From NCBI RefSeq assembly GCF_002900095.1, contig NZ_LLKN01000002.1:1178001-1242000 (forward strand): DNA of 64,000 nucleotides, read 5' to 3'. This DNA is from Salegentibacter mishustinae (lineage in GTDB: Bacteria > Bacteroidota > Bacteroidia > Flavobacteriales > Flavobacteriaceae). This document shows, one piece after another, positions 1-64,000 of this stretch (the stretch's first letter is position 1; every line of letters starts with the position of its first letter). The translations under genes were made by a program, and so were the position numbers. The notes beneath the pieces were generated by a model. The model made no database searches and was not told where the DNA came from. It worked only from the letters and a program-made list of their open reading frames with translations.

Positions 1-1
1 T

Positions 2-3000
2 TTTATAGAGCAGAGTTTTAGCGTAAGTGTAATTGAGGAACAGGTGGCAGATGAAGTCCTGTATCGTGTAAATGCCGGGGGACCGGCTATTACTGCGATC
101 GATGGGAAGTTAGACTGGGAGCAGGATACCAAAGCTAATAAATCGTTATACTTAACTCAGGCAGGTATGAATAACACTTATGCAGGAGGAATGACGAGCT
201 ATAATAACGAGGTAGATCAAGCTACCACTCCGGTAAGTATTTACAATACCGAGCGTTATGATAGTGGTTCCGGGGCTCCTAATATGACTTATGCTTTTCC
301 CGTGGATAAAGCAGGTATGTATGAGGTGCGTTTGTATATGGGGAATAGTTATTCAGGGACCTCTGCGGTAGGAAAACGAATATTTGATATCTCCATCGAA
401 GGAGTAGTAAATCCTTCCCTGGATGATATAGATCTTTCGAGTAGGTTTGGTCATCAGGTTGGCGGTGTTATCATTAAAGAAGTTGAAGTCACCGATGGGC
501 TTTTAGAGATATCTTTTATCCATGGAGCAATTGAAAACCCTTTAATCAATGGTATAGAGATCCTGGGAGTGGCCTCGGGAGTCCCCAGTACTCCAATTAA
601 TGTATCAGCAATTGAAGACCAGGTGAATTTCGAGGGAGATGCTTTAGATGGTAGTCTGGCAGTTTCTGCTAGTGGTGGTGACGGTAATCTAACCTATAGC
701 ATAAGCGGAGCTCCTTCAGGAGTAGTCATAGAACCTACCAATGGACAAATAAGTGGAACGATCAGTTCCGGTACAGCAGCAAACAGCCCTTATACCGTTA
801 CTGTAACAGTAGATGATAGCGATGCTGAAACCAGTGATGCGGTAGAGATTAGTTTTAACTGGGAGGTTAAATCTGGTATTCCTATTGAGGTTACAGCAAT
901 TGAAGACCAGGTGAATTTCGAGGGAGATGCTTTAGATGGTAGCCTGGCGGTTTCTGCTAGTGGCGGTGACGGTAATCTAACCTATAGCATAAGCGGAGCT
1001 CCTTCAGGAGTAGTCATAGAACCTACCAATGGACAAATAGGTGGAACGATCAATTCCGGTACAGCTGTAAACAGTCCTTATACCGTTACGGTAACAGTAG
1101 ATGATAGCGACGCTGAAACCAGTGATGCGGTAGCGCTTAGTTTTAACTGGGAGATCAATTCTGGTAGTCCCACCATCGCTTCAGAACTTCCAGATATAGA
1201 AAGAACAGTAGGGGTTGTAGCAGAAAATATTAGTCTTTTATCTTATTTTGACGATAACCAGGGTATTGAGAATCTTACCTATAGCGTCTCAGGCAACACC
1301 AACACTGTCATTGGAGCTATAATATCCGGCAGCACACTCACTATTAGCTATCCTGATTCACCTGCGGTTTCAGCTATTACGATTCGTGCTACCGATGCTG
1401 ATTCGAATTTTATAGAGCAGAGTTTTAACGTAAGTGTAATTGAGGAACAGGTGGCAGATGAAGTCCTGTATCGTGTAAATGCCGGGGGACCGGCTATTAC
1501 TGCGATCGACGGAAAATTAAATTGGGAGCAGGATACCAAAGCTAATAAATCGATATACTTAACTCAGGCTGGAAACAATAACACTTATGCAGGAGGAATG
1601 ACGAGCTATAATAACGAGGTAGATCAAGCTACCACGCCGGTAAGTATTTACAATACCGAGCGTTACGATAGCGGTTCCGGGGCTCCTAATATGACCTACG
1701 CTTTTCCCGTGGATAAAGCAGGTATGTATGAGGTGCGTTTGTATATGGGGAATAGTTATTCGGGAACCTCTGCTGTAGGAAAACGAATATTTGATATTTC
1801 GATCGAAGGAGTAGTAAATCCTTCCCTGGATGATATAGATCTTTCGAGTAGGTTTGGTCATCAGGTTGGCGGGATTATCATTAAAGAAGTTGAAGTCACC
1901 GATGGGCTTTTAGAGATATCTTTTATTCATGGAGCAATTGAAAATCCTTTGATCAATGGTATAGAGATCCTGGGAGTGGCCTCGGGAGTCCCCAGTACTC
2001 CAATTAATGTATCAGCAATTGAAGACCAGGTGAATTTCGAGGGAGATGCTTTAGATGGTAGTCTGGCAGTTTCTGCTAGTGGTGGTGACGGTAATCTAAC
2101 CTATAGCATAAGCGGAGCTCCTTCAGGAGTAGTCATAGAACCTACCAATGGACAAATAAGTGGAACGATCAGTTCCGGTACAGCAGCAAACAGCCCTTAT
2201 ACCGTTACTGTAACAGTAGATGATAGCGATGCTGAAACCAGTGATGCGGTAGAGATTAGTTTTAACTGGGAGGTTAAATCTGGTATTCCTATTGAGGTTA
2301 CAGCAATTGAAGACCAGGTGAATTTCGAGGGAGATGCTTTAGATGGTAGCCTGGCGGTTTCTGCTAGTGGCGGTGACGGTAATCTAACCTATAGCATAAG
2401 CGGAGCTCCTTCAGGAGTAGTCATAGAACCTACCAATGGACAAATAGGTGGAACGATCAATTCCGGTACAGCTGTAAACAGTCCTTATACCGTTACGGTA
2501 ACAGTAGATGATAGCGACGCTGAAACCAGTGATGCGGTAGCGCTTAGTTTTAACTGGGAGATCAATTCTGGTAGTCCCACCATCGCTTCAGAACTTCCAG
2601 ATATAGAAAGAACAGTAGGGGTTGTAGCAGAAAATATTAGTCTTTTATCTTATTTTGACGATAACCAGGGTATTGAGAATCTTACCTATAGCGTCTCAGG
2701 CAACACCAACACTGTCATTGGAGCTATAATATCCGGCAGCACACTCACTATTAGCTATCCTGATTCACCTGCGGTTTCAGCTATTACGATTCGTGCTACC
2801 GATGCTGATTCGAATTTTATAGAGCAGAGTTTTAACGTAAGTGTAATTGAGGAACAGGTGGCAGATGAAGTCCTGTATCGTGTAAATGCCGGGGGACCGG
2901 CTATTACTGCGATCGACGGAAAATTAAATTGGGAGCAGGATACCAAAGCTAATAAATCGATATACTTAACTCAGGCTGGAAACAATAACACTTATGCAGG

Positions 3001-5230
3001 AGGAATGACGAGCTATAATAACGAGGTAGATCAAGCTACCACGCCGGTAAGTATTTACAATACCGAGCGTTACGATAGCGGTTCCGGGGCTCCTAATATG
3101 ACCTACGCTTTTCCCGTGGATAAAGCAGGTATGTATGAGGTGCGTTTGTATATGGGGAATAGTTATTCGGGAACCTCTGCTGTAGGAAAACGAATATTTG
3201 ATATTTCGATCGAAGGAGTAGTAAATCCTTCCCTGGATGATATAGATCTTTCGAGTAGGTTTGGTCATCAGGTTGGCGGGATTATCATTAAAGAAGTTGA
3301 AGTCACCGATGGGCTTTTAGAGATATCTTTTATTCATGGAGCAATTGAAAATCCTTTGATCAATGGTATAGAGATCCTGGGAGTGGCCTCGGGAGTCCCC
3401 AGTACTCCAATTAAGGTATCAGCAATTGAAGACCAGGTGAATTTTGAGGGAGATGTTTTAGATGGTAGCCTGTTAGTTTCTGCTAGTGGTGGTGATGGTA
3501 ATCTAACCTATAGCATAAGCGGAGCTCCTGCGGGAGTGACTATAGAACCTACCAATGGACAAATAGGTGGAACGATCAGTTCCGGTACAGCTGTAAACAG
3601 TCCTTATACCGTTACGGTAACAGTAGATGATGGCGATGCTGAAACCAATGATGCGGTAGCGCTTAGTTATAACTGGGAAATTTCAGAAACCGCTGAAAAA
3701 TGGATTCTTAAAAATGAAAGTGAAAACTATACAGCGAGACATGAATGCTCCTTTGTTCAAGCCGGAGATAAATTCTATTTACTCGGAGGTCGTGAGAATG
3801 CTAAGACAGTAGATATTTATGATTATAGTTCTAATACCTGGACATCTCTAAACGGTTCTTTACCATTTGAATTTAATCATTTTCAGGCAGTTGAATATCA
3901 GGGATTAATATGGGTAATTGGCGCTTTTGGTGATAATGGATTTCCTACAGAAGTTCCAGAAAAATTTATTTGGATTTTTAATCCAGCAACAAAAGAGTGG
4001 ATTAAAGGTACGGAAATTCCCTCAGAAAGACAGCGTGGCTCTGCAGGATTAGTAGTATATAATGATAAATTTTATATCGTTGGAGGTAATAGCGATGGAC
4101 ACAATGGTGGTGCGGTTGCCTGGTTTGATGAATTTGATCCTGCTACCGGAACCTGGACCCCTTTAGTTAATGCTCCAAGAGCCAGAGATCATTTTCACGC
4201 CGCTGTAGTTGGCGATAATTTATATGCTATTGGCGGAAGATTATCAGGCGGTAATGGTGGTACTTTTAAACCAGTCATACCTGAAGTTGATGTTTATGAT
4301 TTTAGCACAGCTACCTGGAGTACACTTCCATCTAATAAAAATCTACCTACACCGAGAGCAGCGGCTTCTGTGGTAAATTATGATGAAAAAGTTTTGGTGA
4401 TTGGTGGAGAGGTCGACAATGAAATAGTATATGGGGAGAATATAAGCGGAGCCCTTAAAATCACTGAAGAATATGATCCAATAACTGGAAGTTGGGAAAG
4501 AATGGAAGATTTGAATTACGAAAGACATGGAACACAAGCAATAGTTTCAGGTATGGGAGTTTTTACTTTGTCAGGATCGCCTAAACTTGGAGGAGGTAAT
4601 CAGAAAAATATGGAATATTTAGGAGTAGATGAGCCCATAGGGATCTTAAGTATTGAAAGTTCGCTAACTGTTCCGTCTTCAGTGCAAGTCCCAAATGACT
4701 CTGGTTCGCAGGTTTCTATTTCGGTAACTGGTGGTAATATCGGTAAGATTATTACTTCGATGGAGATTACAGGACCAAACAAAGAAAATTTTGTAATTAC
4801 TTCTGGAAACTTAATCCACGGATTATTGAAACCAAATAGTAATCACAATGTTCATTTAAATTTCCTCGGAGATACCGCAAATGAAACTGCAAATCTGGTT
4901 ATTTACTATGATTCTGGTGCAATCGAAACAGTTGCTCTTCAAGGTAATTTAACTAGCACTTTAAAAAGTTCTATATCTTCTGTAGCAATGTATCCTAATC
5001 CAGCAGCTTACGAGGTAACTATTCAAATTTCAAATCCAGAAGTAATTGTAGAAGAAATATATGTCTACAATTATAGTGGGATACTTTCTAGAACATATAC
5101 TTTCCCTGAGAATGAAGAGTCTGGTATTTATAATTTTGATGTAGCTACGCTCCCTTCTGGAGTGTATATAGTGAAGTTAAAAACAAACCAGAGTAAATAC
5201 ATAAATTTGAACTTGATTGTTAAAAGATAA
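2..5230 (+). CDS. Giant repetitive surface adhesin, 5'-partial: malectin-like, Ig-like and Kelch domains with T9SS tail
   Basis: The frame is open from base 2, so the true start lies upstream of the window; about 1,742 residues are visible. Order: a malectin-like carbohydrate-binding domain (about nt 44-590, beginning VADEVLYRVNAGG), two 96-residue putative Ig-like repeats (from nt 608 and 896), another beta domain ending FIEQSFNVSVIEEQ, then the whole block again from 1451 and partly from 2858. Kelch-type beta-propeller repeats follow (about nt 3700-4620; motifs such as YLLGGR, YIVGGN, YAIGGR, LVIGGE), then an Ig-like stretch. The end is a Por-secretion C-terminal domain (about 4975-5230; VAMYPNPA, LPSGVYIVKL, final KR). 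It is presumably secreted by the type IX system and held on the surface, binding glycans. The domain names are inferred from sequence pattern. It looks like chromosomal DNA next to the island, not part of it. Confidence 0.88.
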   Translation, partial: FIEQSFSVSVIEEQVADEVLYRVNAGGPAITAIDGKLDWEQDTKANKSLYLTQAGMNNTYAGGMTSYNNEVDQATTPVSIYNTERYDSGSGAPNMTYAFPVDKAGMYEVRLYMGNSYSGTSAVGKRIFDISIEGVVNPSLDDIDLSSRFGHQVGGVIIKEVEVTDGLLEISFIHGAIENPLINGIEILGVASGVPSTPINVSAIEDQVNFEGDALDGSLAVSASGGDGNLTYSISGAPSGVVIEPTNGQISGTISSGTAANSPYTVTVTVDDSDAETSDAVEISFNWEVKSGIPIEVTAIEDQVNFEGDALDGSLAVSASGGDGNLTYSISGAPSGVVIEPTNGQIGGTINSGTAVNSPYTVTVTVDDSDAETSDAVALSFNWEINSGSPTIASELPDIERTVGVVAENISLLSYFDDNQGIENLTYSVSGNTNTVIGAIISGSTLTISYPDSPAVSAITIRATDADSNFIEQSFNVSVIEEQVADEVLYRVNAGGPAITAIDGKLNWEQDTKANKSIYLTQAGNNNTYAGGMTSYNNEVDQATTPVSIYNTERYDSGSGAPNMTYAFPVDKAGMYEVRLYMGNSYSGTSAVGKRIFDISIEGVVNPSLDDIDLSSRFGHQVGGIIIKEVEVTDGLLEISFIHGAIENPLINGIEILGVASGVPSTPINVSAIEDQVNFEGDALDGSLAVSASGGDGNLTYSISGAPSGVVIEPTNGQISGTISSGTAANSPYTVTVTVDDSDAETSDAVEISFNWEVKSGIPIEVTAIEDQVNFEGDALDGSLAVSASGGDGNLTYSISGAPSGVVIEPTNGQIGGTINSGTAVNSPYTVTVTVDDSDAETSDAVALSFNWEINSGSPTIASELPDIERTVGVVAENISLLSYFDDNQGIENLTYSVSGNTNTVIGAIISGSTLTISYPDSPAVSAITIRATDADSNFIEQSFNVSVIEEQVADEVLYRVNAGGPAITAIDGKLNWEQDTKANKSIYLTQAGNNNTYAGGMTSYNNEVDQATTPVSIYNTERYDSGSGAPNMTYAFPVDKAGMYEVRLYMGNSYSGTSAVGKRIFDISIEGVVNPSLDDIDLSSRFGHQVGGIIIKEVEVTDGLLEISFIHGAIENPLINGIEILGVASGVPSTPIKVSAIEDQVNFEGDVLDGSLLVSASGGDGNLTYSISGAPAGVTIEPTNGQIGGTISSGTAVNSPYTVTVTVDDGDAETNDAVALSYNWEISETAEKWILKNESENYTARHECSFVQAGDKFYLLGGRENAKTVDIYDYSSNTWTSLNGSLPFEFNHFQAVEYQGLIWVIGAFGDNGFPTEVPEKFIWIFNPATKEWIKGTEIPSERQRGSAGLVVYNDKFYIVGGNSDGHNGGAVAWFDEFDPATGTWTPLVNAPRARDHFHAAVVGDNLYAIGGRLSGGNGGTFKPVIPEVDVYDFSTATWSTLPSNKNLPTPRAAASVVNYDEKVLVIGGEVDNEIVYGENISGALKITEEYDPITGSWERMEDLNYERHGTQAIVSGMGVFTLSGSPKLGGGNQKNMEYLGVDEPIGILSIESSLTVPSSVQVPNDSGSQVSISVTGGNIGKIITSMEITGPNKENFVITSGNLIHGLLKPNSNHNVHLNFLGDTANETANLVIYYDSGAIETVALQGNLTSTLKSSISSVAMYPNPAAYEVTIQISNPEVIVEEIYVYNYSGILSRTYTFPENEESGIYNFDVATLPSGVYIVKLKTNQSKYINLNLIVKR
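44..1450 (+). repeat. Tandem 1407-bp repeat, unit 1
   Basis: In-frame unit of 469 codons inside the adhesin gene, starting at GTG GCA GAT GAA. It holds one malectin-like domain, two 96-codon Ig-like repeats and one further beta domain. Bases 1-43 match the end of the preceding unit, so the array continues to the left of the window. Confidence 0.9.
1451..2857 (+). repeat. Tandem 1407-bp repeat, unit 2
   Basis: Nearly identical to unit 1 at the nucleotide level, including silent positions across the Ig-like part. Its malectin part differs from unit 1 at scattered sites (for example GKLNWEQ here, GKLDWEQ in unit 1) but is the same as unit 3. Confidence 0.9.
2858..3690 (+). repeat. Tandem repeat, partial unit 3
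   Basis: Repeats the malectin-like domain and only one Ig-like repeat, then passes into the Kelch region. The malectin part matches unit 2; the Ig part has diverged (DVLDGSLLV, APAGVTIEP). Confidence 0.85.
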
Positions 5231-5242
5231 TTGTTACTAATA

Positions 5243-5275
5243 AAAAAATCCCTTCTGAAAAGAAGGGATTTTTTA
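5243..5275 (+). terminator. Rho-independent terminator of the adhesin gene
   Basis: The stem ATCCCTTC (5249-5256) pairs with GAAGGGAT (5263-5270) around a six-base loop, with an A tract before and a T tract after. It begins about 13 bases past the adhesin stop and, being A/T-flanked, may also serve the tRNA-like sequence on the other strand. Confidence 0.85.
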
Positions 5276-5276
5276 G

Positions 5277-5319
5277 TAGCGAGACCGAGATTTGAACTCG
5301 GGACCTCCGGGTTATGAAC
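5277..5319 (-). other. 3' half of a tRNA-Met(CAT)-like gene, likely island attachment site
   Basis: Read on the minus strand, this gives an anticodon loop TTCATAA, the 3' anticodon strand CCCGG, variable region AGGTC, a perfect T arm (CCGAG, TTCAAAT, CTCGG), then acceptor strand TCTCGCT and discriminator A. CCA is not encoded. The sequence where the D arm and 5' acceptor strand should be (5320-5353) does not fold or match a tRNA, so the gene is cut in the anticodon stem. A tRNA 3' end ending abruptly next to a tyrosine integrase is the classic footprint of site-specific integration; the intact tRNA would be expected at the far end of the island, outside this window. Confidence 0.75.
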
Positions 5320-5428
5320 ATCGACAAGTAGTTATTCCAAATAGATTAAAAACCGTTAAAATATATGATTATCAGTTAAATACGTAATTTTTGCAATCAA
5401 TTGAATTCTGTTAAAATCAAGTGATTTT

Positions 5429-5455
5429 GTACTTATTCTGTACTTATTCTGTACT
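5429..5455 (+). repeat. 11-bp direct repeats upstream of the integrase
   Basis: GTACTTATTCT occurs twice in tandem (5429-5439, 5440-5450) and is followed by a third GTACT (5451-5455). Short iterated sites between an att sequence and an integrase gene are often arm-type binding sites for the integrase; that role is inferred here. Confidence 0.5.
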
Positions 5456-5504
5456 AGTTTTTAAACTAATTATTTATCTTTATAAAGTTCTAAATTAAAT
5501 AGTT

Positions 5505-6836
5505 ATGGCTAGTATAAAAATAGTTTTAAGGAAGAATATGATTCGAAAAGATGGAAGAATTCCTCTAGCACTGAGAATTAGTGAGAATTATAAAACTAAT
5601 TACAAGTGGCTTGGACAGTATGTTTTTGAAAAAGATTGGGATAAAAATGCTGGAATGGCTAAGAATAGTCATCCAAACTCGCAACAGCTCAACATTTTTT
5701 TAATGAAGAAAATGGTTGAGGCTAATAACCTATTTTTCCACTCTGAAGATCGTGTTACTCCAAAACAGATCAAGCAAAAATTAAAGGGAGCCAGGGGGCA
5801 AAAATCATTTTTTGAATTAGCGGCTGAACGTATAATGGAAAAATATGAGAGGGGAATATTCTCAGTTGCAAAAGGTGATTTATCTATACTGTATAATATT
5901 GAAGAATTTTTAAACTTTAAAAGGACTAAAAGGAAGTCAGCGATCATTGAGGATATAAAGGAACGCAGATTGAAACGTATCAGTAATGCTCGTCGTAATA
6001 AATATGTATGGATGGATGGGGTAGAGCATTTCAAAAAAAGTAAAGCTCTTTCTTTTAGAGATATCGATGAAGTATTCATTAATAAATACAAAACCTTTTG
6101 CTATTCTTATTTAGGACAAAAAACCAGAACTATTACTAATCAGCTTATTTTAATTAGAACCCTGTTTAATTTAGCAATTAAGCAAGGAATTATTGATCAA
6201 AAATATTATCCTTTTGCCGGAGATAAGGAAAAAATTAGAATTGGTTCTGGTAATAAAGTAGGACTTAGCGTAGAAGAGGTTGAGAAAATTGAACAGTTGA
6301 AATTGGAGGAAAATACTTCTATCTGGCATACGCACAACATATGGTTATTTTCTTTTTATTTCGCAGGAATTCGTATTTCCGATGTGGTTAAAATGAAGTG
6401 GTCTGATTTTAAGGACGATCGTCTTTATTATGTGATGAACAAAAATGAAAAAGCACTCAGCCTTAAAATTCCTTTGAAAGCGGAAAAAATTTTAAATTAT
6501 TACAAAAAGGAGAAACACCTTAATAAAGGTTTTGTATTCCCCTTTTTAAGAAATACCAATCCTAAGGATGCTGAACAAATTTATATAAAAACAAAAAGTG
6601 CTACGAAGGTTTTTAATAAATGCTTAAAGCTAATTGCCACGGAATGTGGAATCGAAAAAAACTTATCTAATCACATTGCTAGGCATAGCTTTGGTAATAT
6701 TGCTGGCGATCGAATTCATCCATTAATGTTACAAAAGCTCTATCGTCATAGTGATTTAAAAACTACCTTGAATTATCAAGCTAATTTTATGCACCGGGAT
6801 GCTGATGAAGCACTTGATGAAGTTATTAATTTTTAA
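5505..6836 (+). CDS. Tyrosine recombinase / integrase
   Basis: 443 residues with the three-part layout common in Bacteroidota integrases: an N-terminal arm-type DNA-binding domain (about 1-95), a SAM-like core-binding domain (about 100-245) and a catalytic domain (about 255-443). Visible catalytic residues are the box I Arg in AGIRISDVVKMKW, a candidate Lys in LKIPLK, the HxxR of HIARHSFG, and the late His and nucleophilic Tyr of YRHSDLKTTLNYQ. It cuts and rejoins DNA at att sites. It starts about 185 bp from the tRNA-Met fragment, as expected for the enzyme that inserted the island. All key residues are present, so it could be active. A weak -7 box (TATCTTTA, near 5475) precedes it. Confidence 0.92.
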   Translation: MASIKIVLRKNMIRKDGRIPLALRISENYKTNYKWLGQYVFEKDWDKNAGMAKNSHPNSQQLNIFLMKKMVEANNLFFHSEDRVTPKQIKQKLKGARGQKSFFELAAERIMEKYERGIFSVAKGDLSILYNIEEFLNFKRTKRKSAIIEDIKERRLKRISNARRNKYVWMDGVEHFKKSKALSFRDIDEVFINKYKTFCYSYLGQKTRTITNQLILIRTLFNLAIKQGIIDQKYYPFAGDKEKIRIGSGNKVGLSVEEVEKIEQLKLEENTSIWHTHNIWLFSFYFAGIRISDVVKMKWSDFKDDRLYYVMNKNEKALSLKIPLKAEKILNYYKKEKHLNKGFVFPFLRNTNPKDAEQIYIKTKSATKVFNKCLKLIATECGIEKNLSNHIARHSFGNIAGDRIHPLMLQKLYRHSDLKTTLNYQANFMHRDADEALDEVINF

Positions 6837-6921
6837 ATTTATATGGATTAAAAGTCTGTAATAACATGATTTATGATGGTTAATCAACCGTTGATAAATA
6901 TCTGACATTTGGTAATACCAA

Positions 6922-6966
6922 GTTTATAACCAGAAGGTCTCTCGAGTCCAAGTCCCTCTACTGGCA
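6922..6966 (+). other. Degenerate tRNA-3'-end-like sequence
   Basis: It lines up with the tRNA-Met fragment at 5277-5319 read on its own strand: ATAACC, AGGTC, then GAGTCCAAGTC against GAGTTCAAATC. The T stem no longer pairs and the 5' half is absent. A terminator follows directly. It is probably a relic of an att site or tRNA from another integration. Its orientation is opposite to that of the 5277 fragment. Confidence 0.4.
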
Positions 6967-6971
6967 TTGAC

Positions 6972-7002
6972 AAGGTTTCAAGAAATTGAAATCTTTTTTT
7001 TT
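6972..7002 (+). terminator. Rho-independent terminator downstream of the integrase
   Basis: GGTTTCA (6974-6980) pairs with TGAAATC (6987-6993) around AGAAAT, flanked by AA and a run of nine T. It may end integrase transcription or be the old terminator of the tRNA-like relic just before it. Confidence 0.7.
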
Positions 7003-7094
7003 GGACTGGGTACAACATTTTTTGAAAGTCCGAATTCCCTGAAATTTAATATTAATTAAAATTATTCAGAATAAAACCTTATGATAACCGGGAT

Positions 7095-7470
7095 AAATAT
7101 GGTCGCCATAGCCCAGACTTGGTTATTTCGTTTTATCAAATATTGTGGTGAAGTGACTACAGAATGAACTTTATATTTTAATTGATATTATTAAGATTAT
7201 TCTATTGTGCCTATCGCAGCTTTGAGACCTTTAGAGGGAAATCCCTATTAGTGAATCCCGCTGATACAGACCGTAAAGGAAAGGAGCAATACACCACAAA
7301 TGACAGGATGGACACTCAGCTCATTAGTCGGAAACTTATAGACGGTCGTCTGGATAGTATTACTATACGTAATATAGAGCGCGAGGAATTGTGAAGTCTT
7401 TTCCGTCGTAGTATTGAACTGATTCTTATGAAATTGGGGTGATATTACAATATAAATAAATAGCTAAAAT
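7095..7470 (+). pseudogene. IS110-family transposase relic
   Basis: The longest open piece (7182-7394) reads SLLVNPADTDRKGKEQYTTN and then DRMDTQLISRKLIDGRL. This matches the conserved segment of IS110-family transposases (VVNPADVP...KTDK.DS..IA..L..G.L). After a TGA stop at 7392 the frame continues SLFRRSIELILMKLG, also in keeping with the family. The DEDD catalytic start and the C-terminal half are missing. No ends can be recognised. It is a dead fragment. Confidence 0.65.
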
Positions 7471-7661
7471 CAGAATAGTAAAAGTTTGTACCACAAAAAA
7501 CGTAGGTGACCAATTAGGATCACATTTTTTAGCAGATGGACGGACTTATTTCACCAATCAGAGTGATGCTGATGGCGCTCTGGAACTGCCTTAAAAAATT
7601 AAATGATTATGAGATAATAAAAATTTAAATATATTTTTAAGAAATAAGATTATTGCTTTTC
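7471..7661. other. Non-coding scar between the IS110 relic and the tet-like gene
   Basis: No open frame of useful length. One frame from about 7495 reads NVGDQLGSHFLADGRTYF and may be another gene scrap, but I cannot assign it. I see no terminator with a convincing stem for the minus-strand operon that ends here. Confidence 0.4.
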
Positions 7662-8915
7662 TTAGGATACTTTGTTGTCTTGTCCTATTTTAGTTGTTTT
7701 ACTATTAAAGCTTTTATAAAAATAAAGTAATCCAATGGCGGTCAATATAATGATGCCGGCAATAATAAAGGGAAAATAAAACCCACCTGTAATAAGCCAA
7801 GTCCCTATAACCGGACCTAAAATTTGTCCCACACTATTTGCCGATGTTTGGATAGAAATATTGCTGCCCGCATTTTCTTTTGAAAGTTGGGAAACAGCTG
7901 AAAGTAGGTTTGGGGTCACCATAGCACCTCCTGCGGCGAATATGATGATTAATAAATAGACGGCAAATTCATTATTAAAAAATGGGAATGCAATCATTGA
8001 AATTCCTGAAATAAACAACCCGGCTGCAATTTGCTGCTTTGCCGTTAATAGTTTTTCCCCATAGGTTGCAAATACTGGCTGTAATACGGCCATTACCACT
8101 CCACAAAGCATAAAGCCAATGCCTATTTGATTACTAGAAAATAACAACTCATTTTTTCCGTAAATTGAAAAAACCGTTTCGAAGAGGGTAATTACGAATT
8201 GCATTACAAAAGAAAGCAGTAATAGGACAGTAAAGAACCTACTAAAGCTAAAGCTCAATTTTTGTGCTTCTGAAACAAACCGACTTATAGGTGTTGTGTT
8301 CCCAAGCCATTTTATGAGTATGCTCAATATAACAAAACCCAAAAGAGCAACCAGGAGAAAGGGGATTGAAAAGCGATCCAAATGTAATATTCCCAAGGAA
8401 TACTTGAAATGTAGATTGGTTTGGGATAGAAGGCTACCTAAAACAGGGCCAAAAATAACCCCTGAACTTATCGCTACCCCAGACCAGGCCATAACCTTGG
8501 TCCTGTGCTTTATAGAAGTGATATCACTAAGATATGCATTACTAACGGGAATTACAGCTGATGTAAAAATACCTCCGAAGATTCTAGCTATATAGAGCAT
8601 CGTCAATGATGTAGCAAGACCGGTAAGTAATTGCATAATTACAAAGCCGATTAGCCCAACAATGATAATGGGCTTACGTCCGTATTTATCGGATAGCCTG
8701 CCCCAGAGTACAACGAAAAGAAGCTGGAAGAGCGGATAAATACTGGTCAAAAAACCAATATGAAAGTTAATCGAATCAGTATCTAGGTTATCTCCTAAAG
8801 CTAATCTTTCGGTATAGTAGGGAAGGGTTGGCAATAAAATACCATAACCCAACATCACTACAAATAAACTCAACAGGATTAAAGATATCCTGTTGAGTTT
8901 TTCTTTTCTTTCCAT
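7662..8915 (-). CDS. TetA-like MFS drug/H+ antiporter
   Basis: 417 residues with about 12 hydrophobic segments and the MFS motif A GRLSDKYGRKP (about residue 72) after TM2. The opening MLGYGILLPTLPYY and the later SGVIFGPVLG (motif C-like) place it in the DHA1 group that includes TetA tetracycline exporters. It sits in the inner membrane and would expel a small cationic or amphipathic compound in exchange for protons; the substrate cannot be read from sequence. Its start codon directly follows the stop of the copper ATPase, so it is the last gene of the long minus-strand operon. Confidence 0.85.
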   Translation of the reverse strand: MERKEKLNRISLILLSLFVVMLGYGILLPTLPYYTERLALGDNLDTDSINFHIGFLTSIYPLFQLLFVVLWGRLSDKYGRKPIIIVGLIGFVIMQLLTGLATSLTMLYIARIFGGIFTSAVIPVSNAYLSDITSIKHRTKVMAWSGVAISSGVIFGPVLGSLLSQTNLHFKYSLGILHLDRFSIPFLLVALLGFVILSILIKWLGNTTPISRFVSEAQKLSFSFSRFFTVLLLLSFVMQFVITLFETVFSIYGKNELLFSSNQIGIGFMLCGVVMAVLQPVFATYGEKLLTAKQQIAAGLFISGISMIAFPFFNNEFAVYLLIIIFAAGGAMVTPNLLSAVSQLSKENAGSNISIQTSANSVGQILGPVIGTWLITGGFYFPFIIAGIIILTAIGLLYFYKSFNSKTTKIGQDNKVS

Positions 8916-11018
8916 CTATTTTTTACCGATTTTTCGCTTTAATAATTGCGCATTAATAGCTACTATAATCGTACTTAAACTCATAAATACCGCACCAACC
9001 GCAGGACCTAAAACAAAGCCTGAAGAATATAATACACCGGCTGCTAAAGGAATAGCCACGACATTATATCCTGTAGCCCACACAAGGTTCTGGATCATTT
9101 TATTGTAGGTAGCCTTGCCGAAAAGAATCAGGTTAGCAATATCTTGCGGATTGCTGTTTACCAAAATAATATCCGCGGTTTCAGCGGCCACGTCAGTACC
9201 TGAACCAACGGCAATACCAACATCAGCTTTTGCAAGTGCAGGCGCATCGTTTACACCATCGCCAGTCATAGCCACAAATTCTCCTTTGTTTTGTAACTTT
9301 TCTACAATTTCTACCTTTTGATGTGGCAGCACTTCAGCATAGTAACCATCCAAGCCAAGCTTATCACTTACAGCTTTGGCTGTTTTTTCGTTATCTCCTG
9401 TTGCCATCAAAACTTTAATGTTATTCTTTTTAAAGACTTTTATGGCTTCGGCAGATTCTGGTCGTATTTCATCGGCAAGAGCAATGTAACCAGCTAATTT
9501 TCCATCAATCAAGACAAAAACAACTGTTTCAGCGGCATCACTGTATGCGTCTTCGGGAATAGTGATTTTTTCATCCCTTAAAAAACCAGGACTAACCACT
9601 TTTACTTGCTTACCTTCTACATTGGCCTCAACGCCTTTACCTGTAATTGCATTAAAGTTTTCAGGCTTTGGGATGGTCATATTATCTTCTTTGACTTTTT
9701 TAATAATACCTACGGCGATAGGATGTTCCGAACTTTGTTCCAATGCACTCGAAAGCCTTAAAATTTCTTCAGATGAATAAGTTTCGCTAACAGACTCAAT
9801 TCGAGTAACGCCAAAATCGCCTTTGGTCAATGTTCCCGTTTTATCAAACAATAAAGCTGATATTTTTCGGGATTCTTCAAAAGCTGTCCTATTTCGAATT
9901 AATAACCCGTTTTGAGCTGAAACAGCAGTAGAAATAGCAACCACAAGTGGTATGGCAAGACCTAATGCGTGTGGACAAGCAATGACCATAACGGTAACCA
10001 TTCTTTCTAAAGCATAGACAAATGGAAAGCCTAAAATCAGCCATACCGCTAATGTTCCAAAACCAATACCTAATGCGATATAGGTAAGCCATTTTGCAGC
10101 TCTATCCGAGAGGTTTTGCATTTTTGATTTGGTTTTTTGCGCTTCTTCGACCATTTTGATGACCTTGTTGAGATAGCTATCTTTTCCAGTATGCTCAACC
10201 TTTACTTTTAAGGTACTGTTACCATTTACCGAACCACCAATAACCTTATCGTTTTCATCTTTTTTTACAGGTTTGGATTCGCCTGTAAGCATAGATTCAT
10301 TTAGGTAACTTGAACCGTCTACTATAATCCCATCAGCAGGAACTTTTTCACCTGGTTTAACCAAAATCACATCATCTTTTAACAAATCTTCCAACGGAAT
10401 ATCTTCTATGGTATCATCCTTTACCCTATGCGCTTCTGCGGGCATCATACTTACCAAAAGCTGTAAGGCCTTTGATGCTCCCAAGACGCTTTTCATCTCT
10501 ATCCAATGTCCTACCAACATAATAGCGATAAGGGTAGCCAGTTCCCAGAAAAAATCAACTCCTTCTAAGCCGAACACGGTTGCCGAACTATAAACGTAAG
10601 CCACGGTAATGGCCATAGAAATAAGGGTCATCATCCCTGGCGCACCTTTTTTGATTTCAGACCAGAATCCTTTTAAAAATGGCCAACCACCATAGAAATA
10701 TACGATTGTGGAAAGTGCAAAAAGGATATATGGATTTCCGGGAAGCAAAAACTCATATCCAAAAAAGTCCTGAATCATCGGCGAGAAGAACAGTATGGGA
10801 ATAGTAAGTACAAGGGTTACCCAAAACCGTTTTCTAAAATCGGCAATCATCATTTTATGATGGTCGTGCCCGTGTTCTCCGTGCCCTGGATTGTGGCCAG
10901 AATGGTCTCCACCTTTGTGGTTCATTTTAGAATGGTCTTCTTTTTTGTGTTTCATCTTCGAATGGTCCATTTTAGAATGGTCCATTTCATCGTGATTGTG
11001 GTGTTCGTGATTTTCCAT
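8916..11018 (-). CDS. copB: CopB-type (CPH) copper-exporting P1B ATPase
   Basis: 700 residues. The first 60 are extremely rich in His and Met-His (repeated DHSKM), replacing the CxxC HMA domain of CopA-type pumps. Motifs in order: TGES (about 245, actuator domain), CPH in VIACPHALGLAIP (about 349, the ion-path signature of the CopB/P1B-3 group), DKTGTLTKG (about 393, phosphorylated Asp) and TGDGVNDAPALAKADVGIAVG near 586 (hinge). It exports copper, Cu(I) or Cu(II), and perhaps Ag(I), from cytoplasm to periplasm using ATP. It lies between small metabolic genes and a TetA-like exporter rather than with the other copper genes 20 kb away, but in the same transcriptional direction as the upstream set. 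Confidence 0.92.
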   Translation of the reverse strand: MENHEHHNHDEMDHSKMDHSKMKHKKEDHSKMNHKGGDHSGHNPGHGEHGHDHHKMMIADFRKRFWVTLVLTIPILFFSPMIQDFFGYEFLLPGNPYILFALSTIVYFYGGWPFLKGFWSEIKKGAPGMMTLISMAITVAYVYSSATVFGLEGVDFFWELATLIAIMLVGHWIEMKSVLGASKALQLLVSMMPAEAHRVKDDTIEDIPLEDLLKDDVILVKPGEKVPADGIIVDGSSYLNESMLTGESKPVKKDENDKVIGGSVNGNSTLKVKVEHTGKDSYLNKVIKMVEEAQKTKSKMQNLSDRAAKWLTYIALGIGFGTLAVWLILGFPFVYALERMVTVMVIACPHALGLAIPLVVAISTAVSAQNGLLIRNRTAFEESRKISALLFDKTGTLTKGDFGVTRIESVSETYSSEEILRLSSALEQSSEHPIAVGIIKKVKEDNMTIPKPENFNAITGKGVEANVEGKQVKVVSPGFLRDEKITIPEDAYSDAAETVVFVLIDGKLAGYIALADEIRPESAEAIKVFKKNNIKVLMATGDNEKTAKAVSDKLGLDGYYAEVLPHQKVEIVEKLQNKGEFVAMTGDGVNDAPALAKADVGIAVGSGTDVAAETADIILVNSNPQDIANLILFGKATYNKMIQNLVWATGYNVVAIPLAAGVLYSSGFVLGPAVGAVFMSLSTIIVAINAQLLKRKIGKK

Positions 11019-11039
11019 AATTTTTGTTTTTGTTGATTT

Positions 11040-11333
11040 TTATCGTAATTTTTTTCTCATAGCTTCCGAAATGTTTTCGGCATAGACGCCATAGGCATCT
11101 ACTAAAAGACCTTTAAGCTCTTTTTTGGAAGATATTGCATATAAAATGCTGTTATCATCGGTACTGCTCATTCCTTCAAAGCGATATATTTTATCCACTT
11201 TAAAATCTTCTGGTCGAATCTCAATTTTCAGGGAAGCACATTCCAGACATTCAGGTTTTAAGTTGAAATCATAAGGGTATTCGTTTGTCTGCAAATCGTT
11301 AATAGCTTCTGAAAGGGTGTTATAATTTTTCAT
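11040..11333 (-). CDS. Small protein of the family annotated 'phosphoribosylpyrophosphate synthetase' in flavobacteria
   Basis: 97 residues, soluble, beginning MKNYNTLSEAINDLQTNEY. It contains LKPECLECASL with two cysteines (about 28-31) and a central DEFYRFEGM-like stretch. It has no PRPP-synthetase domain. I recall this family carrying that name in flavobacterial genomes, probably from neighbourhood rather than activity. Here it does lie two genes from a real PRPP synthetase, which supports a shared job, perhaps regulatory. It is 21 bp from the copB start and 6 bp after the stop of the upstream gene, so it is in the operon. Function unknown. Confidence 0.7.
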   Translation of the reverse strand: MKNYNTLSEAINDLQTNEYPYDFNLKPECLECASLKIEIRPEDFKVDKIYRFEGMSSTDDNSILYAISSKKELKGLLVDAYGVYAENISEAMRKKLR

Positions 11334-11339
11334 TTATTT

Positions 11340-11984
11340 TTATTTATAAGTCATTGTAAAATAACTGTTGTCTTCTTCGGTAAATTTTTGAAAGGTCAAT
11401 AGACCTTGTGCATTTAATTTCTCGTTAACAGTATAATTGAGTTGCTTAATGCGAATTCCCAAGGCATAGGCCTTAATGTTAATTTTTGAATTAATATTAT
11501 TTTCGCTATTATTAAATTTTCGGTCGTAAATTTTTATGGTACTTTTTGAGCCAAAAAAATTCAACAAGCCCGAATCAAAACTCATTTCCAATTCTATATC
11601 TTCAAGGTTGTCCAAATCGTAGAGCTCTTTAAATTTTTTAGAGGTGGTATTAATTTCGGTCTCCTTTGATTTTGGGTTTGAAAACGGAAAAGCCATTACC
11701 ATTACACTTGCCTCATCAGGCTTACAGCGATAGGTTGTGGTGTATTTATCGGTCGATTTTTTGTCTTTATCAAACAATTCCGTAACTACCTCAATTTCAT
11801 AGTATCCATTTTTCTTTATTGTTTCACTGGCTTTGAAAGTTTGTTTATTTAAAAAAGAACCATTTTCATCAAAGTTTTCCCGAATAACAACTCTGCCTGA
11901 AATCTGCCCAATGAGCATTTCAGTTTGTCCAGTCATTGTGATGCTGAATAAAGTGATTAGTACTATAAAGCCTTGTTTTCTCAT
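11340..11984 (-). CDS. Secreted protein of unknown function (possibly DUF3108/TapB-like)
   Basis: 214 residues with a signal peptide (MRKQGFIVLITLFSITMTGQ, cut after TGQ). The rest is beta-rich: strands such as YYEIEVVTELFD, CKPDEASVMVMAFPF and IKIYDRKF, ending NSYFTMTYK. One cysteine. The pattern resembles exported DUF3108/TapB-like proteins, but I cannot assert membership. The first codons overlap the stop of the PRPP synthetase gene by four bases (ATGA), implying translational coupling of a periplasmic protein with a nucleotide enzyme, which is odd. Confidence 0.6.
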   Translation of the reverse strand: MRKQGFIVLITLFSITMTGQTEMLIGQISGRVVIRENFDENGSFLNKQTFKASETIKKNGYYEIEVVTELFDKDKKSTDKYTTTYRCKPDEASVMVMAFPFSNPKSKETEINTTSKKFKELYDLDNLEDIELEMSFDSGLLNFFGSKSTIKIYDRKFNNSENNINSKINIKAYALGIRIKQLNYTVNEKLNAQGLLTFQKFTEEDNSYFTMTYK

Positions 11985-12874
11985 ATATGGTGCATTAATT
12001 TTTTTACCTCTTTTGCCATAATATCACTTAAATCTATTCCATTTGAAGAGTGTGGGATGGTATTACAAGTCACTATTTTTTCTACTCCGGAATCCAATAA
12101 ATCTTGATAGGCGTTTCCTGAAAAAACGGCGTGAATGCCTACACAAATAGGTGGTTTCATTCCTGCTTTTTTAAGATGTTGTACGGTTTCAATCATTGTT
12201 CGGGCTGTGGAAATAATATCATCTACCAAAATGGGTGTAGCATCTTTATATATATCCACATCGGGAACAGAGACTTCTACATCACGGTCACCGTGACGCA
12301 CCTTTTGTAATACCGTAAATGGTGCTCCTGCATTTTTGGCGACTTCTGATACCCATTGTTCACTTTCAGAATCAGGTCCGATAAGTACCGGGTTTTCAAT
12401 GTTTTCTTTTATCCATTCTGAAATGGCATCGGCAGCGTGAATCACTTTATTTGGAATTTGATATACTTCTCCCAACGAACTAATTCTGTGCAAGTGAGGG
12501 TCAACCGTGGTAATGCTATCGGCAAAACCTGATATCAATTTTCCGAAGAAACCAGAAGTCACTCCTTCACCTTCATTAAATACTTTGTCCTGCCGCATAT
12601 ACGCCAAATAGGGTGCTACCAAACAGGTACACATTGCCCCCAATGATTTGGCTGTGTGACTTAAAAAATAAAGCGGCAACAGTTTTTCGTCCGGTTCGTG
12701 TAAGGTGCATACCAGTACCACACATTTATCTTTAACATCAGATAATATACGTGTGTACGATTCCCCATCAGGAAAATTACGCAAAGTGGCTTTGCCCACT
12801 TCAGCATCCATTTTTGTAGCCATAAGTTCTGTGAGTTCTTCATTTCCGGGAAGACTGAATAATATTGTTTTCAT
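11981..12874 (-). CDS. prs: Ribose-phosphate pyrophosphokinase (PRPP synthetase), short archaeal-like form
   Basis: 297 residues, against about 310-320 for housekeeping bacterial enzymes. Motifs: RNFPDGESYTRI (about 33), LAYMRQDK (about 98), TVDPHLHRI (about 130; bacterial enzymes usually read VDLHA here) and the PRPP loop PILVDDIISTARTM (about 218). It makes PRPP from ribose-5-phosphate and ATP in the cytoplasm; the reverse reaction, making ATP from AMP and PRPP, is possible in principle. It lies 6 bp downstream of an AMP-phosphorylase-type gene, suggesting shared ribose-phosphate metabolism. It is probably a second, accessory copy, since a housekeeping prs is expected elsewhere in the genome. 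Confidence 0.88.
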   Translation of the reverse strand: MKTILFSLPGNEELTELMATKMDAEVGKATLRNFPDGESYTRILSDVKDKCVVLVCTLHEPDEKLLPLYFLSHTAKSLGAMCTCLVAPYLAYMRQDKVFNEGEGVTSGFFGKLISGFADSITTVDPHLHRISSLGEVYQIPNKVIHAADAISEWIKENIENPVLIGPDSESEQWVSEVAKNAGAPFTVLQKVRHGDRDVEVSVPDVDIYKDATPILVDDIISTARTMIETVQHLKKAGMKPPICVGIHAVFSGNAYQDLLDSGVEKIVTCNTIPHSSNGIDLSDIMAKEVKKLMHHI

Positions 12875-12880
12875 AGTTTT

Positions 12881-14383
12881 TTAAATTATAGTTATGATGT
12901 CGTTATGGTTGTTTTCATATTCCAAGGCATAATTAAGTTCACCTTTGGATTCAGCATATATGGTATAAAGCAGTTGGTTCTCTTCGATTTGTTCTCCCAA
13001 ATGCACATTTAGAAGAATCCCTGCCGATTTAGATTGTGGTGCTCCAGAAAGCTTGGCCAGTTTTGCAATTTTACGGTTATCAATTCGTTGCAAAACGCCT
13101 GACTTTTCAGCTTTAATTTCAATTTTATAAGGTGCTAAAACTGGTTTTGAAAATTGACCTTGCGCCTTACAAATGGCTACGAATTTTTCATATGCTTTTC
13201 CAGATTTGAGAATTTTATGTGCGGTTTCCTGTCCCTTTCCTTTTTCTACTTTTCCAGAAAGTTCTAATAGTTCAGTAGCTAAAAGCAATGCTCTTTCTGT
13301 TAAGTCTTTAGGTGCATCTTCCTCATTTTTCAAAACTTTTAATATATCTATGGCTTCTAAAGTTGGACCGATACCTCTTCCAACAGGCTGCGTGCCATCC
13401 GTAACTACAACTTTTACATTCAACCCAACAGCAGTTCCAACGGTTTCCATATGATTTTTTAGTTTTTCTGCCATTTCGGTACTGCGAACCTTGGCGGTTT
13501 CTCCCACGGGAATATCAATGACCACGTGAGTAGAACCAGCTGCTGCCTTTTTAGAGAGTACTGAAGCGATGAGCTGACCTTCGCTATCAATATCCAAGGC
13601 TTTTTCAATTTTAATGAGCACATCATCGGCAGGACTTAACTGCGCTGTACCGCCCCAAACAAAACATCCGCCTTCTTTTTCTACTACGGTCTTTATTTCC
13701 TCGGAAGAGAGCGTAACATTGGTCAGTACTTCCATTGTATCTGCTGTGCCTGCTGGCGAAGTGATTGCCCGTGAGGATGTTTTTGGCATAGTAAGCCCAT
13801 ACGCGGCAACAATGGCAACTACCAATGGTGTTGTCCTATTGCCAGGCAATCCGCCAATACAATGTTTGTCGACCACGATATCCTTGTTCCAGTTCAGTTG
13901 CTTTCCGGAAGCAATCATTGCTTTCGTTAGGTCGGATATTTCATCAATATCCATTCGGTCGCCAGCACAGGCAGTAATAAATGCCGAAAGGTGGATGTTG
14001 GAATAATCGCCTTCCACGATATCGGTTATGATGTTGTTATAGGCCTTATAATCCAGTTTTTTGTTATAGATTTTTGCCCTGACGTGGCTTAAGGATTCAA
14101 TAGGCTCTAAATGGGAAACATATAATGTATCGTTTGGGGAAACATTGAGTTTTTTCGCAGCAGCATCTGATAGTCCGATTTCATTAGGCAACAGAATATC
14201 AGAATTCAGGACATTAAGACTTGCTACGATTGATGTATTTGCATTGGATATTCTTATTCGGGTAAGTGCCTCAAACCCTTCTGAAATACAGACGTGGCAA
14301 TCTTCGCGCATATACACTACATTTTCGTTTTGGGTATAGATTCCGAGATGTTTATATTTTAATATGTTTGAGTGTGTGTCCAT
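12881..14383 (-). CDS. AMP phosphorylase / thymidine phosphorylase family protein
   Basis: 500 residues. It has the extra N-terminal domain (about 1-85) of the archaeal-type AMP phosphorylase branch; standard bacterial DeoA is about 440 residues and lacks it. The phosphate/nucleoside signature reads DKHCIGGLPGNRTT (about 172), followed by SRAITSPAGTADTMEVL (about 200). Family chemistry is phosphorolysis of a nucleoside or NMP: with AMP, adenine plus ribose-1,5-bisphosphate. The archaeal partners, R15P isomerase and form III RuBisCO, are not in this window. Neighbours are PRPP synthetase (6 bp downstream) and a beta-CASP RNase (28 bp upstream). Substrate assignment is by subfamily resemblance only. 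Confidence 0.8.
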   Translation of the reverse strand: MDTHSNILKYKHLGIYTQNENVVYMREDCHVCISEGFEALTRIRISNANTSIVASLNVLNSDILLPNEIGLSDAAAKKLNVSPNDTLYVSHLEPIESLSHVRAKIYNKKLDYKAYNNIITDIVEGDYSNIHLSAFITACAGDRMDIDEISDLTKAMIASGKQLNWNKDIVVDKHCIGGLPGNRTTPLVVAIVAAYGLTMPKTSSRAITSPAGTADTMEVLTNVTLSSEEIKTVVEKEGGCFVWGGTAQLSPADDVLIKIEKALDIDSEGQLIASVLSKKAAAGSTHVVIDIPVGETAKVRSTEMAEKLKNHMETVGTAVGLNVKVVVTDGTQPVGRGIGPTLEAIDILKVLKNEEDAPKDLTERALLLATELLELSGKVEKGKGQETAHKILKSGKAYEKFVAICKAQGQFSKPVLAPYKIEIKAEKSGVLQRIDNRKIAKLAKLSGAPQSKSAGILLNVHLGEQIEENQLLYTIYAESKGELNYALEYENNHNDIITII

Positions 14384-14411
14384 ATTTTATTGGTTGTTGT
14401 GATTTTTCGAT

Positions 14412-15788
14412 TTATTCTATTTCTTCGATGGTGTATAATTGCGGAATTTCTGCATCCCACCCATAGGTTTCCTTGATGCCTTTTTGCAATGCTTCTGCAC
14501 TCTCTTTTTCACCGTGTACAATGAAAATACGTTCGGGTTTGTTTTTTATCTTATCCATCCAGTCCATAAGTTCTGCGTGGTCTGCGTGTGCCGAAAGCCC
14601 TTCAATTTCTGCAACTTCCATATCAAAGGGCACCCATTTTCCATAGACTTTTAGTTCCTTATCGCCTTCCAATAATTTTCTGCCTCGCGTACCTTCAGCT
14701 TGATAACCCACAAAAAGCAAGGTGTTGTTGGGGTTTTGTGCCTGTGTTTCAAGGTAGTTTAGCATTCTTCCGCCTGTGAGCATTCCGCTTCCTGCAATCA
14801 CGATTTTCGGTTTATTATCTGTTCGTAATTCCATTGTTTCCCGATAACTGCTTACGACCGTAAAGTGCGAGCACATTTCGTCACATTCGTTATCTTCCAA
14901 CCTGTGCCAATCTCTTGTGCGATGAAACAATTCTAATACACTTGCTCCCATTGGGCTATCCATTATCATTTGTATTTTTGGTATTTTCTTCTCTTTCAAT
15001 AATTTCCAAAAAATCAGCATCATCAATTGGGCACGTTCTACTGAAAAACTTGGAACAAATAGGCTGCCACCTCTGTTGATGGTGTCATTGACCAATTTTT
15101 CTATCTGTGGAAGTGCTTCTACTTCATCAGGATGAAATCTTCCTCCGTAGGTGGATTCAATAAATAATACATCTGCCTTTTTTGGCTTTAATGGCGGAAA
15201 CAGTAATAAATCGTTTGTTCTGCCTATATCGCCAGAAAACACAAAACGTTTCCTGTGTACATCCAACTCAATGTAAGTTGCTCCCAGAATGTGTCCATTA
15301 TATTGAAATCGAGCCCTTATGCCATCAAACAATGGAATCCATTGTGATTGCGGAATTCCTTTAAAATGAGGGATAGTTTTTTCTACATCATTTAAATCGT
15401 AAAGTGGTTCAGCAGGATTATGTTTGGAATAGCCTTCTTTATTGGCACGTTCTGCTTCTTGTTCCTGAATTTTTGCACTATCATTCAAAATGATTTTTGC
15501 AATGTCCAAGGTGGGATTGGTACCATAGATGGGCCCTTTGAAACCTTGCTTTACCAATCTCGGCAGATAACCTGTGTGGTCCATATGGCCGTGGGTGAGC
15601 AAAACAGCATCAATATCACCTACATTAACAGGTGGGTACTCCCAGTTTTTAAGGCGTAATTCCTTTAACCCTTGGAAGAGGCCACAGTCTATAAGTATCT
15701 TTCTATCTCCTGTATCCACCAAATATTTTGAGCCAGTCACGGTGCCTGCCGCTCCCAAAAAGTGGATGTTTATTTTTTTGTTTTTCAT
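14412..15788 (-). CDS. MBL-fold beta-CASP RNase-like protein
   Basis: 458 residues. Metallo-beta-lactamase motifs: THGHMDHTGYLPR (about 65, zinc ligands), SGDIGRTND (about 188), then the beta-CASP region with IVIAGSGMLTGGRM (about 330), SAHADHAELMDWM (about 404) and IVHGEKESA (about 427). This is the family of RNA-processing nucleases related to CPSF73/Ysh1 and of exported 'exonuclease' homologues in bacteria. No signal peptide, so cytoplasmic. It would cut or trim RNA; next to an AMP phosphorylase it could supply nucleotides for salvage (inference). Confidence 0.88.
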   Translation of the reverse strand: MKNKKINIHFLGAAGTVTGSKYLVDTGDRKILIDCGLFQGLKELRLKNWEYPPVNVGDIDAVLLTHGHMDHTGYLPRLVKQGFKGPIYGTNPTLDIAKIILNDSAKIQEQEAERANKEGYSKHNPAEPLYDLNDVEKTIPHFKGIPQSQWIPLFDGIRARFQYNGHILGATYIELDVHRKRFVFSGDIGRTNDLLLFPPLKPKKADVLFIESTYGGRFHPDEVEALPQIEKLVNDTINRGGSLFVPSFSVERAQLMMLIFWKLLKEKKIPKIQMIMDSPMGASVLELFHRTRDWHRLEDNECDEMCSHFTVVSSYRETMELRTDNKPKIVIAGSGMLTGGRMLNYLETQAQNPNNTLLFVGYQAEGTRGRKLLEGDKELKVYGKWVPFDMEVAEIEGLSAHADHAELMDWMDKIKNKPERIFIVHGEKESAEALQKGIKETYGWDAEIPQLYTIEEIE

Positions 15789-15803
15789 CGTTATAGTATT
15801 TAT

Positions 15804-16058
15804 TTAGAGTCCACCACAGCAGGAAGGTGTATTTCCTTTATCTTGTTTTGATTTGCTCAATTCCACTATTTCTTTATATAGATTACGAGAATCCTCTTTA
15901 ATAAAAAGAGCCAATTTCTTTACTGATTTAGGTTCAAAGTGAACCATTTCCAATAATATCTCAAGGGCTTCTTCAAGTAGTTTTGAGTCATCTTCCAATG
16001 CCTGGTAAAATGGTTCTAAATCTATGTTGCCCTGTTTTTGCAATTCTTCAGTTTTCAT
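15804..16058 (-). CDS. Small Cys-tailed protein of unknown function
   Basis: 84 residues, mostly helical and acidic (QALEDDSKLLEEALEILLEM), with a Lys-rich middle and a C-terminal SCCGGL tail that could bind a metal or form a disulfide. I recognise no family. It is 15 bp upstream of the beta-CASP RNase gene and 41 bp downstream of the ATP-cone protein gene, inside the operon. Confidence 0.6.
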   Translation of the reverse strand: MKTEELQKQGNIDLEPFYQALEDDSKLLEEALEILLEMVHFEPKSVKKLALFIKEDSRNLYKEIVELSKSKQDKGNTPSCCGGL

Positions 16059-16099
16059 TTGTATTATTTTTAAAAATTAGTAATTATTCATTATTTGAA

Positions 16100-16942
16100 T
16101 TAATGGGATCTACATAATTCTCTTGAATCTTCGAGTATCTTATTTTGCCTTAGCTTACTGATACCCATTTGTTCCAAAAAGTCTGGATTTTCGTGTAGCT
16201 CCTTGCAGAGTATGATGCCTTGATCCAATAATTTTGTTTTTTCAGCTTTGGTAAGTGTTGTTAAAGCGGTTAAGGGATGTAGCCCCGATTTATCTATTCT
16301 GTCCTTGAGACCATTTCCTCTTGGATAATCCCAACTGGTCATAAGCATTCCAACACATTTCCCGTACTGAATGGCATCGGTTGTGAAACGCGTATTGGTG
16401 TAAACCCCGCCTTTATGAAGTTTAGCCTCGTGACCTTTTTGGTGTTTCCATTGCTTTTCCACGTCCAAAAACCGTGAATGGATATATAATGGGATTTTTA
16501 CATTGCAAAACCTGCCTTGGTCACTATGGTATTTACATTCAATCATATAATGTTTATTTCCTTTTTGCGCTATCACATCCACTTCGTGCTGAACGCAATT
16601 GCCTTGAACTATGACACCAACCTGTGTTGAAAATCCTTCGTGTGCCAATAGTTTGCCTACTAACTTTTCAAATGGAAAACCGGTTGGACCTAGTTCCATT
16701 AAAGCTTTTTTGAGCTTGTACTTTGAAGCACTTACTCTCGACTTACCTTTTAGCATTTTAAATGCCATTTGATAGATTTTTTTGGTTGTCATTCCTTCTT
16801 CAATCTGCTCTTGCACCTTCCGGGCTATATCCTGAATAATATCCTCATCTGCACGTGAGCGACGTAGGGAGTTGATGAGTTTGTTTATATCAAAAGCTTC
16901 GTACTCGCCGGAATTTTTTTTTATTAAGAGTGGTTTATTCAT
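16100..16942 (-). CDS. ATP-cone domain fused to an Mrr-like PD-(D/E)xK nuclease domain
   Basis: 280 residues. The N-terminal 90 resemble an ATP-cone, the nucleotide-sensing domain of ribonucleotide reductases and NrdR (LIKKNSGEYEAFDINKLINSL near the start). The middle has a nuclease core of the Mrr/restriction type: EVDVIAQKG (about 117) and IECKYH (about 133), giving the acidic and E-x-K residues. The C-terminal 70 residues are helical. The layout suggests a nuclease switched by ATP or dATP. It overlaps no neighbour but starts 2 bp after the Usp gene. It has no methylase partner, so a classic restriction role is unlikely. Confidence 0.75.
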   Translation of the reverse strand: MNKPLLIKKNSGEYEAFDINKLINSLRRSRADEDIIQDIARKVQEQIEEGMTTKKIYQMAFKMLKGKSRVSASKYKLKKALMELGPTGFPFEKLVGKLLAHEGFSTQVGVIVQGNCVQHEVDVIAQKGNKHYMIECKYHSDQGRFCNVKIPLYIHSRFLDVEKQWKHQKGHEAKLHKGGVYTNTRFTTDAIQYGKCVGMLMTSWDYPRGNGLKDRIDKSGLHPLTALTTLTKAEKTKLLDQGIILCKELHENPDFLEQMGISKLRQNKILEDSRELCRSH

Positions 16943-16944
16943 CG

Positions 16945-17775
16945 TTATACCTTAATAGTCATTACCGGCAGGTCAAATTTTTGTACAACGCCCTCTGCGA
17001 CACTTTTGGAAAAAAGGCTTAGGAAACCGGTTTTTCCATGCGTACTCATCACGATAATATCCACCGGGTTGTGTTTTGTAAAATGACTGACCCCTTCGGT
17101 CACCGACGGGCCATTGTACACGTGGGTTTTTGCCTGTTCCAGTTCAGGGAAACCTTTTAAAAAATCTTTTATTGGGGCCCGACCATCGTTAATACTATTA
17201 AAGTCAGTCTCGGTATTGATACGGAGCAGGTTTAGCTTTGCATCCAGTTTTTGGACCAGTGGGATTACTTCCTTAAAAGCCCTGCTCACATCTTCTTGAA
17301 AATCGGAAACAAAAAGGATATTTTGCCAAGGAAAATTTGCTTCGGTTTCCTTGGCCACGATTACGGGTACGTCGGCATTTCTGACGATTTGGTCGGTATA
17401 GCTGCCCATAAGTTCTCCCAAAAAGCCTTTTTTTCCACTACTACCTGTCACGATAAAATCATGTTCAAAATGTCCCGAGTGGTGGAGGATGTTTTTCTGA
17501 CCAGGGTTGTAATCTATAAAAGTCCTGCATTTTAGGCCTTTTTTCTCGGCAGTCCGTTCCAGTTCCCTTAATTCCGTTTTTGCCTCGCCTATTCTTCCCA
17601 AAACTTCGGGATATCTTTTTTCTTTGGTTTTATCCAGATCTACCCAGTCCATCGGGGTTTGGATCATATGCAGGAAGTGGATCTCTGCTTTAAAGGTCTG
17701 GGCAAGTTTTATTCCTAGTTGTGCAGCCTGCTGGCTGCTTTTGGAAAAATTTGTAGGTACGAGTATGTTTTTCAT
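16945..17775 (-). CDS. Universal stress protein, tandem UspA domains
   Basis: 276 residues forming two UspA folds. The first starts ILVPTNFSKSSQQAAQLGIK and has GSSGKKGFLGELMGS (about 116); the second starts ILFVSDF (about 153) and ends with STHGKTGFLSLFSKS, matching the G-x2-G-x9-G(S/T) ATP-binding motif. Proteins like this are induced in starvation, low oxygen or stationary phase and bind ATP or AMP. It stands between an SDR gene and the ATP-cone nuclease gene and gives the cluster a stress flavour together with a second Usp at the operon front. Confidence 0.88.
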   Translation of the reverse strand: MKNILVPTNFSKSSQQAAQLGIKLAQTFKAEIHFLHMIQTPMDWVDLDKTKEKRYPEVLGRIGEAKTELRELERTAEKKGLKCRTFIDYNPGQKNILHHSGHFEHDFIVTGSSGKKGFLGELMGSYTDQIVRNADVPVIVAKETEANFPWQNILFVSDFQEDVSRAFKEVIPLVQKLDAKLNLLRINTETDFNSINDGRAPIKDFLKGFPELEQAKTHVYNGPSVTEGVSHFTKHNPVDIIVMSTHGKTGFLSLFSKSVAEGVVQKFDLPVMTIKV

Positions 17776-17801
17776 AATTTATTGTTTTTTAAATTTGTCT
17801 T

Positions 17802-18575
17802 TTATTGTGCAGTATAACCACCGTCGATTACCAATTCAGAACCTGTCATAAATTTAGATTCATCCGAAGCCAGATACACCACTCCATAACCTATATCATC
17901 TGGCTCTCCCATATGTCCAACAGGGTGCAAACTTTCCAATTGCTTTTTTCCTTCTTCTAAATTACCTTGGGCTTTAAGGAAATTTTCTACCATTGGTGTC
18001 CATATATAAGCTGGATGAATGGAATTGACACGGATGCCATAACCCTGTTTCGCGCAATGAAGTGCAGCAGACTTGGTAAATAAAGTTATACCACCCTTAC
18101 TTGCGTTATATGCAGCTAAATTGGGGTCGCCAATAAGGCCTTCAATAGAAGAAAAGTTAATGATTGAACCACCTTCCCCGGTCTCTTTCATAGCCTTAAT
18201 GCCGTATTGGGTGCCTAGGAAACTGCCATCCAAATTGATGCTTAAAAGTTTTTTCCAGTCTCCAAGCGTTATCTCTTCCACGTTTTTACCAACTGCTATT
18301 CCAGCAGCGTTAGCCAGAATATGGAGTTTTCCAAATGTTTTGAGCGCAGTATCGATTACCTTTTTCCATTGATTTTCTTTGGATACATCTTGTTTGATGA
18401 ATATGGCTTTACCGCCATTATCTTTAATTTGTTGAACTACTACATTTCCGTTTTCTTCGTCCAAATCTGTTATCACTATTTTTGCTCCTTCACGTGCTAA
18501 CAAAATAGCACTTGATTTTCCGAGGCCAGAGGCACCTCCCGTGACAATGGCTATTTTATTTTTTACTCGATCCAT
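17802..18575 (-). CDS. Short-chain dehydrogenase/reductase (glucose-1-dehydrogenase-like)
   Basis: 257 residues, classical SDR. Cofactor motif TGGASGLG (about 13), acidic Asp after strand 2 (ITDLDEENG), suggesting NAD(H) preference, NAAG at about 90, catalytic Ser in INFSSIEG (about 142) and YNASK (about 157). The C-terminal SELVIDGGYTAQ is typical. It oxidises or reduces an alcohol or sugar; the substrate is unknown. It lies between the glycosyltransferase/glycosidase gene and the Usp gene. Confidence 0.85.
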   Translation of the reverse strand: MDRVKNKIAIVTGGASGLGKSSAILLAREGAKIVITDLDEENGNVVVQQIKDNGGKAIFIKQDVSKENQWKKVIDTALKTFGKLHILANAAGIAVGKNVEEITLGDWKKLLSINLDGSFLGTQYGIKAMKETGEGGSIINFSSIEGLIGDPNLAAYNASKGGITLFTKSAALHCAKQGYGIRVNSIHPAYIWTPMVENFLKAQGNLEEGKKQLESLHPVGHMGEPDDIGYGVVYLASDESKFMTGSELVIDGGYTAQ

Positions 18576-18628
18576 AATTAAGATTTAAGTGTTTATAAGA
18601 GCTTTCTTAGGTGTGGGTTTTCTTGCAC

Positions 18629-20965
18629 CTATATCGAATTTTTAATTTTTATATTTTTCTTTCTTCCTTTATATTCCTGTTGTTCACACTGTTTTTCATC
18701 ATTACAATCACACATAAATAACTTACCTTTTTTTAATTGAAAGGGTTCTGTACTTTTCGTTACCCAGTGATCCATAACCAATCGGGCAATAAAATAACAA
18801 ATGGAAGATTCCGCTCCTTGATTAATATTGATGTGGTTCTTTTCCAGCCCGTCATAACAGGCCCCATTTACCGGGTTATACATAATTTGGTTAAGATGGT
18901 TGTTGCCCAGAAACCAACTAAAGGCAATTTGCAATTGTTCTTTGTACTTGCTTTTTTGTGTTACTTTAAAAAACAACTCCAGACTAAAAATGGTGTAGGC
19001 TACTTCTATGGGTTGTTCTCCAAAAAAAGTGCGTTGATTGCGTTTGTGAAACCATCCCTTATTAGAAATTACCTGGATTTCACCTTTCATAAAATATTGG
19101 GACAACAGGAAATCAAAAGTCACTTCTGCTATTTCTTTATATTTTTTGTTCCCTAAAATTAAATAGGCATACATCATAGCTTCCGGTAAGACACTATTGG
19201 CATAGGTGAGGTAATCTTCATACCACTTCCAGTCTTGGTCTGAAGTAAGCTCATAATATCGCATTAATTTATTCACTAATTTCTCCGTCAATATTTCAAT
19301 ACTGGTATTAGAAGTGGTGTGATAGTAGTAAAGTCCTTTTAAAGTAAAACTGATAGCCCTGGGCGAAGTAAAGTTGGCAACGTTTGGCAATGCTTTTTCG
19401 AGACACTTTTTAGCCTTTTCAGTAACAGCCTCAGGTAGCAATTGGTTGTTTGATACCACATATCCCAGGCTCCATAAGGCTCGGCCATTAGCATCTTCCA
19501 GATTAACTTCTTTGTTCTGTGCAGTTATTTTACCGTTAAAATCCACATAGTTTTGAAACCATCCATTTTCTTGTTGAACAAATTCCATAAACTCCAAATA
19601 CCGGGTTACCAGCTTTAAGGTATCGGGATTGTTATATCTCTCATAGTACATTGTCATCGCAATCAATGCCCTGGCATTGTCATCTAAAGTATAGCCGGAA
19701 CAAGGATCGGGTGTATCAAAGTGCGAGAATTGAAGCATTCCGAAATTGGTAGTGAGCTCTTCGATATGCGCGGCTTTTACAGGGGGAAGTTGATAACATA
19801 GATCTTTATCTTTATTGGTTATTTCCCAAAACACCCTGCCGTAGCCAATGGCCACATTTTGCCAGCTGGTGGCGCGCAGTTTAGAAAATGCGCTTTTGCC
19901 CATCTTTATCCTTTCCTCTTTATTTTCTATTAAATAGAGAATGGCTTTTTGGAATTGTGCGGGATCGTTGAAATCATTCAGCAGTATCCCGTTGGAATCA
20001 TCTATCAATTCATTTGCGTGGGGAATAGGGGTGGAGACCACAGGACAGCCTGTACTCATTGCATATACAAAGGTCCCGCTTACCGCTTGATGTGGATCTT
20101 TGGAAGAAAATAAGTATATGTCCGAAAGGTTCAGGTATTCGAGCACTTTTTCAAGTGCTAGGTATTTATTGATAAACCTTACATGGTCTTTTAGATTCAA
20201 TTTATCAATAATGGTAACCAATCTTTCCCGGTATTTTTCCCCTTCTCTTTTAAAAACCTCAGGGTGTGTTTTCCCTAAAACCAAAAACAATACATTAGGA
20301 TGTTTTTGCACAATTTTGGGTAATGCATATAGCACGGTTTCAATACTTTTATTTTCGCTAAGAAGCCCGAAGGAAGATAAGATTATGTTTTGCGTAAAAT
20401 CATATTTCTTCTTTAGCGTTCCTTTTTCTTTCCATAAAACAATGTGTGTACCGTGGGGAATCACTTCAATTTTTTTGGAAGCAATACCATATTCGTTCAT
20501 TAATATTTTACGGGAATTATGGGTAAGAACAATTAATCTTTCAGAAAAATCGTTGATAGCCGCTACAATACTTTTTCTCCTGCTGTCCGCGTTGGGCAAT
20601 ACCGTGTGGAAAACCGTTACTATGGGTTTATTTACGGCCAGCATGAACGATAAAATATGCTCCCCATAGTCTCCTCCAAAAAGACCAAACTCGTGCTGAA
20701 TGCATACCATCCCCACATCTGTACGTTCGTTTATGGCATCGGCGATTTTCCTGTAATCGGTTAGAGTGGGGCTGTGCAATGTATCTGTAACATCATCTTT
20801 ATCCTTACATCTTTCCGGATCGTTTTCCAAAGCATATACTTCCACAGGCAGTGTACAGCCATAAATATTCTTCACGGCGTTGACAAGGTCTTGTGAAAAT
20901 GTAGCAATACCACACTCCCTGGGAGGAAAGGAAGAAATGAGTATCATTTTTAGGGTTGTGTCCAT
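18629..20965 (-). CDS. GT4 glycosyltransferase fused to an alpha/alpha-toroid domain
   Basis: 778 residues. Residues 1-385 form a GT-B glycosyltransferase of family GT4: glycine-rich start SSFPPRECGIATFSQDL, acceptor-domain HEFGLFGGDYGEH (about 92) and the nucleotide-sugar binding E-x7-E region near STPIPHANELIDDSNG (about 312). Residues 395-745 look like an alpha/alpha-barrel glycosidase fold (GYTLDDNARALIAM at about 425, repeated helices). A Cys-rich Lys-rich tail follows (MCDCNDEKQCEQQEYKG). It probably makes or trims a mannose-containing glycan or glycoside. The GH130 gene follows 84 bp upstream in the same operon, a pairing that suggests a shared glycan. Confidence 0.8.
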   Translation of the reverse strand: MDTTLKMILISSFPPRECGIATFSQDLVNAVKNIYGCTLPVEVYALENDPERCKDKDDVTDTLHSPTLTDYRKIADAINERTDVGMVCIQHEFGLFGGDYGEHILSFMLAVNKPIVTVFHTVLPNADSRRKSIVAAINDFSERLIVLTHNSRKILMNEYGIASKKIEVIPHGTHIVLWKEKGTLKKKYDFTQNIILSSFGLLSENKSIETVLYALPKIVQKHPNVLFLVLGKTHPEVFKREGEKYRERLVTIIDKLNLKDHVRFINKYLALEKVLEYLNLSDIYLFSSKDPHQAVSGTFVYAMSTGCPVVSTPIPHANELIDDSNGILLNDFNDPAQFQKAILYLIENKEERIKMGKSAFSKLRATSWQNVAIGYGRVFWEITNKDKDLCYQLPPVKAAHIEELTTNFGMLQFSHFDTPDPCSGYTLDDNARALIAMTMYYERYNNPDTLKLVTRYLEFMEFVQQENGWFQNYVDFNGKITAQNKEVNLEDANGRALWSLGYVVSNNQLLPEAVTEKAKKCLEKALPNVANFTSPRAISFTLKGLYYYHTTSNTSIEILTEKLVNKLMRYYELTSDQDWKWYEDYLTYANSVLPEAMMYAYLILGNKKYKEIAEVTFDFLLSQYFMKGEIQVISNKGWFHKRNQRTFFGEQPIEVAYTIFSLELFFKVTQKSKYKEQLQIAFSWFLGNNHLNQIMYNPVNGACYDGLEKNHININQGAESSICYFIARLVMDHWVTKSTEPFQLKKGKLFMCDCNDEKQCEQQEYKGRKKNIKIKNSI

Positions 20966-21049
20966 AATTTTGATTTTTGTGCAATAGTTTCCTGTTACCT
21001 ATTTTGTTACTTTAATTTCGTTATTACATTAATCGTTATCAGCTATCTA

Positions 21050-22132
21050 CTATGGTGTGTTTTTCTGTGAAGGATGTTTTTTTAGCTCACCCAATAATTG
21101 TTTGAGGCTTAGTTTGGCCACAGCAATATGTTTATCTGCTGCCCCATAATAGATATAGAGATCATCATCAAACAATGAGGTTCCCGTAGGGAATACCACG
21201 TGGTTCACCACTCCTTCTAATTCCCATTTTTCTGAAGGGGAAAACAAGGGATAAGGCAACCTCCCGATTACTTTTGTAGGGTCTTCAATATCCAATAGCG
21301 CAGCTGCCGCGTGATACGTTTTTCCGATGTTGGTTTCACAAACCCCGTGGTATATTATCAGCCAACCATCTTCTGTTTCTATGGGTGCGCCTCCCGCACC
21401 CAGATAATTCACTTCAAAATCGAAGAACGGATCCATAAGGATATGATCGGTGAGGTTCCTTATATGATTTATCCAAAATTCTTTGGTAAGGTCTTCCCAT
21501 TTTTCAAATTGTACTATTTGTATTCCCGGCCATATACGGTGGAGCATGACGAATTTCCCGTTGATTTTTTTTGGGAAGAGTACAATATCCTTGTCCCGTA
21601 AAAATCTATGTTTTTCATCTGCTAAACCTATGCTAGCAAAAAGGTTGTAATAGTGATAGTATTTTGGGTTTAACTTTTCCTGACTACAACATTCAAGATG
21701 GTATTTATATTCCTTGTAATTCAATTTTGGAGTAATAATCCCTTTTTTATCGAAATGTCTCATGTCTTTGGAGGTAGCCAAAGCACCCATGGCATTGAAC
21801 CCGTCATAAGCTGTATAAGTTAAATAATAGGTATCTTCAATTTTAACAATACGAGCATCTTCCACACCATGTTTTTCATAATCAAAATCACGAGTTATTA
21901 ACGGGCTTGATTTCCTTTCTATGAGATCTAAATGCTCATTGGTTTTGGCATATCCAATGGTAGAGTAATTGCCATCTTCCACCGCACGGTAAAAGATATG
22001 CACCTCTTCACCCTCTTGAAATATTCCAGGATTGAGCACGCCGTTATTTTCAAATTCCAATTTAGTGGGACTAAGTAGGATCCCTAATTTTTCTATGGGT
22101 ACTTCTGTATTAATCTGAATTGTATGTTCCAT
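21050..22132 (-). CDS. GH130 family mannoside phosphorylase/hydrolase
   Basis: 360 residues, five-bladed propeller type. Typical features are NGVLNPG (about 31), FYRAVEDGNYSTIGYA (about 48), the GVEDARIV region carrying the catalytic Asp (about 90), YLTYTAYDG (about 103) and the late YYGAADKHIAVA. GH130 enzymes mostly phosphorolyse beta-mannosides to mannose-1-phosphate; some hydrolyse. No signal peptide, so it acts on cytoplasmic oligosaccharide. The next gene, 9 bp upstream, is a phosphomannose-isomerase-like cupin, which fits mannose use. Confidence 0.85.
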   Translation of the reverse strand: MEHTIQINTEVPIEKLGILLSPTKLEFENNGVLNPGIFQEGEEVHIFYRAVEDGNYSTIGYAKTNEHLDLIERKSSPLITRDFDYEKHGVEDARIVKIEDTYYLTYTAYDGFNAMGALATSKDMRHFDKKGIITPKLNYKEYKYHLECCSQEKLNPKYYHYYNLFASIGLADEKHRFLRDKDIVLFPKKINGKFVMLHRIWPGIQIVQFEKWEDLTKEFWINHIRNLTDHILMDPFFDFEVNYLGAGGAPIETEDGWLIIYHGVCETNIGKTYHAAAALLDIEDPTKVIGRLPYPLFSPSEKWELEGVVNHVVFPTGTSLFDDDLYIYYGAADKHIAVAKLSLKQLLGELKKHPSQKNTP

Positions 22133-22141
22133 GTCTCTGTA

Positions 22142-22492
22142 TTATTTTGGGTCTTCCCTGTTGTATTTATCCTCCAGTCTAACAATATCGTTTTCATCAA
22201 AATTGCCAAAGGCTATTTCAAGGATGCTTACCGAAGAATCTGATGTTTTTATTTGATGTACGGTTTCTTTTGGAATAAAAAATTCGTCTCCTTTTTGGCC
22301 CACTGTTGTTTTGTCGCCTATTACGAAACTTCCCATTCCTTCCAGTACCCTCCAGAATTCTTCCCTGTTGTGGTGAAACTGGAGGCTTAGTTCTTCGTTT
22401 GGAATAACCGTGAGTATCTTTACGGTGCTTACCTCATTATGGGTAAAGCGTTCAAAGTTTCCCCAAGGCCTTTCTTCTTTATACTTTTTCAT
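22142..22492 (-). CDS. Cupin resembling the isomerase domain of type II phosphomannose isomerase
   Basis: 116 residues, one cupin barrel: MKKYKEERPWGNFERF, then LSLQFHHNREEFWRVLEG with the His/Glu metal ligands (about 37-47), GDEFFIPKETVHQI (about 69) and a final LEIAFG. This is the pattern of the C-terminal isomerase domain of mannose-1-P guanylyltransferase/PMI proteins, standing alone. It would interconvert mannose-6-P and fructose-6-P. It is 10 bp from the phosphofructokinase gene and 9 bp from the GH130 gene, the right place for such a step. Confidence 0.8.
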   Translation of the reverse strand: MKKYKEERPWGNFERFTHNEVSTVKILTVIPNEELSLQFHHNREEFWRVLEGMGSFVIGDKTTVGQKGDEFFIPKETVHQIKTSDSSVSILEIAFGNFDENDIVRLEDKYNREDPK

Positions 22493-22502
22493 TTTTCTTG
22501 TT

Positions 22503-23474
22503 TTATGAGCTAAATAGTTTCAAAAGATCCTGTAGCTCATCATTTATTTTATGTTGTTTAACCACCTCTTCAAAAGGTGTTAAGTGCAATTGATTGTTTA
22601 AAATCCCTACCATTACGTTGTTTTTCCCTTGCAAAAGTGCATCTATTGCTGCCACTCCAAGCCTAATACCAAGCATTCTATCTAAAGCAGATGGGTTTCC
22701 ACCTCGTTGCACGTGGCCAAGCTTCGTTATGCGTAAATCGACATTGGGATTGACTTCCTTTATTTTTGAAGAAACAAGTTCGGCACCAATTTCGTCACCT
22801 TCAGAAACTACGATTAGAAAAGCATCGTCGCTATCGTAATGTTTTACCTTATCCAAAAGGTTAATAAAGTCGGTATCGCTCTCTGGGATGAGTATGGCAT
22901 CAGCGCCAACCATCAATCCTGAATGAATGCCGATATAGCCAGAATCTCTACCCATTACTTCCACGATAAATACCCGATTGTGAGATTCGGCAGTATCCCT
23001 TATTTTATCAATGCTTTCAATGGCTGTGTTAACTGCGGAATCGAAACCAAGGGTGTAATCCGTACCCGAAATATCGTTGTCAATAGTTCCGGGAATCCCT
23101 ATGAATGGGATATCGCATATCTCTGAAAAAGCAAGTAATCCTTTAAATGTACCATCACCACCAATGGCAATTAAAGCGTCTATTTTGTTTACATTTAGAG
23201 TTTGCAAGGCTTTTTTTCGACCTTCCAGTTCGAGAAAACGTTTGCTTCGGGCTGTCTTAAGGATAGTGCCACCCTTTTGGGTCAGTTTTTGTAATTCGTG
23301 CGATTTTAATTGAACCAAGTCACCGTCTATCAATCCTTCATATCCTTTTCGAAAGCCGCTTACGTTTATACCATTTACTTCAGCCGTTTTTGTAATGGCG
23401 TACAAGGCTGCATTCATCCCTGGACTATCACCTCCAGAGGTAAATACACCTATATGTTTTATAGTACTATCCAT
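22503..23474 (-). CDS. pfkA: ATP-dependent 6-phosphofructokinase
   Basis: 323 residues, the usual size of bacterial PfkA. Motifs: FTSGGDSPGMNAALYAI (about 11), AIGGDGTFKG (about 102; a Gly in this GGDG position marks ATP rather than PPi use), PGTIDNDISGTD (about 127, catalytic TIDND) and EVMGRDSGYIG (about 172). It phosphorylates fructose-6-P to fructose-1,6-bisphosphate. In the operon it sits beside a PMI-like cupin and, one gene further, class I aldolase. Confidence 0.93.
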   Translation of the reverse strand: MDSTIKHIGVFTSGGDSPGMNAALYAITKTAEVNGINVSGFRKGYEGLIDGDLVQLKSHELQKLTQKGGTILKTARSKRFLELEGRKKALQTLNVNKIDALIAIGGDGTFKGLLAFSEICDIPFIGIPGTIDNDISGTDYTLGFDSAVNTAIESIDKIRDTAESHNRVFIVEVMGRDSGYIGIHSGLMVGADAILIPESDTDFINLLDKVKHYDSDDAFLIVVSEGDEIGAELVSSKIKEVNPNVDLRITKLGHVQRGGNPSALDRMLGIRLGVAAIDALLQGKNNVMVGILNNQLHLTPFEEVVKQHKINDELQDLLKLFSS

Positions 23475-23476
23475 AG

Positions 23477-24817
23477 TTATAAAGCTTCTTTTTTAAGAAT
23501 TTCAATGTTTTTTATACCATACAACCTATTAAAAACCATACAAGCTGTAAGGTCACCCGTTACGTTTACAGCAGTCCTGAACATTCCCAACAATCTTTCT
23601 ACACCAATAATAATGATGATGCCTTCGGCTGGGATACCAACACTTCCCAAAACAGAAGCGAGTATCACCACACCACCTCCGGGAATGGCAGGTGTGCCGA
23701 TTGAAGCAGCAACGATAGTTACAATGACCACAATAATATTGAGTAAACTCATTTCCAGTCCATAGGCTTGGGCTATAAAAAGGGTTGTTATCGTTTGATA
23801 AAGTGCAGTACCATCCATATTGACGGTTGCGCCAATGGGAATGATAAAATTGCTAATGGTCTTGTCCACCTTTAATTTTTCTTCGGCTGTTTGAAGGGAA
23901 AGTGGCATCACGGCCGCAGAGCTTGTGGTTGAAAAGGCCAATAATTGAACGTCCCTTATTTTTTTTAAGAAATGCATAGGGTTTGCTTTTCCAAGAAGCA
24001 CAATTAGCCCTAAATAGAAAATTACCAAAAGTAATAGACCGAGCAGGACGACGCCAACATAATAGGTGAGACCGGAAAGAGAACTTAAACCAACACTAGA
24101 GGTAAGCTGTGCCATAAGTCCGAAAACAGCAATAGGGACTAATAACATAGACCATTTTACCACCGTCATACAGACTTCCTGAATGGCACTTAGAAGCAGC
24201 TTTACTGGGCGCAGTAAATCATTTTCAAGAGATAGCACAGCTACACCAATAATGATTGTGAAAATGACAATACTTAACATTTCACCACTTACCATAGATG
24301 CCAATGGATTTTCAGGAAGCAGGTTTGAGATGGCATCAGGAATCGTTTCAACTCCGAAGGAAAGCTCGGGTTCATCAGTTGAAACTGCCGTAATTTCATT
24401 ATGCTCTTTTAGTGCTTGTTGATGAAGAAAACGACCCGGTCTAAAAATTTGGGATAGTATCGTACCAATGCTAACCGAAACTATTGTTGTGCCCAAAAAA
24501 TATAGTAAAACACCACCACCTAATTTTTTTAAACTGTCCTTATCATTACTTGCGATTCCTGTGATGATGGAAGCCACAATCAACGGAATCATAATCATTT
24601 GAACCAGTTTCAGAAATAGTACACCGGGCAATGCCAGCCAATTCCCCGCGATATCTGCTGTTTCTTTAGAAATCCATCCATTTTGTGGACTCAATAGCAG
24701 ACCAAATCCAACACCTAAAAATAAGGCAATGATTACTTTAAGCCATAGACGGCTTTCTACCAGTTTAAGGAGGTAGTGGTTAAGTGATTTTAATGATTTT
24801 ATCTCTGTATCAAACAT
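23477..24817 (-). CDS. Dicarboxylate/amino acid:cation symporter (DAACS family)
   Basis: 446 residues with eight or so membrane segments and two hairpin regions. Family motifs are SSSAAVMPLSLQTAEE (HP1 serine-rich loop, about 293) and NMDGTALYQTITTLFIAQ (TM7, about 332), followed by GTPAIPGGGVVILASVL (HP2). It takes up glutamate, aspartate or C4-dicarboxylates with Na+ or H+. It is placed between phosphofructokinase (2 bp away) and aldolase (8 bp away), which implies co-regulated carbon uptake. Confidence 0.9.
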   Translation of the reverse strand: MFDTEIKSLKSLNHYLLKLVESRLWLKVIIALFLGVGFGLLLSPQNGWISKETADIAGNWLALPGVLFLKLVQMIMIPLIVASIITGIASNDKDSLKKLGGGVLLYFLGTTIVSVSIGTILSQIFRPGRFLHQQALKEHNEITAVSTDEPELSFGVETIPDAISNLLPENPLASMVSGEMLSIVIFTIIIGVAVLSLENDLLRPVKLLLSAIQEVCMTVVKWSMLLVPIAVFGLMAQLTSSVGLSSLSGLTYYVGVVLLGLLLLVIFYLGLIVLLGKANPMHFLKKIRDVQLLAFSTTSSAAVMPLSLQTAEEKLKVDKTISNFIIPIGATVNMDGTALYQTITTLFIAQAYGLEMSLLNIIVVIVTIVAASIGTPAIPGGGVVILASVLGSVGIPAEGIIIIIGVERLLGMFRTAVNVTGDLTACMVFNRLYGIKNIEILKKEAL

Positions 24818-24825
24818 TCTGTTGA

Positions 24826-25887
24826 TTATGCTATACTAATTTTATCGTCCAAATAAACTTCCTGAACAGATTGTAATACTTTCACGCCTTCGCTAAAAGG
24901 CTTTTGAAATGCTTTTCTTCCCATTATCAGCCCAGAGCCACCAGCCCTTTTATTGATGACGGCAGTAGTTATAGCATCAACTAAATCGGACTTCCCTTTA
25001 GAACCACCGCCAGAATTTATCAGTCCTATTTTACCCATATAACAATTTGCTACCTGTAATCGACAAAGGTCAATGGGATGGTCTGTCGTCAACGTTTTAT
25101 ACATTTCATCATCATATTTTCCAAATCCTATTTCTTTAAACCCGAAATTATTGGTTGGTAATTTTTGTTTGATGATATCCGCTTGAATAGTTACGCCCAA
25201 ATGATTGGCCTGCCCAGTAACATCGGCAGCCGCGTGGTAATCTTCTTTTTCGGTTTTAAAAGCTTCATTTCGTGTATAGCACCATAAAATGGTAGCCATA
25301 CCAAGATTATGAGCTTCTTCAAAAGCCTCTGCTATTTCTTTGAGTTGTCTGTTACTTTCCGCTGAACCAAAATAAATCGTAGCTCCTACGGCAATTGCTC
25401 CCATATCCCAAGCGGTTTTTACCTTACCAAAGAGTGTTTGGTCATATTTGTTCGGGTAGGTAAGCAGTTCATTGTGGTTAATCTTAACGATAAAAGGGAT
25501 TTTATGGGCATATTTTCGGGCATTCAAACCCAAAACCCCAAACGTGGAAGCCACCCCATTACAACCGGCCTCAAGGGCGAGTTTTATAATGTTCTCTGGG
25601 TCGAAATAATCTGGGTTTTTATAGAATGAAAAGGCCGCGCTATGCTCAATACCTTGGTCAACAGGAAGGATACTTAAATAACCAGTTCCTGCCAGATTTC
25701 CGTGATTGTATAATTGGGAAAGGCTACGAAGTACCTGTGAATTTCTGTTGCTATTGCCAAATACTTTTTCTAAACTATTTTTGCTTGGCACTTGCAATTC
25801 ATCCTTTGTTATTTTTTCACAAACGTGTTCTAAATAGAAGTCTGCTTTTTCTCCTAAAAGTTCTACTATATTCTTGTCTGTTTTCAT
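24826..25887 (-). CDS. fbaB: Class I fructose-bisphosphate aldolase, DhnA/FbaB type
   Basis: 353 residues. It has the DhnA-type marks [12 protein letters not shown] (about 77), [18 protein letters not shown] (about 146), [10 protein letters not shown] (about 170) and INSGGGSKG (about 290) before [12 protein letters not shown] (about 326). These enzymes use a Schiff-base lysine and are the archaeal-type aldolase also found as FbaB in bacteria. It splits fructose-1,6-bisphosphate into GAP and DHAP. The neighbouring gene is GAPDH, 11 bp away: consecutive glycolytic steps. Confidence 0.9.
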
Positions 25888-25898
25888 TTTGATAGTAT

Positions 25899-26912
25899 TT
25901 AATGGATTCCTAAACTTTCATTTGTTTTGGCTATGGATTTTGTACCATCTGTTTCAATTCCAGTTAATGCCCTAATAGCATCGATTGTTTCCGGGATTAC
26001 AATGGCTTGGTTATCGACTACATAGGCATAAAAAAGTTCATCTCCCTGTACTTTGAGCATATCTTCCCACAGCGCAACTTCATACATATCGCCCCAAGGT
26101 CTTCCCATATCCAAGAACATTTCCTTAATGGTATTGTTAGAAACCAGACCTTGGTCATATTGAATTAATTTAATACGACTTGAAGTTTTGAAAGCATTTA
26201 GCACTTCTTCCTTTGTCGCCTGCTTTTTCAATTTCACATTCCAGTAGTGCATATGGCTCAATGTTTCGGGTACTTTTACCGCTGCGGTGATGACATCCAG
26301 TTCTGGGTCAACACTTTTAGCATCTGGACCTTGATGGCTTGGGATATCTTTTTCGGGAACCATCGTATTCATAATACCACCTAAATGACTTTCCCAAGGG
26401 TCTGTAGCTCTTCTTAAAAGTGTACCTCTGGCATAATCCAATAAATCGGCTCTTTTTAAAGCGGTCAAGGTTCTTAAAATAGACGTAGTATTACAAGAAA
26501 CTACTCTTGTCGCATTCAAGTTTAGAGCGGATTTGTAATTATTTTCTGCACTAAAGGAATGCCCTGTGGTTTCGTGTTTTTCGCCACCGTGCAAAATAAA
26601 TTTTATATTCTGTTCTTTATAAATCGCTACATTTTGAGCAGCAATCTTTTTAGGCGTACAGTCCACTACAAGGTCTGATTTCTTTAAAAGTTCCTGCATA
26701 TTGCCTTTAACAGAAATCCCTTCAGATTTCATATTATCAGCTGCATCTTGAGTTGCTGCGTATATGTTGTAATTCTTTCTTACGGCATTTTGAATACGCC
26801 AATCGCTGATGATATCACATACTCCCGAAAGCTTCATATCGTTTTGTAAGTTGATGGCATCTGCCACCCTTTTTCCAATGACTCCGTAACCTATAACTGC
26901 TACATTTTTCAT
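25899..26912 (-). CDS. gap2: Type II (archaeal-type) glyceraldehyde-3-phosphate dehydrogenase
   Basis: 337 residues. A Rossmann motif, [15 protein letters not shown] (about 5), replaces the usual GxGRIGR of bacterial GAPDH. Catalytic Cys in [13 protein letters not shown] (about 139), archaeal-type HHGGEKHE-like [12 protein letters not shown] (about 111) and [16 protein letters not shown] (about 168). This branch, typical of Archaea, is rare in bacteria. It oxidises GAP to 1,3-bisphosphoglycerate with NAD(P)+ and phosphate. It adjoins the class I aldolase gene. The housekeeping type I enzyme should be elsewhere in the genome. Confidence 0.9.
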
Positions 26913-26931
26913 ATAAATTGTTTTTAATTAA

Positions 26932-28287
26932 TTATGTTTTTTTGTTTTTGTCACTTGTATTCTTCATTCCCATCGGCATATTACCTTCATCGTCTGTATG
27001 TGAAATCATAAAAAGGCGTTCCGCCACAAGTATTAGAACAATCCCAATCGCTGCTACGATAAGCACCAAAGGATCGTTCAGATATTTTATATAAAGAAAA
27101 GCTGCCAATACCGCAATGTCCAATACGATGGCTATTAATGGGATGATAGGCTGAAAAACCACTTTGTTTTTAAGGTGACGGAACAGCCCCCAATGGATAG
27201 CGATATCCATAATAAGGTAAAAAATAGCCCCAATGGATGCTATCCTTGTCAAATCGAAAAGCACGGTCAGTAAAATGGCGAGGGAAGACGTGAATACTAG
27301 TGCTGGATTTTTTAAGCTACCAAGTTTGGTTAAAGAAGGCACCTGTTTCATATTGCTGAGCATTGCCAACAAGCGTGAAGAGGAAAAGATACTGGCAATG
27401 ACCCCAGAAACCGTGGCAATAATGGCAATGCCAATGGTAATCCAGGAACCCCATTCCCCAAAAACAGGTTTTGCGGCGGCTGCAAGGGCATAATCTTTAG
27501 CTTCGATTATTTCAGGAATGCTTAAACCTCCCGCAACAGCTAATGCCAAGGCTACATATATCAGTGTGCAGATAAGTATGGAAAACACGATAGACCTACC
27601 AAGATTTTTATGCGGGTTTTTAATATCGGCTCCTTGGTTCGTGATAGTGGTAAAGCCTTTATAAGCAAGGATAGATAACGCCAAAGCGGCCACAAATCCG
27701 AAGCCTTGTGGTAATGTCTCAGTATTTTTGGGAATATAGTTTCCCGTAATATCGGCAAAACCTGAAATTGCAAGGCCGGCAATAGCTAAAATTGCTATTC
27801 CCACTACCTTTATAATAGCGGTAAATGTCGCGGTGGCACCAATAACCTTATTGCCCAGGATGTTCACTATATAAGCAACAACAATTAGCCCAACACCCAG
27901 GGTAGAGGCATAACCTGCATAGGACTCGGGAAATAGTCTCAACGTATATGCTCCAAAAGTGCCCGCCACCAGACTTTCGGAAACTACCATTGATACGTAC
28001 ATCAGCAAAGAATAAAACCCTGTTGTTGTTCCAGGTCCATAGGATTTGTTAAGGAATTTAACCACACCTCCAGACGATGGAAAAGCATTTGAAAACTTGA
28101 CATAGGAATATGAGCTAAAACCCACCACAACAGCACCTGCAATAAATGCAATGGGAAATAGATCACCCACCAACTCTGCTATTTGCCCCATAAGGACAAA
28201 TATGCCAGCACCAATCATTACGCCTGTACCAAGAGATATGGAACCTATTAGGGAAAGCTTATTATTTTTATCTGTGGTGTTTTTCAT
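26932..28287 (-). CDS. APC-family amino-acid permease
   Basis: 451 residues with about 12 membrane segments. The TM1 signature is ISLGTGVMIGAGIFVLMGQ (about 15), and TM6 carries LALSILAYKGFTTITNQGAD (about 205), typical of the APC superfamily (LeuT fold). The substrate is unknown. It is clearly paralogous to the gene at 49242: both share GAGIFxLxGQxAEL, FPIAFI, SESLVAxTFGxYTL and KGFTTITN. It is 7 bp downstream of the NDH-2 gene and 19 bp upstream of GAPDH. Confidence 0.9.
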   Translation of the reverse strand: MKNTTDKNNKLSLIGSISLGTGVMIGAGIFVLMGQIAELVGDLFPIAFIAGAVVVGFSSYSYVKFSNAFPSSGGVVKFLNKSYGPGTTTGFYSLLMYVSMVVSESLVAGTFGAYTLRLFPESYAGYASTLGVGLIVVAYIVNILGNKVIGATATFTAIIKVVGIAILAIAGLAISGFADITGNYIPKNTETLPQGFGFVAALALSILAYKGFTTITNQGADIKNPHKNLGRSIVFSILICTLIYVALALAVAGGLSIPEIIEAKDYALAAAAKPVFGEWGSWITIGIAIIATVSGVIASIFSSSRLLAMLSNMKQVPSLTKLGSLKNPALVFTSSLAILLTVLFDLTRIASIGAIFYLIMDIAIHWGLFRHLKNKVVFQPIIPLIAIVLDIAVLAAFLYIKYLNDPLVLIVAAIGIVLILVAERLFMISHTDDEGNMPMGMKNTSDKNKKT

Positions 28288-28294
28288 TTCAAAA

Positions 28295-29650
28295 TTATTT
28301 TGTTCTGTTTTTAACCGAAGATTTCGGTTTAAAGTTTCTAATAATCAGGCGGTTGCTCTTTTCATAAGTGAAATAACTTACCGCCCAATTAAAACCAACC
28401 ATCAATCTATTTCTAAATCCACTTATGGACATCAAGTGAACAACGGACCACAGCAACCAGGCGAAATAGCCTGCAAATTTAAATTTGCCCAAATCGGCAA
28501 CTGCCTTGCGTTTACCTACGGTTGCTAAGGAACCTTTATCTTTATATTTGAAAGGTTTTATGGATTTGTTATTTATGATATTTAATATCGAATCGCCCAG
28601 GTATTTACCTTGTTGAATAGCGGTCTGTGCTACTTGTGGATGTCCTTTTGGGGTTTCTTTGGAAATGAGTGCTGCGATATCACCTATGGCAAAAATATTT
28701 TCGTAGCCTTCTACTTTTAAATTGGCATTGGTTTTAATACGGTTGCCTCTGACTACGTGTTTTCCATCAATACCATTTGGGAATTGTCCTTTTACGCCAG
28801 CCGTCCAGATAAGATTTTTAGCCAAAATGGTCTTACCACTTTTGGTAGTGACTTCGTTGCCGTCATAATTGCTTACAGCTTCATTTAATAATACCTTTAC
28901 ATTTAAATCCTCTAAATATTTGAGGGTTTTCGAAGATGCTTTATCAGACATTGTACTTAACAACTCATCAATGGCTTCTATTAAATAAATGTTCATAATG
29001 GAAGCAGGATACTCTGGGTAATCTTTGGGAAGGATGTATTTGCAAAACTCTGCCAAAGCTCCTGCCATTTCTACGCCTGCTGGACCACCACCTACAATTA
29101 CAAAATTTGTCAGCGCGTCGCGTTCTTTATCATCACAAGTAATAGCTGCCTGTTCCAAATTTTGCAACATCATATGACGGATGTTGAGGGAATCGCGAAT
29201 ATCCTTCATCCCCAAACTATTTTCGGCCATAGAATCCATCCCAAAGAAATTGGTGGTCGTGCCAGTAGCCAACACTAAATAGTCATAAGAAACACTTCCC
29301 TTATTGGACAATATAGTATTTGAATCAGGTTGAATTTCCTCAACTTCAGCCAAACGAAAGAAAACATTTTTATAGCCATTGATTTGTTTTCTGAATGGAA
29401 ATACAATACTGTCAGGCTCCAGGGCACTCGTTGCCACTTGATATAATAAAGGCTGAAACTGATGGAAGTTATTTTTATCGAGTAAAACCACTTGAACTTC
29501 TTTGTGTTTCAGTTTCTCAACCAATGCCAAACCTGCAAATCCTCCACCAACGATAACCACACGAGGTAATTTAGTATCGGGAAGACATATCTCATCTGTT
29601 ATCTTACAGGTGGATTCCAACGTAATGCTATGTGTTTGCTTTTCTTTCAT
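28295..29650 (-). CDS. ndh: NADH:quinone oxidoreductase type II (NDH-2)
   Basis: 451 residues. FAD motif VVIVGGGFAGLALVEKL (about 31), quinone-site region NNFHQFQPLLYQVATSALEPD (about 60), NAD motif FVIVGGGPAGVEMAGALAE (about 184), and FAIGDIAAL with HPQVAQTAIQQG (about 316). A C-terminal hydrophobic/amphipathic part binds the membrane. It oxidises NADH to reduce quinone without pumping protons, so it quickly recycles the NADH made by GAPDH. Its start overlaps the stop of the upstream Usp gene (ATGA). Confidence 0.93.
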   Translation of the reverse strand: MKEKQTHSITLESTCKITDEICLPDTKLPRVVIVGGGFAGLALVEKLKHKEVQVVLLDKNNFHQFQPLLYQVATSALEPDSIVFPFRKQINGYKNVFFRLAEVEEIQPDSNTILSNKGSVSYDYLVLATGTTTNFFGMDSMAENSLGMKDIRDSLNIRHMMLQNLEQAAITCDDKERDALTNFVIVGGGPAGVEMAGALAEFCKYILPKDYPEYPASIMNIYLIEAIDELLSTMSDKASSKTLKYLEDLNVKVLLNEAVSNYDGNEVTTKSGKTILAKNLIWTAGVKGQFPNGIDGKHVVRGNRIKTNANLKVEGYENIFAIGDIAALISKETPKGHPQVAQTAIQQGKYLGDSILNIINNKSIKPFKYKDKGSLATVGKRKAVADLGKFKFAGYFAWLLWSVVHLMSISGFRNRLMVGFNWAVSYFTYEKSNRLIIRNFKPKSSVKNRTK

Positions 29651-30108
29651 TTTTTATTTCTATCTCTTGCAATCAGTACTGAACATTTGGCATTTGTGGT
29701 TAAATATTGGGATACTGAGCCCAATACTAAGCGAGAAAAAGCACCGTGACCCTGAGAGCCTACTACAATTAAATCTGCACCCCAATTTTCTGCTTTTTCA
29801 TAAATAGTACTTTTGGGCAGGCCACTAACAACACTTGTGGTTATGGTAAGTGCCTTGTTTTCGGCCTTGATTTTATCGAAAGCTTCTGAAACGATTTTGT
29901 TTCCCAATTTTTGAGCGTTACTTCTAATTTCTTCTATGTAATTTCCTATCCTGCCGCCCATAGTATGCAATCCCAGGCCGGTTGTTTTCGGAACTTCATA
30001 AACATTTATAATATGAATTTCACTATTTGAGGATAGGGTCATTTTTATAAGTTCGTGAATGGCTACTTTACTAAAATCTGAACCATCTATGGCCAATAGT
30101 ATTTTCAT
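29647..30108 (-). CDS. Universal stress protein UspA family, single domain
   Basis: I choose the start at 30108 (MKILLAIDGSDFSKVAIHEL); an in-frame ATG at 30150 would add 14 charged residues not expected in this family. About 153 residues. The strand-1 motif LLAIDGSDFS and the ATP site VGSQGHGAFSRLVLGSVSQYL (G-x2-G-x9-GS) are present. It is the first gene of the tightly packed cluster and overlaps ndh by four bases, so its promoter probably lies in 30109-30240. I see no clear -7 box there. Confidence 0.88.
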   Translation of the reverse strand: MKILLAIDGSDFSKVAIHELIKMTLSSNSEIHIINVYEVPKTTGLGLHTMGGRIGNYIEEIRSNAQKLGNKIVSEAFDKIKAENKALTITTSVVSGLPKSTIYEKAENWGADLIVVGSQGHGAFSRLVLGSVSQYLTTNAKCSVLIARDRNKK

Positions 30109-30240
30109 TTTTTTCGTCTTTTTAATCTCTGATTTCGGGTTTAATTCCACTAATTCTGTCCGAATTAGATTTACATGTCAAGCCAAAGAATTTAGTAATC
30201 GAATCATTTTGGATATTTCATTTCCAACCTCTCTTATAAA

Positions 30241-31059
30241 CTAGTTGTATTGCATAAGCTTAAGCTTTTTGGTTTTTAAATAATCCACTGTTTCTTTTAC
30301 CGATAGTGGATACGTAGCATTTCCTGTGCGTACATAAAAAGTGGTGTTTCCTTCATCACTCACATAAACCGGTTCGTTGGAAGGTTCGATATCCACCACG
30401 CACACATCTTTCTCATCAATACTGTAGAACGAAATATGGTTGCTGAAACAAGCCTCGTGACCCAATTGTGTAGAGATAATCCTGAACACCGCACGTTCAT
30501 ACCCATCCATGTTTTTATGCTTTAGAGTTTTATAATCTTTTTCCAATCCCAGAACATTTCCGTCGTCATCAACACCAATTATAAGTTTTCCACCCTTGGC
30601 ATTCATAAAGCCCACAATGGTTTTGGCAATGACCAACTCCAGTTCCCGATTGGTTGTTTTACGGTAATAATCATAGCGTATGGAAGATTTGAATTCCACC
30701 CGTTCATTTTCACCGGCCTGGATTAATTCTTCAATATCACGAACAAGCAGCCGCTGTTGTGTGCCAATAATTTCATTTTTCTTTTTCAGGTTTATCCAGA
30801 ATAAACCTGAAACTATCCCCAAGAATCCTCCCAATAAAGTTAAGAGTCCGCCCATGCCCCGCATATTGAAACTGAAAGATTCCAAAAAACGTTCTTCTAA
30901 GACTTGCTGAAACAAGGGGAAAGAGAAGGGCGTATCACTGAACTCAAACCAGTAGATTACCATTGTAAAAGGGTGTACCAGGAAATAAAAAATACCTGCC
31001 CCAATAAATAAATGAGTCAAAATGATCTTAATATTTTTATAAGTATTACTGTTTATCAT
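30241..31059 (-). CDS. Membrane-anchored AlbA_2/Schlafen-type ATP-binding protein
   Basis: 272 residues. Two hydrophobic segments at the N-terminus (about 13-32 and 63-83) are followed by a linker and an AlbA_2 domain (about 112-265): ENERVEFKSSIRYD (about 114), KTIVGFMNAKGGKLIIGVDDDG (about 141, in two parts) and FYVRTGNATYPLS near the end. AlbA_2 domains bind nucleic acid or nucleotide and occur in Schlafen-like regulators and some defence proteins. Function unknown; it is separated from the Usp gene by 132 bp and from the copper genes by 94 bp. Confidence 0.75.
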   Translation of the reverse strand: MINSNTYKNIKIILTHLFIGAGIFYFLVHPFTMVIYWFEFSDTPFSFPLFQQVLEERFLESFSFNMRGMGGLLTLLGGFLGIVSGLFWINLKKKNEIIGTQQRLLVRDIEELIQAGENERVEFKSSIRYDYYRKTTNRELELVIAKTIVGFMNAKGGKLIIGVDDDGNVLGLEKDYKTLKHKNMDGYERAVFRIISTQLGHEACFSNHISFYSIDEKDVCVVDIEPSNEPVYVSDEGNTTFYVRTGNATYPLSVKETVDYLKTKKLKLMQYN

Positions 31060-31153
31060 TTTTAGCGGTTTATGAATCTTTGATATAATTATGTTCTAAA
31101 TTCAAGAGGGCCTTATCTAAACTTTCGATTAAACAATCCTATTTAATGCAAAA

Positions 31154-31429
31154 TCATCTGTTTTTTATTTGGGCATTATAAAATGCCGCAATACACGCTC
31201 CAATCAACCAGCCTAAAATGAAGCTTTGCACAATACCAAAAAATGCTTCTAATAGTGGCACGTCCATTCTTATAATATTACTGGTGTCCAGACCGTGTAA
31301 AAGGCTGTTGAAAAATATAATCGTTCCTTCCTGTCCTGCTGTAGCCATCACGATCATACAGCCCAAATAAATTAAGGATACTGTTAGACCGAGGGCAAAA
31401 CCGAATTTTTTTACATTTAATCGATACAT
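31154..31429 (-). CDS. DUF5676 family membrane protein
   Basis: 91 residues with two long hydrophobic segments (FGFALGLTVSLIYLGCMIVM and AFFGIVQSFILGWLIGACIA). This small family is common beside metal-resistance genes. Function unknown. It starts 12 bp after the SHOCT gene in the same direction. Confidence 0.75.
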   Translation of the reverse strand: MYRLNVKKFGFALGLTVSLIYLGCMIVMATAGQEGTIIFFNSLLHGLDTSNIIRMDVPLLEAFFGIVQSFILGWLIGACIAAFYNAQIKNR

Positions 31430-31441
31430 AATTTATATGTT

Positions 31442-31666
31442 TTAAGATTGGTTATCTGATTTTAATAATTTTTTGGATTCTTCAAATTCCTCCTTTGAAA
31501 TTTCGCCCTTGGCAAACCTGTTTTTTAGGATGTCCAATGGCTTTTCTTTTTTTGGTTTTTGGTATGGGATATCAGTTGGGATAAAGAAAATCCAAATGAT
31601 AAACGCCATCCAAATAATCCACCATATCAGGTGCATACCTCCGAAACTTCCGTCGTGAAAAAACAT
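31442..31666 (-). CDS. SHOCT-domain small membrane protein
   Basis: Start chosen at 31666 (MFFHDGSFGGMHLIWWIIW), because the longer frame would overlap the HMA gene. 74 residues: one hydrophobic helix, then a short C-terminal SHOCT motif (LKNRFAKGEISKEEFEESKKLL). SHOCT pieces are thought to mediate oligomerisation. A similar protein (YAKGEISKEEFEEQK) lies at 53046 in another copper module. It is 22 bp downstream of the HMA gene. Confidence 0.8.
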   Translation of the reverse strand: MFFHDGSFGGMHLIWWIIWMAFIIWIFFIPTDIPYQKPKKEKPLDILKNRFAKGEISKEEFEESKKLLKSDNQS

Positions 31667-31688
31667 AATTTTTGATTTTAAGTTACTT

Positions 31689-31901
31689 TTATAGTTTTTC
31701 AATTGTGTAACCCTCAAGGTTGCTGAGTTGTTTTTGTAATTCATCTACTGAAAGCGTTTCCTTCATAGTGATGATTGTAGCTCCTTTTGGTGCCAGAAAA
31801 ATTTCTGCCTTTTCAATCTTTGGATGTTCTTCCAATGTCTTTTTGACCCTGCTAATGCAGCCGCCGCAACTAATACCATTAATTTGAAATTTTCGTTTCA
31901 T
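31689..31901 (-). CDS. HMA-domain copper chaperone-like protein
   Basis: 70 residues, a single heavy-metal-associated (ferredoxin-like) fold. The metal loop is GISCGGCISRVKKTL (Cys about 12 and 15), followed by KAEIFLAPKGATIITM. It binds Cu(I) in the cytoplasm and hands it to a pump or sensor. Neighbours are DUF2933 (10 bp upstream) and SHOCT (22 bp downstream), a usual small-protein copper cassette. Confidence 0.9.
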   Translation of the reverse strand: MKRKFQINGISCGGCISRVKKTLEEHPKIEKAEIFLAPKGATIITMKETLSVDELQKQLSNLEGYTIEKL

Positions 31902-31911
31902 AACATAAATT

Positions 31912-32139
31912 TTAGTGATGTTGTCCTTCTTTTTTTTTATCCTTCTTTTTTAAGTTCTCATTGGACAATCCGTGCGTATGGCTCCCGTGCCGCATGGGCA
32001 TTAACAAGTGTACTGCGAACATTATTATAATAAATGCAAAAAGCCAGGTGCCACCACCAATTCCAATAGATGGTGCTAAAAAGATGAGTAAAAGCGGCAG
32101 TCCACAACCGAGGACCATCCATAACCAGTGATTTTTCAT
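31912..32139 (-). CDS. DUF2933 family small membrane protein
   Basis: 75 residues: two hydrophobic stretches (WLWMVLGCGLPLLLIFLAP and WLFAFIIIMFAVHLLMPM), then a His-rich tail (MRHGSHTHG) and a Lys-rich end. DUF2933 proteins are regular members of copper-resistance clusters; the His/Met tail could bind metal. It is the first gene of the four-gene minus-strand set 32139-31154; a weak TAGCTTTC -7-like box lies near 32270 on this strand. Confidence 0.8.
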   Translation of the reverse strand: MKNHWLWMVLGCGLPLLLIFLAPSIGIGGGTWLFAFIIIMFAVHLLMPMRHGSHTHGLSNENLKKKDKKKEGQHH

Positions 32140-32321
32140 TGTTTTTTATTTTAATTAATGTTTATTCCTCGCCTTTTTAAGACCTGAACTGGCTTATGTT
32201 GTAATTGGGGGATTATCAACACAAGCCTTAGGGAGTTCGGGCTTTAGGGTTTTTAATATTATAATTAACACGAAAGCTATCTGTTTTTATGCTACTTCAT
32301 CTGCATAACTTTCGTTGTTAT

Positions 32322-32903
32322 TTATATAATTTCATCATAGAAATTTCGTTTCCATTTTTCTGTGTTTTTATAGTCGCTCATACTCATTCCCACAATCTCT
32401 TTAAACTGTCTTGATAAATGGTTAATGCTACTATAATCCAGCATATATGCCACATCTGAAAAAGAATATTGTTTTAATTGAATAAGTTCTTTTACTTTTT
32501 CAATTTTCAGTTTTATAAAGTATTTTTCAATGGTGGTGTTTTCATTTTTAGAAAACAGCCTGCTCAGTATTTTATAATCCCTGTTGAGCGTTGAAGACAA
32601 ATGTTCTGAAGTATTTGTTTTCAAATGAAGTGGTAACTGAGTAAGCAGTTGGATTAGAATCATTTTTACTTTTTCAACCAGCATTTCCCCTTCACTTTGT
32701 ACTATTTCAAAATCATTGGAATGAAGTACTTTGGTAACTTTATACGTAACCTCCGTGTTGGTGTTTTTTGAAGATTCAACCAATAGTTTACCTAATTCCA
32801 AAGAGAGTACGGTTATTCCCATCTCTTCCAGTTCTTGCGTTATTACTTTTAGACAACGGCTACATACCATATTCTTTATCCAGAATTCTTTCTGTAAATC
32901 CAT
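32322..32903 (-). CDS. AraC-family regulator with N-terminal HMA-like KNMVCxRC motif, copy 1
   Basis: 193 residues. Residues 1-75 read like a ferredoxin-fold metal-binding domain: WIKNMVCSRCLKVITQEL with a CxxC (about 13-16), then VLSLELGKLLVES. The C-terminal half (about 115-190) is an AraC DNA-binding domain: VEKYFIKLKIEKVKELI, YSFSDVAYMLDYSSINHLSR and FKEIVGMSMSDYK. I propose a cytoplasmic Cu(I) sensor that activates the neighbouring cassettes; this is inference. It shares its layout with 45055 and with decayed copies at 57670 and 60410. It is transcribed alone and away from the HYC pair. Confidence 0.8.
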   Translation of the reverse strand: MDLQKEFWIKNMVCSRCLKVITQELEEMGITVLSLELGKLLVESSKNTNTEVTYKVTKVLHSNDFEIVQSEGEMLVEKVKMILIQLLTQLPLHLKTNTSEHLSSTLNRDYKILSRLFSKNENTTIEKYFIKLKIEKVKELIQLKQYSFSDVAYMLDYSSINHLSRQFKEIVGMSMSDYKNTEKWKRNFYDEII

Positions 32904-33039
32904 AGTATTAATTATTTATTCTTAGAATGGTATTTATTCTAATAGATTATAAATTTCTGTTTTTCAAAAAGTTGAAAGTGTGGTATGCTCAGGATAGAGC
33001 GCACCAGTTGTTAGCCTTTGCGTAGTACAGGCCAACATA

Positions 33040-33068
33040 TAAGGTAGGTTGTTTGAAAAAGAACCTAC
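33040..33068. other. Small inverted repeat between the AraC and HYC_CC_PP genes
   Basis: GTAGGTT and AACCTAC form a 7-bp stem around an 11-base loop. It stands just past the stop of the minus-strand HYC gene and could be a weak terminator, but there is no T tract. Confidence 0.35.
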
Positions 33069-33079
33069 TTAGGATGAAA

Positions 33080-33496
33080 TCAAATTAAATATACCTCGTG
33101 GAGTACTTGAAAATCTTTCGGTATGAGGGGTGGGTCATAATCCCTAAAAGGGATTATATTTTGTTCCAACCCTTCGAATAGATTTACGTAAGTGTAAAAA
33201 AATGTGTGTAGGAAAATCAGTTTATGATTTTCCATCTCAAATGAAGCTTTTTGAAAGTTATCGCCACTTTCTTTAACTATAGATTTATTAGCACAGCAAC
33301 CTTTTTTTTCGAACGAACATTTTTTTGAAGGATTGGTCTGAGCCTTCACCGCATTATCACAAACCTGAGCTTTATTTAAAACCGCCATATCCACGAGTTT
33401 ATCACAGCAGAAATGCATATTCACAGTAAAAGACGATGAAGCAAACATTACTGCAAGTACCAATGAAACAGCTATTATTTTATTAAAGCTTTGCAT
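33080..33496 (-). CDS. HYC_CC_PP family secreted protein, copy 1
   Basis: 138 residues with an N-terminal signal/hydrophobic segment (IIAVSLVLAVMFASSSFTVNM). The family marks are all present: MHFCCDKLVDMA (H-x-C region, about 27), the cysteine pairs KKCSFEKKGCCAN (about 60) and the FRDYDPPLIPKDFQVLHE end (PP). Periplasmic or outer-leaflet; the cysteine and histidine set suggests copper binding, but the role is not known. It diverges from copy 2, of exactly the same length. Confidence 0.82.
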   Translation of the reverse strand: MQSFNKIIAVSLVLAVMFASSSFTVNMHFCCDKLVDMAVLNKAQVCDNAVKAQTNPSKKCSFEKKGCCANKSIVKESGDNFQKASFEMENHKLIFLHTFFYTYVNLFEGLEQNIIPFRDYDPPLIPKDFQVLHEVYLI

Positions 33497-33500
33497 AATA

Positions 33501-33508
33501 CGAATATA
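33501..33508 (-). promoter_or_regulatory. Candidate Bacteroidota -7 box for HYC copy 1
   Basis: On the minus strand this reads TATATTCG, one base from TAnnTTTG, and ends four bases before the ATG. If used, the transcript would have almost no leader. Confidence 0.35.
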
Positions 33509-33515
33509 AAAAAAA

Positions 33516-33529
33516 TTAACAAATGTTAA
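33516..33529. promoter_or_regulatory. Palindrome TTAACA-AA-TGTTAA in the HYC divergent promoter
   Basis: Arms TTAACA and TGTTAA are perfect inverted copies around AA, eight bases upstream of the -7 box of HYC copy 1. The position fits an operator or activator site; the binding protein is unknown. Confidence 0.4.
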
Positions 33530-33718
33530 CTAATTTTTAATAATGAATTTTTTAGGACTTATTTTTGCCGAACATACTGCAAAAAAGAAAATAAAAATAT
33601 GATATTTATCATATTTTTAGAAGTTTGATTCTTTTATTTTTGTCGAAAATAGTATAGGAAGTAAAAGTTTAACATAACGAAAAGAATTATTAATGTTTTT
33701 ATATTTCGTTGTTTTATA

Positions 33719-33726
33719 TATATTTG
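33719..33726 (+). promoter_or_regulatory. Bacteroidota -7 box for HYC copy 2
   Basis: TATATTTG matches the TAnnTTTG consensus exactly and ends seven bases before the ATG at 33734, so the message would be leaderless or nearly so. Two further TATTTTTG matches lie upstream near 33562 and 33637. Confidence 0.45.
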
Positions 33727-33733
33727 CAATCTT

Positions 33734-34150
33734 ATGAAATCGTTTTTCCATAAAATATTATCTGTAGCCTTGGCGAGTTTGGTATTTGTTACCACTATGT
33801 CGTTTACTGTAAATATGCATTATTGTGGAGATTCATTGGTTGATTTTGCTTTATTTCATAATGCTCAAACCTGTGGTATGGAAAATCAATCATCCCAAAA
33901 AAGTTGTGAAGCAGGTTTTTCGGAAAAATCTTGCTGTTCAGATGCACAAATAGTGAATGACGGTCAAGATGATTTAAAAACATCTTACACCAATTTAAGC
34001 TTTGAGCATCAAGCCTTTGTTGCTACTTTCTTTTATACTTATATTAATCTTTTTGATGGACTGGATAAGAACATTGTTCCATTTAGAGATTATACACCTC
34101 CTTATCTTGTAAGGAACGTACAAAAACTACACGAAACTTATTTAATTTGA
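33734..34150 (+). CDS. HYC_CC_PP family secreted protein, copy 2
   Basis: 138 residues, same plan as copy 1: signal segment, MSFTVNMHYCGDSLVDFALF (about 22), cysteine-rich FSEKSCCSDAQ (about 67) and FRDYTPPYLVRNVQKLHE end. It is probably periplasmic and metal-linked. It reads towards the CusA gene, 135 bp away, across two palindromes. Copies 1 and 2 are clearly homologous but differ at more than half of positions, so the duplication is old. Confidence 0.82.
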   Translation: MKSFFHKILSVALASLVFVTTMSFTVNMHYCGDSLVDFALFHNAQTCGMENQSSQKSCEAGFSEKSCCSDAQIVNDGQDDLKTSYTNLSFEHQAFVATFFYTYINLFDGLDKNIVPFRDYTPPYLVRNVQKLHETYLI

Positions 34151-34160
34151 TTTTAAACAG

Positions 34161-34180
34161 TTTCCGATAATTATCGGAAA
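34161..34180. promoter_or_regulatory. Perfect 20-bp palindrome upstream of cusA
   Basis: TTTCCGATAATTATCGGAAA is its own reverse complement. It lies 10 bp after the HYC stop. With the related palindrome at 34231 it forms a pair, so an operator is more likely than a simple terminator (no T tract follows). Confidence 0.5.
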
Positions 34181-34230
34181 GATTTGCTCTATGGTTACTT
34201 CCATCTTGGGCTTACTTTGTTGTGTTTAAT

Positions 34231-34249
34231 TTTCTGATATTATCAGAAA
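34231..34249. promoter_or_regulatory. 19-bp palindrome upstream of cusA, related to 34161
   Basis: TTTCTGATA-T-TATCAGAAA. The arms differ from those at 34161 by one compensated base pair (C/G against T/A). It is centred 46 bp before the cusA start. Confidence 0.5.
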
Positions 34250-34285
34250 GTTATTCAATGTATAACTGTTTAATTATCAATAAAG

Positions 34286-37200
34286 ATGCTAAATAAAGGC
34301 ATAAAATTTCTTATAGAAAACAAACTAGTAGCAATTATCCTCCTAGTCCTTTTTGTAGGCTGGGGCGTGGTAAATGCCCCTTTTAATTGGGAAACCGGTT
34401 TAATTCCGCGCGATCCCGTGGCGGTAGATGCCATCCCCGATATTGGCGAGAATCAACAAATTGTCTTTACCAAATGGGAGGGGAAATCCCCCCAGGATAT
34501 AGAAGACCAGATTACCTATCCCCTTACTACTTCGCTCCTGGGAATTCCCGGTGTGAAAACCATCCGGAGTTCCTCTATGTTTGGGTTTTCCAGTATTTAT
34601 ATCATTTTTGAAGAGGATATTGAGTTCTACTGGAGCCGTAGCCGGATTTTGGAAAAACTCAATTCCCTGCCGGCAAACCTGCTTCCCGAAGGTGTAAACC
34701 CTGCCCTGGGTCCCGATGCTACCGGGCTGGGCCAGGTTTTTTGGTACACCTTAGAAGGACGTGACAAAGATGGCAATGTTACCGGGGGCTGGGATTTGCA
34801 CGAACTGCGAAGCATTCAGGATTATTATGTGAAATATGGACTTTCCGGTGCCAGCGGGGTTTCCGAAGTTGCATCCATAGGTGGCTATGTGCAGGAATAT
34901 CAGGTAGATGTGGATCCCGAACTGATGCGTCAATACGATATTTCCCTGGCACAGGTGGTAAAGGCCGTAAAGGAAACCAACCGTGATATTGGTGCACAAA
35001 CCTTGGAAATAAATCAGGCCGAATATTTGGTACGTGGGCTGGGCTACGTTCAGGAAATAGAAGATATTGAAAATGCCGTGGTAACTTCAGAAGAATTTAC
35101 CAGTATCAAAATAAGCGACATTGCCAAAGTAAACCTGGGTCCGGAAACCCGCCGTGGTATCCTGGACAAAGAAGGTGCCGAGGTGGTTGGCGGAGTGGTT
35201 GTGGCTCGTTATGGCGCAAATCCGCTGGAAGTAATCAATAATGTAAAGGATAAAATAAATGAACTTAGCCCCGGCCTGCCCACCAAGGTGCTGGAAGATG
35301 GTCGCGAGTCGCAGGTAACTATTGTTCCATTTTACGATCGTACGCAACTGATTCAGGAAACCCTGGGCACGCTTAATGAAGCCCTTACATTGGAAATCCT
35401 GATTACGGTACTCGTAATTATCGTTATGGTTTTTAACCTACGGGCCTCCATCCTCATTTCCGGTTTATTGCCAGTAGCGGTTTTAATGGTCTTTATCTCG
35501 ATGAAGTTCTTTAATGTCGATGCCAATATCGTGGCCCTTTCCGGTATTGCCATTGCTATTGGGACCATGGTGGATGTGGGCGTGATCTTATCTGAAAATA
35601 TCATCCGGCATCTCGATCAGGACAAAGAACGGAAATATTTGACCACGAATGAAATCGTGTACAATGCCACTGCCGAGGTTTCCGGGGCAATTATGACGGC
35701 CGTGCTTACCACCATTATCAGTTTCCTTCCCGTCTTTACTATGGTGGGGGCAGAGGGGAAACTGTTCCGCCCACTGGCATTTACCAAGACCATGGCACTG
35801 GTGGCTTCCCTAGTGGTTGCGCTTTTCCTTATTCCGCCATTTGCCGCATCTTTCTTTAAGAAACGGACCCGGCGTACTTCCGCGGGCTGGGTAATACAGG
35901 GGATTCTGATAATTGCAGGGCTTACCGCTATTGTTTTTGGATATTTCATCGGTATTGTCCTAATTGCTTTTGGCGTAACCGGAATACTGCTTCTTAAAAA
36001 GAAAATTAGTTCCAAAAGATCAAATGTTATCAATATAGCTATTTCGGCTTTCGCCATAGTGCTACTTTTAGCCGAGTATTGGCGTCCGTTGGGTCTGGAA
36101 AAAAGTGTTTTCTGGAATTTTATTGTGGTAGGGATTATATCCTTTGGTTTGCTGGGTGTTTTTGCCCTGTTCCAAAAATTTTATACCCGCATCCTCAATT
36201 GGGCCTTGCGCAATAAGTTGTTGTTCTTGTCGGTGCCCACCGTTTTGGTTATTCTCGGTTTTATGATTATGCGCAACATTGGGCAGGAATTTATGCCCTC
36301 ACTCAATGAAGGCTCCTTCTTGTTGATGCCCACTTCGCTGCCCCATGCAGGTGTAGAGGAGAACAAGCGGGTCTTGCAGCAGCTGGATATGGCCGTGGCC
36401 GCTATCCCGGAAATTGAGACGGTAGTGGGCAAGGCAGGTCGTACAGAGTCTGCCCTGGACCCTGCACCTATATCCATGTATGAAAATACAATCCAATACA
36501 AACCTGAATATATGCTGAATGAACACGGCGAACGCCAGCGCTACCAGGTAAATGAAGACGGTTTATTTATGTTAAAAAATGGCAAATTGGCAATAAACCC
36601 AAGTTTAGAGGTGGACGAAGATGCAGCTGGCAGTTATAATGACAGCGAAATCGTGGAATTCCACCGCGTAAAAAACAAACAGCTCATTCCAGATGATGAC
36701 GGGGAATATTACCGTAACTGGCGCCCCGAAATAGAGTCGCCAGATGATATCTGGAACGAGATCACCGCCGCCACCAAGCTGCCGGGGGTAACCTCGGCGC
36801 CCAAGCTCCAGCCCATCGAGACACGGCTGGTAATGCTTCAAACGGGGATGCGCGCACCTATGGGAATCAAAGTGCAGGGGCAAAACCTTCGACAAATAGA
36901 AGATTTTGGACTCCAACTGGAAGACCTGTTAAAGCAAGTGGAAGGTGTAAAAGACGAAGCCGTTTTTGCCGACCGTATTGTTGGAAAACCTTACCTGCTT
37001 CTTGATATCAAGCGTGAACGTTTGGCTCGTTATGGTATTAGCATAGAAGAAGTTCAGCAACTTTTGGAGGTTGCTGTGGGAGGAAAACGCCTAAGTCAAA
37101 CGGTGGAAGGACGCGAACGCTACGGTGTACGCGTGCGCTACCCAAGGGAATTGCGGGACAGCCCGGAAGATATGGGCAATATCTATGTTCCGGTTGAGGG

Positions 37201-38068
37201 CGGCTCGCCGGTGCCGTTAGATGAGTTGGTAGATATCCGTTACGAGCAGGGGCCGCAGATAATAAAGAGTGAAGATACCTTCCTTATTGGCTATGTGCTT
37301 TTCGATAAACTCGATGGTTTTGCCGAAGTGGATGTAGTAGAAAATGCCCAGGCCCTTATTCAGGATAAAATCAATAACGGGGAGCTTAGCGTGCCCAAAG
37401 GCCTCAGCTATAAATTCACGGGGACTTACGAAAACCAGATTCGCGCTGAAAAAACGCTGAGTGTTGTGGTGCCACTGGCACTGATGATCATCTTTTTGAT
37501 CCTGTATTTCCAGTTCAAAAAGGTTTCGACCTCATTGATGATCTTTAGCGGCATCCTGGTGGCATTTTCCGGTGGGTTTATCCTCATTTGGCTCTATGGC
37601 CAGGGTTGGTTCCTGAATTTCGACTTTTTTGGCGAAAACCTTCGGCATATGTTTCAGATAAAAACCATAAACCTGAGTGTGGCGGTATGGGTAGGCTTTA
37701 TCGCCCTCTTTGGCATTGCGACCGATGATGGCGTTGTAATGGGGACCTACCTTACTCAAACCTTTGATAGGAACGAACCCAAGGACCGGGAAGAAATCCG
37801 TAAATCAGTAGTGGAAGCAGGGTCCAAGCGTGTTCGCCCCGCCTTGATGACCACGGCTACAACAATCCTGGCACTCCTGCCCGTACTGACGTCTTCGGGG
37901 CGTGGCAGCGATATTATGATCCCTATGGCCATCCCCGCGGTTGGAGGTATGTCTATAGCACTAATCACATTGTTTGTAGTGCCGGTGTTGTTTAGTTGGA
38001 GAAAAGAGGCCGGTTTAAAAACCCTGGAGACGGCGAATAATGACAAGAGAATAGAAAATAGAAATTAG
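34286..38068 (+). CDS. cusA: CusA-type RND copper/silver efflux pump, long form
   Basis: 1,260 residues; most CusA/CzcA proteins have about 1,040. The N-terminus is typical (TM1 then IPDIGENQQIVFTKWEGKSP), followed by the porter domain with GASGVSEVASIGGYVQEYQV, TM4 region GIAIAIGTMVDVGVILSENI (about 425) and a late IALFGIATDDGVVMGTYL (about 1145). Two additions stand out: about 90 residues with three extra membrane segments after TM6 (about 525-620), and a hydrophilic insert of about 60 residues (about 735-810). It drives Cu(I)/Ag(I) out by proton antiport within a CusCBA complex. cusC follows 16 bp later. Codon use is visibly richer in G+C than in the minus-strand half. Confidence 0.92.
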   Translation: MLNKGIKFLIENKLVAIILLVLFVGWGVVNAPFNWETGLIPRDPVAVDAIPDIGENQQIVFTKWEGKSPQDIEDQITYPLTTSLLGIPGVKTIRSSSMFGFSSIYIIFEEDIEFYWSRSRILEKLNSLPANLLPEGVNPALGPDATGLGQVFWYTLEGRDKDGNVTGGWDLHELRSIQDYYVKYGLSGASGVSEVASIGGYVQEYQVDVDPELMRQYDISLAQVVKAVKETNRDIGAQTLEINQAEYLVRGLGYVQEIEDIENAVVTSEEFTSIKISDIAKVNLGPETRRGILDKEGAEVVGGVVVARYGANPLEVINNVKDKINELSPGLPTKVLEDGRESQVTIVPFYDRTQLIQETLGTLNEALTLEILITVLVIIVMVFNLRASILISGLLPVAVLMVFISMKFFNVDANIVALSGIAIAIGTMVDVGVILSENIIRHLDQDKERKYLTTNEIVYNATAEVSGAIMTAVLTTIISFLPVFTMVGAEGKLFRPLAFTKTMALVASLVVALFLIPPFAASFFKKRTRRTSAGWVIQGILIIAGLTAIVFGYFIGIVLIAFGVTGILLLKKKISSKRSNVINIAISAFAIVLLLAEYWRPLGLEKSVFWNFIVVGIISFGLLGVFALFQKFYTRILNWALRNKLLFLSVPTVLVILGFMIMRNIGQEFMPSLNEGSFLLMPTSLPHAGVEENKRVLQQLDMAVAAIPEIETVVGKAGRTESALDPAPISMYENTIQYKPEYMLNEHGERQRYQVNEDGLFMLKNGKLAINPSLEVDEDAAGSYNDSEIVEFHRVKNKQLIPDDDGEYYRNWRPEIESPDDIWNEITAATKLPGVTSAPKLQPIETRLVMLQTGMRAPMGIKVQGQNLRQIEDFGLQLEDLLKQVEGVKDEAVFADRIVGKPYLLLDIKRERLARYGISIEEVQQLLEVAVGGKRLSQTVEGRERYGVRVRYPRELRDSPEDMGNIYVPVEGGSPVPLDELVDIRYEQGPQIIKSEDTFLIGYVLFDKLDGFAEVDVVENAQALIQDKINNGELSVPKGLSYKFTGTYENQIRAEKTLSVVVPLALMIIFLILYFQFKKVSTSLMIFSGILVAFSGGFILIWLYGQGWFLNFDFFGENLRHMFQIKTINLSVAVWVGFIALFGIATDDGVVMGTYLTQTFDRNEPKDREEIRKSVVEAGSKRVRPALMTTATTILALLPVLTSSGRGSDIMIPMAIPAVGGMSIALITLFVVPVLFSWRKEAGLKTLETANNDKRIENRN

Positions 38069-38084
38069 AAGAAAGCTTTTTACT

Positions 38085-39341
38085 ATGAAATCAAAAGATA
38101 TTTTAATAATAAAATTGAATAGAAGAAGCGGAATGCTGACGGTGCTTGTCTCTCTTTTCTTTTTTCTTACAGGAACAGCCCAGCAGCTACAGCCTTATCT
38201 TACCGAGGCTTTGGAAAACAACCCGGACATACAGGCCTTTGAACTGCGCTATGAGACGGCAAAAGAAAAGGTGGAAGAAGTGGGGGTGCTCCCGGAAACC
38301 CAGTTCAGCGTAGGCTATTTTGCCAGCGAACCGGAGACCCGAACAGGCCCGCAGCAGTACAAACTATCGGTACAGCAAATGATTCCGTGGTTTGGGACTA
38401 TTACGGCAAGAGAGAATTATGCATCAAGCCTTGCCGATGCACAATATGTGGAAATCGCCACGGCCCAGAGGCAACTGCTGCTAAATGTGGCCGAAAATTA
38501 TTACAGGCTTTATGCCATTAGGGCAAAGCAACGCGTATTGGAGGAAAATATAGACCTGCTGGAAGCCTATGAGCAGCTTGCACTTACTTCCCTTGAAGTG
38601 AACCAAGCTTCATCGGTAGATGTGCTTCGCCTGCAAATGCGGCAAAACCAGCTACGGGAACGTTTTGAAAACTTCGATGAAGAATTTAAAGCTGAACAAG
38701 CTACTTTCAATGCCTTGCTCAATACCAGGCCCGGTGCCGCGGTAGAAGTTTACGATTCTCTGGCGGTGCCACAGGAAGACCCGGTACAGTTGCCAGAAGT
38801 TCCACAGGTGCACCCGGAGTTGTTGCGTTTTGACAAGCTGTATGAATCGGTAGGGGAAGCAGAAAAAATGAACCGAAAGGAAGCCCTGCCCGATCTGGGA
38901 TTTGGCCTGGATTACGTTGCGGTGGGGGAAGCCACTGCGATGCAAGCCCCGGATAGCGGAAAGGACATCCTGATGCCGATGGTCTCTATAACGGTTCCAA
39001 TTTTCGGTAATAAATACAAATCGGTTACGCGGCAAAATGAACTGAAGCAACGTGAGCTAAATGCACAACGGGAGAACCGGCACAACGAATTGGTGTCGCG
39101 CCTGGAAGCCGCGGTGAGCAATAGGGCAGAGGCACGCATAAGCTACCGTACCCAGTTGCTCAACATCGAGCAAGCCAATGATGCCGAAGAAATCCTCAGG
39201 CGGAATTACGAAACCGGTACCATAGATTTCAATGATGTGCTGGACGTACAGGAGTTACAGCTAAATTTTGAGCTGAACCTGATAGAAGCGGTAAAAAACT
39301 ATTACCAAGCCAGTGCGAACATTAATTATTTAAGTGAATAA
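38085..39341 (+). CDS. cusC: CusC-type outer-membrane efflux protein (TolC family)
   Basis: 418 residues with a signal peptide (LVSLFFFLTGTAQQ); a start at 38133 is also possible. It shows the two long coiled-coil repeats of TolC proteins: helices around ALENNPDIQAFELRYETAKE (about 40), then QLNFELNLIEAVKNYYQASA at the end. It forms the outer-membrane channel of the CusCBA pump. It is 16 bp after cusA and 25 bp before cusB, so one operon. Confidence 0.9.
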   Translation: MKSKDILIIKLNRRSGMLTVLVSLFFFLTGTAQQLQPYLTEALENNPDIQAFELRYETAKEKVEEVGVLPETQFSVGYFASEPETRTGPQQYKLSVQQMIPWFGTITARENYASSLADAQYVEIATAQRQLLLNVAENYYRLYAIRAKQRVLEENIDLLEAYEQLALTSLEVNQASSVDVLRLQMRQNQLRERFENFDEEFKAEQATFNALLNTRPGAAVEVYDSLAVPQEDPVQLPEVPQVHPELLRFDKLYESVGEAEKMNRKEALPDLGFGLDYVAVGEATAMQAPDSGKDILMPMVSITVPIFGNKYKSVTRQNELKQRELNAQRENRHNELVSRLEAAVSNRAEARISYRTQLLNIEQANDAEEILRRNYETGTIDFNDVLDVQELQLNFELNLIEAVKNYYQASANINYLSE

Positions 39342-39366
39342 TTCAGAATAAATTAAAACAAAAACG

Positions 39367-41196
39367 ATGAAGAAATATATCATTTACACCGGATTAGTGT
39401 TAGCAGGATTGCTCCTTGGCTATCTGTTCTTTGGTGGCAATTCGTCTGAAAAAAATGTCGAAACAGCCACTACAGAAGAACACAATCACGAGGAGGAAAA
39501 CCAGCTGTGGACCTGCTCTATGCACCCGCAGATTATGCAGCCCGAACCGGGCGATTGCCCCATTTGCGGGATGGACCTTATCCCTGCCGAGAGTGGCGGC
39601 GGCGAGGTTGGGCCGCAACAAATAGAAATGTCTGAAACCGCCCTGGCTCTGGCCAATATCCACACCGTGGAGATCGGCGATAGCCTCTTAGGGGATCACG
39701 ACCTGGTGCTCTCCGGGAAGATCGTGGAGAACGAAGAGGTGAAAAGTGTGCAGGCTTCTTATTTTGGCGGCAGGATAGAAAAACTTTATATAAATTACAC
39801 CGGGGAGGAAGTACGCCGCGGGCAGGTGTTGGCCACTATTTATTCCCCAGAGCTGGTCTCTGCCCAGCAGGAATTGCTTACCGCTGTGGGGATGAAGGAC
39901 TCTCAGTCCCGGTTATACGAATCTGTACGCCGAAAATTGAAATTATGGAAACTCAGCGACAAGCAAATTGAAGAAATTGAAGCTTCTGGGGAAGTTAAAG
40001 AATATTTCCCTATTTATGCTACGGTTTCAGGTACGGTGACCGAAAAACTGGTGGAAGAAGGTGATTATGTAGAGCAGGGCCAGTCCCTTTATGAGATTGC
40101 CAACCTTAGTATTGTATGGGCACAATTTGATGCTTATGAAAACCAGATTGCCCAGCTTGAAGAAGGGCAACAGATTAGCGTGACTGCCAATGCCTTGCCG
40201 GGAAAAGAATATGAAGTGCCCATTACTTTTATTGAACCACTGCTTAATACTGCCACCCGTACGGTAACTGTACGTGCAGTCCTGCCCAATAAGGAAGGTC
40301 GTCTAAAACCCGGAATGTTCGTGCGTGGAAAAGTGGCACCGGCCAAGAAAAAAAATGCAGATATTGAAGAACCCCAGCTTATTACAGTGCCAAAATCGGC
40401 CGTGATGTGGACCGGGGAACGTTCGCTGGTTTACGTACAACCCAATCCAGACAGGCCTGTCTTTGAAATGAGGGAAGTGAGCCTGGGTGCCGCAGCGGGT
40501 GGTAATTATGCGGTTACAGATGGCTTGAGTACCGGAGAGCGCATTGTGGTAAACGGTGCCTTTACCGTAGATGCTGCCGCACAACTCCAGGGCAAAAAGT
40601 CTATGATGAACAAGGACGGAGGCAAGACATCTACCGGTCACGAGGGCCACGCCGGTATGGACATGGCAGGTAGCGAGGGTAATGCCAATATGGAAACGGC
40701 AGGAACCGGCAACGTTGACCATACCGAAATGCAGGAACGCATCGTGGTACCTGAAGAGTTCACCAACCAGCTAAATGGCGTTTTTGATCAATATTTGAAG
40801 TTGAAAAACGCCCTGGTGGAAGATGAGGCCAAAACCGCCCAAGCAACTGCAAATAAAGTACTGGAAGCAATGAACAAGATAGATATGAGTCTTTTAGAGG
40901 ATCGTGAAGCTCACGACCACTGGATGCTGATTTCAAAAGAAGTAATTGGTGCTGCGGAAAAAATAACGGAGAGTGAAGATATTTCTACTCAGCGGGATCA
41001 TTTTAAACACCTGTCTGCCCATTTGAGCAAAGCGATGCAACTTTTTGGAGTGGGACAGACCGTTTATAAGCAATTTTGCCCTATGGCAGATGACAATGCG
41101 GGAGCCTACTGGCTCAGCCGTTCAGAAGAGATCAAAAACCCTTATTACGGTAGCGCAATGTTAACCTGCGGCGAAATCGTGGAAACTATAAACTAA
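39367..41196 (+). CDS. cusB: CusB-type adaptor with heavy-metal-binding domain and C-terminal DUF3347 domain
   Basis: 609 residues. N-terminal anchor, a His/Glu-rich spacer, then the heavy-metal-binding domain with WTCSMHPQIMQPEPGDCPIC followed by GMDLIP (about 50-75). The membrane-fusion core follows: VQASYFGGRIEKLY, biotinyl-lipoyl-like and beta-barrel parts (about 90-410). A Met/His-rich link (HEGHAGMDMAGSEG) leads to a DUF3347 domain (about 455-609), ending FCPMADDNAGAYWLS and NPYYGSAMLTCGEIVETIN. It links CusA to CusC and probably passes metal to the pump; the extra domain may capture Cu(I) in the periplasm. Confidence 0.9.
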   Translation: MKKYIIYTGLVLAGLLLGYLFFGGNSSEKNVETATTEEHNHEEENQLWTCSMHPQIMQPEPGDCPICGMDLIPAESGGGEVGPQQIEMSETALALANIHTVEIGDSLLGDHDLVLSGKIVENEEVKSVQASYFGGRIEKLYINYTGEEVRRGQVLATIYSPELVSAQQELLTAVGMKDSQSRLYESVRRKLKLWKLSDKQIEEIEASGEVKEYFPIYATVSGTVTEKLVEEGDYVEQGQSLYEIANLSIVWAQFDAYENQIAQLEEGQQISVTANALPGKEYEVPITFIEPLLNTATRTVTVRAVLPNKEGRLKPGMFVRGKVAPAKKKNADIEEPQLITVPKSAVMWTGERSLVYVQPNPDRPVFEMREVSLGAAAGGNYAVTDGLSTGERIVVNGAFTVDAAAQLQGKKSMMNKDGGKTSTGHEGHAGMDMAGSEGNANMETAGTGNVDHTEMQERIVVPEEFTNQLNGVFDQYLKLKNALVEDEAKTAQATANKVLEAMNKIDMSLLEDREAHDHWMLISKEVIGAAEKITESEDISTQRDHFKHLSAHLSKAMQLFGVGQTVYKQFCPMADDNAGAYWLSRSEEIKNPYYGSAMLTCGEIVETIN

Positions 41197-41239
41197 AGCA
41201 GGGAAGAACAAATTTTTATAACCTTTAAAACCTATTAAG

Positions 41240-41752
41240 ATGAAAAGAACAATGATGATGCTCCTTCTAACTTTGTTAAGCATGGGAGTTTATGCACAAC
41301 ACGACCACGACAATATGGCTGGTCATGGTGAAGAAATGCAAATGTCGCCTAAGTTCAAAGACAAAGATCTGGGCGCTGCTTATGAACATTACCTATTGGT
41401 AAAGGACGCTTTAGTGGCTTCAAATGATGCAAAGGCCGCCAAGCATTCGATGAAACTCGAGAAAACTTTGGCAAAAGTGGAAAATGCTGAGACGGCTCGC
41501 AAAGAAGCTTCGCAAATGGCCGGTGCCACTTCTCTGGAAGACCAACGTGACAATTTTAATGCTCTTAGCGATGCAATGTTGAAACTGGTTAAAAATGGGA
41601 AGCTTGCCAAAGGTGAAATTTACCTGGAATATTGCCCTATGGCAAACTCTAATAAAGGCGGCTATTGGCTTTCCAATGAAAAGGCGATCAAGAACCCATA
41701 TATGGGCCAAAAAATGCTGAAATGTGGTAGTGTAAAAGAAACTATCAATTAA
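41240..41752 (+). CDS. DUF3347 periplasmic copper-linked protein
   Basis: 170 residues with a signal peptide (LLLTLLSMGVYAQ) and a short His/Met-rich start (HDHDNMAGHGEEMQM). The rest is one DUF3347 domain: helical, with DNFNALSDAMLKLVKNG and the signature YCPMANSNKGGYWLSNEKAI followed by NPYMGQKMLKCG. Two invariant Cys and a Met suggest a Cu(I) site. It is 43 bp after cusB, a separately exported version of the domain fused to CusB. Confidence 0.85.
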   Translation: MKRTMMMLLLTLLSMGVYAQHDHDNMAGHGEEMQMSPKFKDKDLGAAYEHYLLVKDALVASNDAKAAKHSMKLEKTLAKVENAETARKEASQMAGATSLEDQRDNFNALSDAMLKLVKNGKLAKGEIYLEYCPMANSNKGGYWLSNEKAIKNPYMGQKMLKCGSVKETIN

Positions 41753-41758
41753 TAAAGT

Positions 41759-41808
41759 CCTGCAAGGTATGGATAGACTCTTTTTTATAGGTCTATCCAT
41801 TTTGCAGG
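41759..41808 (+). terminator. Long stem-loop after the DUF3347 gene (element A)
   Basis: Outer stem CCTGCAA (41759-41765) with TTGCAGG (41802-41808), inner stem TGGATAGAC (41770-41778) with GTCTATCCA (41791-41799), loop T-rich. The flanks AAAGTCCTG and CAGGCACAAAA recur at element B (43910). It is probably a terminator or processing site. Confidence 0.6.
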
Positions 41809-41825
41809 CACAAAATTAGAATGAA

Positions 41826-42272
41826 ATGAAAAATACATTCAAAGTTCTAACAGCGGTATTTCTTCTGGCCGTGGTTTTTGGTGCTTGTAACTCCTCTGGG
41901 GAGCAGCAAAAACAAAAAAAGCAAGACAAACTGGCTACAGAAATTAGTACAAGTACCGCCAATAAACAAACCTTTTCTTTAGATTTTCAGATAGGAGACA
42001 AGTTGCCTAATGACCTGGTATGTATGGTAAACGATGCCTATATGGCCAAACCGCAAATCCCGGTTCCGGTAAACGGGAAAACCTATTATGGTTGCTGCGA
42101 GATGTGCGTGGGCACCTTGAACAACGAAGAATCTGCAAGGATGGCCACCGATCCCCAAACAGGGGAAAGAGTGGATAAAACCGAAGCCTTTATTGTACTG
42201 CTTGACGCGAATGGCCGGGTTGGCTATTTTAATTCAGAAGCGAATTACACAGCTTACACAAAAAAGAGCTAA
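41826..42272 (+). CDS. Lipoprotein with a CCxxC metal-binding motif
   Basis: 148 residues. Lipoprotein signal with lipobox VVFGAC (Cys about 21). The mature part contains KTYYGCCEMCVGTL (about 90) in a TRASH/YHS-like setting, preceded by CMVNDAYM and followed by RMATDPQTGERVDKTEAFIV. It is probably a periplasmic metal-binding or sensing lipoprotein. It lies in the cus operon region between DUF3347 and PII genes. The exact family name is uncertain. Confidence 0.7.
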   Translation: MKNTFKVLTAVFLLAVVFGACNSSGEQQKQKKQDKLATEISTSTANKQTFSLDFQIGDKLPNDLVCMVNDAYMAKPQIPVPVNGKTYYGCCEMCVGTLNNEESARMATDPQTGERVDKTEAFIVLLDANGRVGYFNSEANYTAYTKKS

Positions 42273-42309
42273 GCATAACAAAACTTATTTCAACTTAAAT
42301 TTAGAAGAT

Positions 42310-42643
42310 ATGAATGAGATCAAAGCCTTTATCAGACCCGAAAGACTTAGTGAAGTGACCATGAATCTGCGGGAAGAAAACTTTTGTTGTTTTACCGTAT
42401 TTCAAGGCGAGGGGGTTGGAGATTACACTGATTCCAAAACCGCTTCCCCCAGTTTGAATTTTCCATTTATGCACAGCAAAGTCATTAAAATGGAGATAGT
42501 GTGCGAAAAATGAGGATGTAGATAAAATTGTAAATATTATAAAAGTAAGTGCCCGTACTGGCAAAAGCGGGGACGGGCTCATCTATGTAAGCGACGTGGA
42601 ACAGCGTATAAAAATAAGGACTGGGGAAAAGGAAAGCCGGTAA
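42310..42643 (+). pseudogene. PII-like (PII-NG type) regulator, frameshifted
   Basis: The first frame (42310-42513) reads MNEIKAFIRPERLSEVTMNL and on to FMHSKVIKMEIVCEK, where a TGA stops it. One base over, the sequence continues EDVDKIVNIIKVSARTGKSG then DGLIYVSDVEQRIKIRTGE to a TAA at 42641. Together this is a full PII fold with ARTGKxGDG. The break is at an A5 run (about 42506-42510), typical of an indel. PII proteins next to CusA/CzcA pumps are the 'PII-NG' group. The T-loop region reads CFTVFQGEGVGDYTDSK. A mutation, an assembly error or programmed slippage are all possible. Confidence 0.8.
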
Positions 42644-42767
42644 GTGCTTTTTTTGTTTCCGGTCGAACAACCAAGTAAAATACTAAGTTCCGGGCTGTGT
42701 TTTATGGCATCCGGAAAATTTAATTAATTGCAGTAACAGAAATATCAACCTTTTAAAAACAAGAAAA

Positions 42768-43355
42768 ATGAAAACAGTAAAAGTAAGTTTGGGAGTGATG
42801 GCTATGGCATTTGCCGTAATAAGCACTTCTTGCAAGAACAACGAGAAAAACAGCAATACAACTATTGAAGACGCGGCGACCGAGCGCGCTGTCCCGATGG
42901 AAGAAAACAGGATGGAAAGCAGCAATGCTGCCCAAACCGATGCCAGCCTGACCACATACTTGGAGCTTAAAAATGCCTTGGTAAATGACGATCAGGAGGC
43001 CGCGGCCAAAGCCGGGGAAAAAATGGTGGGACAGTTAAAGACCTTTAAAACGGAAAACTACGAACAGAACGACCAACAAGAACTGCAAGATATCATAGAA
43101 GACGCCACTGAGCATGCCGAACACATTGCGGAAAGCCCCATAGGCCACCAGCGGGAGCATTTCGACATTTTGAGCAAGGACATGATAGACTTGGTGGCCA
43201 TTACCGAAACCGACCAAAAGCTGTATCAGGCTTATTGCCCCATGTACAATAATAACAAAGGTGCGCAGTGGTTGAGTGCAACCAAAGAAATCAAAAACCC
43301 CTATTATGGAAGTAAAATGATGAACTGTGGAGAGGTGCAAAGAGAGATTAACTAA
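42768..43355 (+). CDS. DUF3347 lipoprotein
   Basis: 195 residues. Lipobox VISTSC (Cys about 22), an acidic spacer with TTIEDAATERAVPMEENRM, then a DUF3347 domain: TTYLELKNALVNDDQEAA (about 65), REHFDILSKDMIDLV (about 127) and YCPMYNNNKGAQWLSATKEI followed by NPYYGSKMMNCGEVQREI. The usual YW is QW here. It is anchored in the periplasm and probably binds Cu(I). The next gene starts directly after its stop. Confidence 0.85.
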   Translation: MKTVKVSLGVMAMAFAVISTSCKNNEKNSNTTIEDAATERAVPMEENRMESSNAAQTDASLTTYLELKNALVNDDQEAAAKAGEKMVGQLKTFKTENYEQNDQQELQDIIEDATEHAEHIAESPIGHQREHFDILSKDMIDLVAITETDQKLYQAYCPMYNNNKGAQWLSATKEIKNPYYGSKMMNCGEVQREIN

Positions 43356-43808
43356 ATGAAGACAATCAAAATCATTGTACTGGTTTTTTTTGTTGTGTTC
43401 GTGGGTATCCAGTTTGTGCCCACCAACCGCAACCAAAGTGAAGTGGTGCCAAAATCCGATTTTATGCTGGTGAACAATGTCCCGAAAGACGTACAGGATA
43501 AATTAAAGGTTTCCTGTTATGATTGCCATAGCAACAATACAGCATACCCTTGGTACAATAAAATACAACCAGCTGCCTGGTTTTTAGAGGATCATATAAA
43601 AGAAGGAAAAGATGAATTGAATTTTAATGAATGGGGTGAATATTCCGACCGAAGAAAAAACAGCAAACTCCGGTCAATCATCAGTCAGATTGAAGATGAT
43701 GAAATGCCGCTGGATTCCTACACTTTTATCCATTGGGATGCTAAATTTTCAGAATTGGAGAAAAAGGAAATCATAAAATATATGACCCAGCTTAAAAATA
43801 GTTTATAG
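43356..43808 (+). CDS. Haem-binding domain protein (CxxCH)
   Basis: 150 residues. N-terminal membrane segment (IKIIVLVFFVVFVGIQFV), then the cytochrome-like motif KVSCYDCHSNNTAYPWYNKI (haem c site CYDCH, about 52) and NFNEWGEYSDRRK, the pattern of the Haem_bd (PF14376) family. It is probably a small periplasmic c-type haem protein. The start codon follows the DUF3347 stop with no gap, so the two are coupled. A redox role in copper handling is possible but unproved. Confidence 0.82.
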   Translation: MKTIKIIVLVFFVVFVGIQFVPTNRNQSEVVPKSDFMLVNNVPKDVQDKLKVSCYDCHSNNTAYPWYNKIQPAAWFLEDHIKEGKDELNFNEWGEYSDRRKNSKLRSIISQIEDDEMPLDSYTFIHWDAKFSELEKKEIIKYMTQLKNSL

Positions 43809-43909
43809 GGGATTTTTAAAATAAACAATATCATATCCCAAAAAAGGAAAGGAATTTTTTCATTGATTGGTTAGTTAATCTTTTTCTTTTGAGAGTATGA
43901 TGTTAAAGT

Positions 43910-43969
43910 CCTGTGAGGGAAGGGTATTCTTAAATTTAATTAGTTTATAAAGCCTCTTCCCTTGACAGG
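43910..43969 (+). terminator. Long stem-loop (element B) after the haem protein gene
   Basis: CCTGT (43910-43914) pairs with ACAGG (43965-43969) and GGGAAG (43917-43922) with CTTCCC (43956-43961). The flanks AAAGTCCTG and CAGGCACAAAA are the same as at element A. The rest of the 43809-44058 gap holds nothing I can name. Confidence 0.55.
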
Positions 43970-44058
43970 CACAAAAACCAAAAAATGAAATATTGTTGGG
44001 CCGCTTGGTAAAATGAGCATGGTAGCTTAATTAAATACTTAGGGTATGATAAAAAAAT

Positions 44059-45021
44059 AATTGAGTTATACATATAAGAGCCGTATATTAGCCCTTGTAA
44101 ACATTGATTATGGATAAATTTAAAGGTAAAAATATCCTAGACTTTATGAAAGTCTTTCCGGATGATGGGTCATGTAGGGAATATTTGGCTAACTTGAAAT
44201 GGCACGATGGATTTACTTGTCCAAAATGCGGTCATACTAAAGGATGCTTAAAAAAAGACCATAAGTATCATTGCTATGGTTGTGGAAAGGTAGAATCTTC
44301 AACGGCCGGAACACTTTTTCATAAGGTCAAGTTCGGGCTACGAAAAGCCTTTTGTATCGTTTTTGAGATGAGTACAACTAGCAAAAGCCTCTCCAGTATC
44401 CAAATGGGCGAACGTTATGGTATCCGCCAGGGCACAGCCTGGTATTTTATGCACAAAGTACGCTCGGCAATGGAAAGCAGCAAAAAACATCCTTTGAAAG
44501 GTTTGGTTCATGTCGATGAATTTATCATTGGCGGACAAGAAGAAAATGCTCCTGGCAGAAGCTACAACACCCGTAAAACCAAGGTTATAATAGCGGTGGA
44601 GCTTAATGAAGAACGCAAAGTTAAACGTGCCTACGCCAAGGTAATTGACGATTATTCCGCCAAGTCATTTACCCCATTGTTCGAACAGCATATATCTGAA
44701 GAAGCAAAGGTGGTTACCGACAAATGGCGAGGTTACAGCCCATTAAAGAAAAAGTATAATATCGAGCAGGTACCTAGTAATAAAGGAAAAAATTTCAAGG
44801 AACTTCATATTATAATCCACAAGATAAAGTCTTGGTTGAGGACAGTTCATGCGCCTATTTCAAAACAACATGTCAGAAGGTACCTGGATGAATATTCATA
44901 CAGGTTGAATCGATCACAGTCAAAACAAACCATTTTTCACAATAATATAAAGAGAATGATACAAGGAAAACCACGGCTACATTCCCAAATTATTAATGGT
45001 AGCTAAATGTATAGCTCAATA
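44059..45021 (+). mobile_element. IS1595-family insertion sequence
   Basis: The imperfect terminal inverted repeats AATTGAGTTATACAT (44059-44073) and, reversed, TATTGAGCTATACAT (45007-45021) agree at 13 of 15 positions and enclose one transposase gene. Length is about 0.96 kb, normal for the family. The A-rich sequences just outside do not give an exact 8-bp target duplication. The right end lies only about 33 bp upstream of the AraC start. Confidence 0.75.
44104..45006 (+). CDS. IS1595-family transposase (ISXO2-like)
   Basis: 300 residues. N-terminal zinc ribbon CPKCGHTKGCLKKDHKYHCY (about 39-58) continuing into GC, then FHKVKFGLRKAF and the helical part QMGERYGIRQGTAWYFMHKV. The ISXO2-like DDE-type core has HVDEFIIGGQEENAPGR (first acidic residue about 140), VTDKWRGY (second, about 204) and an Asn/Glu end helix. 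It appears intact. It inserts copies of the element and presumably split the region between the haem protein and the regulator. Confidence 0.9.
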   Translation: MIMDKFKGKNILDFMKVFPDDGSCREYLANLKWHDGFTCPKCGHTKGCLKKDHKYHCYGCGKVESSTAGTLFHKVKFGLRKAFCIVFEMSTTSKSLSSIQMGERYGIRQGTAWYFMHKVRSAMESSKKHPLKGLVHVDEFIIGGQEENAPGRSYNTRKTKVIIAVELNEERKVKRAYAKVIDDYSAKSFTPLFEQHISEEAKVVTDKWRGYSPLKKKYNIEQVPSNKGKNFKELHIIIHKIKSWLRTVHAPISKQHVRRYLDEYSYRLNRSQSKQTIFHNNIKRMIQGKPRLHSQIINGS

Positions 45022-45054
45022 AAAGAGATTTTCAGAAAACATTACCAAAAAATT

Positions 45055-45624
45055 ATGATTATAGAAGTCTTTGTTAAAAATATGGTTTGCAATAGATGTA
45101 TTAAGGTGGTAAGGAATGAGTTACTTGAAGCAGGTATAGATCTACAGGAGGTTGAGTTGGGTCGTGTAGTTTACCAAAGTAACCACCCTGATATGGATCA
45201 TGCCAAGTTGCTTAAAGTACTTAGCGAAAACGGCTTTGAACTATTAGAGAGCGATGAAAAAATTTTAATCGAAAAGGTAAAACTTAGTCTAATACGGCTT
45301 TTGGAAAACCTTCCCCTGCAAAAATCAGGGACTTTATCCCGCTACTTATCCAAAGAAACCAAAATTGATTATTCGCGGTTGAGTCGGATTTTTTCCTATA
45401 CCGAAAACATAACGGTAGAAAAGTATTTTATAAAGCTGAAAATTGAAAAAGTAAAAGAGCTCATTCAGTCCAAACAATATAATTTTACCCAGATTAGTCA
45501 GCTATTGGATTATACTAATGTAAATTATCTTTCCAGGCAATTTAAAGCAGAAACAGGGATGAATTTATCTCAATATAAAAAACTTAATAACAATTTTAGA
45601 AATTCTTTAGACCAAATTGTGTAA
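45055..45624 (+). CDS. AraC-family regulator with N-terminal HMA-like KNMVCxRC motif, copy 2
   Basis: Start set at 45055 (MIIEVFVKNMVCNRC): the longer frame from 45007 would begin inside the IS terminal repeat, and the shorter form matches copy 1 in length. 189 residues. HMA-like domain with CNRC (about 12-15), VELGRVVYQ (about 37), then the AraC half with VEKYFIKLKIEKVKELI (identical over that run to copy 1), FTQISQLLDYTNVNYLSRQF and ETGMNLSQYK. Proposed Cu(I)-responsive activator of the genes that follow. The IS just upstream could have removed or replaced its promoter. Confidence 0.82.
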   Translation: MIIEVFVKNMVCNRCIKVVRNELLEAGIDLQEVELGRVVYQSNHPDMDHAKLLKVLSENGFELLESDEKILIEKVKLSLIRLLENLPLQKSGTLSRYLSKETKIDYSRLSRIFSYTENITVEKYFIKLKIEKVKELIQSKQYNFTQISQLLDYTNVNYLSRQFKAETGMNLSQYKKLNNNFRNSLDQIV

Positions 45625-45636
45625 GTATCTATCATA

Positions 45637-45685
45637 ATTGTAACAATATAAGTTGCCGATAAAAAGTAATTTAGAAAATTGTAAC
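45637..45685. promoter_or_regulatory. ATTGTAAC repeats before the DUF3347 gene
   Basis: A palindrome ATTGT-A-ACAAT (45637-45647) and a second ATTGTAAC (45678-45685) lie 41 bp apart in the 77-bp gap after the regulator. Their place suggests binding sites for that regulator; nothing else supports it. Confidence 0.3.
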
Positions 45686-45701
45686 CAATCAAAAATATCA
45701 A

Positions 45702-46247
45702 ATGAGAAAATTATCAAAAATTGGGATGTTATTTCTAGTGGTCTTGATCTTTGTTTCCTGTATGGATAAAGAAAAAGGCCAAAGTGTAGAAATTAATACT
45801 CCAGAGGAAGTAAAAAATGCTGAAAAGCAAACTGAAGATATTGCTGACCAGGATTTTATAGATGGTATGACTGGAAAAATCTGGCATAATTACCTGGAAA
45901 TTAAAATGGCACTTACCAATGATGACTCCGGCCAGGCAAAGGATGCAGCGAAAAGTATGGCCGATTCTTTCTCAGAAGAGCGTGCAGAATTAAAATCTAT
46001 CGCTGAGCAATTGGGAGACACTGATGATATTGGGGAGCAGAGAAGATTATTTTCAAAGTTTACAGAATTGGCTGGGCCTATGTTTGAGGAAGCCCTATCC
46101 GGTGGGACCATTTACAAGAAATTCTGTCCTATGGCTTTTAATAATGATGGTGCATACTGGTATGCTGATGTAGAGGAGATTAAAAATCCATATTTCGGTG
46201 ATAAAATGCTGAATTGTGGTTCCGTAAAAAAAACTATAGAAAAGTAA
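45702..46247 (+). CDS. DUF3347 lipoprotein
   Basis: 181 residues. Lipobox VLIFVSC (Cys about 20) followed by MDKEKGQ. One DUF3347 domain: IWHNYLEIKMALTNDDSGQ (about 61), RRLFSKFTELAGPMFEEAL (about 104) and FCPMAFNNDGAYWYADVEEI followed by NPYFGDKMLNCG. It is periplasmic, probably Cu(I)-binding. It is the first structural gene after the regulator; DUF305 and a multicopper oxidase follow in the same direction. Confidence 0.86.
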   Translation: MRKLSKIGMLFLVVLIFVSCMDKEKGQSVEINTPEEVKNAEKQTEDIADQDFIDGMTGKIWHNYLEIKMALTNDDSGQAKDAAKSMADSFSEERAELKSIAEQLGDTDDIGEQRRLFSKFTELAGPMFEEALSGGTIYKKFCPMAFNNDGAYWYADVEEIKNPYFGDKMLNCGSVKKTIEK

Positions 46248-46279
46248 AATTTCCCAATAAACCTTAAAAACCCAATTAG

Positions 46280-46774
46280 ATGAATTCAGAAAATAACAAT
46301 AACCACAAGTCTGGTGGAAGCAATTATGGTCGGTTTTTCCTAATGCTCGGCTTGTCTTTCGTAGCCATGTATATCACGATGTATCTTAATACTTATGAAT
46401 ATGATCATGTGTACTTTAGTTTAACCCGTTTCTATATGACCTGTCTGGGAATAGCGGCTATGGCAGTAATCATGTTATCTCTTATGCTGAAAATGTATAA
46501 AAGTAAGAAGAAGAATATCGCTATTTACATCGGTAGCCTGGTGTTATTTGTTTCAGCCTTAGGTTTGGTAAGGGCACAACGTCCCATTATTGGAGATGTC
46601 TTATATATGAAAGCGATGATCCCTCACCATTCCATTGCAATTTTAACCAGTAAACGGGCAGACCTTCAGGATCCTGAAACCAAGAAACTGGCCGAAGAAA
46701 TTATTGAGGCCCAGAAAAGGGAAATCGCCCAAATGAAGAAGATCATTTATCGTTTGGAGAACGAAAATAAATAA
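46280..46774 (+). CDS. DUF305 family membrane protein
   Basis: 164 residues with three membrane segments (about 15-35, 53-73, 80-98), then a C-terminal DUF305 part with YMKAMIPHHSIAILTSKRAD (about 114) and EIIEAQKREIAQMKKII. The MxPHH motif is typical and could bind metal. It is 11 bp upstream of the multicopper oxidase gene. Role in copper resistance inferred from context. Confidence 0.85.
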   Translation: MNSENNNNHKSGGSNYGRFFLMLGLSFVAMYITMYLNTYEYDHVYFSLTRFYMTCLGIAAMAVIMLSLMLKMYKSKKKNIAIYIGSLVLFVSALGLVRAQRPIIGDVLYMKAMIPHHSIAILTSKRADLQDPETKKLAEEIIEAQKREIAQMKKIIYRLENENK

Positions 46775-46785
46775 AATAACAAACT

Positions 46786-49236
46786 ATGAAATTGAAAAAT
46801 TACTTTCTAATCCTACTGATATTTTTAGGTTTTTCGGGTTACAGCCAGGAAGAATTAGAGGCATCCGTAGAAGGAAACGTTGACGATCTGCCTGTGCGGG
46901 AATACACGTTGACCTTGCGGGAAGAACAGGTCAACAAGGCTGGCAAGCCGGTTATGGGTATGACCGTAAACGGTCAGATCCCCGGGCCCACATTAGATTT
47001 TAATGAAGGGGAATATGCCATAATTTATGTGAAGAATGAAATGAGCGTAGAGTCTTCCATTCACTGGCACGGTATGTTGCTGCCCAATTTTTATGATGGT
47101 GTACCCTACCTTTCTACCCCACCTATAGAACCCGGCAAAACCTTAAAATATGAATTTGCAATAAAGCAAAATGGTACCTATTGGTACCATTCCCATACGA
47201 TGTTGCAGGAACAGAGTGGTGTTTTTGGCTCCATCGTCATACAACCGAAAGACAAAACATTGGAGTATGATAAAGAGCAGGTTTTGGTATTGTCTGACTG
47301 GACCAATGAAAAGCCCCAGGATGTAATGCGGTTTTTAAAACGGGGCACAGAATGGTACAATATAAGAAAAGGGACGGCCACACCGCTCAACCAGGTTATT
47401 GCCAGGGGGGCACTGGGCGCGCAGGTCGATTTTTGGAGACAGCGTATGGAAAGCGCGGATATAGCGGACATATATTACCCGGCGTTCTTAATAAATGGAG
47501 AAGAAAATGTGGAATATCCCGAATTCAAACCTGGGGAGAAAGTACGCCTGCGCATTATTGACGGCTCTGCATCAACTTCATTTTGGATGGCCTTTGGCGG
47601 CCCAGACCCTTTGCTTGTCTCGGCAGATGGTAAAGATGTTGTTCCTGTTAAAAGAAACAAAACCTTTATTGCCGTTGCGGAAACCTACGATTTTATCGTG
47701 ACCATACCGGAGAACGGCAAACTGGAATTTAAAATTATGGCCCAGGATGGCTCCGGAACCGCAACTGCTTACTTGGGCCAAGGCCCTATCGTTGCCGCCC
47801 CTGATGTTTCCAGACCGGATAAAATCGGGATGATGCAGCAAATGGCCAAAATGAAAATGAAAATGGGTGCACCCGCTTTAAAATTCCGCCCGGGCAAAGA
47901 CGAGCGATATCAGATGAAGGAGAAATGGGGCATGCAAATGGACGATAATATGCAGATGGAAGGAATGAAGGAAATGAATATGGATATGATGAATGGGGAC
48001 AAGTCCAATGGTAAGGATATGGAAATGAAGAAAGATGAAATGGACGGAATGCAAATGGATATGAAAAAGGATTCGATGCAGATGGACCGTTCCAAAATGG
48101 CCGGGATGGATACGAAAAAGGATACCAAAATGAAAGAGGCCTCTCAAATGGAGGATATGAACAAGACGAACCCGACTGCCGGACGGGAAGTAATGGACGA
48201 AGCAGATGGCATGCAGGGAATGGCTATGTTTTCGCAATACAACTATGACTACCTGAAGTCGCCAGAGAAGACCAGCTATGATCCCGATGTGCCCGTATCC
48301 GAAATCCTACTGAACCTTACCGGGAATATGCAACGCTATATCTGGAGTATGAACGGTGTCCCTTTATCTGAGGCAGATAAAATAAAAATCAAGGGAGACG
48401 AGGTGACCAGGATTACTTTTAACAACCTGACTATGATGCACCACCCCATGCACCTTCACGGCCACTTCTTTAGGGTCATCAATGAAAACGGGGAATATTC
48501 CCCTCTAAAACACACGGTCAATGTACCGCCAATGCAAAAGGTGACCATTGAATTCTATGGCAATGAATACGGCGATTGGTTTTTCCATTGCCATATCCTT
48601 TACCATTTAGTAGGTGGTATGGCACGCATTGTAAGCTATGACACCCCTAGGGATCCAAGGTTAGAGGAATATCCTGTCTCCAAGCTCTTGGATGAGACCG
48701 ATCAGTATTATTCCTACGGAATGATAGATGCGGCATCGCATATGACCACATTGAACCTGATATCGTCCAATATCCGAAATCAATTCAGTTTTCGGGGGGA
48801 ATACGGGTGGAACAAGAATATGGAGGTGGAAGCTGCTTATGATAGATACCTTTATGATTATTTGACAGTTTTTGCCGGTGTAAATGTCGAGAACGGAATG
48901 GAGGATAGCCTCGATGAGATAACAACAACAGCAATAGCAGGTGTACGATATCTCACTCCTTACTTATTTACGTTGGATGTGCGAATGGACAGCAAATTGC
49001 GCCCGCAAATTAGCCTGAGCCGTGCGATCAGTATTTTTCCGCGAACAATATTGTTCGGAATGTACGAGTACCAGGCAGATTTTGGGTGGGTAGATGAACT
49101 GCCTCAAGGAAATAATTTCAAAAAAGAGGTTACCTGGAGTACAGGTATTGAATATTTTTTATCCAAGAATTTTTCCTTGATGGGAAGCTATGACAACCGT
49201 TTTGGCGCTGGTGGTGGATTATCATTACGATTCTAA
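46786..49236 (+). CDS. Multicopper oxidase (CopA type) fused to a CopB-like beta-barrel
   Basis: 816 residues; CopA alone is usually 550-620. Signal peptide (LILLIFLGFSGYSQ). Copper sites: HWHGMLLPNF (about 87), YWYHSHTMLQEQSG (about 129), MHHPMHLHGHFF (about 550) and DWFFHCHILYHL (about 597). A Met-rich insert (about 345-480; repeats such as MQMEGMKEMNMDMM) probably binds Cu(I). After residue 625 the chain changes to alternating beta strands (FRGEYGWNKNMEVEAAYDRY, GVRYLTPYLFTLDVRMDSKL) and ends GGGLSLRF with a terminal Phe, like outer-membrane CopB. So oxidase and barrel, usually two genes, are one chain. It oxidises periplasmic Cu(I). Confidence 0.88.
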   Translation: MKLKNYFLILLIFLGFSGYSQEELEASVEGNVDDLPVREYTLTLREEQVNKAGKPVMGMTVNGQIPGPTLDFNEGEYAIIYVKNEMSVESSIHWHGMLLPNFYDGVPYLSTPPIEPGKTLKYEFAIKQNGTYWYHSHTMLQEQSGVFGSIVIQPKDKTLEYDKEQVLVLSDWTNEKPQDVMRFLKRGTEWYNIRKGTATPLNQVIARGALGAQVDFWRQRMESADIADIYYPAFLINGEENVEYPEFKPGEKVRLRIIDGSASTSFWMAFGGPDPLLVSADGKDVVPVKRNKTFIAVAETYDFIVTIPENGKLEFKIMAQDGSGTATAYLGQGPIVAAPDVSRPDKIGMMQQMAKMKMKMGAPALKFRPGKDERYQMKEKWGMQMDDNMQMEGMKEMNMDMMNGDKSNGKDMEMKKDEMDGMQMDMKKDSMQMDRSKMAGMDTKKDTKMKEASQMEDMNKTNPTAGREVMDEADGMQGMAMFSQYNYDYLKSPEKTSYDPDVPVSEILLNLTGNMQRYIWSMNGVPLSEADKIKIKGDEVTRITFNNLTMMHHPMHLHGHFFRVINENGEYSPLKHTVNVPPMQKVTIEFYGNEYGDWFFHCHILYHLVGGMARIVSYDTPRDPRLEEYPVSKLLDETDQYYSYGMIDAASHMTTLNLISSNIRNQFSFRGEYGWNKNMEVEAAYDRYLYDYLTVFAGVNVENGMEDSLDEITTTAIAGVRYLTPYLFTLDVRMDSKLRPQISLSRAISIFPRTILFGMYEYQADFGWVDELPQGNNFKKEVTWSTGIEYFLSKNFSLMGSYDNRFGAGGGLSLRF

Positions 49237-49241
49237 ACAAT

Positions 49242-50558
49242 ATGGGAAATTATAAAGAAAACAGTCTAAGCCTGGTGGGTGCAATATCAATGGGAACCAA
49301 TGTTATGATTGGTGCAGGGATCTTTGCGCTTCTTGGTCAAGTGGCAGAACTTTCTGGTGAGTATTTTCCAATAGCTTTTATTGTGGGTGGAATTATATCA
49401 GGATTTAGTGCTTATTCCTATAACAAGATGTCTAATGCGTATCCATCTGCAGGAGGTATCGCCATGTATTTGGAGAAAGCTTATGGAAAGGGACTTGTAA
49501 CTGCTTTTGCAGCTTTACTGATGACGTTCTCTATGATTATTAATGAAAGTCTGGTGGCCAGGACCTTTGGTAGTTATACGTTGCAATTGTTCGATGCGCC
49601 AAAAGACAGTTATCTCATTCCCGTTTTAGGGGTGGGCCTACTCATTTTTGCCTTTGTAATTAATATTGCAGGCAATAAGGTAATAGGGAAATCCTCCCTT
49701 GCCATGGCGATCCTCAAAACCGGTGGGTTATTGATCTTTGCCGGAGGAGCTATCTATGCCTCGGGTTTTGTAGTATCAGATTTAGTACCTTCAGGAGGTA
49801 CCGGCGGGGAAAGGGGAGTAATGGAGTACCTTGGAGCACTGGCTTTATCTATCCTTGCCTATAAGGGTTTTACTACTATAACCAATAGTGGTGGTGAAAT
49901 TGTGAAACCACACAAAAACGTGAGCAGGACCATTATCATTTCATTGCTTATTTGCGGGCTAACCTATTTACTCGTTTCGTGGGGGGTGATTTCCAACTTG
50001 AGTATTCCTGAAATCATTGAGGCCAAAGATTATAGTCTAGCTGAAGCTTCCAGGCCATTATTTGGTCAATTTGGTTTATGGTTTACCGTGGCTATTGCTA
50101 TTATCGCCACTATTTCTGGAGTAATTGCCAGTGTTTTTGCAGTTTCAAGAATGACTGCTATGTTAACTGACATGAAGTTGATACCTCACAGTCACTTTGG
50201 TATGAAAGGGAGTATACAAAAGCATATGCTGGTGTATATTATAGTAATTGCCATTGTGCTTACTATCTTTTTCGACCTTTCCAGGATAGCCTCCCTTGGC
50301 GCAATATATTATTTGGTGATGGATATTATTATTCATTGGGGAGTGCTTACCAAAATGAGAAAGGACATAGAAGCCAAAGCTGGGATCGTAATAAGCGCAA
50401 TAATTTTGGATGTGGTAGTTTTGGGTTCCTTCGTTTATATTAAAATAGAACGTGATCCCACCCTAATTTGGATAGCATTTGGTTCTATGTTGCTCATATT
50501 TTTAGGTGAAAAATGGTTTCTAAATCGAAAACCTCCAGAAAAAGGGGCGGTAGATTAG
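49242..50558 (+). CDS. APC-family amino-acid permease, paralogue of 26932
   Basis: 438 residues, about 12 membrane segments. ISMGTNVMIGAGIFALLGQ (about 14) and LALSILAYKGFTTITNSGGE (about 203) mark it as the same subfamily as the gene at 26932-28287. The gene starts 5 bp after the oxidase stop, so it is in the copper operon. Why an amino-acid transporter is there is unclear; it might supply a metal ligand amino acid or export a metal complex (speculation). Confidence 0.88.
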   Translation: MGNYKENSLSLVGAISMGTNVMIGAGIFALLGQVAELSGEYFPIAFIVGGIISGFSAYSYNKMSNAYPSAGGIAMYLEKAYGKGLVTAFAALLMTFSMIINESLVARTFGSYTLQLFDAPKDSYLIPVLGVGLLIFAFVINIAGNKVIGKSSLAMAILKTGGLLIFAGGAIYASGFVVSDLVPSGGTGGERGVMEYLGALALSILAYKGFTTITNSGGEIVKPHKNVSRTIIISLLICGLTYLLVSWGVISNLSIPEIIEAKDYSLAEASRPLFGQFGLWFTVAIAIIATISGVIASVFAVSRMTAMLTDMKLIPHSHFGMKGSIQKHMLVYIIVIAIVLTIFFDLSRIASLGAIYYLVMDIIIHWGVLTKMRKDIEAKAGIVISAIILDVVVLGSFVYIKIERDPTLIWIAFGSMLLIFLGEKWFLNRKPPEKGAVD

Positions 50559-50665
50559 CTGTTAAGCAGCCTGCGACTTTTAAGTTGTCGAAGTATCTAA
50601 AATTTAAGCGGGGCTGTAACTTTCCTTGTGCTGAAATTGTTACGGATGCCATTCAAAATAATATA

Positions 50666-52345
50666 ATGATGAAAAAAAACGTAAACAGAAGGAATTTTAT
50701 ACAAACTGCAAGCCTGGCAGCAGCAGGTTTCTATGTAATGCCTTTTTTTGCCTCCTGTAAATCGGATACCTCCACCCGGCATCCTGAGACCGTAAATAAA
50801 ATGGACAAGGATTTTATTGCCGATTTAGATCTACAACTTACCGCATTACCTTCCCAGACCAGCATCTATCCAAACAGTAGTACCAAAACATATTCCTATA
50901 AAGCATCTATCATAAAAGGTAGCGAAGATAATTTACAAAATATAGAGGGTAGCTATTTAGGACCTGTTATTCGGGTAAAGAAAGGGGATAAGGTTAGGGT
51001 GAGGTATGAAAACCAGATTCCGGCCGAATCTATTGTGCACTGGCATGGCCTGCACGTGTCTCACGAGAATGATGGCCACCCAGAGCATGTAATAAGTGAA
51101 GGCGAAACCTACTATTATGAATTTGAAGTAATGAACAGGGCTGGAACGTATTGGTTTCACCCACATCCGCATAAACATACCGGGGAACAGGTATATAAGG
51201 GACTGGCAGGATTGTTTATCGTATCTGATAAAGAAGAAGGAAAATTAAATCTACCCCAGGGTGAATATGATATTCCCGTGGTGATCCAGGACAGGACTTT
51301 TAATGATAATAAACAGCTCCAATACCTGGGCGATGGAGAGATGGATCGAATGCAGGGTTTTTTAGGTGAGCAAATATTGATCAATGGTAAAATTGATAAT
51401 ACCCTGAACCTGGGCGCAAACGGGAAATATCGTTTAAGGCTCTTAAACGGTTCCAATTCCAGGGCTTATAAGTTGGCGTGGGACAATGGTGAACCTATCA
51501 CAGTATTTGGTGTGGACGGGGGGCTATTGGAAGCGCCAAAAAAATTGCCCTTTCTAATTTTAGGGCCAGCGCAGCGGGTAGATGTATGGTTGGATTTATC
51601 TCAACAGTCAGAAAATAGTCGTATTAAACTGGTCCATTTACCTATCCCACTGGACATGATGGGTGGTGGCATGATGAATGGCGGGATGATGGGAAATAGC
51701 AGTAGCAATCACTTGCCTTATGACACTCAGTTTGATATTCTGGAAATAAATGTGGGGGCTTTCGCAGAAAACAATGCTCAATTACCTGGTGAGCTCAGTT
51801 CTTTCAATACATTGGCGGCCACAGATGCCATCAATAAAGACAATCCCAGGACTTTCACCTTCGCTATGGGCGGAATGATGGAATGGACCATTAACGGTCG
51901 CACCTATAATGGCACCGAAGTAGCTGAAGAAGAGACCGTGAAATTAGATACTACCGAAATTTGGCGTATCAATAATGGAAACCAGTTTTCTTCAGATCCT
52001 GATGATGACAGCGGAATGATGGGCGGCGGAATGCATGGCAACGGCGGAATGATGGGCGGTCAGGGAGGCATGGGAAATATGATGCAAATGCCACATCCTG
52101 TTCATATCCACCAATTACAATTCAACATCTTAAACCGAAACGCTGATAAGGTAGATGATAAGCTTTGGGAAGCAACCAAAGACGGTTTTATCAACGAAGG
52201 CTGGCAGGACAGCGTTTATCTTTTACCAGGAATGCAAATGGATTTGATCATGCGATTTGAAGACTATAAAGGATTGTTTCTATACCATTGCCATAATCTG
52301 GAGCATGAGGATATGGGCATGATGAGGAACTTTAAAATAGTGTAG
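50666..52345 (+). CDS. Multicopper oxidase (CueO/CotA-like) with Tat signal and lipobox
   Basis: Start chosen at 50666: MMKKNVNRRNFIQTASLAAA is a Tat signal (NRRNFIQ) and FFASC a lipobox; the longer frame would run into the permease gene. 559 residues. Copper ligands: HWHGLHVSHENDGHPEH (about 125), YWFHPHPHKHTGEQ (about 165), HPVHIHQLQF (about 479) and FLYHCHNLEHEDMGMM (about 537). Two Met/Gly-rich loops (MMGGGMMNGGMMG; GMMGGGMHGNGGMMGG) probably hold Cu(I). It folds with copper, is exported by Tat and is anchored as a lipoprotein. It oxidises Cu(I) to Cu(II). Confidence 0.88.
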   Translation: MMKKNVNRRNFIQTASLAAAGFYVMPFFASCKSDTSTRHPETVNKMDKDFIADLDLQLTALPSQTSIYPNSSTKTYSYKASIIKGSEDNLQNIEGSYLGPVIRVKKGDKVRVRYENQIPAESIVHWHGLHVSHENDGHPEHVISEGETYYYEFEVMNRAGTYWFHPHPHKHTGEQVYKGLAGLFIVSDKEEGKLNLPQGEYDIPVVIQDRTFNDNKQLQYLGDGEMDRMQGFLGEQILINGKIDNTLNLGANGKYRLRLLNGSNSRAYKLAWDNGEPITVFGVDGGLLEAPKKLPFLILGPAQRVDVWLDLSQQSENSRIKLVHLPIPLDMMGGGMMNGGMMGNSSSNHLPYDTQFDILEINVGAFAENNAQLPGELSSFNTLAATDAINKDNPRTFTFAMGGMMEWTINGRTYNGTEVAEEETVKLDTTEIWRINNGNQFSSDPDDDSGMMGGGMHGNGGMMGGQGGMGNMMQMPHPVHIHQLQFNILNRNADKVDDKLWEATKDGFINEGWQDSVYLLPGMQMDLIMRFEDYKGLFLYHCHNLEHEDMGMMRNFKIV

Positions 52346-52420
52346 AAAGAACAGGATAAGAGAATTATAAAAAAATATAACTGAACGATGAAAATTTTAT
52401 TAACTCTAAAACAAAGTAAA

Positions 52421-53035
52421 ATGAAAACAATTGTAAAAACCTTAATGATTATAGTAGCAGTAGGAACATTGGTAAGCTGTAAATCAACATTTAACGCTTC
52501 TGAAGCAATGGATGTTCCAGACAATCGAAACGCTGTTTACCAGGAAATTATTTCGAACCCAAACCAATTCAATGAATTTATTGATCTGGCACAACAAGAC
52601 GAAGGGGCAAGAAAACTCATGATGCAAAACCATATGCAAATGATGGAATCTGGCAAAATGAAAGCCATGATGCAAAAGAACCCGGGGATGAAAAAAAAGA
52701 TGAAATCCCACATGGAGAAAATGATGGATGATCCTGAAATGAAAGAAATGATGGGGAAAATGATGAAGAAGAAAATGAAGGAAAATCCGGAAATGAAAGA
52801 AAAAATGATGCATGAGATGATGCATTCCATGGAGAATGATCCTGGATTCAGAAAAAAAATGATGCAGGGGATGATGAAAAAAATGAAAGAAAACCCGCAA
52901 ATGATGCAGGAAATGATGGAAAAAATGCATGATGATCCCGAGATGATGGAAAGAATGAAGCAACATATGGATAAAAAGAAAGGGGATGATTCCAAAAAAG
53001 AAGCCGGAAAACATGAACATAATCCAAAACCATAA
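52421..53035 (+). CDS. Met-rich repeat lipoprotein
   Basis: Start placed at 52421 (MKTIVKTLMIIVAVGTLVSC) because it gives a clean lipoprotein signal. 204 residues. From about 75 the chain is built from 13-16-residue units of the form (D/N)PxMxxxM(M), for example DPEMKEMMGKMM, NPEMKEKMMHEMM, NPQMMQEMMEKM, DPEMMERMKQHM. It ends KHEHNPKP. The unit repeats and dozens of Met point to a Cu(I)/Ag(I) sponge in the periplasm. I know no named family. Confidence 0.78.
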   Translation: MKTIVKTLMIIVAVGTLVSCKSTFNASEAMDVPDNRNAVYQEIISNPNQFNEFIDLAQQDEGARKLMMQNHMQMMESGKMKAMMQKNPGMKKKMKSHMEKMMDDPEMKEMMGKMMKKKMKENPEMKEKMMHEMMHSMENDPGFRKKMMQGMMKKMKENPQMMQEMMEKMHDDPEMMERMKQHMDKKKGDDSKKEAGKHEHNPKP

Positions 53036-53045
53036 TTAGGGGATA

Positions 53046-53237
53046 ATGATGATGTTTTGGTGGATTGTAATAGGGCTTATTGTCGTGGCAGCAGTCTTTC
53101 TGCCCTTAAGTAATTGGTTAGGTAAAAATCAGAGAACAGGCGATAGCCCTATACAAATACTTGAGAAAAGATACGCAAAGGGAGAAATAAGTAAAGAAGA
53201 ATTTGAAGAGCAAAAAAATAATCTCAAAAGAAAATGA
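53046..53237 (+). CDS. SHOCT-domain small membrane protein
   Basis: 63 residues: one membrane helix (MMMFWWIVIGLIVVAAVFLP), then a SHOCT motif (LEKRYAKGEISKEEFEEQKN). Same layout as 31442-31666. It is 10 bp after the Met-rich gene and 3 bp before the DUF302 gene. Confidence 0.8.
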   Translation: MMMFWWIVIGLIVVAAVFLPLSNWLGKNQRTGDSPIQILEKRYAKGEISKEEFEEQKNNLKRK

Positions 53238-53240
53238 CTT

Positions 53241-53627
53241 ATGAAATACTATTTTAATAAAACGATAAAAGGAGATTTTGAGCAGGTAATTGATCAGGTA
53301 ACCCGGGAACTGGAAAAAGAAGGCTTTGGCGTTTTAACTGAAATTGATGTTACTGGCACTTTAAAGAAGAAACTGGATGTGGATTTCAGAAATTATCGCA
53401 TCCTGGGAGCATGTAATGCGCCTTACGCCCATAAGGCATTAGAGGTCGAAGATAAGATTGGCACCATGCTGCCTTGTAATGTTATAGTTCAGGAGAAAGA
53501 ATCGGGCCAAATTGAAATTGCGGCCGTTAACCCTATAGCCTCGATGCAGGCTGTAGAAAATAAAGCTTTGGGAAAAGTTGCCCAGGAAATAAAAGGGAAA
53601 CTCGAAAAAATTATTTCAAAATTATAG
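53241..53627 (+). CDS. DUF302 family protein
   Basis: 128 residues, cytoplasmic. Starts MKYYFNKTIKGDFEQVIDQV, then GVLTEIDVTGTLKKKLDVDF and YRILGACNAPYAHKALEVED with a single Cys, the usual DUF302 core. The fold is thought to bind small ligands; the function is unknown. It is a common companion of copper and sulfur-stress genes. Confidence 0.88.
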   Translation: MKYYFNKTIKGDFEQVIDQVTRELEKEGFGVLTEIDVTGTLKKKLDVDFRNYRILGACNAPYAHKALEVEDKIGTMLPCNVIVQEKESGQIEIAAVNPIASMQAVENKALGKVAQEIKGKLEKIISKL

Positions 53628-53651
53628 TTAGACGTTTTTAAAACTAACCAG

Positions 53652-53819
53652 ATGAAAAATATGAAATTTATACTGTTGCTCGTTTTTATTGTAGGAATTA
53701 ATTTTTCTTTAATGTCCTGTAGGGAAACCACAGAGACAGAGCATGACGATATGGATGATATGGAAATGCAGGATGAAGGGATGATGGAAGAAGATGATAT
53801 GCAAATGGATCACGACTAG
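53652..53819 (+). CDS. Small acidic Met-rich lipoprotein, possibly cut short by a TAG
   Basis: 55 residues from a short frame: signal FILLLVFIVGINFSLMSC with a lipobox Cys, then DDMDDMEMQDEGMMEEDDMQ and MDHD before TAG at 53817. In the same frame the sequence goes on DMDLEGGHDH to TAA at 53850, with the same Asp/Met/His composition. So the original product was probably 66 residues. It is likely a small periplasmic metal binder. Confidence 0.6.
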   Translation: MKNMKFILLLVFIVGINFSLMSCRETTETEHDDMDDMEMQDEGMMEEDDMQMDHD

Positions 53820-53877
53820 GATATGGATCTTGAAGGAGGTCACGATCATTAAACAACATATTTGATCAAAGTTTTTT

Positions 53878-53939
53878 GAAAATGGAGGGATTTTGTCTTA
53901 ATATTAATTAGTTGAAAACTTCGATTCCTCTCCATTTTC
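53878..53939 (+). terminator. Long stem-loop (element C)
   Basis: GAAAATGGAG (53878-53887) and CTCCATTTTC (53930-53939) form a perfect 10-bp stem with a 42-base loop containing TTAATTAGTT, also present in the loop of element B at 43910. It ends the Met-rich lipoprotein segment. Confidence 0.5.
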
Positions 53940-53989
53940 TTTCCTACTTGCTTTATGACATATTTCTAATAACCAAAAAAAGATAACAG

Positions 53990-54679
53990 ATGAAAAATTT
54001 TTTTCTCATATGCCTTGTTTCTTTGGTGCCAATTATGGTACAGGCTCAGGAAAATCATGAAAGCCACGAACACCCTTCAAACACTGAAGAACGAAATATT
54101 GAAAAGGATTCAATTCCTGCTCAAGATTTGGAGTCTAAAGAAACCAATGAATAAAATTTAGAACAGCACAAGAATGAAGTGAAAGCCGGGTTGGACGAAT
54201 TTCCAAACCTGCATCCTATGGTTGTTCATTTTCCTATTGTCCTACTCATTTTTGGGGTAATTTTACAACTTATCCAAATTTTTATATTAAAACCTAATAT
54301 GGATTGGGTGATTTTGCTTATGGTGGGTGTTGGCTTTATGGGAGCTTATATTGCCGGGGTATATGCCCATCCTCATACACATGATTTAACTGAAACAGCC
54401 AAAAGTGTGCTGGAACAACACGATAAATTTGCTGAATGGACTATCTATTCCAGTGCCATCGCGGCTACTTTAAAATTGGTGAGCGTGTTTTTACTTAAAC
54501 AGAACCGCCTTTTTGAAATTTTAGTTTTTCTGGTGCTGGCTTTTTCAGCTTATTCAGTTTCAGAAGCTGGGCACTATGGCTCGCAATTAGTTTACCTTGA
54601 AGGCGTAGGACCACAGGGCAACTACCTGGAACCTGAAAAAACAAATGAGAATAGCAAAGACGAAGGACATTCGCATTAA
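53990..54679 (+). pseudogene. DUF2231 membrane protein, interrupted by an in-frame TAA
   Basis: 53990-54154 encodes a signal peptide (LICLVSLVPIMVQAQ) and a hydrophilic HESHEHPSNTEERNIEKD stretch, then TAA at 54152. The same frame continues NLEQHKNEVKAGLDEF PNLHPMVVHFPIVLL without another stop to 54679: a DUF2231 protein with four membrane segments and a His-rich tail (DEGHSH). One sense codon changed to TAA would explain both pieces. Restart is possible at GTG 54179 (166 residues), which keeps all membrane segments. Function unknown; often near metal and cytochrome genes. Confidence 0.7.
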
Positions 54680-54688
54680 ATTGCATTT

Positions 54689-56185
54689 ATGAGAAATTCT
54701 TTTTTAATAGGTTCTTTAGTGTCCGTGGTAGTGCTCACAATCCTTATATTGTGGCAGCCGAATTTATGGTGGGTAGCGGTTTTACTGCTTCCTGTTTATA
54801 TTTTGGGCTTTAAAGATTATTTTCAAAAAGCGGACAACATACAGCGTAATTATCCTTTATTTGGTAGGCTTACCAATCTTTTAGAAGAACAACGCCACGT
54901 TTTGCAAGAAGCTTTGTTCCTTAATCGCACCGAGGGTATGCCCTTCAACTGGATCCAGAAAGAAATCGTTTATAAGCGGGCCGCAAACGCAAACAAGAAT
55001 CAGCCCTTTGGCACCCAGTTATCTTATGAGAGTGTTGGCCGAGAACGGTTTTTGCATTCTACATTTCCGTCAAAGGAATTCCGGGATAATTTTCGTATTA
55101 ATATTGGAGGCCCAAATTGTACTAAACCCTACAGCTCAAGTATTTTAAATCTCGGGGCGATGAGTTATGGCTCTATAAGTAAAAATGCAACTTTGGCATT
55201 AAATGCTGGGGCTAAAATTGCAAATTTTGCACAAAATACAGGAGAGGGAGGTTTAACCCCATATCACAGGAAATACAAAGCTGATTTAATTTTTCAATTT
55301 GGCACGGGTTACTTTGGTTGCAGGAATAAGGAAGGGGATTTTGATGCTAAAAAATTTAAAAAAATAGCTGAAGATAAACTCGTGAAAATGATAGAAATTA
55401 AAATCTCACAAGGAGCTAAGCCAGGTTTTGGTGCTATACTTCCTGCCAGTAAAAATACCAGGGAGATTTCAGAATATAGGGATATTGAAGCACATACAGA
55501 GATTCATTCCCCGGCGCACCACAGTGCTTTCAGTAACCCTAACGAGTTGCTTAAATTTATCAAAGAATTACGTGATCTTTCCTCTGCAAAACCTATAGGG
55601 ATTAAACTCTGTATTGGTTTAAAACTCGAATTTGATGAGATGATTGAAATATTTTCGAAAAATAAAGAAAATAATTTTCCAGATTTTATTGCGGTAGATG
55701 GAGCAGAAGGTGGTTCTGGGGCTGCAAGCATGGATGGATTACATTGGGGCGGAACACCTTTATTTGAGGCGCTCCACTTTGTGGATATAACTTTAAAAAA
55801 ATATAATCTGCGCAAACATATTAAGGTTATAGCTGCGGGAAAAATAATTTCTTCTTTCGATATTTATAAAGCATTAGCCGTTGGGGCCGATGCTTGTTAC
55901 AGTGCCAGGGGTATGATGTTTGCCCTGGGGTGTGTCCAATCTTTAAAATGCAATTTAAATACCTGCCCTACCGGAATAACCACTATGGATTCAAAGCGGG
56001 TAAAGGCTTTGGTAGTTGAGGATAAGAAACATAAAGTGGCTAATTATCATAAAAACACCATTCAGGGTTTAAAGGAATTGTTACTATCAATGGGTATCTC
56101 AGATAGAAATGGAATAAACAAAACCAGTATTGTAAGAAAAATTAGTGAGTCGGATAGTAAATCCTATAGTGAACTTTATAAGTGA
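54689..56185 (+). CDS. FMN-binding glutamate-synthase-like protein
   Basis: 498 residues. Two N-terminal membrane segments (about 4-45), then the FMN barrel of the GltB central domain: NLGAMSYGSISKNATLALNA (about 152), GEGGLTPYH, KISQGAKPGFGAILPA (about 230), DGAEGGSGAASMDG (about 338). A cysteine cluster GCVQSLKCNLNTCPTGI (about 412) suits a 3Fe-4S site. No glutaminase domain, so it is not a full GOGAT. It starts 9 bp after the DUF2231 gene. Its substrate is unknown; single-domain relatives are common in many bacteria. Confidence 0.85.
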   Translation: MRNSFLIGSLVSVVVLTILILWQPNLWWVAVLLLPVYILGFKDYFQKADNIQRNYPLFGRLTNLLEEQRHVLQEALFLNRTEGMPFNWIQKEIVYKRAANANKNQPFGTQLSYESVGRERFLHSTFPSKEFRDNFRINIGGPNCTKPYSSSILNLGAMSYGSISKNATLALNAGAKIANFAQNTGEGGLTPYHRKYKADLIFQFGTGYFGCRNKEGDFDAKKFKKIAEDKLVKMIEIKISQGAKPGFGAILPASKNTREISEYRDIEAHTEIHSPAHHSAFSNPNELLKFIKELRDLSSAKPIGIKLCIGLKLEFDEMIEIFSKNKENNFPDFIAVDGAEGGSGAASMDGLHWGGTPLFEALHFVDITLKKYNLRKHIKVIAAGKIISSFDIYKALAVGADACYSARGMMFALGCVQSLKCNLNTCPTGITTMDSKRVKALVVEDKKHKVANYHKNTIQGLKELLLSMGISDRNGINKTSIVRKISESDSKSYSELYK

Positions 56186-56287
56186 TCTTTAATGACTAAA
56201 AGTAAATTTGTAATGGATTACGTAGGTAAACGTAAACATAATTGCAAACGTAAAAAGAATAATCTAATATATGGAAGTTAATTAGAA

Positions 56288-56995
56288 ATGGTGAAGAGAA
56301 AAACAGCGATGAAAATTCGTAAAGCCCATCGATATCTGGGAATCTTTATAGGCATTCAGTTCTTGATGTGGACTATTAGCGGGATGTATTTTAGCTGGAC
56401 CGATATCGATGAAATTCACGGAGATCACTTTAAAAAATTGCCTCCTGAAACTTCAAATTTTGAAAATCTTGCCGGTATTTCCACGCTCATTCCAGAAATG
56501 AAAATTCATAGTATTAGTTTAAAAGAAGTTTCGGGAATGCCTTACTATTTTGTAAACAACGAAAAACTGGTACACGCACAAGATGGCAAAGTTATCGATG
56601 AAATTTCAGAAGAAGATGCCAAGAATATTGCGCAACGATATGTAAAAGATGATTTTAAAATAATTTCAGTAGAAAAAATCAACAAAGTCGGGGATCATCA
56701 TGAATACCGTAGTGGATCTTTTCCGGCTTATGTTATTAATTATGCCCAACCTAAAAACCTAAAAGCCTATGTGGGTGCTACCGATGCAAGTTTTAAAACG
56801 GTACGTTATCGCGACTGGCGTTGGTTCGATTTTCTTTGGATGACCCATACCATGGATTACGAAGGAAGGGACGATTTTAATAATCTTATACTACGTATTT
56901 TTTCTCTTATGGGCCTTATAACGGTCTTGAGCGGTTTTTTACTCTGGTATATTTCATCACCATCAATAAGAAAATTTCAAAAAAAATTCAAATAA
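56288..56995 (+). CDS. PepSY-domain membrane protein
   Basis: 235 residues (a start at 56309 is also plausible: MKIRKAHRYLGIFIGIQFLM). One membrane segment at each end, with a periplasmic part between that holds a PepSY repeat (about 85-165; IDEISEEDAKNIAQRYVKDD). The end is FSLMGLITVLSGFLLWYIS. Such proteins are small relatives of PiuB-type reductases and often sit by metal-uptake or metal-resistance genes. No clear haem ligands. Confidence 0.82.
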   Translation: MVKRKTAMKIRKAHRYLGIFIGIQFLMWTISGMYFSWTDIDEIHGDHFKKLPPETSNFENLAGISTLIPEMKIHSISLKEVSGMPYYFVNNEKLVHAQDGKVIDEISEEDAKNIAQRYVKDDFKIISVEKINKVGDHHEYRSGSFPAYVINYAQPKNLKAYVGATDASFKTVRYRDWRWFDFLWMTHTMDYEGRDDFNNLILRIFSLMGLITVLSGFLLWYISSPSIRKFQKKFK

Positions 56996-57032
56996 ACCTA
57001 ATTTTGAACATTAATAGCGATAAAATCGGAAA

Positions 57033-57605
57033 ATGAAAAAAATAATTAGAAGTATAACAGTTTTAAGTCTCATTGCTGGAAGTTTAGCGATATTCTCCTG
57101 TAAAAATGACCAAAACACAAAGGATGCCCCAAAGCCTATGCAAAATGAAATGCACCAGCCAAACATTGATGAAAATGCTGAAGCAAAAGGCTATGAGGAT
57201 GAAGGATTGCAAGCAGAATTTAAGGATGAAAAAACTGCTGATCTCTATGACCTGTATGTAGCTATTAAAGACGCATTTGTAAATACCAATTCCCAAGCCG
57301 CTAGTGCAAAAGCAGCAGAACTTGCGGAAACGGCAACCAATAAGAAGGGTATAGTGGCTATTGCAAATGAAATTGCAGAAAGCGGTAATATAAATAAGCA
57401 GCGGGAAGCTTTTTCTAAACTTACAGAAGCTATGGAACCTGTTTTAAGGAATGCATTAGCCTCTGGAGAAATCTATAAGCAATACTGCCCCATGGCTTTT
57501 GAAGGAAAAGGAGACTATTGGTATTCAAATTCAAAAGATATTTTTAATCCATATTACGGAAATAAAATGTTGAAATGTGGTAGAGTTCAAGAAACAATCA
57601 AATAA
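57033..57605 (+). CDS. DUF3347 lipoprotein
   Basis: 190 residues. Lipobox LAIFSC (Cys about 23). A His/Met-bearing linker (PMQNEMHQPNIDEN), then a DUF3347 domain: LYDLYVAIKDAFVNTNSQ (about 70), REAFSKLTEAMEPVLRNAL (about 128) and YCPMAFEGKGDYWYSNSKDI followed by NPYYGNKMLKCG. The fifth copy of the domain in the window. It is followed by a decayed regulator. Confidence 0.86.
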   Translation: MKKIIRSITVLSLIAGSLAIFSCKNDQNTKDAPKPMQNEMHQPNIDENAEAKGYEDEGLQAEFKDEKTADLYDLYVAIKDAFVNTNSQAASAKAAELAETATNKKGIVAIANEIAESGNINKQREAFSKLTEAMEPVLRNALASGEIYKQYCPMAFEGKGDYWYSNSKDIFNPYYGNKMLKCGRVQETIK

Positions 57606-57669
57606 GCGTAAGAATAACTTGCTTGGTTTTCGCACCTTGTAGGTTGTTCAAAAGTTTTTGGGTCAAAGT

Positions 57670-58224
57670 AAATAAAGGGTGCATAAATAAACGTGGTGTG
57701 CTAGAGGTGCTTATAGTGGTAAAAGAAATTTTTAATAATTTGAATATTCCTTTTTCCGTGGTAAACCTTTGTGAGGCCATTATAGAAAGGAAGCTCTCTG
57801 CTGTTGAGAAAGAGCAACTATAAACAGAATTTGAAAAATTAGGGTTCGAGATCATTGAAAGCCGTAATGAAAAATTAATTAGATAAAATCCTTAATTATT
57901 AAAAAGGTTTATTCAAAAGACACCGCAAACGATAAATTTTCAACTATGCCTAGCTCGCACCTGCACTTCGATTATAGACATATAACCCACATCTTTACAG
58001 ATAGGGAGGGACAGAGTATTCAGCAGCTTTACATCTCGGTTCGAATTGAACGCGTAAAAGAACTTTTAAATTACGATGATTGGAGTATCGCGATGATTGC
58101 AGATAACCTTGGATATTCCACAGCCGCCTATCTTTCAACTTCATTTAAAAAGGCAACTGGGCTTTCCCCTTCAGGTTATAGGAAGTTACAAGTAAAAGAC
58201 CGGAAAAGTATAAATATGGTCTAA
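57670..58224 (+). pseudogene. Decayed HMA-AraC regulator, copy 3
   Basis: Near 57686 one frame reads NVVC-stop-RC, a broken NMVCxRC motif. Another frame then gives VVKEIFNNLNIPFSVVNLCE, a stop at 57821, and TEFEKLGFEIIESRNEKLIR, the counterpart of NGFELLESDEKILIE in copy 2. The C-terminal AraC half is still open (57946-58224): QQLYISVRIERVKELLNYDD, IADNLGYSTAAYLSTSFKKA and SPSGYRKL. Frames shift at least twice, so the full protein is lost, though the HTH half could be expressed. Confidence 0.7.
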
Positions 58225-58302
58225 GTTTCCCTTGGTATGGAAGTTTAACAGGGTTAGCTTGTTCAAGGGGCTACTTAGGTCAAATAAAATAAAGCATAAA
58301 AT

Positions 58303-59316
58303 ATGAACATTCTTTCAATCTTAGGCATAATTATTTATCTATTAATTGTGTTAGATGTTATTCAAACAACTCTTTCCTTGCAGGGTGGGGGGTGGTTAAC
58401 CAGCCGGTTTTCCCATTTTTTCTGGAAAGGATTTTTAAATATTTCTGGCAAAGACGGAAGCTCAAAATTTTTAAGTCATGCAGGTTATATCCTGCTTATT
58501 GCAATTGTAATAATTTGGGTCTTTGCCCTGTGGAGTAGTATGGTGTTGATTTTATATTCCAATCCTGGATCAATAATTCAAAGTTCCACCAAGACCACCG
58601 CAGGATTATGGGAGGTAATATATTATAGCGGTTTTACCCTCTCCACTCTGGGCGTTGGTGATTTTATAGCGGCAGGAAATTATTGGAGGCTACTAACCAC
58701 TATTTATTCCTTTACAGGTCTTATTCTTCTTACTATGTCGGTAACTTATTTTATTCCCGTTCTTTCAGCAGTTATAGACCAACAAAAATTGGGGATAAAA
58801 CTTAGTACCTTAGGAAGCACACCGCAAGAAATTGTACTTAATTCCTGGAATAAAAAAGACTTTTCAAGACTGACGAATAAAATTGATGATATATCCGACT
58901 CTATTATTAAATACAGCCAGCATCATAGAACATATCCGGTTATTCATTATTTCCACAACCCAAATCAAAGTAACAATGTAGTTTTGCAACTGGCGCGCCT
59001 ATACGAGGCATTAGTTATCCTTACCCATAAAATAAAAAAGGAAAAACAGCCCCCCTTAGAAGATATTCGGCCTTTGATTGTAGCTTTTGAAAATTATTTT
59101 AAAATTATATCTGAAGTTACCCATATCAATATTAAAGAAAAAAATACTGCAAAAATTTCGGTTGCAATTTTGCAGGAACACGGCTTGGTGTCTACCACTA
59201 TAGAACAAAAAGATATAGAAGAAAATATTATGGAAAAACGTAGGTTTTTTAAAACCTTATTATATCAGGATGGTTGGGAATGGGCTGATGTTGAGAAAGA
59301 AAAGCTTAAAATTTAA
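58303..59316 (+). CDS. Two-transmembrane potassium channel family protein
   Basis: 337 residues. Membrane segments about 2-24, 61-87 and 142-168, with a pore loop GFTLSTLGVGDFIAAG (about 111) before the last. TLGVGDF is close to the TVGYGD selectivity filter, so K+ selectivity is likely but not certain. The C-terminal 160 residues are helical and cytoplasmic. It stands alone between decayed genes. Confidence 0.82.
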   Translation: MNILSILGIIIYLLIVLDVIQTTLSLQGGGWLTSRFSHFFWKGFLNISGKDGSSKFLSHAGYILLIAIVIIWVFALWSSMVLILYSNPGSIIQSSTKTTAGLWEVIYYSGFTLSTLGVGDFIAAGNYWRLLTTIYSFTGLILLTMSVTYFIPVLSAVIDQQKLGIKLSTLGSTPQEIVLNSWNKKDFSRLTNKIDDISDSIIKYSQHHRTYPVIHYFHNPNQSNNVVLQLARLYEALVILTHKIKKEKQPPLEDIRPLIVAFENYFKIISEVTHINIKEKNTAKISVAILQEHGLVSTTIEQKDIEENIMEKRRFFKTLLYQDGWEWADVEKEKLKI

Positions 59317-59402
59317 AGTGCTTTGTTAAATATCTTTAGAATTGAAACATCTTGGTAGAATTTTAAAACCCCATTTAGTTTTTAGTTTATAATTTCAACA
59401 TT

Positions 59403-59660
59403 ATGAGAAATGAGAAATTAATTCATGCGTTTCGACGTTACATTATTCATTACAGTTATTGGCTGATGCCTGTCTAGATGAAAATAATGTAAAGATGATG
59501 AAAGATTGGATTAGAATTGACAAGATATGTGCTGAAGTTTATGCCACTTAAAACCATTTTAGTACAAGCTATAGCGATGTGAATGACTTAATATTGTAAA
59601 AAAGTATGTCTGGATTGTGTGCAGGTTTGTAAAGAATGTGTAGAAGCTTATTTGACTTAA
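59403..59660 (+). pseudogene. Decayed four-helix copper-storage protein (Csp-like)
   Basis: Pieces in three frames: MRNEKLIHA; then ADACLDENNVKMMKDWIRID and KICAEVYAT; then KVCLDCVQVCKECVEAYLT to TAA at 59658. The order and cysteine spacing fit the small four-helix copper-binding proteins (Csp/DUF326) of Bacteroidota, which line a helix bundle with Cys to store Cu(I). Several Cys have become Trp or Tyr and there are stops and frameshifts, so it is dead. Confidence 0.65.
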
Positions 59661-60003
59661 GTGGACGTGAATTAGTTATTTGATACCCGTTTAGCCCAGA
59701 TTTTTTATTTACGATTTAGCGGGATACGTCAGTTTTTGAACCTATTGGAATATTACGTCTTTTTTGAGGTCGCGACCGGTGAATTGCCAGCTTGAGGCTC
59801 TTAATCTATAATATTTAGTGTTTTTGTAGTTCTTGAAAATACTCTTTCATTTCACTGTCAAATATGCGTTTAAAGTAATTTCAGGGCGATCTTTTGCCTA
59901 TGACTACTTAATAAATTAGGGCGATCATAACTTTTGATTTTAGCTAATTATAAGAAATAACTCTTAACTGGGCAATTTTGACTAATCATATAAATATAAT
60001 ATA
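59661..60003. other. Non-coding stretch after the Csp relic
   Basis: No gene seen. The 9-mer AGGGCGATC occurs twice (about 59883 and 59929). On the minus strand a short open piece reads YFKRIFDSEMKEYFQELQKH and stops; it may be the tail of a lost gene. Confidence 0.4.
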
Positions 60004-60168
60004 ATGAGTGCAAATAGAAGAGAGAGAAGAAAAAATAAAAACAGGAAAAAGTCAAAATCCAAGAAAGATACTGTTTCCAAAAAAGATAAAATTTATGGTA
60101 TTCTTGCTTTAATTATTTTGTTTTTTGCAGCCTTATTTGCTGCCATTTCTTTTGCTTTTATGGCTTAG
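60004..60168 (+). CDS. Small basic single-pass membrane protein
   Basis: 54 residues. A strongly basic start (NRRERRKNKNRKKSKSKKD) and one hydrophobic segment (GILALIILFFAALFAAISFA) with a short end. It looks like a real small membrane protein because of the clear charge/hydrophobic split, but I know no family. Confidence 0.5.
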   Translation: MSANRRERRKNKNRKKSKSKKDTVSKKDKIYGILALIILFFAALFAAISFAFMA

Positions 60169-60326
60169 AGTATATATTTAAAACCTAAATTATGATTAAT
60201 ACTCTTTATCGAGTTATCAATTTAAGTTCCATTTTAAATGACCAGAATAATGCGGGTACTTCTAAATAATTTAAGATGTTTGGGCCTAATGAATTTACCT
60301 TAAAGACATATTTATATTATATTCTG

Positions 60327-60372
60327 CCACCAATCCACGAATACTTTCTACAATTTATTGGTGGATTCGTGG
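60327..60372. repeat. 16-bp inverted repeat in a decayed intergenic region
   Basis: Left arm CCACCAATCCACGAAT (60327-60342), right arm ATTGGTGGATTCGTGG (60357-60372), 14-base loop. The arms pair at 14 of 16 positions as one stem. Each half also pairs perfectly with the non-nested half (CCACCAAT with ATTGGTGG, CCACGAAT with ATTCGTGG). Confidence 0.5.
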
Positions 60373-60409
60373 CTCCTTTGCGCATTTTTGGGCAGACTAA
60401 GAATATTCT

Positions 60410-60935
60410 ATGGTCCCGGTAATTGACTTTATAACTCCAACTCTTTATATTAAAAATATGGTGTGTGCACGCTGTATAAGCTCAGTCGCGTTTATCTTAG
60501 ATAAGTTGAAAATTTCTTACAGTGTCATCAAACTGGGTGAAGTATATTTAGAATAAGAATTAAATGAACAAACAAAAACCTTTTGAAAAAAGAACTTCGG
60601 AATTCTGGTTTTAGTCTAAAAACCGATCGAAAAAGTCAACTCATTGAACAAATGAAAAGCCTGGTAGTGGAAAAAATTCACCACTCCAATAAGTTTTTCG
60701 ATATAAAATGGCCAGAATTTATAAGTGAAAAATTACATCTTAACTATAAGTACCTTAGCTCTTTTTTTCTGCTGTAGAAGGCATAGCATTTGAGTTATAC
60801 ATCATCAACCAGAAAATTGAATGTGTTAAAGAATTCATTGATTATTATAAATTGACTTTAAGTGAGATAGTTTTTAAACTAGATTATAGTAGCGTTGCCT
60901 ATTTAAGCAATCAGTTCAAAAAAGTAATGTACTGA
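60410..60935 (+). pseudogene. Decayed HMA-AraC regulator, copy 4
   Basis: 60410-60556 is open and reads LYIKNMVCARCISSVAFILD and on to VIKLGEVYLE: a full HMA-like domain with KNMVCARC. It stops at TAA 60554. Later pieces match the AraC half in shifting frames (RNSGFSLKTDR for the NGFELLESD region; LNVLKNSL; YSSVAYLSNQFKKV). The trace ends at QFKKVMY, where CusA sequence begins. A dead gene, perhaps still giving a 48-residue HMA peptide. Confidence 0.72.
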
Positions 60936-60964
60936 GCATCACCGGGTTTTACCTCGCACGTAAT

Positions 60965-63946
60965 ATGAACGTGGATGTATTTCCAGACCTTACCGCGCCT
61001 ACCGTGACCATACTAACGGAAGCACACGGAATGGAAAGTGAAGAGGTAGAGAAACTAGTGACCTATCAGCTCGAAACCGCGATGAACGGTTCGCCGAATG
61101 TAAGAAGGATTCGTTCTTCCTCAGCCGCCGGGATCTCCATCGTTTGGGTTGAATTCGACTGGGGTACTGATATTTACAAGGCAAGACAGATCGTAAGTGA
61201 ACGTATTCCAATGGTTCGTGAAAACCTACCCACAGGAAAAGGAGCTCCTACTATGGCACCCATTTCCTCGATTATGGGAGAAGTAATGCTATTGGGAGTC
61301 ACTTCAGATAGTTTGAACCCAATGGAACTAAGAACATTATCTGACTGGCAGATACGTCCACGGATCAAAGCCATCGGAGGGATTGCAAACGTGGTGGTGA
61401 TTGGAGGAGATTATAAACAATACCAGGTTTTTGCCGATCCCGGAAAAATGAAATATTACGATGTAAGTCTCGAAGAATTAACCGAGAAGGTTAAAGAGGC
61501 AAATACGAATGCTCCCGGTGGTTTTCTGAATCAATACGGAAATCAATACATCATCAAAGGAAGTGGTAGGGCTTATGCGATAGATGATCTGGAGGAAGCT
61601 GTGGTAAAACAGGTAAACGGTCAGAGTATTAAAATAAAGGATATTGCGGAAGTACAGATAGGCGCTGCCGATAAGATCGGGGATGGCTCCCTGAATGCGG
61701 AACCTGCGGTTATTTTGACAATTTCCAAGCAGCCCGATGTCAATACGCTGGAACTCACGGAAAGACTGGATGAGGCCATTGCCGAACTGGAAACAAGTCT
61801 CCCTGAAAGCGTGGAGATCAAAAGTCAGATCTTCCGACAGGCAGACTTTATTGATGCTTCCATCAGTAACCTGAATATGACCCTGCTGGAAGGTGCCTTT
61901 TTCGTGGTCATCGTGTTATTCATATTCCTGATGAACTGGCGTACTACCCTAATTTCGCTATTGGCGATCCCAATTTCGTTACTGGTATCGATTATCGTAT
62001 TAAAAATGCTGGGCTATACCATCAATACCATGAGTTTGGGTGGAATGGCAATTGCAATTGGAGCACTGGTAGATGATGCTATTATTGATGTGGAGAATGT
62101 TTATAAACGCCTGCGCGAGAATATTCGAAAACCTAAAGCTGAAAGGCAGTCGGTGATCACCGTGGTAAGGGATGCATCGGTGGAAATTAGAAGTTCCATC
62201 ATCATAGCAACCCTTATCATTATCGTCTCTTTTGTGCCGCTGTTTTTCCTTGGCGGAATGGAAGGCCGATTGCTGAAACCTCTGGGAATTGCTTTTATCA
62301 CTTCAGTATTGACGTCGCTGATTGTAGCGGTAACCGTTACTCCCGTGCTGTGTAGCTATCTTCTGAAAAAGGAGAAAATGCTGAAAAAGCAGTCCGAAGG
62401 AACAAAAGTGGAAAGATGGTTACAGAAGGCCTACGCCGATATTCTAAATCGTGCCTTAAAGATCCCTAAAACCGTGATCACGGTAACAGTGGTTGCTTTT
62501 TTACTGAGTATTGCGTTATTTACGCAATTAGGAAGAAGTTTTCTTCCTGAATTCAACGAGGGATCACTAGTGATAAGTGTGGTGGGGCCTCCATCCATGT
62601 CGCTAGAAGAAAGTAATAAGACTGGAAACCAGGTAGAGCAATTATTGCTTGAAATGGCTGAAGTGGATGTGGTTACCAGAAGGACTGGTAGGGCTGAACT
62701 GGACGAGCATGCCCAGGGAGTAAATGCCGCCGAGATCGATGTACCATTCACCCTGGAAGATAAATCGAAGGAGGAGTTTTTTGAAGAGGTACGGAAGAAA
62801 TTAAGTATCGTTCCGGGGGTTAATATTACGCTGGGGCAGCCCATTGCTCACCGTATCGATCATATGCTTTCAGGTACGAGAGCCAATATCGCAATTAAGA
62901 TCTTTGGACCCGATCTTCAACAGCTATATGAAATAGGTAAAAACGTGGAGGAGAATATTACTCCTATCGATGGGCTTGCCGATGTAGCTGTTGATCAGCA
63001 GATCGAAGTACCACAGATCAAGATAAGCCCAAAACGACAGATCCTTTCAGCTTATGGAATGACCGTAGGACAGTTAATGGAGCAGGTAGATATCGCCTTT
63101 GCCGGTCACGAAGTTGGTGAGATTTATGAAGGTCAGAAGTATTTTGACCTGGTGGTGCGTTATAAGGAGGATGTTAGAAACAGCATTGAAAAAATCAGAA
63201 CTGCCTTGATAGGATTGCCAAATGGTTCACAGGTTCCATTGGAACAGCTCGCTAGTGTTTCTTCTGTAAGCAGTCCTAATACCATTAGCCGGGAAGATGT
63301 GCAAAGGAAAATCGTTGTTGCTGCCAATGTGCAGGGTCGGGATTTAAGAAGTGCGGTGGAAGAGATCCAGGTAACCGTGAATTCTTCAGTGACTATTCCC
63401 GAAGGTTACAGGGTACAATATGGCGGACAATTTGAAAGTGAATCCAGAGCTTCACAAATGCTGTTGATCACTGCCATTATTGCAATCTTCGTGATTTTCC
63501 TCCTGTTGTATTTTGAATTCAACAATGTGAAACTCGCTTTTGTTGTGCTTATCAATTTACCCCTGGCTTTGATTGGTGGAATCTTAATCGTATACTTTAC
63601 TTCAGGAATTGTAAGTATAGCTTCCACGATAGGTTTTATCAGTTTATTTGGGATCGCGACACGAAACGGAATTCTGCTGGTTTCGAGATATGAAGATCTG
63701 CGGAAGGAAGGCCTTAGGGGTTATGAGCTCATTAAATCTGGTGCGCTCGACAGGTTAAATCCAATTCTGATGACCGCGTTTACCACAGGACTGGCACTTA
63801 TTCCGCTAGCTTTAAAAGGAGGCGAACCGGGAAGTGAGATTCAAAGCCCAATGGCGGTGGTGATACTTGGAGGATTGCTCTCAGCAACGGTACTAAACCT
63901 GGTTGTGATACCTTGTGTGTATGAATTAGTTACGAGGGAAGATTAA
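60965..63946 (+). CDS. CusA/CzcA-type RND efflux pump, 5'-truncated
   Basis: 993 residues from the first ATG; full relatives have about 1,030-1,040. The visible start is NMNVDVFPDLTAPTVTILTE, which in intact pumps follows TM1. In-frame codons just upstream (VLSITGFYLARN, from 60929) are the end of TM1, with no start codon before the broken regulator. The rest is complete: GMAIAIGALVDDAIIDVENV (about 355), SFLPEFNEGSLVISVVGPPS (about 528), FISLFGIATRNGILLVSRYE (about 895) and a normal C-terminus. Without TM1 it is probably not functional. It lacks the inserts of the CusA at 34286 and belongs to a different subgroup. No CusB or CusC partner follows in the window. Confidence 0.88.
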   Translation: MNVDVFPDLTAPTVTILTEAHGMESEEVEKLVTYQLETAMNGSPNVRRIRSSSAAGISIVWVEFDWGTDIYKARQIVSERIPMVRENLPTGKGAPTMAPISSIMGEVMLLGVTSDSLNPMELRTLSDWQIRPRIKAIGGIANVVVIGGDYKQYQVFADPGKMKYYDVSLEELTEKVKEANTNAPGGFLNQYGNQYIIKGSGRAYAIDDLEEAVVKQVNGQSIKIKDIAEVQIGAADKIGDGSLNAEPAVILTISKQPDVNTLELTERLDEAIAELETSLPESVEIKSQIFRQADFIDASISNLNMTLLEGAFFVVIVLFIFLMNWRTTLISLLAIPISLLVSIIVLKMLGYTINTMSLGGMAIAIGALVDDAIIDVENVYKRLRENIRKPKAERQSVITVVRDASVEIRSSIIIATLIIIVSFVPLFFLGGMEGRLLKPLGIAFITSVLTSLIVAVTVTPVLCSYLLKKEKMLKKQSEGTKVERWLQKAYADILNRALKIPKTVITVTVVAFLLSIALFTQLGRSFLPEFNEGSLVISVVGPPSMSLEESNKTGNQVEQLLLEMAEVDVVTRRTGRAELDEHAQGVNAAEIDVPFTLEDKSKEEFFEEVRKKLSIVPGVNITLGQPIAHRIDHMLSGTRANIAIKIFGPDLQQLYEIGKNVEENITPIDGLADVAVDQQIEVPQIKISPKRQILSAYGMTVGQLMEQVDIAFAGHEVGEIYEGQKYFDLVVRYKEDVRNSIEKIRTALIGLPNGSQVPLEQLASVSSVSSPNTISREDVQRKIVVAANVQGRDLRSAVEEIQVTVNSSVTIPEGYRVQYGGQFESESRASQMLLITAIIAIFVIFLLLYFEFNNVKLAFVVLINLPLALIGGILIVYFTSGIVSIASTIGFISLFGIATRNGILLVSRYEDLRKEGLRGYELIKSGALDRLNPILMTAFTTGLALIPLALKGGEPGSEIQSPMAVVILGGLLSATVLNLVVIPCVYELVTRED

Positions 63947-63963
63947 TTCATTTCTAAAATTTT

Positions 63964-64000
63964 AAAAAAAATTGGCGGGCTCGATGTAGAGTCCGCCATT
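63964..64000 (+). terminator. Rho-independent terminator after the truncated pump gene
   Basis: TGGCGGGCTC (63973-63982) pairs with GAGTCCGCCA (63989-63998) around GATGTA, with nine of ten pairs Watson-Crick. A tracts lie before it and the T tract presumably continues past the window end. Confidence 0.8.

Follow-up and report, generated by a model that had tools for sequence, protein, structure and literature searches.

Probable one-component control of copper export by HMA-AraC proteins in Bacteroidota

Introduction

A 64,000-nucleotide stretch of Salegentibacter mishustinae DNA (contig NZ_LLKN01000002.1, positions 1,178,001–1,242,000; hereafter the window) carries AraC-type regulator genes with an N-terminal CxxC domain (HMA-AraC) among copper genes, which raises the question of whether such proteins are one-component copper sensors. 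In the accessible portion of a survey of 76 marine bacteria, CueR is the one-component MerR-family regulator of copA, copZ and multicopper oxidase genes, and the Bacteroidota ‘only harbored’ two-component and ECF sigma homologues (PMC10141476). For Bizionia argentinensis, MerR and CopY relatives without copper sites were reported and ArsR-family proteins were proposed instead, and the available part of that text does not contain ‘AraC’ (PMC11213822). In the B. argentinensis genome, an HMA-AraC gene (L041) is flanked by an RND pump operon on one side and a multicopper oxidase gene on the other. No description of an HMA-AraC copper regulator class was found in the accessible parts of the open-access literature, and the family is apparently large and undescribed. 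We conclude, with a probability of about three in four, that HMA-AraC proteins are one-component regulators, probably Cu(I)-responsive activators, of copper export in Bacteroidota.

Results

Regulator copies in the window and the genome

HMA-AraC copies are found at four places in the window.

45055–45624, plus strand: intact HMA-AraC regulator of line A, 189 residues from the ATG at 45055 (ORF list, Pfam, structural model and family profile)
45076–45099, plus strand: codons of KNMVCNRC in the 45055 gene (Cys12, 45088–45090; Cys15, 45097–45099)
32322–32903, minus strand: intact HMA-AraC regulator of line B, 193 residues (ORF list, Pfam and tree)
57687–58224, plus strand: decayed copy in which only the HTH half (57946–58224, 92 residues) is open
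60452–60935, plus strand: decayed copy with an in-frame CxxC part (KNMVCARC) followed by stops and frame breaks

The mechanical ORF of the 45055 gene begins upstream of its ATG, at 45007. A window search located KNMVC codons without mismatch at 32862 (minus strand), 45076 (plus strand) and 60452 (plus strand), and the Cys motif of the decayed copy near 57687 is divided between frames and accompanied by stops. The initial annotation had counted two intact (32322 and 45055) and two decayed copies, and the ORF, codon and Pfam checks bear this out. The genome contains six copies, four of them intact, counting two further intact genes at 1.007 and 1.013 Mb. In a quickly built tree (SH-aLRT support alone, CxxC columns kept in), the 45055 gene pairs with the intact gene at 1.007 Mb (G000:C2; 73% identical), and the 32322 gene forms a third line. 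The 57946 HTH half pairs with the gene at 1.013 Mb, a starred grouping, although the branch is long and 48% of the alignment columns are filled. A recent four-fold amplification of the window copies was rejected because the tree puts them in separate lines.

Domain structure

The 45055 protein consists of an HMA-like domain (residues ∼1–65), a linker helix (residues 67–84) and an AraC HTH pair (residues ∼94–178). Its predicted structure (pLDDT 92.5, pTM 0.83) combines a βαβ-βαβ fold with an AraC double HTH, and the ∼190-residue proteins of the family have the same order of parts, with MVCxRC in the HMA-fold domain. Pfam HTH_18 matches the intact copies (E values of 1.9e-12 and 3.8e-11; 47.7 and 43.6 bits) and the open HTH half at 57946–58224 (2.5e-17; 63.4 bits) above the cut-off of 33.6 bits, which identifies an AraC/XylS double HTH. 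The HTH part of the regulators also matches the DNA-binding domains of AraC, MarA and GadX in model and PDB comparisons. Only AraC-type models are obtained for the HTH half in Pfam and NCBIfam, with no MerR-type DNA-binding domain, and no NCBIfam model reached its cut-off for the regulators. Neither the CsoR-type Trns_repr_metal domain (PF02583) nor the BlaI/CopY winged helix with CxCxxxxCxC is among their Pfam matches.

The CxxC domain lies below single-sequence annotation because Pfam HMA (PF00403; gathering cut-off 24.8 bits) scores the 45055 copy at 13.1 bits (E value of 0.13) and is absent from the matches listed for 32322; the family profile recovers the domain. Against the PDB, this profile matches CopZ (1k0v, 1.8e-5) and ATP7B (3.6e-9, summed over repeats), and the best profile matches to HMA domains are copper proteins. 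Foldseek finds CopZ (2qif; TM-score of 0.76 by target length, rmsd 2.6, E value of 0.03), with ZiaA also among the fold matches. The model, Foldseek, the profile and the motif count agree on a βαβ-βαβ domain with MxCxxC after strand 1.

Family breadth and the CxxC-less sister clade

The family search returned a match in 182 of 395 Bacteroidota genomes, with at most eight candidates scored per genome and a threshold that also admits proteins of a CxxC-less sister clade. In 173 genomes the E value is below 1e-50, a level that no fetched sister-clade protein reached. Motif conservation was taken from a phylum sample because the 80 top loci had been gathered partly via the KNMVC pattern. MxCxxC is present in 45 of 45 sample members versus none of 14 sister-clade members (1 of 15 in the raw count, the one being L126, a truncated HMA-type gene), and 44 of the 45 have MVCxRC with Arg between the cysteines. 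The two groups are alike in length, HTH pair and kind of DNA site, and their recognition-helix regions are nearly identical. The sister clade differs in its lack of MxCxxC and of neighbouring copper genes; it has receiver-domain neighbours at 12 and GAF histidine kinases at 10 of 14 loci.

Copper neighbourhood

Copper or metal-export genes lie near the regulator at 75 of the 80 top loci (±5 kb, some cut by contig ends), a count that is partly circular because genes recurring around those loci supplied the copper profiles. They are also found at 32 of 37 sample loci (±6 kb) but at none of 14 sister-clade loci (±4 kb) or 20 other, random places (12.6 kb); these three sets were not used for the copper profiles, but the clustering did include the sister loci. 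The label MFP_CusB in these counts also catches DUF3347-only proteins. Cu(I)-type motifs are present in 38 of 45 neighbouring P1B ATPases (four are of CPH type and two have a Zn-type motif) and all three CusA Met-triad motifs in 36 of 43 neighbouring RND pumps, so that seven of each are without the full Cu(I) motif set. Multicopper oxidases occur at 29 of the 80 top loci and ArsP-type permeases beside several copies. Line-B loci further contain an FNR-like palindrome and genes of NDH2, UspA and cytochrome c type. In the window, the two intact regulators are surrounded by the following features.

33080–33496, minus strand: HYC_lipo (name given here), small exported Cys/His-rich protein upstream of the 32322 gene; its cluster representative has no Pfam match
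33734–38068, plus strand: second HYC-type gene (33734–34150) and CusA-type RND pump (34286–38068) with all three Met-triad motifs
39367–41196, plus strand: CusB-type membrane fusion protein, 192.7 bits to the cluster profile (cluster representative HlyD_D23/DUF3347/HMBD)
44104–45006, plus strand: IS1595-type transposase, 48 bp before the 45055 gene
45702–49236, plus strand: genes for a cluster-3/DUF3347-like protein, a DUF305 protein and a multicopper oxidase, the operon that the 45055 line probably controls

The claim that all copies adjoin copper genes holds for the intact pair; the pump beside the 60452 copy has a late-starting ORF and no CusA Met-triad motifs.

A common candidate operator

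The candidate operator is a direct repeat of the half-site ATTnTrTAA with a 21-bp period, followed 21–22 bp on by a TAnnTTT box. An EM motif search (80 starts) reached a log-likelihood of 212, compared with 83–97 in six resampled controls (40 starts). In three site sets, the 21-bp register matched 6.3, 5.2 and 6.1 of nine letters (other spacings, ≤4.0), and a −7 box stood 19–24 nt away at 26 of 54, 26 of 34 and 22 of 29 sites versus shuffle means of 1.1, 0.7 and 0.3, where the line-A and line-B sets were pre-filtered by the first half-site pattern and that half overlaps codons. Judged by sequence alone, the site has the layout of AraC/XylS-family operators, a direct repeat adjoining a core promoter; araI1-I2 likewise repeats at 21 bp beside its core promoter. 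The candidate sites showed no additional −33 element at a proper spacing. In the window, both sites face the gene after the regulator.

45616–45645, plus strand: candidate operator, two half-sites in the 21-bp register, spanning the stop codon of the 45055 gene
45667–45674, plus strand: TAATTTAG, candidate −7 box that differs from TAnnTTTG at one position and follows the operator by 21 nt
32301–32330, minus strand: candidate operator spanning the stop codon of the 32322 gene
32272–32279, minus strand: TAGCTTTC, candidate −7 box, likewise following the operator by 21 nt

The R2 match at 32273–32330 (E value of 2.1e-8) is the best in the genome, and that at 45616–45672 (E value of 0.0084) is the third-best of four; the paralogue L002 has the TAATTTAG box with identical sequence and at the same distance. 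No clear operator was found in front of the window’s own cus operon. The divergent region at 33497–33733 was rejected as an operator, because a 21-bp repeat is not evident there and the region contains an FNR-like palindrome.

In 12 of 20 held-out genomes (8 of 14 outside the training genera), model R1 placed a site no more than 1 kb from the regulator, and in nine it was the genome’s best match. Six of the 20 are congeneric with a genome used in training. The site lies within ∼120 bp of the regulator’s stop codon in 11 of these 12. R1 listed no site near the regulator in the other eight, of which G190 has one at 26.2 bits by another profile. The best matches of three genomes precede unlinked cusA operons on other contigs, and a copZ site is seen at locus L137. 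R1 matches with E ≤ 1e-3 are confined to genomes that have the regulator (9 of 20, versus none of 20 that lack it); some AT-rich genomes of the latter set give weak matches (best E value of 0.0016). R1 matches were rejected in G138, where the match precedes a gene without a copper label, and in G088, where it falls inside a 921-residue ORF.

With one and the same profile, the best score exceeded the random maximum (14.1 bits) at 11 of 14 sister-clade loci versus 17 of the 80 top loci. PWM30 was rejected as a copper-only signature because it also marks sister-clade loci. Because the site is at least as frequent in the CxxC-less clade, it does not itself report copper. Sister-clade sites include ones in front of Dps-like and CsbD-like genes.

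Other copper sensors

The initial annotation had stated that no CueR, CopY or CusRS gene is present, which as worded does not hold for the genome as a whole. No CueR-like gene was found genome-wide, and the two MerR-family matches appear to differ from CueR in size and context, but a candidate CusRS-like pair is present at 1.714 Mb, where a response regulator (223.7 bits to cztR_silR_copR; cut-off 279.2) and a histidine kinase sit beside a heavy-metal RND pump. The genome also contains three CsoR-family genes, whose Cu ligands look absent by eye. The CueR cut-off was exceeded in none of 198 Bacteroidota genomes. Strong CsoR matches (E below 1e-15) occur in 52 of the 198, with an HMA-AraC match in one of the 52 versus 95 of the other 146, an exclusion confounded by relatedness because most of the 52 belong to one family.

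Discussion

The proposed role of HMA-AraC proteins draws on the computed domain make-up, family breadth, copper neighbourhood, common operator, fixed geometry and genome-wide ranking. From these we infer that the metal is copper and is bound by the protein, that the protein dimerises and that it activates rather than represses. Cytoplasmic Cu(I) would be bound by the MxCxxC loop of the CopZ-like HMA domain, possibly after ligand exchange with a CopZ-type chaperone, which is often encoded next door. The Cu-bound form would set the double HTH head-to-tail on the two half-sites, whose 21-bp offset amounts to two helical turns. The half-site nearer the promoter would take the position of a −33 element, 21–22 bp before a TAnnTTTG-type −7 box. 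Given this position and the fixed distance to the −7 box, the bound protein would be a class II-type activator, and its predicted targets are copZ/copA, cusA and multicopper-oxidase operons. Of the one-component Cu(I) sensor class proposed at the outset, a distinct AraC-type class with an HMA-type CxxC domain, copper-linked phylum-wide and sharing a candidate operator, is supported, whereas Cu(I) sensing itself is a prediction.

The overlap of the site with the −33 region would also suit a copper-responsive repressor, whose apo form blocks the promoter by excluding polymerase until metal releases it. This is unlikely, given that AraC-family proteins at this promoter position are mostly activators, that the fixed 21–22 bp to the −7 box suggests polymerase contact and that a separate −33 element is not seen. 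Quite unlikely is a regulator of the same kind for other or mixed thiophilic metals (Ag, Hg, Cd or Zn) through an HMA domain that is not copper-selective. HMA domains do occur in Zn, Cd and Hg proteins, including the fold match ZiaA, Arg between the cysteines is unusual among copper HMA loops, and the CPH- and Zn-type ATPases and ArsP-type permeases point the same way, but the Cu(I) type of most neighbouring ATPases, the Met-triad pumps, the multicopper oxidases and the copper proteins heading the PDB profile matches argue for copper.

The conserved site could instead belong to another factor, with HMA-AraC genes as bystanders riding in copper islands, and sister-clade sites and weak matches in AT-rich genomes without the regulator would fit. 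Confinement of R1 matches at E ≤ 1e-3 to genomes with the regulator and proximity of the site to its stop codon make this very improbable, and one DNA specificity common to both clades, with their near-identical recognition helices, is the simpler account. A thiol-redox sensor, with the CxxC answering oxidants or disulfide stress and copper acting indirectly, seems likewise very improbable; CxxC motifs can be redox switches and line-B loci hold the NDH2-, UspA- and cytochrome c-type genes and the FNR-like palindrome, but the Met two residues before the first Cys and the intact HMA fold fit metal ligation, and most loci have metal exporters rather than redox enzymes as neighbours.

HMA-AraC proteins resemble several known systems in part. 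Their double HTH and candidate direct-repeat operator by the core promoter are of the kind seen in the AraC/XylS family, in which a cupin or other ligand domain replaces the ∼65-residue N-terminal HMA-type domain. The HMA domains of CopZ, Atx1 and the CopA N-terminus share its fold and MxCxxC loop but differ from it in the fusion to a DNA-binding half, the Arg between the cysteines and the single-sequence score below the Pfam cut-off. CueR is unrelated in DNA-binding fold and promoter logic. CsoR and CopY sense cytoplasmic Cu(I) beside copZ/copA, as predicted for HMA-AraC, but are an all-helical C-H-C sensor and a winged-helix protein, respectively. CusRS/CopRS control cusCBA-type pumps, as proposed for HMA-AraC, but sense in the periplasm via a kinase, whereas HMA-AraC is a single predicted cytoplasmic chain.

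The family may be the phylum’s missing copper sensor because it joins chaperone-like and DNA-binding domains, adjoins copper-export genes and shares a DNA site with them. In a broader reading, which we favour slightly, the phylum has its own one-component sensor, in which a captured CopZ-type domain is loaded by its paralogue CopZ and activates copA, cusA and multicopper-oxidase genes from the 21-bp repeat in place of CueR, CsoR or CopY. As part of this reading, the sister clade would have retained the DNA code after losing its metal site and been rewired to a receiver/kinase stress pathway, so that sensing was swapped on an unchanged operator. Many Bacteroidota from gut, soil and marine habitats encounter copper. 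The family, its candidate operator and its predicted regulon make cytoplasmic copper sensing in this phylum directly testable. The site might also be used as a copper-responsive promoter in hosts that have few such parts.

Domain structure and copies of the HMA–AraC regulators

The initial annotation of four family copies in the window, two intact and two decayed regulator genes, was confirmed.

32322 (−): intact HMA–AraC regulator gene
45055 (+): intact HMA–AraC regulator gene
57687/57946: decayed copy; 57946, open HTH half
60452: decayed copy
Near 59403–59660: decayed DUF326-like stretch

The intact proteins contain about 190 residues. An AraC-type double HTH (Pfam HTH_18) makes up the C-terminal half, and the N-terminal half has no Pfam or NCBIfam annotation above the cut-off. 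In an AlphaFold2 model built from 47 relatives (mean pLDDT 92.5, pTM 0.83), the N-terminal half adopts a strand-helix-strand-strand-helix-strand fold (residues 2–8, 13–25, 29–34, 37–41, 45–58 and 62–64), followed by a helix (residues 67–84) and the HTH pair. A Foldseek search of the PDB placed AraC-type domains at the top and also returned HAH1 and CopZ (2qif; TM-score 0.76 by target length, rmsd 2.6, E 0.03). The family sequence profile matched copper HMA proteins, among them single-domain CopZ (1k0v, 1.8e-5); ATP7B has a better value (3.6e-9), summed across its repeats. No chain among the listed PDB profile matches spans both halves of the regulator.

The genome encodes two further intact members outside the window. 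In a tree evaluated by SH-aLRT only, 45055 and the 1.007 Mb copy group together, 32322 belongs to a separate line of flavobacteria, and 57946 (the open HTH half) joins the 1.013 Mb copy on a long branch. The gene content of the decayed second window block (57.0–59.7 kb) mirrors that of the locus at 1.013 Mb, in which a DUF326 copper-storage-type gene follows the regulator. Truncated matches are found alike in same-genus relatives (genome G001). An IS1595-type transposase gene (44104–45006) directly precedes 45055; relatives such as locus L026 have no transposase gene ahead of the regulator.

Distribution and genomic context

At E ≤ 1e-20, 182 of the 395 Bacteroidota genomes searched have a family match, in 173 cases with E below 1e-50; by genus, 95 of 171 are represented; in the host family, Flavobacteriaceae, 76 of 149 genomes match. 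The named loci take in Balneola, Gracilimonas and Ignavibacteria. Thirty of 72,556 plasmid records match, with only Bacteroidota hosts among the matches listed. The sensor motif MxCxxC is present in all 45 proteins of a phylum-wide sample, with an arginine ahead of the second cysteine in 44, and in 96 of 98 proteins of the pattern-biased top set. Threonine replaces the methionine at locus L050, and a tandem second member behind a normal copy (L072:5648–6208) has serine for the first cysteine (IKHMVSLRC). A truncated member (L126:3964–4350) keeps the HMA half and motif and lacks the full HTH.

Neighbour profiles were built from recurrent neighbours and named by Pfam on cluster representatives, and the pump was named via CusA in the PDB. 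Copper/metal-export genes lie near 75 of the 80 top loci and 32 of the 37 phylum-sample loci, compared with 0 of 20 control places in the same genomes. Most phylum-sample loci have the order regulator, copZ, P1B ATPase. CPC, NX6YNX4P and MX2SSX5NX2R are carried by 38 of 45 near-full-length P1B ATPases; four others are of CPH type, two have a Zn-type motif and one is cut. All three Met-triad motifs, as interpreted from a CusA alignment, occur in 36 of 43 long RND pumps, including the window pump at 34286. The heavy-metal RND pump at 60965–63946, directly after the decayed 60452 copy, has a late ORF start and lacks these motifs.

Candidate operator

A 30-bp candidate motif, ATTTTATAAAacaTTTccAAAATTnTGTAA, was found in the regulator-to-copZ/copA gap (28 usable sequences from the 37 sample loci), with a log-likelihood of 212 versus 83–97 in six resampled controls. 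Eighteen of the 28 sequences reach at least 15 bits, 14 of them 46–70 bp ahead of the next start codon. In held-out named loci, the motif precedes copA, ArsP-type, HYC/cusA (HYC, a small exported Cys/His-rich protein) and regulator genes; L103 has three occurrences, and L042, L089 and L101 have two each. In lines A and B, the lineages of 45055 and 32322, a variant of the motif starts within the final codons of the regulator gene. Each of the three site sets repeats its initial nine letters at exactly +21 (6.33, 5.15 and 6.14 of 9; other spacings between 10 and 23 give at most 3.98 of 9) and has a TAnnTTT box 21–22 nt downstream. This box occurs at 19–24 nt in 26/54, 26/34 and 22/29 sites (shuffle means 1.1, 0.7 and 0.3). 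TAnnTTTG is the −7 element of Bacteroidota promoters.

Operator model R1 (34 sites) was tested on 20 regulator-carrying genomes and 20 non-carriers. Their fetched loci did not enter R1; six carriers share a genus with a source of training sites, and some test species may coincide with named training loci. Of the 20 carriers, 12 have a match no more than 1 kb from the regulator (8 of 14 outside the training genera); it lies 19–120 bp downstream of the regulator's stop codon in 11 of these and at 840 bp in one, and ranks as the genome's best in nine. The other eight carriers have no R1 match near the regulator. Matches with E ≤ 1e-3 occur in 9 of 20 carriers versus 0 of 20 non-carriers (best 0.0016). 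In three genomes of two genera (G096, G033 and G190), the best match is on another contig, upstream of genes for an HYC-like protein and a CusA-type pump; the candidate site thus predicts copper targets unlinked to the regulator. A second model, R2, built from 32 line-A and line-B sites without the window, ranked window positions 32273–32330 first in the genome (2.1e-8) and 45616–45672 third among four matches (0.0084).

In the window, the cus operon promoter has no clear candidate operator; its equivalent in the paralogous locus has a weak site (10.0 bits) with a TATTTTTG box behind. Separately, a TGATAnnnaTCAT-like (FNR-like) palindrome is conserved between the divergent HYC genes (33497–33733) and is visible in most of 20 aligned HYC regions, the window included.

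Sister clade and other copper regulators

One branch (SH-aLRT 99; 14 versus 85 rows) separates a sister clade with a closely similar HTH. None of its 14 members has MxCxxC; the modelled helix-strand-strand-helix core is kept (pLDDT 87.7). Its loci have no copper/metal-export genes (0/14); a receiver-domain gene is found at 12 and a GAF histidine kinase gene at 10. The 30-bp motif exceeds the random maximum at 11 of 14 loci, before genes that by eye resemble Dps, CsbD and a ~337-aa AraC protein. Because both clades have the candidate site, its presence alone does not indicate a link to copper. From these sequences, we take the DNA specificity to be common to both clades and the sensors to have been exchanged; the sister clade (L120–L134 except L126) is likely a general-stress regulator sharing the operator.

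The initial annotation also stated that no CueR, CopY or CusRS gene is present; for CusRS this does not extend to the whole genome, as a CusR/CzcR-like response regulator, a kinase and an RND pump are encoded at 1.714 Mb. The genome also has two MerR matches and three equally scoring CsoR-family genes.

G000:C2, 11.7 kb: CsoR-family gene
G000:C2, 1248.8 kb: CsoR-family gene
G000:C2, 2882.1 kb: CsoR-family gene

The one CsoR-family gene read, which adjoins a DUF326 gene, seemingly lacks the C-H-C copper ligands by eye. Among 198 phylum-sample genomes, none reaches the CueR cut-off, 28 have weaker MerR relatives and 61 have PF02583. HMA–AraC matches occur in 1 of 52 strong-PF02583 genomes versus 95 of 146 others (nominal Fisher p 3e-17), most of the 52 being from one family.

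In the parts consulted, a flavobacterium study finds neither a MerR nor a CopY protein with a copper site and proposes ArsR-family proteins and CusRS-like systems (PMC11213822), and a survey gives only two-component and ECF sigma homologues for its Bacteroidota (PMC10141476). No publication on the HMA–AraC class was found in searches of the open-access literature. By domain make-up, these proteins are a new kind of AraC-family regulator. We infer the metal, affinity, dimerisation and direction of control: the regulators very probably control copper export, and probably do so as Cu(I)-responsive activators.
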